IMG/VR virus record: IMGVR_UViG_3300042556_001597
Span: 1-25,044 of that record
Strand: one strand, 5' to 3'
Length of the DNA: 25,044 nucleotides
Source: a virus
In this document: positions 1-25,044 of the stretch, in pieces
Numbering within the stretch: the stretch's first letter is position 1
Layout: each line of letters begins with the position of its first letter
The notes under the pieces: generated by a model
The model's input: only the letters and a program-made list of their open reading frames with translations
Database searches by the model: none
What the model was told of the DNA's origin: nothing
Made by a program: the position numbers and the translations under genes

Positions 1-203
1 TTTATTGCGGATATAAAATGTTCTCTAACGGGTCTCCATATAAAAGTAGTTCCACTATGTACATTTTTTTGTAAATCGGTAATGTCAATTGAAAATGTAG
101 ATATACGATTTTCAACATCCAATCCCTCCAACCAACGGGTTCCGCACTTGAATGGGGCAATGATATCTAATCCGGATTTGAATATGTAACGTTTTAATCC
201 CAT
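1..203 (-). CDS. Sulfotransferase-like protein (N-terminal part, runs off the left edge)
   Basis: The reading frame opens with an ATG at 203 and is still open at base 1, so only about 67 N-terminal residues are visible. Near residue 17 it has PFKCGTRWL, which resembles the 5'-phosphosulfate-binding loop (PKxGTTW) of PAPS-dependent sulfotransferases. Near residue 56 it has FIWRPVREHFISA, which resembles the 3'-phosphate-binding segment (RxPxxRxxSxY). The order and spacing fit a short sulfotransferase-family protein that would transfer sulfate to a glycan or small molecule. The substrate cannot be told. The frame sits directly after a 36-codon membrane gene (4 bp gap). No C-terminal half is visible, so the assignment rests on two motifs. 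Confidence 0.6.
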   Translation of the reverse strand, partial: MGLKRYIFKSGLDIIAPFKCGTRWLEGLDVENRISTFSIDITDLQKNVHSGTTFIWRPVREHFISAI

Positions 204-207
204 ATAG

Positions 208-318
208 TTATTTGTGTTTTATATCCCTTTTAAGACGTTTTAAGTACCATATGGGAAAATATACCACCCAATAGGTAGAAACGACCATTACACCAAAGAA
301 AAGGACTGCCATCATCAT
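208..318 (-). CDS. Tiny membrane protein, 36 aa
   Basis: The gene starts at the first of three consecutive ATG codons (318) and stops with TAA at 208. The product has a hydrophobic stretch (AVLFFGVMVVSTYWVVYF) followed by a basic tail (LKRLKRDIKHK). That is the shape of a single-pass inner-membrane protein with a positively charged cytoplasmic end. It lies four bases ahead of the sulfotransferase-like gene and is probably co-transcribed with it. No family is recognised. It could be a holin-like or host-membrane-acting peptide, but nothing shows this directly. Confidence 0.55.
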   Translation of the reverse strand: MMMAVLFFGVMVVSTYWVVYFPIWYLKRLKRDIKHK

Positions 319-366
319 TATAAGACGTAAATATAATAATATAGTTTTAAGAATTGTTGACACAAC

Positions 367-1407
367 CTATTTATTTAACTTTTTAATTTGTTGTTGTAAT
401 TCTTCTACCTTACTTGCAAGATAGTTTTGATTTTGTGCATCCGTAGTTTGACCTTGTTGTATTCTTTGTTCGATAGATACCCTTTGTTGTTGGATTCTTC
501 TTTCAACTTCTTGATTGGTTTGTGCAATGTCGTCTTCCAATTCTTGTTTTGTATTTTCGACTTCACTCTTAATAGTATTAATAGGATTAGGTTCAACAGA
601 TACTAAATCACTACTTTCTTTCTTCTTAACACTATGATTAGAACCTAAGTCATCTTCATCAGTCTTTGCAACGATATCCTCTATAATAAGACCATAAGTA
701 TTAGGTGTAGGTATCTCTCCGTTAAAGAAGGTATCCTGAATACGATTGAAATCTTTTTTAAGTAAATTTAATTGTTCTCCTAACTCTATGATGAAGGTTT
801 GTAGTTTCTTAGGGTCAAAAATGGTTTCTTGTTGGTCGGTAATAGTTCTAATAGGTACAACGGTATAGTGTGGGCTAACCGATTTATCTACCATTTTAAA
901 GTAGTCTACCACTTCAAATTTATCCGATGGTCTCTCACTCCCCTTATCTAATGTATAATTGATTTGGTCTATTAACTTTTTAGGTATACTATCTACTACT
1001 CCGTTCTCACTATCATTGATATAAGAAATATCCACCACACCTGCTTGTCTATTTTGAAACTCTCTACCATCTATAATACCTTGTAGTTTGGTTACATCTA
1101 ATTCAATAATCTTAATTGTTTTACCCATAACCACTTCTTTCTTCTTAACCTTTATCTGGCCATTTTCTACTATATCGTAATGTGGGTTCTTTGAATCTTT
1201 TATATTGTTAAGGGTTTGTTGAGAACATAAATAATCCCCACCTATCTTTACTATAATACCATTTGCCTTAATAACGGGTTTAAGATTATTAAGTGGTGTA
1301 CCAATAGGTAGATAAATAGGTTTGATATCTTTTGATGCAGATATCTTCCATTGTGCACCTTCATTTGTATACCTTTCCGGATTTTGATTTATTTGTTTAA
1401 TACTCAT
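367..1407 (-). CDS. Unknown protein with C-terminal coiled coil, 346 aa
   Basis: This is one of the largest genes in the window. The first ~240 residues look like mixed alpha/beta structure without a motif I recognise. A charged linker (about 245-265) leads into a long glutamine- and glutamate-rich coiled coil (about 275-346) with VERRIQQQRVSIEQRIQQG and VEELQQQIKKL. The ATG at 1407 overlaps the end of the upstream gene by 11 bases, which supports this start. A structural or scaffold-type phage protein is possible because of the coiled coil, but its neighbours are small accessory genes. No enzymatic residues stand out. Confidence 0.75.
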   Translation of the reverse strand: MSIKQINQNPERYTNEGAQWKISASKDIKPIYLPIGTPLNNLKPVIKANGIIVKIGGDYLCSQQTLNNIKDSKNPHYDIVENGQIKVKKKEVVMGKTIKIIELDVTKLQGIIDGREFQNRQAGVVDISYINDSENGVVDSIPKKLIDQINYTLDKGSERPSDKFEVVDYFKMVDKSVSPHYTVVPIRTITDQQETIFDPKKLQTFIIELGEQLNLLKKDFNRIQDTFFNGEIPTPNTYGLIIEDIVAKTDEDDLGSNHSVKKKESSDLVSVEPNPINTIKSEVENTKQELEDDIAQTNQEVERRIQQQRVSIEQRIQQGQTTDAQNQNYLASKVEELQQQIKKLNK

Positions 1408-1699
1408 TCGTAATTTCTTTAAATGCCTTTCTATATAACCTTAATTCATCTTTAATAGTAGATTTACGATTTACTTGTATGTCGTATATCTTTCTTTGTA
1501 GTTCTTTATACAATCCCATTTCTATACAATCCGTTATTATATAGTTAATAGATAAATGTTTTTTATATCCATTATATTCCGAAACGTCTTTGAACTCATC
1601 TTTCACTTCATCTAAAGGTTGTGTTTTAAATATTCTTGCAACCCCAATAGATGTTCCGTATTCTTTTGCAACTCTATTAAAGACTTCTTCTTTTAACAT
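1397..1699 (-). CDS. Hypothetical protein, 100 aa
   Basis: The product looks mostly helical, with a basic central part (KKHLSINYIITDCIEMGLYK) and a C-terminal helix rich in Lys, Arg and Glu. A segment at about residues 8-20 (RVAKEYGTSIGVARIF) could be a helix-turn-helix-like pair, but this is weak. The ATG is at 1699; the end overlaps the start of the coiled-coil gene by 11 bases and the beginning sits one base after the upstream stop, so translational coupling is likely. Function unknown. Confidence 0.65.
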   Translation of the reverse strand: MLKEEVFNRVAKEYGTSIGVARIFKTQPLDEVKDEFKDVSEYNGYKKHLSINYIITDCIEMGLYKELQRKIYDIQVNRKSTIKDELRLYRKAFKEITNEY

Positions 1700-1700
1700 G

Positions 1701-1895
1701 TTAGTTCTTTTTAATAGGTATAGGAACGACTACTTTCTTTTTCATTGCAAGAGGTATATTACTTCTATCTTCGACTGAACCTATTGGCCCATAGAATGCG
1801 TTACCACATCTTGTTAGATAATCTTCATCACTTTCATTGGGAAGTCTTTCACAATGTCCTTCGTATACCTGTAATAATAATTCTTTAAGTTTCAT
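1701..1895 (-). CDS. Hypothetical protein, 64 aa
   Basis: A short protein with an N-terminal helix (MKLKELLLQVYEGHCERLP), an acidic turn (NESDEDYLTRCGNAF) and a basic C-terminus (KKKVVVPIPIKKN). It begins at ATG 1895, just downstream of the terminator hairpin at 1919-1945. It must therefore be transcribed either by read-through or from a promoter in that small gap. It is followed after one base by the next gene. No family recognised. Confidence 0.55.
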   Translation of the reverse strand: MKLKELLLQVYEGHCERLPNESDEDYLTRCGNAFYGPIGSVEDRSNIPLAMKKKVVVPIPIKKN

Positions 1896-1918
1896 ACACC
1901 AATAAATATCTTTGAATT

Positions 1919-1945
1919 AAAAAACCCCCACTATGTAGTGAGGGT
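1919..1945 (-). terminator. Rho-independent terminator after the 36-aa gene
   Basis: On the minus strand the sequence ACCCTCACTA-CA-TAGTGGGGGT can form a stem of eight or nine pairs with a small loop and one G-T pair. Six T residues follow immediately (1924 down to 1919). It lies nine bases past the stop of the small gene at 1954-2064. Confidence 0.8.
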
Positions 1946-1953
1946 CTCCGTCT

Positions 1954-2064
1954 TTATTTACTTAAGAACTTTTTACCGAAATTAATAAGATGTGGTACTA
2001 CCAACCATCCTACTACTACACCCACTACGAATTGTAATGAGAATACGAAATCAAATACTACCAT
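1954..2064 (-). CDS. Tiny membrane protein, 36 aa
   Basis: ATG at 2064, TAA at 1954. The product has one hydrophobic segment (FSLQFVVGVVVGWLVVPHLI) with glycine spacing and a short basic tail (FGKKFLSK), typical of a single-pass membrane peptide. A clear terminator follows its stop, which supports a real 3' end of a transcript. The region upstream contains no other gene for 340 bases, so this peptide may share a promoter with the structured RNA region or have its own. Function unknown. Confidence 0.6.
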   Translation of the reverse strand: MVVFDFVFSLQFVVGVVVGWLVVPHLINFGKKFLSK

Positions 2065-2404
2065 TTTCGTTTTGTTTAAGTTAGAAAATAAGTCAACCTG
2101 TTCCGATATCGTACTAATAAATATAACTTAAGTAAAAGAAAAACACTTAATTCAGTTATGTGTGTATCATACATCATGTCAAAATTGCTCCTATACACAA
2201 AAAAATTGACCCCGGTATTCGCACGTATCCGACCCGATTTTACGCAACTCGTTTTTGCCTAGTTACACGAAACTCGACGGGTTCAATCGGGCAGAATGAG
2301 CACAAAGAAACCGATAGCTCTTTTACCTGCTATCGGCTCATCCTTTTCAGGAGCTTCTTTGTAACCATTAAAAAATAAAAATATGAAACTAAACCAAACT
2401 TCTA
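2065..2404. other. 340-base gap without a protein gene
   Basis: No start codon on either strand opens a convincing frame here. Plus-strand frames exist, but they run through the inverted repeats and have phage-untypical composition. The stretch 2200-2345 is visibly richer in G and C than its surroundings and holds the nested inverted repeats described in the ncRNA entry. The part 2065-2190 is AT-rich and should include the promoter or leader of the 36-aa gene at 1954-2064; I could not place its elements. Confidence 0.6.
2199..2362 (-). ncRNA. Candidate structured non-coding RNA
   Basis: Several inverted repeats nest here. An outer stem ACAAAGAA (2302-2309) / TTCTTTGT (2355-2362) encloses two hairpins: CCGATAGC (2311-2318) / GCTATCGG (2329-2336), and TCCT (2341-2344) / AGGA (2349-2352), whose loop reads GAAA on the minus strand. 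Together they would make a three-way junction. Further along, CCCGATT (2233-2239) can pair with AATCGGG (2285-2291), or its overlapping ACCCG (2232-2236) with CGGGT (2278-2282); these exclude each other. A run of seven T on the minus strand (2205-2199) follows. The minus strand is preferred because of the GNRA-like loop, the T run and the direction of all neighbours. The family is not recognised. It could be a regulatory leader of the gene at 1954-2064 or a separate small RNA. Confidence 0.45.
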
Positions 2405-2623
2405 TTAATATAATCGAGATACCCATTTAGGGTAGTTATGATATTGTTGCATGAGTTCATTACTTCTATAATCTTTCACTTCTACTCTTGCACCTATATT
2501 CATTTCTTTACACCAGTTTTGAAATTCTATATCTGCCATAACTTTCTCTCTTTCTTTCTCTATACTGGTATACTTCTCTATGTCTATACTATGTACTATA
2601 TCTTGCATTGTAATACTATTCAT
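2405..2623 (-). CDS. Hypothetical protein, 72 aa
   Basis: ATG at 2623, TAA at 2405. The product looks helical with many charged residues in the first half (EKYTSIEKEREKVMAD) and aromatic residues at the end (YHNYPKWVSRLY). The start is preceded by AAATAAATTCAGTTAA, a stretch that recurs almost unchanged upstream of the gene starting at 8260. It is the last gene before the structured RNA region. No family recognised. Confidence 0.55.
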   Translation of the reverse strand: MNSITMQDIVHSIDIEKYTSIEKEREKVMADIEFQNWCKEMNIGARVEVKDYRSNELMQQYHNYPKWVSRLY

Positions 2624-2660
2624 AACTTAACTGAATTTATTTTTATTAAGATTGTCCGAA

Positions 2661-2891
2661 TTAAGCTTGTGCTTTCGGGGGTTGTTGTGTGAATATTTGT
2701 TTTAGATATTCATCTTCATCCTCTATGTCCTGCTCTGTTATTTCATTATATCTTTCTAATAACTTAATTGCGGACCTGATTTCATTCAATTGTTCAGACG
2801 CAGACCACTTAGGTTTGCCATCTTGCAGTCCTTTAATCTTCTTCATTAATACTATCTCGTCTGCTTTAAGTTTTTTGATTGCGTAATCCAT
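2661..2891 (-). CDS. Hypothetical helical protein, 76 aa
   Basis: The sequence suggests two or three helices: MDYAIKKLKADEIVLMKKI, a turn around DGKPKWSASE, then LNEIRSAIKLLERYNEI, with an acidic tail (EDEDEYLKQ). The pattern is coiled-coil-like. ATG is at 2891; its first 40 bases overlap the 3' end of the zincin gene in another frame. The overlap is long for this region, so the zincin's end or this start could be slightly different. Function unknown. Confidence 0.6.
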   Translation of the reverse strand: MDYAIKKLKADEIVLMKKIKGLQDGKPKWSASEQLNEIRSAIKLLERYNEITEQDIEDEDEYLKQIFTQQPPKAQA

Positions 2892-3286
2892 TTGTTATTT
2901 TGTTTTATATGTGTCCAACACTCTTTTGTGTATTTATCTTCGTTTCTTCTTGCTGCCCTTTCGTATGGGTTTCGACTATACGAACCAGGGTATTTATAAT
3001 ATTTTGTTCTAATTGGTTGTAATTGATGTGTCCATTCGTGAATGCAAGTTTGTATTAATTCTCTTACATCAGCACATTGGTCCCAGTATATCCATATTTC
3101 GTTATCGTCTGCATCATATGCTCCACAATCCATATCTTCATATCCTTTCACTATGTTCCAGATTGGTTCAAACTTTTTTCGTTTGTTCACTCCTAAATGT
3201 TTTTTGCACCACCTAAGAGCCATATTACTTATACTTACAGCAGGAGCACGACCTAACGCTTGCACCTTAGTGTTTAAATAAATCAT
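2852..3286 (-). CDS. Zincin metallopeptidase-like protein (HEWTH), 144 aa
   Basis: The protein contains CIHEWTHQ (HExxH at about residues 83-87) and, about 19 residues further, NPYERAAR, whose Glu (109) is placed like the third zinc ligand of a gluzincin. His83, His87 and Glu109 would bind zinc and Glu84 would activate water. The hydrophobic stretch before it (ADVRELIQTC) fits the active-site helix. Small HExxH proteins with NPYE are seen in tailed phages, usually without known substrate. The ATG at 3286 directly follows the tRNA/terminator unit. There is no signal peptide, so it acts in the cytoplasm if active. The C-terminus overlaps the next gene by 40 bases. Confidence 0.75.
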   Translation of the reverse strand: MIYLNTKVQALGRAPAVSISNMALRWCKKHLGVNKRKKFEPIWNIVKGYEDMDCGAYDADDNEIWIYWDQCADVRELIQTCIHEWTHQLQPIRTKYYKYPGSYSRNPYERAARRNEDKYTKECWTHIKQNNKWITQSKNLKQTR

Positions 3287-3304
3287 TTGTGTTTGTTTAG
3301 TTAT

Positions 3305-3334
3305 AAAAAAAGTGGCACTATTGGGATGCCACTT
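3305..3334 (-). terminator. Rho-independent terminator after the tRNA
   Basis: On the minus strand AAGTGGCA and TGCCACTT form an eight-base stem around a nine-base loop, followed by seven T residues. It lies 82 bases past the 3' end of the tRNA-like gene and would end the transcript that starts at the promoter 3940-3970. Confidence 0.85.
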
Positions 3335-3354
3335 CTATTGATATCAAAGCTTTG

Positions 3355-3393
3355 TTTGTAAAGTAAATCGGAGAATAACCATTTGTAAAGTAA
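3355..3393. repeat. Two direct copies of TTTGTAAAGTAA
   Basis: The 12-mer TTTGTAAAGTAA occurs at 3355-3366 and again at 3382-3393, in the spacer between the tRNA 3' end and the terminator. The 27-base period is not a whole number of codons of any gene here. It may be a trailer element or simply a small duplication. Confidence 0.5.
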
Positions 3394-3415
3394 CCAATAT
3401 GCTTTTGATATATAG

Positions 3416-3488
3416 AGCGGTGGTGTGGACTTGAACCACAACCTCTCACCTGGAGGGTAAGTATGCTAACACATTACACCACCACCGC
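3416..3488 (-). tRNA. tRNA-Gly(TCC)-like gene, non-canonical loops
   Basis: The 73 bases fold as a tRNA on the minus strand. The acceptor stem is GCGGTGG/CCACCGC with T as discriminator base, the D stem is GTGT/ATAC, and the T arm is TGTGG-TTCAAGT-CCACA. The variable loop is GAGGT. The anticodon arm is odd. TTACC/GGTGA pairs perfectly but leaves only a five-base loop CTCCA; the seven-base alternative, CTTAC/GTGAG around CCTCCAG, puts TCC at the anticodon but has C instead of the invariant U33. A U73 discriminator fits glycine. A CCA (Trp) reading would need two mismatched stem pairs. The D loop separates the usual GG by a T. No CCA end is encoded. The gene may be active, or a degraded or decoy tRNA. 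Confidence 0.75.
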
Positions 3489-3519
3489 TACATTGATACG
3501 AGCTCTATGCCCGTATTAA

Positions 3520-3834
3520 TTATTTTACTACTGATGTAGTGTCTGCTACTGGAGCAACTACCGCTGTATCAACTTTTGTAGTATCTACTGCAGTTGAATC
3601 ACTTTTAACTTCAGTTGAAGCCGTTCCACATGCTACCATACCCAAAGTTAACACTAATGCCATAGCACCTACTTTTGCTTTATTCAAAATAGATGATAAA
3701 CGCTTTGCGTTGTAAAGAGCTTTAGTTGTATAAAAGTCTCTCTTTTGCTCACTAATTGTAGTAGCCGCTTCGTTTAAGTTGTTAACTAATTCTGTTACCT
3801 GATAGTTTACCTTTGTTGCAATTTTCTTTGCCAT
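3520..3834 (-). CDS. Membrane protein with internal lipobox, 104 aa
   Basis: Residues 1-55 are amphipathic and basic, residues 56-68 are hydrophobic (VGAMALVLTLGMVA) and end in a lipobox-like MVAC-GT with Cys69. The tail is a low-complexity Thr/Val/Asp/Ser segment. From ATG 3834 the lipobox is too deep for a normal lipoprotein signal. From the internal ATG at 3663 (Met58) the product would be a compact lipoprotein with a short signal peptide. Both starts may be used. The gene has its own promoter (3940-3970) about 100 bases upstream and is followed by the tRNA and a terminator. Role unknown; an envelope-located or superinfection-exclusion protein would fit. Confidence 0.7.
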   Translation of the reverse strand: MAKKIATKVNYQVTELVNNLNEAATTISEQKRDFYTTKALYNAKRLSSILNKAKVGAMALVLTLGMVACGTASTEVKSDSTAVDTTKVDTAVVAPVADTTSVVK

Positions 3835-3939
3835 AATTGTTTTTTGCTTCCCATTAAGTTATTAATTATTCAAACTCCATATAGGCGGGTCGCTTTTACC
3901 TATGCTTCGTTTGTAAGTTTATTTCGTTGTTGTTATATA

Positions 3940-3970
3940 CAATATACGAAAAATATTTTGATTTGCCAAA
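3940..3970 (-). promoter_or_regulatory. Promoter P1 (TTTG / TATATT type)
   Basis: On the minus strand the site reads TTTGGCAAA, 12 bases, then TCGTATATTG. TTTG to TATATT spacing is 20 bases, close to the -33/-7 promoter of Bacteroidota. The same 31-base arrangement occurs at 13730-13760 and 16540-16570. It would drive the lipoprotein gene and the tRNA. A leader of about 100 bases lies between it and the start at 3834. Confidence 0.7.
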
Positions 3971-3971
3971 T

Positions 3972-4361
3972 TTATTTTATTATGATACCATATCCACCAC
4001 TATTGGTATTAGTTCTAAACCAATTCCAATCTTCATCACTATAAAACCGGTCCCAATTAGGGCCTTTACTCAATCCCTTACGACCATTGTATTGGATAAC
4101 TCCGATATCTTTTAAGTTCTTGTGTATCGTTGAATAGTATCCGTTTACTTTCACTTCATTCAATCTACCATCTTCAATTAACATTTCCCTAATGATTGCA
4201 GACCACGATGGTTTACTCATTAACTCCATTACAGTGTAAAGGTGTTTATATACTTTTGCAATCATTCGTTTGTTTGCTGAATCATATCCTACCTTTTCAA
4301 CCCAAATATCATTGGGAGAATCTATTGGATGTTGTAAGTGTGTTGGTATATTTACTATCAT
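3972..4361 (-). CDS. Hypothetical protein, possible winged-helix fold, 129 aa
   Basis: The middle part (about 50-105) has the rhythm of a winged helix: helix SAIIREMLIEDG, then LNEVKVNGYYSTIHKNLKDIG, then a hairpin VIQYNGRKGLSKGPNW. This is a pattern reading only. The C-terminus is aromatic and glycine-rich (DWNWFRTNTNSGGYGIIIK). The start at 4361 has the context CAATAATATG. The gene ends right at promoter P1. It could be a DNA-binding regulator, but a true family is not recognised. Confidence 0.65.
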   Translation of the reverse strand: MIVNIPTHLQHPIDSPNDIWVEKVGYDSANKRMIAKVYKHLYTVMELMSKPSWSAIIREMLIEDGRLNEVKVNGYYSTIHKNLKDIGVIQYNGRKGLSKGPNWDRFYSDEDWNWFRTNTNSGGYGIIIK

Positions 4362-4385
4362 ATTATTGTTTTATATTTTATTTAA

Positions 4386-4538
4386 TTAGTCACGTCCATT
4401 CCATTTGAAGCCATACTTTTTATTCATATAGGCTACCCATTGCTTGTCCGTTCTTTTATCTGGGTGTTCACCTCTAAAGAACATTGAATCACTACCAGCT
4501 TGAATTAATTTTACTTTCTTTACTTTTTTAGTACTCAT
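4386..4538 (-). CDS. Small basic protein, 50 aa
   Basis: ATG at 4538, TAA at 4386. The first ten residues are lysine-rich (MSTKKVKKVK), followed by LIQAGSDSMFFRGEHPDKRT and a tryptophan/lysine-rich end (YMNKKYGFKWNGRD). It fills the gap between two neighbours with spacings of 13 and 24 bases. Its start resembles those of the next two genes (MSKK, MSK), which suggests common origin of this group or shared initiation signals. Function unknown; nucleic-acid binding is possible from its charge. Confidence 0.6.
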   Translation of the reverse strand: MSTKKVKKVKLIQAGSDSMFFRGEHPDKRTDKQWVAYMNKKYGFKWNGRD

Positions 4539-4551
4539 ATTTCGGTTTTAA

Positions 4552-4923
4552 TTATTTATCAGTATCTTCAGGTCTCTTTGCGTTCATATCCCTTAATGAC
4601 GCATCCATTGTAGTTGCAATATCCACATCCACTAATTCACTTAACTCCTTTGAAGCAAGTAATTCTTTTTTATCCTTTTTAGATAGGACGTTCTTAATCA
4701 ATGAGGTTTCTAACTTATTCATCTTTGTATCGGTTTCAATTTCACCTACATACTTTCTAACTGACTCCTCGTCGACAAAGATACGAGGTCTATCCATTTT
4801 AGGACCTGACAACTCAATCACTTCATAGATGTGCTTACCATCACCAAAGTTGAACTTCTTATTCTTAACTACGGCTTTATAACCTCTCTTACCTAATTTA
4901 ATTTCTTTTAATTTCTTACTCAT
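4552..4923 (-). CDS. Hypothetical protein, paralogue of the gene at 5604-5867, 123 aa
   Basis: The N-terminal third is basic. The core (about 30-70) reads IYEVIELSGPK, then RIFVDEESVRKYV, then ETDTKM. The gene at 5604-5867 has FEVFKVTGPK, FFSSRKDANEYI and HTDTKM in the same order and spacing, so both carry the same small domain of two strands and a helix. The C-terminal half is helical and charged and is not shared. ATG at 4923. Function unknown. Confidence 0.7.
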   Translation of the reverse strand: MSKKLKEIKLGKRGYKAVVKNKKFNFGDGKHIYEVIELSGPKMDRPRIFVDEESVRKYVGEIETDTKMNKLETSLIKNVLSKKDKKELLASKELSELVDVDIATTMDASLRDMNAKRPEDTDK

Positions 4924-4926
4924 ACT

Positions 4927-4986
4927 TTACTTTTTAATATTTTTAATAACTTCGTTTATTGGATACCAGGGTATGTGTCGTTTCAT
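4927..4986 (-). CDS. Possible 19-aa peptide
   Basis: The frame MKRHIPWYPINEVIKNIKK fills the space between two genes exactly: its ATG (4986) shares the last base of the upstream stop codon (TAATG), and its TAA lies four bases before the next start. Such overlaps are the rule in this region and suggest translation by coupling. It is very short and could be chance. Confidence 0.35.
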   Translation of the reverse strand: MKRHIPWYPINEVIKNIKK

Positions 4987-5168
4987 TATTGATAATTTAA
5001 ATTTAATTCCCAATTTAATATCCTATACATCTCTAATTCTTTACACTTATGTTTAACCGATTGACTCAGCTGGACAAAGGATGACTTGCGGTCTTTCTTC
5101 AAAGGTTTAATTTCTCCTAACCTTGTTAAGTTAGTAGTGCGACCTAATTGATATCTATACTTTGACAT
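4986..5168 (-). CDS. Small basic protein, 60 aa
   Basis: ATG at 5168. The product is rich in Lys and Arg (KPLKKDRKSS, KHKCKELEMYR) with a terminal aromatic patch (LNWELNLNYQ). A helix pair is likely. It lies ten bases after the GIY-YIG gene and may be coupled to the 19-codon frame downstream through TAATG. No family recognised. Confidence 0.55.
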   Translation of the reverse strand: MSKYRYQLGRTTNLTRLGEIKPLKKDRKSSFVQLSQSVKHKCKELEMYRILNWELNLNYQ

Positions 5169-5178
5169 ACTTTAATTT

Positions 5179-5496
5179 TTAGTGTGTTGAATTTAATTCG
5201 TAGTGGAACTTTTGTAATTGTTTTGTTTCGTATTGGTGTGCCTGAGCTTTACCTCTTACTATCTTTAAGATAAACAATTCATATACCGATTGACAATGTT
5301 CTCTCATATCGTTATACAAAGCCCAATTCTTATTCTCTTTACGAGCTCTACTGAAATGTTTTTGTAACCTTAACTTAGCAGAGTAGTGGAAACGACGCCC
5401 TATTGCCGCAGTAACTCCGATATAACTCTTGCCGTTTTCGGTATTGACTATTTCGTATATTATGTGGTTTCTATCGTTTCGTTTCTTTCTATTCAT
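5179..5496 (-). CDS. GIY-YIG nuclease-like protein, 105 aa
   Basis: The sequence has the two signature strands of the GIY-YIG fold: HIIYEIVNTENGKSYIGVT, with Tyr14 and Tyr25-Ile-Gly. A basic helix with Arg34/35 follows, and Glu90 (QYETKQL) is placed like the catalytic metal-binding Glu. Family members cut DNA by a single metal ion; free-standing copies in phages are often homing endonucleases or host-DNA nucleases. At 105 residues this is a bare catalytic domain with no DNA-binding extension. No intron or interrupted gene is visible next to it. The ATG at 5496 sits one base beyond the stop of the small membrane gene upstream. Confidence 0.75.
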   Translation of the reverse strand: MNRKKRNDRNHIIYEIVNTENGKSYIGVTAAIGRRFHYSAKLRLQKHFSRARKENKNWALYNDMREHCQSVYELFILKIVRGKAQAHQYETKQLQKFHYELNSTH

Positions 5497-5497
5497 A

Positions 5498-5602
5498 CTA
5501 TTTCTTTTTAAATGTGTCGATAATGGTTTTGATTAATGCGTATACAAATACACTTAAAAATCCTATTACTACTAATTCGCCTATTGTTATTGTATCATTC
5601 AT
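5498..5602 (-). CDS. Tiny membrane protein, 34 aa
   Basis: ATG at 5602, TAG at 5498. The product is one hydrophobic helix (ELVVIGFLSVFVYALIKTII) with a short acidic start and a FKKK end, so the C-terminus should face the cytoplasm. One base separates its stop from both neighbours' signals, which supports translation. No family. Confidence 0.55.
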   Translation of the reverse strand: MNDTITIGELVVIGFLSVFVYALIKTIIDTFKKK

Positions 5603-5603
5603 A

Positions 5604-5867
5604 TTATATAGTTTTAATTGGTAACTTAATATTTTCTATTCGTTTGATTTCTTTGAACACATCAGCAACTGACATTTTCGTATCGGTATGTCGTTTGATA
5701 TATTCGTTAGCATCCTTACGACTACTAAAGAACTTTTTAAAACCTTTAGGACCTGTTACTTTAAATACCTCAAAGGTAGTGGGTTCAAAGTTTTCGGACT
5801 TCATTCTTAATACTCTATTGACTTTCTTAATAGAGTAATTACTTTTTACATTTACTTTACTTTTCAT
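5604..5867 (-). CDS. Hypothetical protein, paralogue of the gene at 4552-4923, 87 aa
   Basis: The core matches the 4552-4923 product: FEVFKVTGPKGFKKFF corresponds to YEVIELSGPKMDRPRIF, and the following helix ends in HTDTKM in both. The protein is basic at its N-terminus and in the GPKGFKKF turn. The two paralogues are about 700 bases apart, separated by a nuclease-like gene and small proteins. Start ATG at 5867. Function unknown. Confidence 0.65.
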   Translation of the reverse strand: MKSKVNVKSNYSIKKVNRVLRMKSENFEPTTFEVFKVTGPKGFKKFFSSRKDANEYIKRHTDTKMSVADVFKEIKRIENIKLPIKTI

Positions 5868-5909
5868 ATACTTTACATTTTAAGGGTTATTAACTAAAAT
5901 AGTGTTAGA

Positions 5910-6281
5910 TTAACCTAACACTATATCAATAGCTCGTTTTGACAAACCAAATTGTTTTAATTCATTACGACATTCTTTGATGAATTTCTTTTCAACTTTA
6001 CCCATACTAATAGGATAAGATAAAATGATTTGATTAATAGTCAAAGACTCTTTTTTCAACTCAGCGAAAAACTTCATTTGTTTTTTCACTTCGGTATTAT
6101 TTTTACATACTACCTTATGTGTACGACCCATAAAGTCTTTAAATTCTACAATCGAATTAGGTTTTGTAGGTATGTTAAATTTACTCGCAGAGAAATTTCT
6201 ATATTGAGGTTTTTCGTTACGAGATGTATTATACGCGATTTCGGTATATTGGTTAAATTCGTTTGTTTTGTAGTTATTCAT
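5910..6281 (-). CDS. Hypothetical protein, 123 aa
   Basis: ATG at 6281 is preferred; three codons upstream a TTG would give a slightly longer frame. A central beta hairpin (SIVEFKDFMGRTHKVVCK) is followed by helices rich in Lys and Glu (KKQMKFFAELKKES, VEKKFIKECRNELKQFGL) and IDIVLG at the end. It is the first gene transcribed away from the long non-coding region, so its promoter should lie in 6290-6370. A regulator or replication-linked protein would fit that place, but there is no motif proof. Confidence 0.6.
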   Translation of the reverse strand: MNNYKTNEFNQYTEIAYNTSRNEKPQYRNFSASKFNIPTKPNSIVEFKDFMGRTHKVVCKNNTEVKKQMKFFAELKKESLTINQIILSYPISMGKVEKKFIKECRNELKQFGLSKRAIDIVLG

Positions 6282-6409
6282 AATTGACAATTTAATATAT
6301 TAGAAAAATTTTATATATACCCCTCTCATTGTTGGGATATACCCAAAGATACAACTTTTTGGGACCCTGGCAATGGCTTTTTGAAACTATTTTGAAAAGT
6401 TTTTATGGG

Positions 6410-6651
6410 CAATCAACGAGTTGCACATTTATTTTTTTGTAATATATAAGTCATTGATTGCTGGACAGTTATAACTCATTGATAATCAACCAGTTATGGG
6501 CCGGGATTTAACATAATATCAGTTATAATGTTTTTCGAGCATAACTCATTGATACTCAATAACTTAACCATTTAACATAATATATTATATAAGAACACCC
6601 TAATGCGTTGTAAATCAATCAGTTATGCAACTCGTTGATTATCAATTAGTT
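6410..6651. repeat. Cluster of 23-bp palindromic repeats
   Basis: Consensus AACTNNTTGATNATCAANNAGTT. Copies: 6448-6470 (left half good), 6473-6495 (full palindrome), 6543-6565 (one arm degenerate), 6602-6624 (right half good), 6629-6651 (full palindrome), plus a half copy in inverse orientation at 6410-6423. Pairs start 25 and 27 bases apart. Separately, ATTTAACATAATAT occurs twice (6506-6519 and 6570-6583). Dyad symmetry points to a dimeric DNA-binding protein. Confidence 0.75.
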
Positions 6652-6816
6652 AAGAAATCCCCATATTTTTAGATATTTTTTAATGCAACTCCACGCCGAA
6701 TTAAATGATATTCACCAAACCCTTACTGGCATTGAATTGCCTCTAATATTTGGTAATGTGGAATTTTTTTCGTATCTTCTGCAAGTCAGTCCTGTATTGC
6801 GTTGCCGGTCATTAAA

Positions 6817-6895
6817 CAGAATTAATTTCACTTCATAACTCACTGCACAGAATTTATTTCGGTTAAACTCCGTACCGGCAGAATTATTTTTTGTC
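6817..6895. repeat. Three CAGAATT-WATTT motifs at 31-base spacing
   Basis: CAGAATT followed by an A/T-rich tract starts at 6817, 6848 and 6879, exactly 31 bases apart, or about three helical turns. On the minus strand each reads roughly AAATWAATTCTG. The sequence between the motifs is only weakly similar, so this is not a CRISPR array. Confidence 0.55.
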
Positions 6896-7047
6896 GTATG
6901 TTTTATTGCCCGTAAAAAATTTGTTGCGATGCGTGAATAGGTGGGATATTTCGTGTTCGTTTGACATACTTTTATTGATATGTAGTTTTATGTAGTGTGT
7001 TAGTATGTAAAGAATTTAATTTGATATATAAAAAGTTTTGACACTCT

Positions 7048-7090
7048 TTAACACAATTTACCACTTTCACCCACTAATTAACACAATTTA
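7048..7090. repeat. TTAACACAATTTA direct repeat, 30-base spacing
   Basis: The 13-mer TTAACACAATTTA is present unchanged at 7048-7060 and 7078-7090. The 30-base period puts both copies on the same DNA face. The place is just past the 3' end of the methyltransferase gene. Confidence 0.6.
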
Positions 7091-7119
7091 TTTTATTTTG
7101 ATACATACTGATTGATACA

Positions 7120-7737
7120 CTATGGTATTAAAATAATATCAGTATTGTATTCTATATATTTTTTATATCCATATCGTTGTATCATAAACTTACAATGTTC
7201 TAATTCTAATTTTATATCCCAACCCTTCTCGAAAAATATAAATGGTAACTGATTTCGTTTTGATAACCATTCACTCATTCCTTGCATCACTTTTATATCA
7301 TATCCTTCGGTATCAATTTTTATAAAGTCTATATCCCCTACATTATACGCCTCCGCATATTCATCAAATCGGATTAAGTGTATTTGTTTATTGCCTTTAT
7401 TCCCTATCTTATTATAACCCAAATTATTGGTATCCAATTGTATATTAACAATTTCGTTTTTATCCGATAGGCCAATATTATTTATCTTTATGTTATTGTA
7501 TTGATTAAATTTGTTTATAACCTCAATATAGTATTCAGTAACAGGTTCGAACATATGAATTGATTTGTAGTTAGGGTTTAACTCCAATATCATTTTAGTT
7601 AATAGACCAGTATTGCATCCAATGTCTATAAATGTATAATTAGGTTTTAAGTATTGATTAATTATACTTACACTGCCAGTATCCCCACTTAACATTTCCC
7701 TTAATCTTTTTTCCCAATTATGTATTTTTGTATTCAT
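7120..7737 (-). CDS. FkbM-family methyltransferase, 205 aa
   Basis: The protein has the class I SAM-binding motif FIDIGCNTG (36-44), the acidic second motif HMFEP (61-65), and the diagnostic FkbM segment DFIKIDTEGYDIKVMQG (137-153), followed by a strand PFIFFEKGW. Family members O-methylate sugars or small molecules. The length matches the bare catalytic domain. Start ATG at 7737 with the context AAATAATATG. With the sulfotransferase-like gene at the left end it suggests that the genome modifies a surface glycan or a metabolite. It is the last gene before the non-coding region. The substrate is unknown. Confidence 0.88.
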   Translation of the reverse strand: MNTKIHNWEKRLREMLSGDTGSVSIINQYLKPNYTFIDIGCNTGLLTKMILELNPNYKSIHMFEPVTEYYIEVINKFNQYNNIKINNIGLSDKNEIVNIQLDTNNLGYNKIGNKGNKQIHLIRFDEYAEAYNVGDIDFIKIDTEGYDIKVMQGMSEWLSKRNQLPFIFFEKGWDIKLELEHCKFMIQRYGYKKYIEYNTDIILIP

Positions 7738-7738
7738 A

Positions 7739-7891
7739 TTATTTTCGATTTGTTATTACTCTTAACTCTTTTAGTTCTTTGTTCACTTCTCTTAATTGAT
7801 ATAATGCACCCATCAATGCAACTATACCTACTACCATAAGGATAAACCCTATTCCCTCTACTATATCCCTCTTTGTTATATTCTTATTCAT
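7739..7891 (-). CDS. Small membrane protein, 50 aa
   Basis: ATG at 7891, TAA at 7739. A basic start (MNKNITKRD) leads into one transmembrane segment (EGIGFILMVVGIVALMGALY) and then a charged helix (LREVNKELKELR). It overlaps nothing; the stop is one base from the methyltransferase start. The short coiled-coil-like tail recalls spanin- or holin-type accessory membrane peptides, but this is only shape. Confidence 0.6.
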   Translation of the reverse strand: MNKNITKRDIVEGIGFILMVVGIVALMGALYQLREVNKELKELRVITNRK

Positions 7892-7897
7892 ATCTTA

Positions 7898-8077
7898 CTA
7901 TTTTGTTTTTGTTTTAATTCTACTCCAACTTTCTATTATCAATTCCCCTATTATCAGGAGTGCAAAGTAATCTTTTACAACAGGTACTTTATTCCAATCT
8001 TTTAGTATAACGCATATAAAGATACCTATAATCAATATCCATTCTATTAATACTATCCATTTGTTTATACCTTTCAT
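7898..8077 (-). CDS. Small membrane protein, 59 aa
   Basis: ATG at 8077 (context GATAATATG), TAG at 7898. It has an N-terminal membrane segment (WIVLIEWILIIGIFICVIL) and a second hydrophobic stretch (YFALLIIGELII) that may form another helix, with a lysine-rich end (RIKTKTK). This would put both termini on the cytoplasmic side. It belongs to a run of three adjacent tiny membrane proteins (7739-8260). Function unknown. Confidence 0.6.
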   Translation of the reverse strand: MKGINKWIVLIEWILIIGIFICVILKDWNKVPVVKDYFALLIIGELIIESWSRIKTKTK

Positions 8078-8086
8078 ATTATCTTA

Positions 8087-8260
8087 TTATTGTTGCTCTA
8101 TATCCCTAAACTTCTTTATTAACCTATTCTCTCGTTTCTTATAGTATTCATCTAATTGTTTTTCTAATTCCTTTATTCTTGTCTTATCCTTTATGTAGTT
8201 TATATGTTGGTTATACATTACTATTACACTTACTATTATTATTGTTATTATACCTATCAT
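8087..8260 (-). CDS. Small membrane-anchored coiled-coil protein, 57 aa
   Basis: ATG at 8260 in the context AAATAATATG, TAA at 8087. The N-terminus is an uncharged isoleucine/valine-rich segment (MIGIITIIIVSVIVMY). The rest is a highly charged helix (RIKELEKQLDEYYKKRENR). This shape, a membrane anchor with a coiled coil, is seen in i-spanin-like and other phage membrane proteins, but the family cannot be named. Confidence 0.6.
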   Translation of the reverse strand: MIGIITIIIVSVIVMYNQHINYIKDKTRIKELEKQLDEYYKKRENRLIKKFRDIEQQ

Positions 8261-8303
8261 ATTATTTAGCTGAATTTATTTTATCTAATATTTCAAAATC
8301 GTT

Positions 8304-8528
8304 TTACTTACTTATTAACTCTTTTATCCTATCCCACATACTTAACTTTCTTAACTCAAAGTCAGTACCGTTCCACCTTACAACTTTCCCGATTCCACTT
8401 TCTTTAAAAGTGCATATACGGCACTTTCGTATTTTCTTTTTAGCCTCCGGTATTGTGTATTTCCGTTTGTCCGTTTTATACATCCATAAAGGCCACTTTC
8501 TTTTACATTCTATGCAGTGTTTTGCCAT
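8304..8528 (-). CDS. Small zinc-ribbon-like protein, 74 aa
   Basis: Two CxxC pairs stand about 30 residues apart: HCIEC near residue 5 and KCRIC near residue 36. The linker and end are basic and aromatic (KRKWPLWMYKTDKRKY, KVVRWNG). Four cysteines in this pattern suggest a zinc ribbon that binds nucleic acid or protein. The start ATG at 8528 lies inside the end of the upstream gene (26-base overlap), so one of the two boundaries might be shifted. No family name is justified. Confidence 0.6.
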   Translation of the reverse strand: MAKHCIECKRKWPLWMYKTDKRKYTIPEAKKKIRKCRICTFKESGIGKVVRWNGTDFELRKLSMWDRIKELISK

Positions 8529-8754
8529 AACTTCTACTTACTAATTTATTTACTCTATTTCTTTTAATGTGCATTGTTAGGTGTGCATTATCAATCCAAG
8601 TTTTACTTCTGCTTATTAACTTAACTCTATTCTTATATCCTCTTGTCTTATACCCCGTTGTTTTTCTCCACCACTTTGTTATATACATTGGTAGTGTTTC
8701 AATCGTGCCTTCACCTTCTTTAAAATTCAATTGTGTTGTTTTTCTTATATTCAT
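8503..8754 (-). CDS. Small basic protein, 83 aa
   Basis: The product is strongly basic with many Lys, Arg and Thr residues (KWWRKTTGYKTRGYKNRVK, KRNRVNKLVSRSYGK). A role in DNA or RNA binding would fit its charge. ATG at 8754 lies downstream of the G-rich intergenic element 8768-8815. Its 3' end overlaps the zinc-ribbon-like gene. No family recognised. Confidence 0.5.
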   Translation of the reverse strand: MNIRKTTQLNFKEGEGTIETLPMYITKWWRKTTGYKTRGYKNRVKLISRSKTWIDNAHLTMHIKRNRVNKLVSRSYGKTLHRM

Positions 8755-8767
8755 AATTGTTTATTTA

Positions 8768-8815
8768 TACTATCAAAAAAATTTCCCTATCCGACATTGT
8801 TTTCCCCAGCCCCTT
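8768..8815 (-). promoter_or_regulatory. G-rich intergenic element, copy 1
   Basis: On the minus strand it begins with AAGGGGCTGGGG and ends with TTTTTTTGATAGTAT, about 14 bases before the start at 8754. Copy 2 at 9556-9606 has the same layout. G runs of this density are rare in this AT-rich window. It could be a promoter, a leader RNA element or a protein-binding site. Confidence 0.45.
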
Positions 8816-8826
8816 TTTTATTTAGT

Positions 8827-9240
8827 TTATTTTTTCATTACTAAAAGTTCATACTCCTCTGCCAGTGTTTTCACTGCACTAAAAAAAGTAGTTTTATCCC
8901 TTACCGCAATTTTTGATATGTAGGTGGACATAACCAAACCTGCAGCCTGGTCACCAATATACATTTCATACAGCCCATCTCTATTTGGTTTTCTTTCAAC
9001 CCATATTTCAAATTGGTATTTCCTATATTCCAATACTATAATATACTTCGGACTTGTTGCATTTCCACAAAATTGTGCTATAGTTTTAATACTAAAATAA
9101 TTTGTTACTGCTAGTCCTTCTAGGGTTTCTCTTATATTTTTTATTGTTATCATATTATTCCGATTATGCATTGTCTGTGCTTGTTTCATTGCATCTTTTG
9201 CATTCTTTATACTCATTTGTCTTAAATAATCACTATCCAT
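8827..9240 (-). CDS. Member of the small beta-rich paralogous family, 137 aa
   Basis: From residue 30 it reads MITIKNI, then strands with YIIVLEYRKYQFEIWVERK and GLYEMYI, and a final helix (TTFFSAVKTLAEEYELL). This is the same layout as the genes at 9242, 9632, 11009, 13761 and 23689, which begin MLNIKN, MLTIQN, MKLTIQN or similar. The first 29 residues are an additional helix. The internal ATG at 9153 has the favoured context AATAATATG and may be the true or a second start. The long frame starts one base after the upstream stop, so I keep 9240. Function unknown. Confidence 0.65.
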   Translation of the reverse strand: MDSDYLRQMSIKNAKDAMKQAQTMHNRNNMITIKNIRETLEGLAVTNYFSIKTIAQFCGNATSPKYIIVLEYRKYQFEIWVERKPNRDGLYEMYIGDQAAGLVMSTYISKIAVRDKTTFFSAVKTLAEEYELLVMKK

Positions 9241-9241
9241 A

Positions 9242-9556
9242 CTAACATACTTTTTTTAATTTTTCTACAAATGTTTTCAAATGTTTTATATCCTCTATTG
9301 TTATGTGTATTGTCCCAGATGGGCCTTTCAATTCATACATTCCTGTTCGTACCTGTGTTTGTATATTCCACATTGCGTTCGTTGCGTCCTTTTCTAAACT
9401 AATTGTAGTGGATGCAATACCACCCGTTCTTTCTAATTGAAATATATAATAGTCTTTACCATTATCACCTACATAATTTTTATATATGTGTGTTATTGTC
9501 CAATCGTTTATTGGTATGTGGTGTCTTACTATATCTACATTTTTTATATTTAACAT
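9242..9556 (-). CDS. Member of the small beta-rich paralogous family, 104 aa
   Basis: It starts MLNIKNV, continues with strands (TITHIYKNY, DYYIFQLERTGGIASTTISL, AMWNIQTQV, MYELKGPSGTIHITI) and ends with a helix DIKHLKTFVEKLKKV. The segment YYIFQLE to MYELKGPSGTIHITIEDI aligns with YQYKFEL to YKLQSSTGNTLYITLLDI of the neighbour at 9632, so the two are tandem duplicates. ATG 9556 abuts the G-rich element copy 2. Function unknown; a small binding protein is plausible. Confidence 0.7.
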   Translation of the reverse strand: MLNIKNVDIVRHHIPINDWTITHIYKNYVGDNGKDYYIFQLERTGGIASTTISLEKDATNAMWNIQTQVRTGMYELKGPSGTIHITIEDIKHLKTFVEKLKKVC

Positions 9557-9606
9557 ACTATCAAAAAATTTTTCCTTAAACGACTCACCCCCAACCCCCG
9601 CCCCTT
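9556..9606 (-). promoter_or_regulatory. G-rich intergenic element, copy 2
   Basis: On the minus strand it contains AAGGGGCGGGGGTTGGGGG, then TTTTTTGATAGTATG, in which the last ATG is the start of the gene at 9242-9556. Three long G runs in a row could form a quadruplex. It matches copy 1 (8768-8815) at both ends with a diverged middle. Confidence 0.45.
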
Positions 9607-9631
9607 CGGTTCGTGGTTTGTTGGTTTCGTA

Positions 9632-9937
9632 TTAACCTAATGCAACTAATCTTAATTTGTCAATGAATATATCCATATTACGAATATCCAATAGGGTTAT
9701 ATAAAGTGTATTTCCGGTACTACTTTGTAATTTGTATGTATTGGTATTCCATTCATCCCTATTCAATGTAACCGTTATTGCATATTTCATATTAGATAAT
9801 TCAAATTTGTATTGATATTCACTTGCAGTATAATTTATATTATCAATACTAAATTGTTCCTCAACTCTTGCAACATAAAAGTTTTTCTTGCCTAATGTTT
9901 TATGGTTTAACTTATTTAAGTTTTGTATTGTCAGCAT
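9632..9937 (-). CDS. Member of the small beta-rich paralogous family, 101 aa
   Basis: It begins MLTIQNLNKL and has the family layout: a long strand pair around YQYKFELSNMKYAITVTL, then NTYKLQSSTGNTLYITL, then helix DIRNMDIFIDKLRLVAL. It is closest to the gene at 9242. ATG 9937 overlaps no neighbour and lies three bases after the upstream stop. No catalytic residue pattern is conserved among the members, which argues for a binding rather than enzymatic role. Confidence 0.7.
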   Translation of the reverse strand: MLTIQNLNKLNHKTLGKKNFYVARVEEQFSIDNINYTASEYQYKFELSNMKYAITVTLNRDEWNTNTYKLQSSTGNTLYITLLDIRNMDIFIDKLRLVALG

Positions 9938-9940
9938 ATA

Positions 9941-10159
9941 CTATCCTTTTATTTCAAATTCTTTATTGTAGATATTATTTTCTTTTATCCATTCAATTGC
10001 ATAGTTTATACCTATTCCCTTTTGATACATTCCTGCATCTTCTATTTTAGAACCTTTGGACATTAATTCATCTGCTAATCCTTGTAATTGATTTAATGAT
10101 ATTCTCTCTATTGTTATAAACTCTTTAAAATCCCCTATCAATTGATTTGTCTTGTCCAT
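9941..10159 (-). CDS. Small helical protein, 72 aa
   Basis: The product looks all-helical: KTNQLIGDFKEFITIERISL, LNQLQGLADELMSKG, then GINYAIEWIKENNIYNKEF. The mixture of charged and hydrophobic residues suggests a soluble helical bundle. ATG 10159 lies 22 bases inside the upstream gene, so the pair is probably translationally coupled. Function unknown. Confidence 0.6.
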   Translation of the reverse strand: MDKTNQLIGDFKEFITIERISLNQLQGLADELMSKGSKIEDAGMYQKGIGINYAIEWIKENNIYNKEFEIKG

Positions 10160-10659
10160 AATCCGTTTATTAATTTATAATGCTTAATTCGTTTTAATCC
10201 TATTGTGTAAGGTATTGTTATAAAACTACTTTCTCGTTCACTCCATTGTTTTAATAGTGTACTATCTATATTGATATTATCTTTATATTCCTTTATTAGT
10301 CTCCAGTCATACCAAAGCAATTCGTTTAAATCATTATTAAGAAACTGAATATAGTCTACATACCAATCTTTGTACTTATTGTGCCTGTCCTTATTGTTTT
10401 TATCTTTGTATGTGTCCAATTCACTCCAATATTTTATTTTGCGGTAAGGTATTCTAAAATGATTATGTTTTTCGAATCTGTCCATTCCGTAATTAATCAT
10501 TTCAATATCACATCCTCTTTTGTATAGATTGACTTCTAAATCCAAATCATATTCACCACCCAACTCAATTGCTCGCCAATTCATTTCCTCTAAAAATTCC
10601 TTTGCAACTTCCCTATCCTTTGTATCGTTATGTGAAAGTGCTTCTAATCTATTTACCAT
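10138..10659 (-). CDS. Hypothetical protein, 173 aa
   Basis: I choose ATG 10659 (MVNRLEALSHND) because it overlaps the stop of the tiny membrane gene upstream by 11 bases. A start at 10704 would add 15 residues and overlap that gene fully. The protein is rich in Trp, Tyr, Lys and Asp (KIKYWSELDTYKDKNNKDR, LLWYDWRLIKEYK). No known motif is visible. It is one of the larger unknowns in this stretch. Confidence 0.6.
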   Translation of the reverse strand: MVNRLEALSHNDTKDREVAKEFLEEMNWRAIELGGEYDLDLEVNLYKRGCDIEMINYGMDRFEKHNHFRIPYRKIKYWSELDTYKDKNNKDRHNKYKDWYVDYIQFLNNDLNELLWYDWRLIKEYKDNINIDSTLLKQWSERESSFITIPYTIGLKRIKHYKLINGLWTRQIN

Positions 10660-10726
10660 TTCGTTTATTTTTAATATAGTCAAATAACCATAATACATAT
10701 GCAATCATTATAAACACTACATACAT
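10649..10726 (-). CDS. Tiny membrane protein, 25 aa
   Basis: ATG 10726, TAG 10649. The first 15 residues (MYVVFIMIAYVLWLF) are hydrophobic and the end (DYIKNKRNGK) is basic, so it would be a single membrane helix with the C-terminus in the cytoplasm. The stop codon overlaps the next start region (ATGGTAAATAG), the arrangement common here. It is small enough that chance cannot be excluded. Confidence 0.4.
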   Translation of the reverse strand: MYVVFIMIAYVLWLFDYIKNKRNGK

Positions 10727-10746
10727 TATTGTTTTATTCTCATACA

Positions 10747-10998
10747 TTATTTTTCCATTTCATTTTCAAATGCTTCCATTGCTCTTTTTACATTATCCAT
10801 TTCAGGTGTGTCAATTTTATCACCAGTTGAAACGAAACCGATTGTAAGTATTGCAAAGACAATTCCAATACTAAATTCCACAATCCTTTCACTATGGAAA
10901 TTTCCATCTTCAATAGTAATTCCGTTATGTGTAGTTATTTGCAATCCTAATAGGGTTTCTCTTTTACTAAATACACTAAATCCTAATTCTATTTTCAT
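10747..10998 (-). CDS. Small membrane protein, 83 aa
   Basis: ATG 10998 in the context AAATAATATG. The N-terminal half is polar (SKRETLLGLQITTHNG), a transmembrane helix follows at about residues 41-57 (EFSIGIVFAILTIGFVSTG), and the end is an acidic helix (MDNVKRAMEAFENEMEK). Topology is therefore probably one pass. No family recognised. Confidence 0.65.
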   Translation of the reverse strand: MKIELGFSVFSKRETLLGLQITTHNGITIEDGNFHSERIVEFSIGIVFAILTIGFVSTGDKIDTPEMDNVKRAMEAFENEMEK

Positions 10999-11008
10999 AT
11001 TATTTGTT

Positions 11009-11356
11009 TTAAAATGGGTTATTGAAATTTATATTACCCTGTGTTTGCTGTGCTTTTGGTTTACATTTTACTATCAATGATTCAAATATCATTGCAGTTA
11101 ATTCAAATGATTTCAATTTTCTATGTTGTATCCATTCTCTACAATATTGTGTCATATCCATTCCATCCCTTAACACTATTTCATATTCATTTGCAATTGT
11201 TCCCTCTCTAAATATTTTTATTATGTAAGGTGTCTTATTATATGCAATAGTAAAAGAATACAATAAAGTAGTTTCATATACGGCACCTATTCTAAAATCT
11301 TTATAATCATGTTCCCAATTTTCTAATTTCTTATAATTCTGTATTGTCAATTTCAT
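11009..11356 (-). CDS. Diverged member of the small beta-rich paralogous family, 115 aa
   Basis: It begins MKLTIQNYKKL like the others, then has YSFTIAYNKTPYIIKIF and NEYEIVLRDG in the places of the family strands, and a helix at the end. The C-terminal segment (VKCKPKAQQTQGNINFNNPF) is additional and disordered-looking. ATG 11356 lies inside the end of the 51-codon gene (26-base overlap). Function unknown. Confidence 0.65.
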   Translation of the reverse strand: MKLTIQNYKKLENWEHDYKDFRIGAVYETTLLYSFTIAYNKTPYIIKIFREGTIANEYEIVLRDGMDMTQYCREWIQHRKLKSFELTAMIFESLIVKCKPKAQQTQGNINFNNPF

Positions 11357-11486
11357 ATACTAAATAGTTTTGTTCTTTATGTGTACCAACTCTTGTAGGT
11401 TTTTGTTTTAATAAACTATCATTTGACAATTCAATATTATTTTTAACAATCATTTCAATTGTTCTCTGCATGTATATTACTTTCAT
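11331..11486 (-). CDS. Small protein, 51 aa
   Basis: ATG 11486, TAA 11331. The product begins with MKVIYMQRTIEMIVKNN and continues with a polar stretch (LLKQKPTRVGTHKEQN) and a possible strand (YLVYEI). It fills the gap between its neighbours and overlaps the next gene's start by 26 bases. No homology is recognised. Confidence 0.5.
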   Translation of the reverse strand: MKVIYMQRTIEMIVKNNIELSNDSLLKQKPTRVGTHKEQNYLVYEIDNTEL

Positions 11487-11495
11487 AGTCAATTT

Positions 11496-11774
11496 TTAAT
11501 AATGTAAATCTAAATAAAGACATCCTTCACCATCGGTTTCATTAAGATAATGGCACACACTCCACACAGGTGTGTATTCACAATCAAATTCTTTATACAT
11601 TGGATTAGGTTTTTTAATCGTTTCCCACCCATGTTTTTCATAATACACATCTTCAACTCTTTGTGAAACTACTAATGTATCATCGGAATATTTTTCCAAT
11701 TCCTCTTTTAACTTACCCACCGTAAGATAAAATCCTTTTTTATGGATATCTATTATTTGTTTATTTGTTTTCAT
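11496..11774 (-). CDS. Phage hypothetical protein with LTVGxLxEEL motif, 92 aa
   Basis: Near residue 17 it reads LTVGKLKEELEKYSDDTLVV, a segment I know from many small phage and prophage proteins of unknown function (LTVGELIxxLxxxPxDxxV). After it comes a variable part with several aromatic residues and the end GCLYLDLHY, a probable strand. The ATG at 11774 overlaps the upstream stop (ATGA), so translation is coupled. No activity is known to me. Confidence 0.75.
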   Translation of the reverse strand: MKTNKQIIDIHKKGFYLTVGKLKEELEKYSDDTLVVSQRVEDVYYEKHGWETIKKPNPMYKEFDCEYTPVWSVCHYLNETDGEGCLYLDLHY

Positions 11775-12115
11775 TTGACTTCAATACTTTTAATTATTGT
11801 TTTACTAATTGGAAAATGTGCTAATATTACTCTTTGTCTATATCCCCTTTCATCCAATTTGTATGTATAAAAATAATATGTCCCACAATCACTATATTCA
11901 TATCCTCTTGCATCTAATACATAGGGTAATGCTATACCACCACTAATTACATCCATACAATATGTTTTAATTGGATGTTCATTTTCCCATCTTTCTTGTT
12001 CATTCAATCGTTGTGCCAATTCGTAATTGTTTCTTTTTATTCTTTCTAAATCATCTATTTGTTCTAATGCTTCCATTGACTTAGCAACTGGAAAAAATAT
12101 ATCTTTTATACCCAT
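11771..12115 (-). CDS. Hypothetical protein, 114 aa
   Basis: A helical N-terminal half with coiled-coil character (ALEQIDDLERIKRNNYELAQ) is followed by a beta-rich half with TYCMDVISGGIALPYVLDA and YYFYTYKLDERGYRQRVIL. Start ATG 12115; the end overlaps the next start by four bases. No known family. Confidence 0.6.
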   Translation of the reverse strand: MGIKDIFFPVAKSMEALEQIDDLERIKRNNYELAQRLNEQERWENEHPIKTYCMDVISGGIALPYVLDARGYEYSDCGTYYFYTYKLDERGYRQRVILAHFPISKTIIKSIEVK

Positions 12116-12116
12116 A

Positions 12117-12281
12117 TTACTTATTTTTTATTACTTTATAATTCAAATACATACTAACTCCAATTAGGATAATACCGATACCACCCAAACCAGGTGCATC
12201 ATCTATTTCACCAAACACTATTGCCATTCCACCTACTGTTGAACCTATATTTGTTGCCCATCCGTTTAAATACTTTAACAT
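12117..12281 (-). CDS. Small glycine-rich membrane protein, 54 aa
   Basis: ATG 12281 in the context AAATAATATG, TAA 12117. The product has two hydrophobic, glycine-rich stretches (IGSTVGGMAIVF and GLGGIGIILIGVSMYL) separated by an acidic turn (GEIDDAP), suggesting a helical hairpin in the membrane, and a basic end (NYKVIKNK). It sits one base after the reductase gene. Function unknown. Confidence 0.6.
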   Translation of the reverse strand: MLKYLNGWATNIGSTVGGMAIVFGEIDDAPGLGGIGIILIGVSMYLNYKVIKNK

Positions 12282-12282
12282 A

Positions 12283-12855
12283 TTATTTATTTTTTAAATC
12301 GTTTCTAATATCCTCCTTTACTTTTTCCAAATATACCAATCTTTCATTATGTGAAACAAAAGGTACACTCCAAAATTGTCTAGTCTTTGTTTTAAACCAA
12401 CCAAATACAAATGAATATACCCCCATAACCAACCTCAATTTAACTGAATTAAAATACATTGTTAATACAGGTAATGCAGGTGCTCCATGTGTCAAATAAG
12501 TTCTAACTTTTTTATCACTCAATAAAGGCGTTGGATATCCATACACTTTTGTAACGGGTGTAAACTTATATGCAAACCCCGGTGTAAATATTTGGTCAAA
12601 GAATGCCTCCATTGCGGGTGTGCATCTAAACCACCAAACGGGAGATATAAAATAAATTCTATCTGCCCATGTTATTAACTCTTTGTATCTTTTTATTTTA
12701 TCCTTTCCAAAATCAAATGTTATATTTTCTTTATACAAATCAATTGTATGTGTTTCCTCTTTGTTTTGTTTTAAAGTTTCTTCAATAGTTTTTTTAATAC
12801 CATTGTAGCAGAAACTCTTTTTGTCAGGGTGTCCTATTATTATTAGGTTTTTCAT
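12283..12855 (-). CDS. Flavodoxin-fold NAD(P)H quinone-reductase-like protein, 190 aa
   Basis: The first strand and phosphate loop read NLIIIGHPDKKSF (3-15), the hallmark of the NQO1/MdaB/KefF-type flavodoxin fold (GHPxxxSF). A second conserved region, ADRIYFISPVWWFRCTPAM, matches the xxPVxWxxxPAxxKxxxD segment around the flavin, followed by FFDQIFTPGFAY. FMN or FAD binding and two-electron quinone or azo reduction are expected. The length fits the family. ATG 12855 shares one base with the UVDE stop (TAATG), so the two are made together. It is rare in phages; a protective role against redox stress is inference. Confidence 0.85.
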   Translation of the reverse strand: MKNLIIIGHPDKKSFCYNGIKKTIEETLKQNKEETHTIDLYKENITFDFGKDKIKRYKELITWADRIYFISPVWWFRCTPAMEAFFDQIFTPGFAYKFTPVTKVYGYPTPLLSDKKVRTYLTHGAPALPVLTMYFNSVKLRLVMGVYSFVFGWFKTKTRQFWSVPFVSHNERLVYLEKVKEDIRNDLKNK

Positions 12856-13724
12856 TATATAAAATTTATTATTGCTAAATCTTTTTGTTTTGCTTCTACC
12901 ATTATATCAATTTCACATCCATAAGTTTTTGGAATAGTTTTAATATAGTCCGAATGAGCTTGTGGTTTTTTACCTATCGCACTTTCGGAATAGTGTACTT
13001 CTGGAGTAATATTATCAGGCCATGTAGTACATGCAAGTTTCAATGCATTCTCCTCACTCAAATCACCTGTGCAAAATTGGTGGTGGTGATAATCAAATAC
13101 AATCGGTATGTTAATCTTATTATGAATATACATTAAGTCTTTAACTGAATACATACTTGCCTTGTCATCATTTTCAATTGTTAGTCTAGTCTTTACTGAA
13201 TTAGATAGTCTGGCAAAGTTAGTACAAAATCTATCCATTGCTGCAATCTTGTCACCGTACACTCCGTTACAATGAATGTTAATATTATTGTAAGGTGTTT
13301 TAGATAAGTCCATTGCGTCCATAATTCTACCGTGCACTTCTAAATCTTTAATTGTATTGAGTACGACATTTTCTTTTGGTGAAACTAATACATTAAAAGG
13401 TCCTGGGTGAAATGATAATCTTTGTTTATACTTTGTTGCTTTTGCACCACATCTTTGTAGTATTGTATGTATTGCTTTCCAATCTTTTAATTGTTCAAAT
13501 TCATATTCAGTTGCCCACGGAAACATCTCGCTACTCATACGATACATTTTAATTCCGTTTTCCTCATTCCAATCTATAATCTTTTCGAGGTCTGCAACAT
13601 TCTGCAATACCAAATCCGATACATAGTCAATACCCTTTGCTGTGAAAGTTCGTTTGACCATTGTCCTGTTCGTTGTAACTTTTTTACCTAATGAAAGGTT
13701 AATACATGCATATCCTATATTCAT
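12855..13724 (-). CDS. uvsE: UV-damage endonuclease, UVDE/UvsE family
   Basis: The N-terminus MNIGYACINLSL, with TTNRTM and then a segment near KIIDWNEENGIKMYRMSSEM, is diagnostic of UVDE, a TIM-barrel enzyme. It nicks DNA 5' of pyrimidine dimers and other lesions using metal ions. Further family blocks are RLSFHPGPF, INIHCNGVYGDK, LTIENDD and IVFDYHHHQF, which supply His, Asp and Glu metal ligands. The length of 289 residues is normal. I take ATG 13724 because promoter P2 overlaps the frame upstream of it; a GTG at 13751 would lie inside the promoter. The transcript would be almost leaderless. It is coupled to the reductase gene downstream. Confidence 0.93.
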   Translation of the reverse strand: MNIGYACINLSLGKKVTTNRTMVKRTFTAKGIDYVSDLVLQNVADLEKIIDWNEENGIKMYRMSSEMFPWATEYEFEQLKDWKAIHTILQRCGAKATKYKQRLSFHPGPFNVLVSPKENVVLNTIKDLEVHGRIMDAMDLSKTPYNNINIHCNGVYGDKIAAMDRFCTNFARLSNSVKTRLTIENDDKASMYSVKDLMYIHNKINIPIVFDYHHHQFCTGDLSEENALKLACTTWPDNITPEVHYSESAIGKKPQAHSDYIKTIPKTYGCEIDIMVEAKQKDLAIINFI

Positions 13725-13729
13725 ATACT

Positions 13730-13760
13730 CAATATACGAAAAATATTTCACTTTACCAAA
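13730..13760 (-). promoter_or_regulatory. Promoter P2 for uvsE and the reductase
   Basis: The minus strand reads TTTGGTAAA, 12 bases, TCGTATATTG. The left and right parts match P1 (3940-3970) in 19 consecutive bases. TATATT ends six or seven bases upstream of the ATG at 13724, so the mRNA should have almost no leader. Confidence 0.75.
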
Positions 13761-14030
13761 TTAAACAGTATGCATACAAATCACAATCTTATCTATTGTG
13801 TCAATTTCGTTTTTGTTTAACCAAATAGTTTGATTATTGTATTCCATTACATACATTCCATTTTCGGTTTGTTTTCTATGTAGTAATATCGTTTCGTAAT
13901 TTGGTTTACCTATATTTGTATAACCCAATGTAAATTCGTAGTGATGTGTGTGTTCTTTAACTCCAATAATATTAAACACATCATTATATTTTTCACCTAT
14001 TATCTTTTGTGGGTTTTTAATTGTTAACAT
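13761..14030 (-). CDS. Member of the small beta-rich paralogous family, 89 aa
   Basis: It opens MLTIKNPQKIIG and has the family strands YEFTLGYTN and YETILLHRKQTENGMYVMEY. It ends with TIWLNKNEIDTIDKIVICM, a strand and a helix. Compared with the others it is shorter. The gene ends at the edge of promoter P2, so its transcript stops or runs through into the uvsE operon. Function unknown. Confidence 0.65.
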   Translation of the reverse strand: MLTIKNPQKIIGEKYNDVFNIIGVKEHTHHYEFTLGYTNIGKPNYETILLHRKQTENGMYVMEYNNQTIWLNKNEIDTIDKIVICMHTV

Positions 14031-14034
14031 AATT

Positions 14035-14502
14035 TTAACCAGATTTTGTTGATTGAATTATTGACATTAACTGCATTACACTATTGTTCAGTTGTGTCAT
14101 TTGTTGAGTGATTTGAATTAATCCTTCTAATATTTTTAGATAATTATATTCGGTTTCTCTTATTTGATATTGTATTAAATATATTTTTTGGTTTATATCG
14201 TATATTTGTTGGTTTATCAAATAAATCATTTCAGTCAAACTTGTAACATTTTTGTTGGTTATTTTTAATTGACTTTGTAATGAATCGGTTTGTTTCTTTA
14301 AACTATCAGTTTGTGCTTTGAATTCTTTTAATTGTTGAGTCAAAACATTTATATCATTTGCATACTTTGTATCGGTTTTTTTCAATAATTCTATTTCCGC
14401 TTTTAACTTTTCAATATCAGATTGATAATCTATTTGTTTTTTGCAAGATGTAAATATTAATAAAATTGAAAATATTAATATTGTATTTTTAATTGTCATC
14501 AT
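14035..14502 (-). CDS. Lipoprotein with long coiled coil, 155 aa
   Basis: The signal peptide MTIKNTILIFSILLIFTSC ends in a lipobox (FTSC, Cys20), so it would be a lipid-anchored envelope protein. The mature part from residue 25 on is one long coiled coil (IEKLKAEIELLKKTD, LKKQTDSLQSQLKI, YDINQKIYLIQYQIRE). Two ATG codons in a row stand at 14502 and 14499. An outer-membrane lipoprotein with a coiled coil could be a spanin-type lysis protein or an exclusion protein. No direct evidence separates these. Confidence 0.75.
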   Translation of the reverse strand: MMTIKNTILIFSILLIFTSCKKQIDYQSDIEKLKAEIELLKKTDTKYANDINVLTQQLKEFKAQTDSLKKQTDSLQSQLKITNKNVTSLTEMIYLINQQIYDINQKIYLIQYQIRETEYNYLKILEGLIQITQQMTQLNNSVMQLMSIIQSTKSG

Positions 14503-14506
14503 AATT

Positions 14507-14767
14507 TTACCATTTACTTAGTGGACATTTACTTTGAGGACTTAAAGTCTTTGCTGATATATTACATCCACATCCTTTTGTTTCTTGTTTTGTTATTTCG
14601 TTTATTCCAACATTTTTAGGACTACAAGTATTTCCTATTCTCATATGACATGAATTACATAATATCAATCTATTCTCTGCCATTTGTTTTATATTCGGGT
14701 CTAATGTTCCTATTTTATCTTTTACTACATTTGCCCATCCATTTATTATTTCATTTAACTTTGACAT
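14507..14767 (-). CDS. Cysteine-rich zinc-binding phage protein, 86 aa
   Basis: The C-terminal half has ILCNSCHMRIGNTCSPK, then GCGCNISAKT, then KCPLSKW. This order of CxxC, a further Cys, CxC and CPLxKW at the very end is one I recognise from small proteins in large tailed phages, with no known function. The seven cysteines probably hold one or two zinc ions. The N-terminal half is a helix (EIINGWANVVKDKIG). Start ATG 14767 with the context AAATAATATG. Confidence 0.75.
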   Translation of the reverse strand: MSKLNEIINGWANVVKDKIGTLDPNIKQMAENRLILCNSCHMRIGNTCSPKNVGINEITKQETKGCGCNISAKTLSPQSKCPLSKW

Positions 14768-14780
14768 ATTATTTAGTTAA

Positions 14781-15239
14781 TTATTTTTTAAATTGTGCAT
14801 TTATATCTTGTATGACTTGTATCATTTGTGCATATGGTATTGTAGTTCCACTATTGTTTACATGATTGAATATTCCACCAACTGACTGACTACTATACAT
14901 TGGTGCAGATGTTAATCTTATACTTAAAATTCTATCTACCAATTGTTCAAATGTTTGTCTAAAATGTGAAATAGACTTCATTGCTTGGATATCCATTTTA
15001 GTACGAGTATTTAATCTATTCTCATCCCATAACATAACATCAAATAAATGGTCATCGGCTAATTTCCATTTGTATCCAGGAGTCAATACTTCCAATTCCC
15101 ACTTTGGTTTTTGTCCGACTTGGTTTAAATCCAATATGGTGGCTTCGTATTTTGTTTCCTCTGCATTATGTATCGGATTAACTATTGTATAACCTTTGTA
15201 TGTATATCCACTTATTTTTTCCCAACCTTTAATTTTCAT
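14781..15239 (-). CDS. Hypothetical protein, 152 aa
   Basis: ATG 15239 (MKIKGWEKISGY) is preferred: it forms a TAATG overlap with the upstream stop, whereas the longer frame needs a TTG. The first half is beta-rich (YTYKGYTIVNPI, YEATILDL, PKWELEVLTPGYKWKL), which could be a distant relative of the small paralogous family. The second half is helical (MDIQAMKSISHFRQTFEQLVD) with a polar end. Function unknown. Confidence 0.65.
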   Translation of the reverse strand: MKIKGWEKISGYTYKGYTIVNPIHNAEETKYEATILDLNQVGQKPKWELEVLTPGYKWKLADDHLFDVMLWDENRLNTRTKMDIQAMKSISHFRQTFEQLVDRILSIRLTSAPMYSSQSVGGIFNHVNNSGTTIPYAQMIQVIQDINAQFKK

Positions 15240-15457
15240 TATTTGCCACTTTTTTCTCTTATCCAATTATACATAAAATTTATATCTTCTTTGTCATTTT
15301 CTTTTTGAGACTCTAATTCATGTCCAACACATGGTGGTATTCTTTTATCTATTTCCCGGTCATCTGGTAAATTATTTATCTGCTTTAACATATTTACAAC
15401 TCCAAATATCGTGAATGTTACCATGAATACTAATACAATTGATACCAATAATTCCAT
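15239..15457 (-). CDS. Small membrane protein, 72 aa
   Basis: The N-terminal helix is a membrane segment (LLVSIVLVFMVTFTIFGVV) with almost no residues before it. The remaining 50 residues are polar and charged (KQINNLPDDREIDKR, QKENDKEDINF) with one Cys. A type II or signal-anchor topology is probable. ATG 15457; coupled downstream by TAATG. Function unknown. Confidence 0.65.
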   Translation of the reverse strand: MELLVSIVLVFMVTFTIFGVVNMLKQINNLPDDREIDKRIPPCVGHELESQKENDKEDINFMYNWIREKSGK

Positions 15458-15460
15458 AAC

Positions 15461-15649
15461 TTATTTTTTTGTTTTCATTTCTGAAATTTGTTTTTCTACT
15501 TTTGCAAACCTTTCTTTTAATCGTTCTAATCTTATACTTCTACCCCACTTACCCAACCAATTCACTCCTTGAAATTTCTCCCAATAAATGATTTGTTCTT
15601 GTAATTCTTTTTTTCTTTTATAGAGTGCCATAAGTTTTTCTGATTTCAT
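15461..15649 (-). CDS. Small coiled-coil protein, 62 aa
   Basis: A basic, helical protein with two coiled-coil-like stretches (MALYKRKKELQEQIIYWEK and LERLKERFAKVEKQISEM) joined by an aromatic turn (FQGVNWLGKWG). ATG 15649 with a possible second start at Met7. It lies three bases after the upstream stop. No family. Confidence 0.55.
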   Translation of the reverse strand: MKSEKLMALYKRKKELQEQIIYWEKFQGVNWLGKWGRSIRLERLKERFAKVEKQISEMKTKK

Positions 15650-15652
15650 TAT

Positions 15653-15844
15653 TTACTTTTTTTGTAATGTGAAATAATAATTCCACTTCAACCAACTAAT
15701 TGCTATTCCAAATGCCGGTGTAAATGTATGCGGCCCTGCATAATATTTTTTACTATACCATAATTTTACTATTGGTAATACTACTACAATATCTTTATTC
15801 TTTTGTAGTTTGTTGTTGTCAATAACCCATTCTAATTTTCTCAT
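15653..15844 (-). CDS. Small hypothetical protein, 63 aa
   Basis: The product is hydrophobic and aromatic in parts (IVVVLPIVKLWYSKKYYAG, AFGIAISWLKWNYYF) and basic at both ends. It could be peripheral to the membrane or have two short membrane segments. ATG 15844, one base after the upstream stop. No family. Confidence 0.5.
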   Translation of the reverse strand: MRKLEWVIDNNKLQKNKDIVVVLPIVKLWYSKKYYAGPHTFTPAFGIAISWLKWNYYFTLQKK

Positions 15845-15845
15845 T

Positions 15846-16040
15846 TTATTTTGTATTTTGTTTTGTGTGTTTAATTTGTTCGTTTTGTGTTTGGACTTTT
15901 GCTTTATACATTTGTCTAATTATGTTACCCAATTGTTGGTCGGTAGTATTTTCATCTAATATAATTTCTTTACGAATAGTCAAATATTGTTTTGCTTCTT
16001 CTGCCCATTGTATTACTTGTTTTGCGTATTCTTGTTTCAT
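15846..16040 (-). CDS. Small hypothetical protein, 64 aa
   Basis: A soluble, helical protein: EYAKQVIQWAEEAKQYL, then IRKEIILDENTTDQQLGNI, and a polar end (VQTQNEQIKHTKQNTK). The start at 16040 lies three bases after the NlpC/P60 stop. The gene is therefore the second in the operon from promoter P3. No family recognised. Confidence 0.55.
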   Translation of the reverse strand: MKQEYAKQVIQWAEEAKQYLTIRKEIILDENTTDQQLGNIIRQMYKAKVQTQNEQIKHTKQNTK

Positions 16041-16043
16041 ATA

Positions 16044-16535
16044 TTATTTTTTTATTCTACCTGCACCTTTATATGCTAATTTATATTTTGGTTCTAATAA
16101 ACTACTAATCTTCACTCCTTCATATCGGTTTGCTGAATGGACAAACATTGTTTCACCTATATAAGTTCCACAATGCCAACCGGACGGAGATTGTCTACTT
16201 CTAAAAAATACCAAATCACCGACTGTTAAACTATCTCTTGAAACTCTTTGTGTACTATCCCATTGTCTATAACATACATTTTCTATTTCAATTTTATAGA
16301 CATCTTTTGCTAATCGTTTATTGAATTGTGAACAATCAATACCCCTTTCAGTTTTGCCTCCTAACTTGTAGGGTTTACCCAACCAATGATATACAAAGTT
16401 ATTCAATGTAGTGTCTAATGTAACGAATGGAATTGAGTCCAATTTTGGCAATTCTTTTTTAGTTTGAGAATGTACAAATGTCGGTAGTATAACTACTAAT
16501 ATTGTAATAAAAATAAACTTGTTTATTGTTTTCAT
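16044..16535 (-). CDS. Secreted NlpC/P60-family cysteine peptidase, 163 aa
   Basis: A signal peptide (KFIFITILVVILPTFVHSQ, cleavage near residue 23) precedes one NlpC/P60 domain. Catalytic residues are seen as Cys68 in ERGIDCSQF, His121 in WHCGTYIG and His133 in FVHSAN. The strand LTVGDLVFF before His121 is typical. The enzyme would cut peptide stems of peptidoglycan in the periplasm. The length fits a single-domain enzyme. A phage copy with an export signal could be a lysis enzyme, or could protect or remodel the wall during infection. It has its own near-leaderless promoter (16540-16570) and is first in an operon of small proteins. Confidence 0.88.
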   Translation of the reverse strand: MKTINKFIFITILVVILPTFVHSQTKKELPKLDSIPFVTLDTTLNNFVYHWLGKPYKLGGKTERGIDCSQFNKRLAKDVYKIEIENVCYRQWDSTQRVSRDSLTVGDLVFFRSRQSPSGWHCGTYIGETMFVHSANRYEGVKISSLLEPKYKLAYKGAGRIKK

Positions 16536-16539
16536 AACC

Positions 16540-16570
16540 TAATATACGATTTTTTTTTAATTTTACCAAA
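16540..16570 (-). promoter_or_regulatory. Promoter P3 for the NlpC/P60 operon
   Basis: On the minus strand the site reads TTTGGTAAA, then 12 bases containing a long A run, then TCGTATATTA. It has the same 31-base length as P1 and P2. The TATATT element ends about six bases before the ATG at 16535. A terminator sits directly upstream (16572-16605). Confidence 0.75.
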
Positions 16571-16571
16571 T

Positions 16572-16605
16572 AAAAAAGGGACACCCAATCAAAAAATGGT
16601 ATCCC
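16572..16605 (-). terminator. Rho-independent terminator between operons
   Basis: GGGATACC and GGTGTCCC form an eight-pair stem (one G-T) around a loop of 12 bases on the minus strand, followed by six T residues. It closes the operon that ends with the 32-codon gene and insulates promoter P3 from it. Confidence 0.85.
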
Positions 16606-16631
16606 CTATACGCGCATGGCATGCAAGAAGT

Positions 16632-16730
16632 TTATGTGTGCTTTCTATAAGTCTTTGCTTTCAATTGTTCACTTCTAGTTTTGTTTCCCATCTTTTTTCT
16701 ATTGAGGGATTTCGTTTGTTTCTTTGTCAT
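16632..16730 (-). CDS. Very basic small protein, 32 aa
   Basis: ATG 16730, TAA 16632. Almost half of the residues are Lys or Arg (MTKKQTKSLNRKKMGN, then KTRSEQLKAK, then TYRKHT). The start lies in the end of the upstream gene in another frame and the terminator follows 27 bases after the stop, so it is the last gene of a transcript. A shorter start at Met14 is possible. Nucleic-acid binding is likely from charge alone. Confidence 0.45.
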   Translation of the reverse strand: MTKKQTKSLNRKKMGNKTRSEQLKAKTYRKHT

Positions 16731-16938
16731 TGGTTATTATTTGTAATTCAGGAATTAAATTCACAAATAAGTATTCCATTGTTTGATTAAACTTCAATAT
16801 TTTTTCAACTCCGTAATATTGTTTTAATATATCAGCATATTCACCAGTTATTTCTTTACTAAATCTTTGTATTGGTAGTTTTTTTACTATTTCATACAAA
16901 TCATTTCCAACTTTTGCTGTTTCTATTTTTCTTATCAT
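16699..16938 (-). CDS. Hypothetical protein, 79 aa
   Basis: I use ATG 16938 (MIRKIETAKVG), which overlaps the upstream TGA stop (ATGA); a TTG two codons earlier is less likely. The product is helical and balanced in charge (DLYEIVKKLPIQRFSKEI, EYADILKQYYGVEKILKF). No motif is recognised. Confidence 0.6.
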   Translation of the reverse strand: MIRKIETAKVGNDLYEIVKKLPIQRFSKEITGEYADILKQYYGVEKILKFNQTMEYLFVNLIPELQIITNDKETNEIPQ

Positions 16939-17276
16939 TTCCAAAATATTTGAACTCCCAATATACTAGCTGCTAATCCTAAACAAACTAATGTTTTTGT
17001 AGTTATTGGTTCTTTAAACAATAAAGCACTTAAACCTACAAATACAATAATACCAATACCAAATCCAATAAGACGGGATGGCCATAACTCACCATCGGCC
17101 CAACCAACTAAATTTTCTACTGATTTAATGTAAAACCATGCGGCAGGTATTGAACTTAATAATATTAATATTGGATATTTTGTAAACCATCCATATTTGA
17201 CACTACCTTGCAATTGTAAAAAAGACGATATCTGTCCGAGTATTCCCCAGATAATACCTAAAAATAACCTATTCAT
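16935..17276 (-). CDS. Membrane protein with about four helices, 113 aa
   Basis: Hydrophobic segments are at about residues 3-19 (FLGIIWGILGQISSFL), 34-50 (YPILILLSSIPAAWFYI), 69-87 (IGFGIGIIVFVGLSALLF) and 92-111 (TKTLVCLGLAASILGVQIFW). The end FKEPITTKTLVCLGLA resembles the last helix of small drug/metabolite transporters (EPxTxKTxxGxxLI), but this is only a resemblance. Start ATG 17276. It might alter the host inner membrane. Confidence 0.7.
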   Translation of the reverse strand: MNRLFLGIIWGILGQISSFLQLQGSVKYGWFTKYPILILLSSIPAAWFYIKSVENLVGWADGELWPSRLIGFGIGIIVFVGLSALLFKEPITTKTLVCLGLAASILGVQIFWK

Positions 17277-17290
17277 TTGTTTTGTTTTAA

Positions 17291-17473
17291 TTAATAATCA
17301 TCATCTTCAAAAGATAATGCGTCTGCTTGTGCATCATCTTCATAAATTTCATCTTCAATCAATTCTAATTTTTCGTAGACATCATCAATTAATGGATGAG
17401 AAAGTCCGTCTTTATCTATTGATTTAAGATTTTCTTTGATTTGATTTACGAGCTTTAATATTTCCTGCTTCAT
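17291..17473 (-). CDS. Small acidic protein, 60 aa
   Basis: A helix (ILKLVNQIKENLKSIDKDG) is followed by a strongly acidic second half (KLELIEDEIYEDDAQADA and SFEDDDY at the end). ATG 17473 lies in the end of the upstream gene in another frame (50-base overlap). It is the first of several Asp/Glu-rich proteins encoded up to 21133. Function unknown. Confidence 0.55.
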   Translation of the reverse strand: MKQEILKLVNQIKENLKSIDKDGLSHPLIDDVYEKLELIEDEIYEDDAQADALSFEDDDY

Positions 17474-17780
17474 TTTCTAAGTTTTGAATAAGTATATCCA
17501 AATCACGAATTTCAGCACATTTTTCATATTCTTCTATTTCCATAAAATATTCCATTGCTTTATCTAAAGTCAATTTAAGATTTTCTCTTTTTAGAATGAA
17601 TACCAAATTATCATAATGATTTGAAACCATTATAGCCTGAACATCATCTAAATTTTCACTTAATAACTTTTTAGAATATCTAACTAATTCTGAAAAAATA
17701 ATGTAACGATTTTCTTCTAACCAACCATTAACCGATTGGTTTTCTAAATCTATATGTAGTATAATTGGTATATCTTTCAT
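17424..17780 (-). CDS. Hypothetical protein with UVR-motif-like segment, 118 aa
   Basis: Residues about 70-100 read LTLDKAMEYFMEIEEYEKCAEIRDLDILI. The EYEKCAEIRD part matches the UVR motif (FExAAxLRD) known from UvrB/UvrC and from many small phage proteins. The motif is a helical hairpin for protein-protein contacts. The N-terminal part is unrecognised. Start ATG 17780, directly after the upstream stop. Whether it touches DNA repair is open; the phage proteins with this motif have no known role. Confidence 0.6.
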   Translation of the reverse strand: MKDIPIILHIDLENQSVNGWLEENRYIIFSELVRYSKKLLSENLDDVQAIMVSNHYDNLVFILKRENLKLTLDKAMEYFMEIEEYEKCAEIRDLDILIQNLENEAGNIKARKSNQRKS

Positions 17781-18272
17781 CTACAATAAATATTCCAAAC
17801 CTTTAATATTCGGCCGTTTCAATTGTATATCAATTTCCGATTTTGTAGTTCCAATCTTACATTGTTTTTTATACCACATATACAAATCTTCCAATGTCCC
17901 TTTACCTCTTTGTCGTTCCATTGCTTTATCCCACAAATCCTTTCCGAATTCCTTTGTAAGTTCACTTCGCAATTTCCATAATATCATATTCTCATCTCGA
18001 TTTGCTTCAAATTCTAACTTCAAAGCTTTAACTCTTTTCATTTGTGATGCTTCTAATGCAGCTTGTATTCTATTTTGTTCATCCGTTCCACCATAGTTTT
18101 TGTAAGCCTGTTCATATACTTTTTGTGAGGTTGCTCTCATTTCTTTTGCTTCAGCAAACATATATGAATAGTCAAAATCACCATTACGAATTTTTAACAA
18201 TAAAGGTGCATCTGCTTTTAGTGGATTATGTGTTTTACCTTTTGTCCACCATCTAAATTTATTATATCCCAT
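17781..18272 (-). CDS. Hypothetical helical protein, 163 aa
   Basis: After an aromatic N-terminus (MGYNKFRWWTKGKTHNP) the sequence is mostly helical (FAEAKEMRATSQKVYEQAY, RIQAALEASQMKRVKALKL) with a basic end that includes CKIGTTKSEIDIQLK. ATG 18272. It lies between an FG-GAP lipoprotein gene and the UVR-like gene, with one- and two-base spacings. No family. Confidence 0.65.
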   Translation of the reverse strand: MGYNKFRWWTKGKTHNPLKADAPLLLKIRNGDFDYSYMFAEAKEMRATSQKVYEQAYKNYGGTDEQNRIQAALEASQMKRVKALKLEFEANRDENMILWKLRSELTKEFGKDLWDKAMERQRGKGTLEDLYMWYKKQCKIGTTKSEIDIQLKRPNIKGLEYLL

Positions 18273-18274
18273 AA

Positions 18275-19540
18275 TTACTGTTTAATGAATTTAACACCAT
18301 TCCATTCCCATCTATTTTTTTCTCTTTTGTCTCCTGAGAATAAATCCAATTTGCCATTTTTGTCAATATCTTGAACTCTCATATGTGCAAATTTATTACA
18401 TTTGTTATTGTCAATATAAATTGATGTTTTATCTATAAAAGATTTTCCACTATCTTCGGATTTAAATAAATGTATAGAAAATACACCAAATTGGTCTTGA
18501 TTTGATAATAATATTTCAAAAACATTATCATTATCTATATTCATAAAATCTATATTAATAATAGTGTTATTATCACCCATTACCCATTCCGTTTTTCTAT
18601 TTAAATTGAAATTTTTTCCATTACCCCATAATATCATAATATTCGTAGAACGATTGTCAGTTGGTGTAGATGTTGGTTTGCTATATTTTAAAGCTAAATC
18701 TAAAAATCCATCTTTATTAATATCAAATAATTCGGATTGACTTACAAATGGTATAGTGCCGATTCCGGTTGTATCGGATTTAAAATTTCCCGAACCATCG
18801 TTTACTAAAACGACACTTTTAACTCCATTACCTATTGGTGGTATTTGATGAAAGTTAAACATAATAATATCAATATCACCATCATTGTCGATATCACCCG
18901 AACAACTAGTATACCAATATCCCTTCATTTCATCAAATTCTTTTATTTTATTAAATCCTGTTTTTGAATTTAAAATAAGATGTGATACATCAGTCATAGT
19001 TGGAAATGGTACACCATTTGGTTGGTCTATTGCAACCGAACCAAATACATCGGGTAAAGAATCATTATTAAAATCTCCAATTAATACTTTTGATGCATGT
19101 GGATTTTTAATAGATAAATTACTCAATACCTTTCTATTTAACTTAGAACCATCATTTAAATAAATGACAGCGGGTGGGTTAGGTGTTGGATTTATTTTCA
19201 AATCATATCCATCGTATGCAAATATATCTTCATCACCATCATTATCAAAATCTAATTGACAAGATTGTTGTTCATTTAAGGGATTATTTGATTTATATGG
19301 TAAACCATTTTCATAAATTAAATTTCCGTCTAACCATTCATAGTAATTTGATAATTCATATGATGTTTTACCAAAATAGTAATTTTTCGGTAATTTTCCA
19401 CTTTGTGTATTTACCGGTGGAATTGGTTGTGTAACCACATCTTCTATTCCTCTTTTTGGAAATAGAATATACGCTCCAGGTGCTACTTTCTCACATCCGA
19501 ATAGTGTGATTATTGTTATTATCAGCAATAAATTCTTCAT
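18275..19540 (-). CDS. FG-GAP/VCBS-repeat lipoprotein, 421 aa
   Basis: A signal peptide with lipobox (ITLFGC, Cys16) is followed by a repetitive beta-propeller-like domain. Asp/Asn-rich loops of the DxDxDGxxD type appear at about 97-105 (DFDNDGDED), 156-164 (DFNNDSLPD), 216-224 (DIDNDGDID), 273-281 (DINKDGFLD), 335-343 (NIDNDNVFE) and 391-399 (DIDKNGKLD). These bind calcium in FG-GAP/VCBS proteins, which work as extracellular adhesion or recognition modules. About six or seven blades fit one full propeller. Such a protein is common in Bacteroidota cells and unusual in a phage operon of tiny genes. It may come from a host. ATG 19540; its role here is unknown. Confidence 0.85.
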   Translation of the reverse strand: MKNLLLIITIITLFGCEKVAPGAYILFPKRGIEDVVTQPIPPVNTQSGKLPKNYYFGKTSYELSNYYEWLDGNLIYENGLPYKSNNPLNEQQSCQLDFDNDGDEDIFAYDGYDLKINPTPNPPAVIYLNDGSKLNRKVLSNLSIKNPHASKVLIGDFNNDSLPDVFGSVAIDQPNGVPFPTMTDVSHLILNSKTGFNKIKEFDEMKGYWYTSCSGDIDNDGDIDIIMFNFHQIPPIGNGVKSVVLVNDGSGNFKSDTTGIGTIPFVSQSELFDINKDGFLDLALKYSKPTSTPTDNRSTNIMILWGNGKNFNLNRKTEWVMGDNNTIINIDFMNIDNDNVFEILLSNQDQFGVFSIHLFKSEDSGKSFIDKTSIYIDNNKCNKFAHMRVQDIDKNGKLDLFSGDKREKNRWEWNGVKFIKQ

Positions 19541-19697
19541 ATTCTTTTATTTTACTTTCTAAGAAATCCATAGCATTACTATCACCCGTCCAACTGTCAT
19601 ACTTTCTAAATCGTTTGACAAATGTTTCTAAATCAACTGAATTATAATATTCAATCAATTCATTATAGTTAGGTATATAGCAATTATTGAATCCCAT
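19491..19697 (-). CDS. Small hypothetical protein, 68 aa
   Basis: The product has a polar N-terminus with several Asn and Tyr residues (NNCYIPNYNELIEYYNS) and a helical, acidic end (SKIKEYEEFIADNNNN). ATG 19697 shares its last base with the acidic gene upstream. The last 50 bases overlap the start of the lipoprotein gene, the longest overlap around here, so its real end should be viewed with care. Confidence 0.5.
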   Translation of the reverse strand: MGFNNCYIPNYNELIEYYNSVDLETFVKRFRKYDSWTGDSNAMDFLESKIKEYEEFIADNNNNHTIRM

Positions 19698-20308
19698 TAT
19701 TTAGATTTCTTTTTTTGTTTTGCAGATAATGTTTTCAATACCTTTTTATATCTTTCGTTTGCAGCTTTTAAGTTTTCATTTGCTTCCCACTCATCACCAT
19801 CAAACAAATTCTCTTCATCTTCTGGTTCATCACCCCATTCAAAAGTAACTCTATCCTCTGAAACTCTCATACCATAATCATCAAATTCATCTTCATCTTC
19901 TTCAGTTGCTCTATAATGCAATCCTTCGTTTCCGTTTTGACCAATTATATCCATTCTTTTTTCATCAATATTAAAGTTTCCAAAGAAATCATTTTCTAAT
20001 TCCTCACGATTTTCGTATCCATGTCTTAGATTTGTAAACTCTTCATCTTTTTTGAAATCTTCATATGTGAATGTTTCTTCCCACTTTTCATTTTCTTCTT
20101 CCTGGTATTCATTTGCTCTATCTAATATCCATTGTTTCCAACTATTACTATGATAACCCAAACCAATTACAATGGTTTCAAATGCATCCATTATTTCATC
20201 CAATTCGGTATCACTGTGGTCTATTTGAACTGAAATTTTTGTTCCATATTGTTCACCCGTAATGGTTGTTGGTTTATCAAATCCCTTTTTGTAGTTAGTA
20301 AAGTTCAT
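19697..20308 (-). CDS. Very acidic protein, 203 aa
   Basis: Nearly a third of the residues are Asp or Glu, especially from residue 70 on (YQEEENEKWEETFTYEDF, ATEEDEDEFDDYGM, DEPEDEENLFDGDEW), while the last 20 residues are basic (KVLKTLSAKQKKKSK). The first 50 residues contain possible strands (KISVQIDHSD). Strong acidity can mean DNA mimicry or binding to a basic partner, but no fold is recognised. Start ATG 20308 with the context AAATAATATG. Confidence 0.65.
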   Translation of the reverse strand: MNFTNYKKGFDKPTTITGEQYGTKISVQIDHSDTELDEIMDAFETIVIGLGYHSNSWKQWILDRANEYQEEENEKWEETFTYEDFKKDEEFTNLRHGYENREELENDFFGNFNIDEKRMDIIGQNGNEGLHYRATEEDEDEFDDYGMRVSEDRVTFEWGDEPEDEENLFDGDEWEANENLKAANERYKKVLKTLSAKQKKKSK

Positions 20309-20309
20309 A

Positions 20310-20567
20310 TTATTTGTATTTGTTTTTTATAAATTTTTCAATACCTTCTTTTTCATTTTCTTCTGCAATCTTCTTTACACTTTCATAATCAAATTCAGTA
20401 TTAGAAATTGCAGAACTAATACTTGCAAATTTTTTAGTTTTGTAAGAACTCAAAGGAGTAGTATATTGTTTTAAATATTCTGCTTTTGCATCTAAATATT
20501 CGAACAATTCAGTATCACTCATTCCTTTTAATTCTTCATCAGTCTTGTTGAAATTCATCGTCATCAT
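20310..20567 (-). CDS. Hypothetical protein, 85 aa
   Basis: Several ATG codons stand near the start. The one at 20567 (MMTMNFNKTDEELKGM) overlaps the upstream gene by 29 bases, while ATG 20615 would overlap it by 77. I prefer 20567 or the ATG at 20558. The product is helical (DTELFEYLDAKAEYLKQY, ESVKKIAEENEKEG) with a basic tail (FIKNKYK). Function unknown. Confidence 0.55.
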   Translation of the reverse strand: MMTMNFNKTDEELKGMSDTELFEYLDAKAEYLKQYTTPLSSYKTKKFASISSAISNTEFDYESVKKIAEENEKEGIEKFIKNKYK

Positions 20568-20889
20568 CTTTTTCCCATTGATAATCTTTGTTTGCTGAAT
20601 ATAGTATTTCACCATCTTCGTTTACACTCATATTAAGTGCACCCTTATCTACTAAACTTTCAATTGTGTTTGCAATCTCATTGTTAGAAACATTTTGACA
20701 AACATCTAAAAATTCCTCATCAGTCAAAAAGATATCCTCTTCTTGTTCCCACTTTTGTTGCATTCTAATTTGTAACGCTCTCTTTAAAGGGATTTGTTCT
20801 ATGAAAGGATTTTCCAAAAAGAAATCACTTTCTTCTAAAGAATCCATTATTTGGTTTGATACTTCGATTATTTCACTAAGAATGTCCAT
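20539..20889 (-). CDS. Acidic helical protein, 116 aa
   Basis: Asp and Glu dominate at both ends (MDILSEIIEVSNQIMDSLEE and WEKDDDDEFQQD). The centre (EEFLDVCQNVSNNEIANTIES, VDKGALNMSVNEDGEILYS) looks like a winged helix: helix, helix, helix, then a hairpin. This is a pattern reading, as no sequence family is recognised. ATG 20889 overlaps the upstream gene by 14 bases. Confidence 0.6.
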   Translation of the reverse strand: MDILSEIIEVSNQIMDSLEESDFFLENPFIEQIPLKRALQIRMQQKWEQEEDIFLTDEEFLDVCQNVSNNEIANTIESLVDKGALNMSVNEDGEILYSANKDYQWEKDDDDEFQQD

Positions 20890-21133
20890 CTTGTTTTATT
20901 TGTTTAAAGTTTTCTGCCTCTTCTTCGGGTGTTGGCAGATAACTTGATTTATAATATTCATCATCATATTCCATATCATCTGGAAATATAGAATGACTTT
21001 GTACACTTTTCCATTGCCAATATTCTTCATTCATTTTTTCTTGTGCAAGATATTGTTCGTATAAAAAATCTTCATCACCACCAATTGAACCCGTTGATAA
21101 TTCCTTATTAAATTGATTATTCATTTTGCTCAT
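20876..21133 (-). CDS. Acidic protein, 85 aa
   Basis: The protein has many Glu, Asp, Gln and Tyr residues (GGDEDFLYEQYLAQEKM, PDDMEYDDEYYKSSYL, TPEEEAENF) and probably little fixed structure outside a central helix. It is the first gene after a small AT-rich gap (21134-21173) and may start a transcript; a TAGTATATTTAA stretch in that gap is a weak promoter candidate. Function unknown. Confidence 0.55.
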   Translation of the reverse strand: MSKMNNQFNKELSTGSIGGDEDFLYEQYLAQEKMNEEYWQWKSVQSHSIFPDDMEYDDEYYKSSYLPTPEEEAENFKQIKQDGHS

Positions 21134-21173
21134 AATTGTTATTTTATATTATTAAATATACTAAAATTATTTG

Positions 21174-21740
21174 TTATTTCAAAATAATCTTTTCCACTTT
21201 CACTACATCAGCATATCGTGCAACTATTGTCATTGTATCACCTCTCATATTCCACATTGGTGCTATGACAGTATTGATACTACCATCGGCGGAATTATAA
21301 CATACCTTATTGATTGTAGGTACTAATGCGTTTACATTACTTATCATTGGTGGTAATTTAACTACCGTAAACTGACCCGTATAATAGTTCAAATAGGTTT
21401 TTGTTATTATAGCAATCGTATCACCTTTAACTAAGTTCCAATATAAATTGTTTTCCCATTCAACTTTTACACGAGGTTCATCGGGTATCTTACCATTGAT
21501 ACGAATAGAACCTGATATAGTGTGTATGTTTTGGGTTTCGGATGAATACAATTTGAAATAAGAATACCCATTACTATCTTTTGGTAGACGGGTATCAATA
21601 CTCATTTCAATATTTCTATTTGGTTGTAAAAATCCTTCTTTACTACAACCGATAAGTGTTGTTGCTAACAATAAAGCAAATATACATAAAACTAATATAA
21701 AACTAATTCTTGCTTGTTTTTCCGTTCCTTTTCCTTGCAT
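21174..21740 (-). CDS. Lipoprotein of unknown function, 188 aa
   Basis: ATG 21740 (MQGKGTEKQARISF) lies just after the upstream stop and gives a classic signal peptide (ISFILVLCIFALLLATTLIGC) with Cys32 as lipidation site. The mature part is beta-rich (YSYFKLYSSETQNIHTISGS, TITKTYLNYYTGQFTVVKL, TMTIVARYADVVKVEKI). A longer frame to 21812 would bury the signal peptide and overlap the SWIM gene, so it is rejected. It is one of three or four lipoproteins in the window. Confidence 0.75.
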   Translation of the reverse strand: MQGKGTEKQARISFILVLCIFALLLATTLIGCSKEGFLQPNRNIEMSIDTRLPKDSNGYSYFKLYSSETQNIHTISGSIRINGKIPDEPRVKVEWENNLYWNLVKGDTIAIITKTYLNYYTGQFTVVKLPPMISNVNALVPTINKVCYNSADGSINTVIAPMWNMRGDTMTIVARYADVVKVEKIILK

Positions 21741-21741
21741 T

Positions 21742-22335
21742 TTATTTTGTTTTAGCTTCTCTAATGTGTTTACATTCTTTTCCACCTGTGTATGTATAAG
21801 ATGGACAATCACATTCCCAACTTCCGTTATCGTTTTTTACTTTATATGTAACATTTGGGTCTTTTGATGAAGGCATCGTAAATTCTTTCACTTCACTTAA
21901 TCCTTTCTCTTTAAGTTTTCTTTCAATTAAAGAGTCAACTTGACTATCCGATATCCAAGTTGCTCTATTCTTTCTAAACTCCGTAAAGAAATAAGAGTCA
22001 TCACAAAGTGCATCTAATACTTTTATTGATATATCTTCACCTTCCGCCTGACAAATTTCATATAAAGTTTGTTCAGGTTCTTTTACAAACTTACCCGTAT
22101 CGGCGTAATCACCAGCAATAACAATGTTATCACCTGCCCAACTACCTACGATATCATTTGTACTATGTAAGTCTCCACCACCTCTACCATTTCCGTCAGC
22201 AAGTAATATTGCCAAACCGGCTAATACACCATTTGCGGACATACTAAATTCCATCAACTTTGCACCATCACCAAATGTGTAAGGTGTTATGTATTGTTTC
22301 TTTTTGATATTTACTATCTTATAATATTGTCCCAT
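21742..22335 (-). CDS. GQYY-domain protein with C-terminal SWIM zinc finger, 197 aa
   Basis: The first ~115 residues begin MGQYYKIVNIKKKQYI and include GAKLMEF, GRGGGDL, GSWAGDNIVIAGDYAD, a domain I know from many bacterial and phage proteins of unknown role. The end contains a SWIM-type zinc finger: WECDCPSY, then GKECKHI, with Cys175, Cys177, Cys188 and His190. SWIM fingers bind DNA or protein. The partial gene at the right edge ends in the same finger. ATG 22335. Fusion of both domains suggests a regulator or adaptor. Confidence 0.75.
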   Translation of the reverse strand: MGQYYKIVNIKKKQYITPYTFGDGAKLMEFSMSANGVLAGLAILLADGNGRGGGDLHSTNDIVGSWAGDNIVIAGDYADTGKFVKEPEQTLYEICQAEGEDISIKVLDALCDDSYFFTEFRKNRATWISDSQVDSLIERKLKEKGLSEVKEFTMPSSKDPNVTYKVKNDNGSWECDCPSYTYTGGKECKHIREAKTK

Positions 22336-22337
22336 GA

Positions 22338-22541
22338 TTATTTCTTTTTTCTTTTGTCATATCCAATTGGATAATAATATTGTTCATCTAGTCTAATTGA
22401 ATGTACTTTGAAACCATTATCTTCATCAATTATTTCTATTGCTTTATCTGGATTAGTTCCCCATACTAAACCATCTAATAAAATACGACCATCGTCTAAT
22501 TTTTTAAATTCGTTCATTTGTGTTTGAATTGTCTTTGCCAT
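22338..22541 (-). CDS. Small hypothetical protein, 67 aa
   Basis: The product is beta-rich (GRILLDGLVWG, KAIEIIDEDNGFKVHSIRLD) with an aromatic-basic end (YYYPIGYDKRKKK). ATG 22541 follows a 22-base gap. The stop lies two bases before the next start. No motif is recognised. Confidence 0.6.
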   Translation of the reverse strand: MAKTIQTQMNEFKKLDDGRILLDGLVWGTNPDKAIEIIDEDNGFKVHSIRLDEQYYYPIGYDKRKKK

Positions 22542-22563
22542 ACTATTTGTTTTTGTTTTATTA

Positions 22564-22920
22564 TTAAAATTTAATTACTCCCATTGCCATACCTAATGAT
22601 AATTCATATCTATCGTAGAATTTAACTTTGTTTTTCACTTCGTCAATATCTACTTTACAATCTACACTCTCACCCTCATCATCACATCCCATAATTAATC
22701 CGTTACCAGCGAATGGTTGATGTGCACCTTCAAATGTAAAAAATACATCCGTTCCGTTCATCAATCCTTCATCATCTACAAATATAGCATCTTCTTTATC
22801 CAAATATGCACCAATTGTAAATAATTCACACTCTAATTGTTTATAGATTTCTCTATAATCTTTTCCCATTTCAACTTCTTTTACTTCTTTTGTCTTTGAG
22901 TTAATTAATATCGCTTTCAT
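22564..22920 (-). CDS. DUF3846-like protein, 118 aa
   Basis: The start MKAILINSKTKEVKEVEMG and the following DYREIYKQL, AIFVDDEGLMN and FAGNGLIMGCDDEGESVDC fit the small DUF3846 family, found in phages, prophages and plasmids. The layout is a strand, a helix and the GNGLIMG turn. The function of the family is not known to me. ATG 22920; three bases before the next gene upstream. Assignment by sequence pattern only. Confidence 0.7.
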   Translation of the reverse strand: MKAILINSKTKEVKEVEMGKDYREIYKQLECELFTIGAYLDKEDAIFVDDEGLMNGTDVFFTFEGAHQPFAGNGLIMGCDDEGESVDCKVDIDEVKNKVKFYDRYELSLGMAMGVIKF

Positions 22921-22923
22921 AAT

Positions 22924-23334
22924 TTATAATTTATATATTTTTACTTTTTTCAATTTTGTTTGTTTATCATTATGTCCAACCAATATATCAATTCGTTTTC
23001 TATATCGTTTGTTCATTAAATCATGCACCCTATAAGTTCCGTTGTATTTTCCTGCACCTGTTATTCTAATCTTTTGTCCGAATTTGTATTTCTTTTTAAG
23101 GTCTCTACTAACTGCAATTATTCTATGTTTTTTGGGATTAGTAATTTTGAAACCACTTGCCGTAATATTTGGTGTTGAGTCCGTTTCACTCTCACTTGCT
23201 TTGTATGTAGTTAGTGTAACAATTTCAGGTGTTATTGTTTCTATCATTTTGTTTACCCTAATTTCCTCTTTCTCCATTTCATAAGGTAAACATATCAATA
23301 CTATTGAAAGTATTATATTGTAATTCATAATCAT
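22924..23334 (-). CDS. 3D-domain protein (cell-wall-active fold), 136 aa
   Basis: The three aspartates that name the 3D domain are visible: Asp52 in ESETDSTPNITASG, Asp105 in YRVHDLMNKR and Asp116 in KRIDILV. The strands RIIAVSRDL and KIRITGAG fit the double-psi barrel of MltA/RlpA-like lytic transglycosylases. It would act on peptidoglycan if active. The N-terminus (MNYNIILSIVLICLP) is hydrophobic and may be a short export signal. The start is at 23334 or the ATG two codons later. Together with the NlpC/P60 gene this makes two wall-related enzymes. Confidence 0.75.
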   Translation of the reverse strand: MIMNYNIILSIVLICLPYEMEKEEIRVNKMIETITPEIVTLTTYKASESETDSTPNITASGFKITNPKKHRIIAVSRDLKKKYKFGQKIRITGAGKYNGTYRVHDLMNKRYRKRIDILVGHNDKQTKLKKVKIYKL

Positions 23335-23339
23335 AACTT

Positions 23340-23687
23340 TTAATTTGCAAATTTCATTAAACTAATTGACTTTGCTATAAACTTACCCATATTAATAACA
23401 AATGTATCTTTTGTTTTTACCATATCAGTAGTTAATAAATTGTCTTGAAAGATATACTCACCCGTATCACCCTCACCCAATACACATTTTTTCATACTGA
23501 AACAATTATGTTCCCATTTCAATTCAAATTTCACACAATAATCACCTAAAATTGGGCCGTTACAAAATACCCATACCCAATTACTTTCTTTTTTATTTTG
23601 TAGATTGTCCACATCAAAATAAAACGGATACCCCTCCAATTCAAAATCCACTCTATCTATTTTTTCAAAATTTTCTGGTCGTTTCAT
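23340..23687 (-). CDS. Hypothetical beta-rich protein, 115 aa
   Basis: The product has several strands rich in aromatic residues (DFELEGYPFYFDVDNL, NWVWVFCNG, YCVKFELKWEHN) and a helix at the end (MGKFIAKSISLMKF). The order is similar to the small paralogous family and its neighbour at 23689, but it lacks the MxTIxN start, so membership is uncertain. ATG 23687 with the context AAATAATATG. Confidence 0.6.
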   Translation of the reverse strand: MKRPENFEKIDRVDFELEGYPFYFDVDNLQNKKESNWVWVFCNGPILGDYCVKFELKWEHNCFSMKKCVLGEGDTGEYIFQDNLLTTDMVKTKDTFVINMGKFIAKSISLMKFAN

Positions 23688-23688
23688 A

Positions 23689-24009
23689 TTATTTATTTTT
23701 ATTGTCTATATAATCACTTTGCATTTGTTTTATTCTCACTATTTGCTGACAAAATATTCGTATGTCTTTAATGTAATGAATTGGTAAATGTAATTGCTGA
23801 TTAGAACAATGTAATGTATACCATGCTCCAGCGTTACAATCTTTGTCCAATTCAACATGCCAATCACTACCAATCATTCTAAATCTAAACTGATATTGAT
23901 TACCAATATCTTCTATTCTAACTCCCCACACATTATCACCAATTTGATTTGCTAACATTGTTTCAAACTTGGAAGCTAAATCAGGTGATATTTCAAATTT
24001 TAATTTCAT
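23689..24009 (-). CDS. Member of the small beta-rich paralogous family, 106 aa
   Basis: It begins MKLKFEIS and has YQFRFRMIGSDWHVELDK, AWYTLHCSNQQLHLPI and a final helix DIRIFCQQIVRIKQM. The segment YQFRFRM to IKDIRIF aligns with YQYKFEL to LDIRNMDIF of the gene at 9632, which lies 14 kb away. ATG 24009; the gene sits one base after its neighbour downstream. Function unknown. Confidence 0.65.
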   Translation of the reverse strand: MKLKFEISPDLASKFETMLANQIGDNVWGVRIEDIGNQYQFRFRMIGSDWHVELDKDCNAGAWYTLHCSNQQLHLPIHYIKDIRIFCQQIVRIKQMQSDYIDNKNK

Positions 24010-24012
24010 AAC

Positions 24013-24372
24013 TTATAATTTTCTTTTATGTCTTTCTTCAAATTTGTCCTCTACTAATTGTGCAGCTTTGATATATCCTTTATCTTTTAGTAAGATGATT
24101 GCAAACATATCAGCAGCAATTTCATCATCATCATTTCTATCCTTTGTGTGTTTCAACATTATGTGTGCTAACTCATGTGCTTCAACCCATCTTAATTCAT
24201 CTTTGGTTAACTTCACTTCACCATCTATGAATACACAACCCGAACTTGTCTCAGCAAAACCAAAACCACACATTTCAAATAGTGGTTTCATTACTTCATA
24301 TCGGTAGTCATCTTTGGTTAGTATTGCAACTGCAACATCACTTTTAAATTCACTAAAATATGTCTTACTCAT
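24013..24372 (-). CDS. ImmA/IrrE-like zincin metallopeptidase, 119 aa
   Basis: The HExxH motif is in VEAHELAHIMLKH (His66, Glu67, His70) and a third ligand in DDDEIAADMFA (Glu84), an arrangement typical of M78 (ImmA/IrrE-type) peptidases, which cleave phage-type repressors. The preceding strand CVFIDGEVKL fits too. I choose ATG 24372 (MSKTYFSEFK), which overlaps the upstream stop by eight bases; a longer frame to 24456 would lie inside the upstream gene. No HTH domain is present, so a partner repressor elsewhere would be needed. Confidence 0.75.
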   Translation of the reverse strand: MSKTYFSEFKSDVAVAILTKDDYRYEVMKPLFEMCGFGFAETSSGCVFIDGEVKLTKDELRWVEAHELAHIMLKHTKDRNDDDEIAADMFAIILLKDKGYIKAAQLVEDKFEERHKRKL

Positions 24373-24745
24373 AATAATATACAATGTGTATTGGTTCTTT
24401 AATTTTCTTTCCACCACCATTTCGTTTACCCCAGCCTTGGTCGGGGTCATTATCACTTTGTGTTGTTGGTATCTTACCTGTAAAATACTTTTCTAATACT
24501 ACGGCAATTCCGTCACCGGGATTTGAATTAAACATTAAATCACATGCATCATGCCAATCCATTTTCCATTCAAAAGAGTCTTCAAAGTCTTTTTTGAATA
24601 CCCTACCATATGAATCATAATGACCTCTCATCTCCTCCATAACCTTACCATCTTTTAATAGATACAATCTTACAGCATCACCACTAAAAGAGTCTGATGC
24701 AACTGGCAATCCACTTTCTTTACATACAAAACTAAAACATCCCAT
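24365..24745 (-). CDS. Conserved phage/bacterial protein starting MGCFSF, 126 aa
   Basis: The sequence MGCFSFVCKESGLPV, followed by SDSFSGDAVRLYLLKDGK and then RGHYDSYGRVF, is one I recognise from many bacterial and phage proteins without known function. The first Cys pair may bind metal or be incidental. The later part has WHDACDLMF and a glycine-rich loop (NPGDGIAVVLEKYFTG), and the end is IHIVYYYE. ATG 24745. The gene overlaps the zincin gene downstream. Confidence 0.7.
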   Translation of the reverse strand: MGCFSFVCKESGLPVASDSFSGDAVRLYLLKDGKVMEEMRGHYDSYGRVFKKDFEDSFEWKMDWHDACDLMFNSNPGDGIAVVLEKYFTGKIPTTQSDNDPDQGWGKRNGGGKKIKEPIHIVYYYE

Positions 24746-24749
24746 AACT

Positions 24750-25044
24750 TTATTTTTTATTTTTTATTTCTTTAATGTGTTTACAATCTTTTCCTCTACC
24801 GAAACCATGTGCAGGACAACTACAAGTCCAAATTCCTTCATCACTTATTACCTTATACACATTTCCTTTACTACCTTTGACTTTATATTCTTTTTTTGGA
24901 GTTTTTTTCACTTCGAGTTTTTTACCATATTCAATTTTATCCCAAAGCTTTTCTAATTCATTCCAACTATAATGTCTATTTACTTTAACCCAACCATCAC
25001 CATCGGAACTACATATCACATATTTTTGATTGCTGAATATTCCT
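24750..25044 (-). CDS. SWIM zinc-finger protein, 5' end outside the window
   Basis: The visible C-terminal ~98 residues end with WTCSCPAHGFGRGKDCKHI, a SWIM finger (CxC, ten residues, CxH) nearly identical in pattern to that of the 21742-22335 protein; both end CKHI(R/K)E. The frame is open to the right edge. A GTG at 25019 is the only possible internal start, and there is no ATG before it, so the gene most likely begins beyond 25044. The part in front (SWNELEKLWDKIEYGKKLE) is helical and not the GQYY domain. Two SWIM proteins 2.7 kb apart suggest duplication of the finger. Confidence 0.65.
   Translation of the reverse strand, partial: GIFSNQKYVICSSDGDGWVKVNRHYSWNELEKLWDKIEYGKKLEVKKTPKKEYKVKGSKGNVYKVISDEGIWTCSCPAHGFGRGKDCKHIKEIKNKK

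Follow-up and report, generated by a model that had tools for sequence, protein, structure and literature searches.

The 25,044-base viral record analyzed here (IMGVR_UViG_3300042556_001597, positions 1 to 25,044; hereafter the window) carries an element that is a real structured, non-coding RNA, because more than 50 related phages keep it by compensating mutations. We hold this structural part of our best explanation with high confidence. As a whole, that explanation is a transcription-control RNA at an early/late gene junction, comprising a terminator-like domain and a core, to which we assign a probability of about one half; its mechanistic part, control of transcription at the junction in the manner of the put RNA of phage HK022, is a tentative proposal by analogy. 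The safest reading is a phage RNA element in which a branched, terminator-like domain is joined to a compact core RNA.

Extent, carriers and novelty of the element

The element lies on the minus strand at about 2363-2199 of the window, with a 3' extension to about 2116 (about 165 nt in length, or 250 nt with the 3' part), so that conservation runs some 80 nt past the end at 2199 given in the initial annotation. Its features, all on the minus strand, are as follows.

2300..2363, minus: Domain 1, the three-way junction, from fold and covariation
2355-2363/2301-2309, minus: P1, closing stem
2352-2341, minus: P2, small hairpin with a GAAA loop
2338-2329/2318-2309, minus: P3, large hairpin with U-rich tail UUUCUUUGUGC, from fold and covariation
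2298..2303, minus: RTGCYC hexamer, here GTGCTC, directly 3' of the T-rich tail of P3 and overlapping the 3' strand of P1
2276..2297, minus: P4, variable linker or hairpin region, about 20 to more than 100 nt in relatives
2199..2275, minus: conserved core GAGTTTCGTGTAACT..ATCGGGTCGGATACGTGCGAATACCGGGGTCAATTTTTTT, about 77 nt, from the alignment of 43 relatives and matches of model R1
2244..2266, minus: P5 hairpin, GUAACU (2266-2261)/AGUUGC (2249-2244), A-rich loop, from its own pairing against swapped and shuffled strands
2212..2232, minus: P6 hairpin, UCGG (2232-2229)/CCGG (2215-2212), conserved 13-nt loop AUACGUGCGAAUA, few compensatory types
2199..2256, minus: candidate long-range helix joining the A-run of the P5 loop (2256-2252) to the U-run (2205-2199), own against swapped partners
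2161..2177, minus: Pc hairpin (UGUA UGA UACA), covarying pair types, two loop classes
2127..2158, minus: AT-rich motif CTGAATTAAG..CTTAAG, matching in inverted orientation a motif upstream of the genes starting at 2623 and 8260
2116..2126, minus: start motif ATATTTATTA, recurring at 1909

Nearly all window genes lie on the minus strand. One of them (2852-3286, minus), whose product bears a HEXXH motif, is related to genes in 55 IMG/VR contigs, and 45 of these contigs have the intergenic DNA at 2405-2065 conserved downstream of the same gene pair. Sequence pattern scans located the element in about a dozen further contigs, and model searches of whole or partial records gave one copy per genome. 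In one relative, G006, the usual neighbors (the protease and the next gene) lie at 48 kb, while the element lies at 64 kb, flanked by an AAA ATPase gene and a thymidylate-synthase-like gene (identified by sequence reading); the usual downstream genes were not found within the 67 kb examined. Given this relocation, the element is not bound to one neighbor gene and is not simply its leader.

The 238-kb and 117-kb relatives read almost wholly from one strand, and the 238-kb relative encodes T4-like genes for DNA polymerase, a DnaB-like helicase, an SbcCD-like nuclease, baseplate wedge, portal, major head protein and tail sheath. Terminase genes are present in three long relatives, with that of the 221-kb G003 having its closest cultured match in Flavobacterium phage immuto (52%). 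This gene set and the terminase match indicate that the carriers are T4-like phages, probably of Bacteroidetes, with Flavobacterium-like water bacteria as the likely hosts. The 238-kb phage (G001) also has a predicted tmRNA gene at 58753-59123 and 26 tRNA genes at 59-69 kb.

The element occupies a gene-free, GC-richer island (0.44-0.47 against a background of about 0.31), as the initial annotation had described; no protein frame is conserved across it, and any given frame is open in 0-5 of 49 relatives. The annotation had also recognized no family, and neither did Rfam: a strict search of the window with Rfam 15 returned a single match, the tRNA at 3416-3488, and a permissive search of the region and its relatives gave nothing near threshold. 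Direct DNA and protein searches of cultured phages yielded no match to the element or the neighbor gene; matches of the core model in Flavobacterium phage immuto and Microcystis phage Mel-JY01 (E 0.4-0.9) were attributed to chance upon inspection of the sequences. Similarly, the exact element pattern is absent from bacterial genomes, and four bacterial matches to a shorter pattern are due to chance, lacking the flanking core. Inspection by eye revealed no hammerhead or HDV-like cores. Among known phage and prophage RNAs, GOLLD and ROOL are also structured and of unknown function (PMC12286853). GOLLD is often longer than 800 nt and sits near tRNA islands (PMC12286853), whereas the present element is about 165 nt (250 with the 3' part), lies far from the tRNA block in long relatives and has no Rfam match.

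The three-way junction and the terminator-like hairpin

All parts of the three-way junction proposed in the initial annotation are present: the outer stem (2302-2309/2355-2362), the large hairpin (arms 2309-2318/2329-2338) and the small hairpin with its GAAA loop (2341-2352), on the minus strand. The folding energy of the single window sequence, which had been suggested as a check, falls only mildly below that of shuffles (z -1.55 minus, -1.99 plus) and is not convincing alone; over 40 distinct sequences, the domain has a mean fold z of -4.65 on the gene strand. The sequences were aligned as two clades, the mixed set being misaligned by MAFFT and giving nothing with RNAalifold. In the two clade alignments, 99.4% and 94.4% of cells are paired and 19 and 11 cells are changed on both sides; none of 500 shuffles and no slid version matches the observed paired cells, both-side changes or covariation score, so that the compensatory changes foreseen by the annotation do occur among relatives. 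Pairing of P2 and P3 is kept across 26 and 28 distinct hairpin sequences, respectively. On the gene strand, P3 contains 24 G.U against 2 A.C pairs, an excess which points to the three-way junction being an RNA of the minus strand, where it had originally been placed. P1 is weakly tested because it is nearly invariant in the window's clade; it is missing or altered in other clades.

P3 of distant relatives is a simple terminator-like hairpin ending in a T5-T8 tract. It is followed by T7-8 in L128, L130, L134, L135, L141, and L117, and in these loci and L020 a GC-rich hairpin with a T-run is visible by eye; in the window the P3 tail is TTTCTTTG. A consensus scan of 1850-2700 found no intrinsic terminator in the window, and the initial proposal that the final T run is a terminator does not hold for the window phage, although some relatives have a good terminator-like hairpin at that site. 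The terminator role belongs more clearly to P3 than to the final T run.

The canonical terminator formed by P3 and its T-tract in many relatives, together with TTTTGAYATA and a start motif downstream, would suit an element that is only an elaborate intrinsic terminator insulating early from late genes, with the core as the promoter region of the next gene. Like intrinsic (Rho-independent) terminators, the element has P3 with its T-rich tail in relatives and P6 with T6 in subfamily II; unlike them, it is branched by P1 and P2 and continues into RTGCYC and a core with a conserved 13-nt loop. Nearly all listed relatives, subfamily II among them, have RTGC after P3, and the RTGCYC hexamer is kept almost everywhere, though a pure terminator does not need it. 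We consider a terminator alone improbable: conservation is higher past the terminator, in RTGCYC and the core, than in the terminator; a further terminator-like hairpin in the window, seen by eye near 1920-1950, lacks such an extension; and G006 retains the core in a different context.

Between P3 and the core, the P4 region contains the CCCGATT of the switch initially proposed. The pairing of CCCGATT with AATCGGG exists in the window, as a riboswitch-like leader with exclusive pairings would have it, but it is not conserved and the adjacent genes vary: across relatives, the longest complementarity is 4.59 nt against 4.76 in shuffles, and only the window and L004 reach 8. The switch between CCCGATT/AATCGGG and ACCCG/CGGGT was therefore abandoned, and a riboswitch leader is extremely unlikely.

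The core RNA

The core has the layout GAATTTCRTGTAACT...CGGGTCGG, the 13-nt loop, then CCGG..TTTTTT, and its best-conserved columns in the alignment of 43 relatives are GAATTTCRTGTARCT, CGGGTCGG..AATACCGGGG, and the T-run. Model R1 of the core, with only 3 base pairs and so driven mainly by sequence, detects G006, L053, and subfamily II (E 1e-7 to 1e-10). The P5 hairpin is supported: in its variable block, the phage's own 5' strand beats those of other phages (1/300 permutations) and shuffled blocks (0/300), and compensating examples can be seen by eye (GUUAC/GUAGC in L112, GUAAAG/CUUUGC in L134, CAUGU/ACGUG in L135). P6, just 3-4 bp in the window's subfamily, is supported as a short hairpin in one subfamily; it is extended in L128, L130, L134, L139, L140, and L141 (CCGGG-UCGG-13 nt-CCGA-G-CCCGG-UUUUUU). 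The A-run in the P5 loop may pair with the U-run, with own partners beating swapped ones in all but 46/5000 permutations, a figure made optimistic by kinship; this is suggestive only. When the core was scanned for covariation in general, no nested helix except Pc stood out clearly, and RNAalifold returned almost nothing for the core.

Several sequences adjoin the core in particular phages. A variable poly-C tract (about 6-10) lies directly upstream of it in L128, L134, L136, and L140 of subfamily II. The sequence TCGATAGTTATAAA, which among all fetched loci adjoins this element only, stands before the core in L020, L032, L034, and L035 and after it in L029, L033, L046, and L067. Repeats of TTATATTCATTTGCACC occur just upstream of the core at about 7000 in L053, and in this phage only.

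The core could alternatively be a stand-alone small RNA gene acting in trans, a stand-alone phage RNA having also been suggested in the initial annotation, in which a short minus-strand transcript, ended by P6 and the U-run, would bind a protein or host RNA through the 13-nt loop. This possibility, which we rate as somewhat doubtful and yet almost as likely as transcription control at the junction, is favored by retention of the element in G006, where all neighboring genes differ, and by subfamily II, where P6 is a 9-bp terminator-like hairpin with an unusually long conserved loop followed by T6. In the window's subfamily, however, only a weak hairpin precedes the U-run, a sigma-70 scan recognized no promoter before the core, and no 11-nt antisense target was found near start codons in five phage sequences.

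A near-fixed length and conserved primary sequence count against an RNA reading of the core, as they also fit a protein-bound DNA site. Such a site, a replication origin or the target of a phage regulator with the blocks read as double-stranded DNA and the hairpins serving as the upstream gene's terminator, would agree with the few covarying pairs, the single copy per genome, the repeats in L053, and the Pc hairpin, in which mixed G.U and A.C pairs favor neither strand. It is nevertheless the less likely reading of the core, and an unlikely one: P5 shows covariation and folds better on the gene strand (-4.83 kcal/mol, compared with -2.88 kcal/mol on the opposite strand), neither repeats nor dyads cluster around the element in the 238-kb and 117-kb relatives, and GC skew keeps its sign there. 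An iteron-type replication origin is not supported, given no clustered repeats (only L053) and no change in the sign of GC skew.

Genomic setting and possible mechanism

In G001 and G002, the element separates a small-gene block with high GC skew from a baseplate/late block with lower skew, and skew drops at the element without changing sign in the 238-kb and 117-kb relatives. This arrangement suggests that the element sits at an early/late gene boundary, the block names being inferred from gene content. In the 3' part, TTTTGAYATA is conserved 3' of the T-run, just before Pc. The AT-rich motif of the 3' part is also found inverted upstream of early genes: CTTAnATAAAATAAATTCAGYTAAG stands just before start codons at 2630-2652 and about 8270 of the window (gene strand) and is inverted at 2127-2158, at the 3' end of the element. 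The start motif at 2116..2126 is a probable phage promoter of the downstream gene. Its gene-strand form ATATTTAT lies a few nucleotides before many start codons (at 1909 and 2124 in the window, minus strand) and in G001 has 48 occurrences on the gene strand and 14 on the opposite one, often a few nucleotides before ATG; it is possibly a late promoter with near-leaderless mRNAs. Read on the opposite strand, its extended form TATTTATA gives the T4 late promoter TATAAATA. Downstream, at window 1701-1895 and in relatives, genes starting M[KI][LK]KELL..EGxCERL presumably resemble T4 capsid-targeting leaders.

Under our preferred reading, transcription control at the junction, the element would be transcribed from the upstream small-gene unit, and P3 with its U-rich tail, in the form of a terminator of that unit, would end or pause upstream transcription. 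Where polymerase passes P3, the compact core would fold on the nascent transcript and either act on the polymerase, as HK022 put does in cis to suppress pausing and termination, or remain as a small stable RNA; a start motif of their own, ATATTTAT, seems to serve the downstream late genes. Counting against this, a P3 that terminates well would leave the core rarely transcribed in those phages where the two are only about 19 nt apart.

HK022 put is the nearest working model, likened by general shape alone and not by sequence. It is an RNA of about 70 nt with two stem-loops and a triple-stranded part, and is present in two copies per genome downstream of early promoters (PMC9378689). The two share a phage origin, size and a position ahead of long gene blocks; P5 and P6 within 77 nt, P6 being short in the window's subfamily, would correspond to the two stem-loops of put, and the A-run that might meet the U-run would parallel its triplex. 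They differ in copy number, two in HK022 against one here, and in placement, put following early promoters whereas the element follows a terminator at the early/late junction.

T4 late genes are controlled by proteins. An RNA-only device by which T4-like phages of Bacteroidetes switch from early to late genes, consisting of a terminator with a polymerase-modifying nascent pseudoknot directly behind it, would be a protein-free antiterminator outside the lambdoid phages; we judge it quite improbable.

With an alignment of over 50 relatives and a covariance model, the element is directly testable, and a new RNA family would aid the annotation of freshwater and marine viral genomes. If the preferred reading is true, a conserved structured RNA at the early/late junction would represent a layer of RNA control in abundant, poorly studied T4-like phages.

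Follow-up and report, generated by a model that had tools for sequence, protein, structure and literature searches.

A diverged family of small, tandemly arrayed proteins in T4-like phages, with a possible role as host-directed binding modules

Introduction

The closest described counterpart in arrangement is family B of the giant Salmonella phage SPN3US, which, according to the excerpt of PMC5694885 available, comprises 20 proteins, of which gps 138-154 (17 members) are encoded consecutively; all are expected to be head proteins, their function is unknown, and their number varies between phages. The internal proteins of T4 (IPI-IPIII) are small and number just three, some are host-directed, and they bear a 10-residue N-terminal capsid targeting sequence, the N-terminus being a propeptide (PMC9026906, in excerpt). 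Additionally, the T4 anti-toxin-antitoxin genes tifA and dmd encode small early proteins, and tifA, a counter-defence gene, can be tandemly amplified under toxIN selection (PMC9391042, in excerpt). Similar in sequence to one group of the family is gp002 of Flavobacterium phage immuto, a single gene with a product of ~140 aa that adjoins those for DNA polymerase A, SSB and RecA.

Here, we confirm a real, diverged and hitherto unnamed family of small proteins in phages, with six members encoded in the window, i.e. the whole 25,044-nucleotide stretch of viral DNA analysed (IMG/VR record IMGVR_UViG_3300042556_001597); no paper on it was found in open-access PMC text. The likeness to SPN3US family B lies in arrangement: both are large, mostly consecutive sets of diverged paralogues of varying number, whereas the SPN3US proteins were found in heads by mass spectrometry, and the hosts differ (PMC5694885, in excerpt). 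The T4 internal proteins are likewise small, several per phage and distinguished by their first ten residues, but the conserved start described here belongs to a predicted fold and can be internal; the tifA copies, being laboratory amplifications, are unlike this diverged family (comparisons from excerpts of PMC9026906 and PMC9391042, respectively). We infer that the family may be a repertoire of small binding modules, old and diversified, that acts on the host in takeover or counter-defence, a reading that is quite possible, if a little short of probable.

A single paralogous family

The coordinates and frames of the six ORFs that a first-pass annotation had grouped as paralogues, here named by their lowest coordinate, are correct, and all six lie on the minus strand (Table 1). 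That grouping, made by eye at low sequence identity, reached further than plain BLAST: among eight sequences, the only clear pairwise kinship is between 9242 and 9632 (BLASTP E 5e-8), yet profiles connect all six beyond chance. With a profile seeded exclusively with 9632 orthologues, every one of the six scores E<=5e-15, and the best of the other ORFs has 0.013. When each member is omitted in turn, the five-sequence profile ranks the omitted one first of 109 window ORFs in 6/6 cases, with E values from 4e-10 to 0.31, the weak ones being 11009 (0.2) and 13761 (0.31). Searching phage ORFs with the six-sequence profile, the check proposed with the annotation, retrieved relatives in 15 phage contigs: 130 family ORFs and no others at E<=1e-3, from a total of 3154. 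Moreover, the final profile matches no reversed and no shuffled decoy at E<=0.01, and leave-one-out hhalign gives probabilities of 91.6-99.1% for 19/19 family groups, compared with a ceiling of 40% for 146 non-family groups (1.73% without three remote candidates). Neither unconnected profiles nor differing folds were encountered.

Table 1. Family members and candidates in the window
Feature	Coordinates	Strand	Evidence and remarks
Family member	8827..9240	-	E 2e-18 (191-member profile)
Family member	9242..9556	-	E 4e-14 (191-member profile)
Family member; source of the seed and of the structural model	9632..9937	-	E 6e-21
Family member	11009..11356	-	E 9e-16; C-terminal tail ends NNPF
Family member	13761..14030	-	E 5e-25; slowest-evolving group, dN/dS 0.20
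Probable remote member	14781..15266	-	hhalign 30.6% over 95 columns; AF2 model
Candidate adjoining 23689	23340..23687	-	hhalign 28%, 27 C-terminal columns only; HMMER E 0.49
Family member	23689..24009	-	E 2e-13; leave-one-out 91.6%

Within this set, 8827 has a 29-residue N-terminal extension, the domain beginning at M (9153) with MITIKN, and 23689 is the most diverged. Upstream of 9242 there is a promoter-like T-run/GATAGTA element; such elements are strongly stranded (24 sense, 1 antisense), and a family-specific promoter was rejected, as just 6/24 directly precede a family gene.

Two further ORFs had been proposed as possible members. The first, 14781, is probably a remote one, judged by its hhalign score, which is second best among the 146 non-family groups and above 143 background groups, and by its AF2 model, in which the order of elements (H-E-E-E-E-E-H-H; a comparison of order) is identical to that of the 9632 model; by HMMER it falls outside the family (E 0.48). 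Its domain starts from M at 15239 (MKIKGWEKISG) and is followed by a C-terminal extension, and some of its orthologues carry an N-terminal zinc-ribbon-like segment. As for 23340, the two sequences from outside the family that score best with the six-sequence profile (E 0.01 and 0.064) are among its relatives.

None of Pfam, NCBIfam, PADLOC and PHROGs covers the family, which is therefore assigned to no catalytic family. Candidates set aside were Pfam FAIM1 (16.2 bits against a cut-off of 22, 1/62 members) and DUF4825 (E 0.0056, 2/62 members); a PADLOC match to Cas13a (E 0.0045, 1/62 members) and matches to seven PHROGs families (each 1/62 members, best E 0.00075) were read as chance.

Conserved motifs and predicted fold

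The motifs that had been picked out in the six proteins are kept across 180 distinct members: Asn in L/I-x-I-x-N (96%), Tyr in Y-x-F/I (97%), I-x-L-x-R/K (98%), Tyr in Y-x-L/M (90%), and a last helix with the pattern I...F/L...L/I. The R/K that follows the strand motif I-x-L had been overlooked, and 23689 is without the MLTIxN start.

Members are single-domain proteins of ~105 residues, for which the 9632 model (pLDDT 89.5, pTM 0.80) predicts a short N-terminal helix, five antiparallel strands and a C-terminal helix. Within orthologue groups, exposed strand positions vary far more than buried ones (0.62 versus 0.36 in strand 38-48; 0.50 versus 0.23 in strand 67-72); exposed sites change faster in any protein, however, and this weighs against reading the difference as diversification. 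The best PDB sequence match has an E of 0.38, and Foldseek gave no match at E<=1e-3. In folds of the CapZ and PI31 FP-domain type, a C-terminal helix accompanies an antiparallel sheet of five strands; among PDB entries, CapZ (Z 8.6, rmsd 3.6, 103 aligned) and PI31 FP (Z 6.9) resemble the 14781 model best, and PI31 FP (Z 3.8), though not CapZ, is among the 50 matches listed for 9632, but neither is related to the family in sequence and the Z values are within the range of unrelated folds. The PUR, PC4 and whirly single-stranded DNA-binding folds, in which strands are likewise combined with a C-terminal helix, were not kept (one PURA entry, Z 3.7 over 47 residues, is indecisive), and an Ugi-like or anti-CRISPR-like identity was dropped (the one BFVD match to Ugi was weak, probability 0.16). 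Virion-packaged proteins or intraviral complexes would also be compatible with the anatomy of the family.

Conservation is highest in the first ten residues, MLTIKNxxKI, a stretch reminiscent of the 10-residue targeting sequence of T4 (PMC9026906, in excerpt); taken with the similarly large and mostly tandem SPN3US family B (PMC5694885, in excerpt), it points to the main rival explanation, namely, that members are packed into the head as internal proteins and ejected along with the DNA, as are the proteins of those two systems. We nevertheless regard this as unlikely: the stretch belongs to the predicted fold; it lies internally in a group of three (MQPTLKQNRITIKN, with no start codon within 8 codons) and in remote forms bearing zinc-ribbon or membrane segments; and in contig G012 the members occupy 81-107 kb, with the terminase at 187 kb.

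Relation to a conserved phage gene

The 13761 group is the sole family group to resemble a conserved phage gene near SSB and polymerase genes, that is, gp002 of immuto, a relative of which sits upstream of RecA in Mel-JY01. Against the gp002 family it is the best of 165 groups (hhalign 49%, next 2.4%), and phmmer finds 13761 at 2.7e-4, followed by five 13761 orthologues. It might be supposed that the family derives from this gene and provides accessory proteins for nucleic acids or for replication/transcription, as the zinc-ribbon-like segments ahead of the domain in remote members and a median pI of 8.6 would also suggest; yet the other small ORFs have the same median pI, the case comes without a conserved basic patch, the whole-family profile scores the gp002 gene at 1.6%, within background, and 20-30 diverged copies would be left unexplained, making this explanation decidedly unlikely. 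Among cultured phages, 9632 has no match and 13761 matches the immuto gene only (E 9); searching the whole of immuto and Mel-JY01 with the family profile gave best E values of 0.0075 and 0.0057, respectively, and no clear member. In bacterial genomes, 227 pattern matches to the 13761 group yielded 0 relatives.

Arrays and their evolution

The window is merely the edge of the family, larger sets being found in related contigs: there are 191 members in 15 of these (5-33 per contig), and 307 profile matches across 37 records. The carriers are large T4-like phages, viruses of freshwater bacteria whose nearest cultured kin are Flavobacterium phages (immuto); their hosts are probably Bacteroidota. 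The genes lie head-to-tail, the stop codon of one abutting the start codon of the next (as in TAATATG), the longest run being 17 consecutive genes (G015, 29182-34660). Identity among the copies of one genome is about 26% (median 22-27%) and does not exceed 43%, so the copies are old, not recent.

The rapid evolution that had been suggested is borne out in part. Next to size-matched genes from these phages, the family is the faster-evolving (median dN/dS 0.456 for 19 family groups versus 0.247 for 63 others; Mann-Whitney p=2e-4), albeit under purifying selection: dN/dS is below 1 in 19/19 groups and no group median is above 0.68, so gene-wide positive selection was not borne out, and other genes of these phages are equally fast (top non-family median 0.72). 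The comparison of rates rests on dN/dS in place of identities per contig pair, which were mixed when family and other orthologues were compared, many pairs being opposite in direction. Faster gain or loss of members was not seen, turnover between close phages being similar to that of other small genes (in one example, 12/16 family genes were retained versus 38/45). The arrays and their abutting codons would also fit a neutral or selfish tandem duplication yielding no distinct functions, but all copies are old, diverged, open and under purifying selection, and at least 19 groups are retained across phages; we disfavour this explanation as extremely improbable.

A single member has also moved alone between phages: 8827 shares 97.3% nucleotide identity over 439 bp with contig G010, amid surroundings of 70-87%. 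Such mosaic exchange, like the large and variable sets, could be taken to mean that the family serves competition between phages (superinfection exclusion or the blocking of other phages), not action on the host. Nothing specific implicates other phages, however, and core members open directly with the domain, with no obvious signal peptide in the sequences as read by eye, so that we find this very unlikely.

A possible repertoire of host-directed binders

In the predicted fold, one face of the sheet forms a conserved hydrophobic core, and variation is tolerated on the opposite face and in the loops. The orthologue groups, at least 19, arose by tandem duplication followed by divergence, and every phage retains a subset of its own in an accessory region, where the genes run head-to-tail and closely abut. 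On the preferred reading, each copy would be a small intracellular module engaging a host protein or host-derived factor, and the whole set of copies would work as a repertoire. Its cytosolic location, binding via the exposed face, host targets and timing are what we infer; none of the gene neighbours, fusions or fold matches points to a target, be it a host-defence or a surface protein, and counter-defence is one possible host-directed role, for which the tandem amplification of tifA offers a precedent (PMC9391042, in excerpt).

A bolder version, which we consider rather doubtful, would have a single scaffold whose exposed sheet face has diversified into more than 30 host-protein binders in one phage genome, possibly founded when a core gene on the replication side was duplicated, with zinc-ribbon and membrane-anchored forms extending the set. 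Large animal viruses carry multigene families, and that repertoire would be their phage counterpart.

Significance

Set against the passage of PMC5694885 that cites Kristensen et al., the at least 33 diverged copies in one 101-kb phage contig are an outlier. Members are invisible to the four family resources searched, and the new profile allows other phages to be checked immediately. Should the copies prove to be host-directed binders, every one would be a ready probe for a Bacteroidota host factor or defence system, and the arrays would constitute natural variant series on one small scaffold.

One diverged family

The first-pass annotation had proposed, from the sequence alone, that six small β-rich proteins encoded on the minus strand of the window (named by their start positions: 8827, 9242, 9632, 11009, 13761 and 23689) are diverged paralogues. 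The six ORFs are real and in frame; in pairwise BLASTP, a clear relation was seen for 9242 and 9632 only. Their kinship was borne out by profile searches. Relatives of 9632 are encoded at eleven IMG/VR loci (51–91% identity); an iterated profile built from these orthologues alone and applied to 714 ORFs reached convergence with 72 of them. Each of the six window proteins was included, at E ≤ 5e-15 (best outsider, E 0.013). A larger iteration over 3154 ORFs from 15 contigs converged on 191 members, and the final profile matched neither reversed nor shuffled ORFs (0 and 0) at E ≤ 0.01. Members per contig were: G013, 33; G014 and G015, 22 each; G009 and G011, 17 each; G016, 13; G002 and G010, 10 each; G017, 9; G008 and G012, 8 each; the window and G005, 6 each; G018 and G019, 5 each (G014 and G015 are examples of near-identical strains; the majority of contigs are fragments, and some were covered in part).

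The six window sequences alone yielded a profile that retrieved 130 family ORFs and 0 others at E ≤ 1e-3, and 156 versus 1 at E 0.01. When each member was omitted in turn, it ranked first of the 109 window ORFs in 6/6 cases (E 4e-10 to 0.31), 11009 and 13761 being the weakest. BLAST clustering of all ORFs gave 165 groups of at least four, 19 of them from the family: hhalign related each of the latter to the rest of the family at 91.6–99.1%, whereas the highest values among the 146 non-family groups were 40% for a zinc-ribbon group, 30.6% for that of 14781 and 28% for that of 23340, and the other 143 reached at most 1.73%.

Outlying forms and fold

The window ORFs 14781 and 23340 had been put forward as possible further members. 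For 14781, the hhalign alignment spans 95 columns, with MKIKGWEKISG falling on the family start MLTIKNixKIxG. The AF2 model of 14781, built on 9 sequences (pLDDT about 71–94 in the domain), comprises helix 15–18, five strands, helix 93–97 and helix 99–119; that of 9632 (pLDDT 89.5, pTM 0.80) comprises helix 7–10, five strands, helix 82–86 and helix 88–100, such that the order of elements agrees between the two predictions. Family matches also occur in 33/33 records that encode a relative of 14781 (16 were searched with the family profile as holders of such a relative, 14 of them new, and 17 had already been searched). The alignment of 23340 is limited to 27 C-terminal columns. Two 23340 relatives, however, rank as the top outsiders when the profile of the six sequences is used. 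In hhalign, the group of 23340 also matches those of two window proteins with C-x-C...C-x-H endings (97.9% for 21742 and 95.7% for 24750). We take these endings to be SWIM-like; Pfam gave no match for the 21742 protein.

A search for C-x2-C...D...Y...H-x2-C found 11 of the 3154 ORFs, and in 11/11 the zinc-ribbon-like segment lies upstream of a family-like domain start (MKIKGWEKI, LKIxNPEKIN, MQIINWKKIQG or VEISNWDKLVG). In one further ORF, G013_27446, a hydrophobic N-terminal segment is followed by GKPLTIQNWDRITGF. These remote forms stand outside the 191-member count. Some proteins carry C-terminal NNPF or SNPF tails (see table), reminiscent of SSB tails.

Foldseek found no match at E ≤ 1e-3 for the 9632 model in PDB and BFVD, or for the 14781 model in BFVD. 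PDB look-alikes common to both models include the PI31 FP domain, Mediator and RsfG. The best VIA-align match was Mediator (Z 5.7) for the 9632 model and CapZ (Z 8.6; rmsd 3.6, 103 aligned) for the 14781 model; by the tool's own note, unrelated folds can reach such values.

Features of the window and of further sequences with remote forms of the domain (L008, L010, L012)
Sequence	Positions	Feature	Remarks
Window	5179–5496	GIY-YIG protein	
Window	7120–7737	FkbM methyltransferase	
Window	8755–8826	T-run, then GATAGTA	Before gene; also in other contigs
Window	9557–9631	T-run, then GATAGTA	Before gene; also in other contigs
Window	11009–11356	C-terminal NNPF/SNPF tail	
Window	12283–12855	Flavodoxin-like NAD(P)H reductase	
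Window	12855–13751	UV-damage endonuclease UvdE	Pfam E 5e-66; within accessory region; retained in several related contigs
Window	16044–16535	NlpC/P60 protein	
Window	21742–22335	C-terminal C-x-C...C-x-H segment	
Window	24013–24456	ImmA/IrrE-like protein with HExxH	Pfam M78 at E 5e-4, slightly short of the cut-off; adjoins 23689
Window	24750–25019	C-terminal C-x-C...C-x-H segment	
L008	5207–5677	Zinc-ribbon-like segment (C-x2-C ... H-x2-C) before remote family domain	Also in others
L010	5035–5676	As L008; C-terminal NNPF/SNPF tail	
L010	7894–8277	Different extension, CxxC-CxxC-like	
L012	2810–3430	As L008; C-terminal NNPF/SNPF tail	

Arrays, exchange and evolution

Besides the window, the family profile gave 307 matches at E ≤ 1e-3 in 37 records, with at least one in 37/37 (23 reached via the family itself and 14 via 14781 relatives only; the contig G003, searched twice, is counted once). 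Array genes are co-directional and often abut, a stop and the following start overlapping or touching; the longest array has 17 genes (contig G015, 29182–34660). Within one genome, identity between members has a median of 22–27% and a maximum of 43%; the duplications are therefore old, and the orthologue groups have been maintained in different phages. Between close phages, members have a reciprocal orthologue about as often as other small genes do (for example, 12/16 versus 38/45, 6/13 versus 24/41 and 11/14 versus 24/37). Window positions 8827–9264 are 97.3% identical in nucleotides over 439 bp to 1275–1712 of contig G010, amid flanks of 70–87%; the 8827 gene was therefore probably exchanged singly and recently. 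Across 15 contigs, the GATAGTA element occurs 24 times in sense and once in antisense; another promoter-like element, TTTTCGTATATTTA / TTTTCGTATCTTTA, has 29 and 28 sense occurrences (overlapping counts) versus 1 and 4 antisense.

The proposal of rapid evolution against varied partners holds in part: median pairwise dN/dS was 0.456 over 19 family groups (range 0.20–0.68) versus 0.247 over 63 others of 60–170 aa (p = 2e-4; pairs with 0.1 < dS < 1.2, those within a group being non-independent), but some other genes are equally fast, and evolution is constrained. Across the 19 groups, mismatch within orthologues alternates along strands, at 0.62/0.36 (38–48), 0.43/0.26 (53–59) and 0.50/0.23 (67–72), with little alternation in the first and last strands; Asn6, Tyr43, Arg60 and Tyr68 (9632 numbering) are near-invariant. 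A fixed core with a variable outer face gives this pattern, although neutral drift alone would also favour exposed sites.

The phage and a possible origin

As read from its ORFs, the window, a 25,044-base IMG/VR virus record, carries almost all its genes on the minus strand; megablast matched it to no phage record. The genes of a related 238-kb contig, G012, read as a T4-like set, and its terminase is closest to that of Flavobacterium phage immuto (54%), then Microcystis phage Mel-JY01 (52%). The host is likely to belong to the Bacteroidota, since the sequence at window position 3520 reads as a Bacteroidota-like lipoprotein.

In immuto, gp002 adjoins DNA polymerase A, with SSB and RecA close by; relatives of it are encoded in G012, in one metagenomic phage and in Mel-JY01, where the gene lies upstream of RecA. 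Against the 165 groups, hhalign placed the gp002 gene family nearest the 13761 group (49%; next, 2.4%), and phmmer from gp002 reached 13761 at 2.7e-4, then five 13761 orthologues; the whole-family profile did not reach the gp002 gene family (hhalign 1.6%). A common origin of the two families is possible.

Possible function

Giant phages with large arrays of paralogues are already on record; the present family was absent from Pfam, NCBIfam, PADLOC and PHROGs, as judged from a scan of 62 members, and from the open-access literature covered. No evidence in the analysis names a target of its proteins. The strongest alternative, which we consider unlikely, would make them head proteins: in giant phage SPN3US, 20 paralogues, 17 of them consecutive, are head proteins (PMC5694885). 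The likeness lies in the large, mostly consecutive set. A packaging signal of the T4 type seems less likely, given that one group and the fused forms have the conserved start inside the protein. Small size, repertoire-like arrays, fast but constrained evolution and single-gene exchange are best fitted, albeit tentatively, by a family of small host-directed binding proteins.
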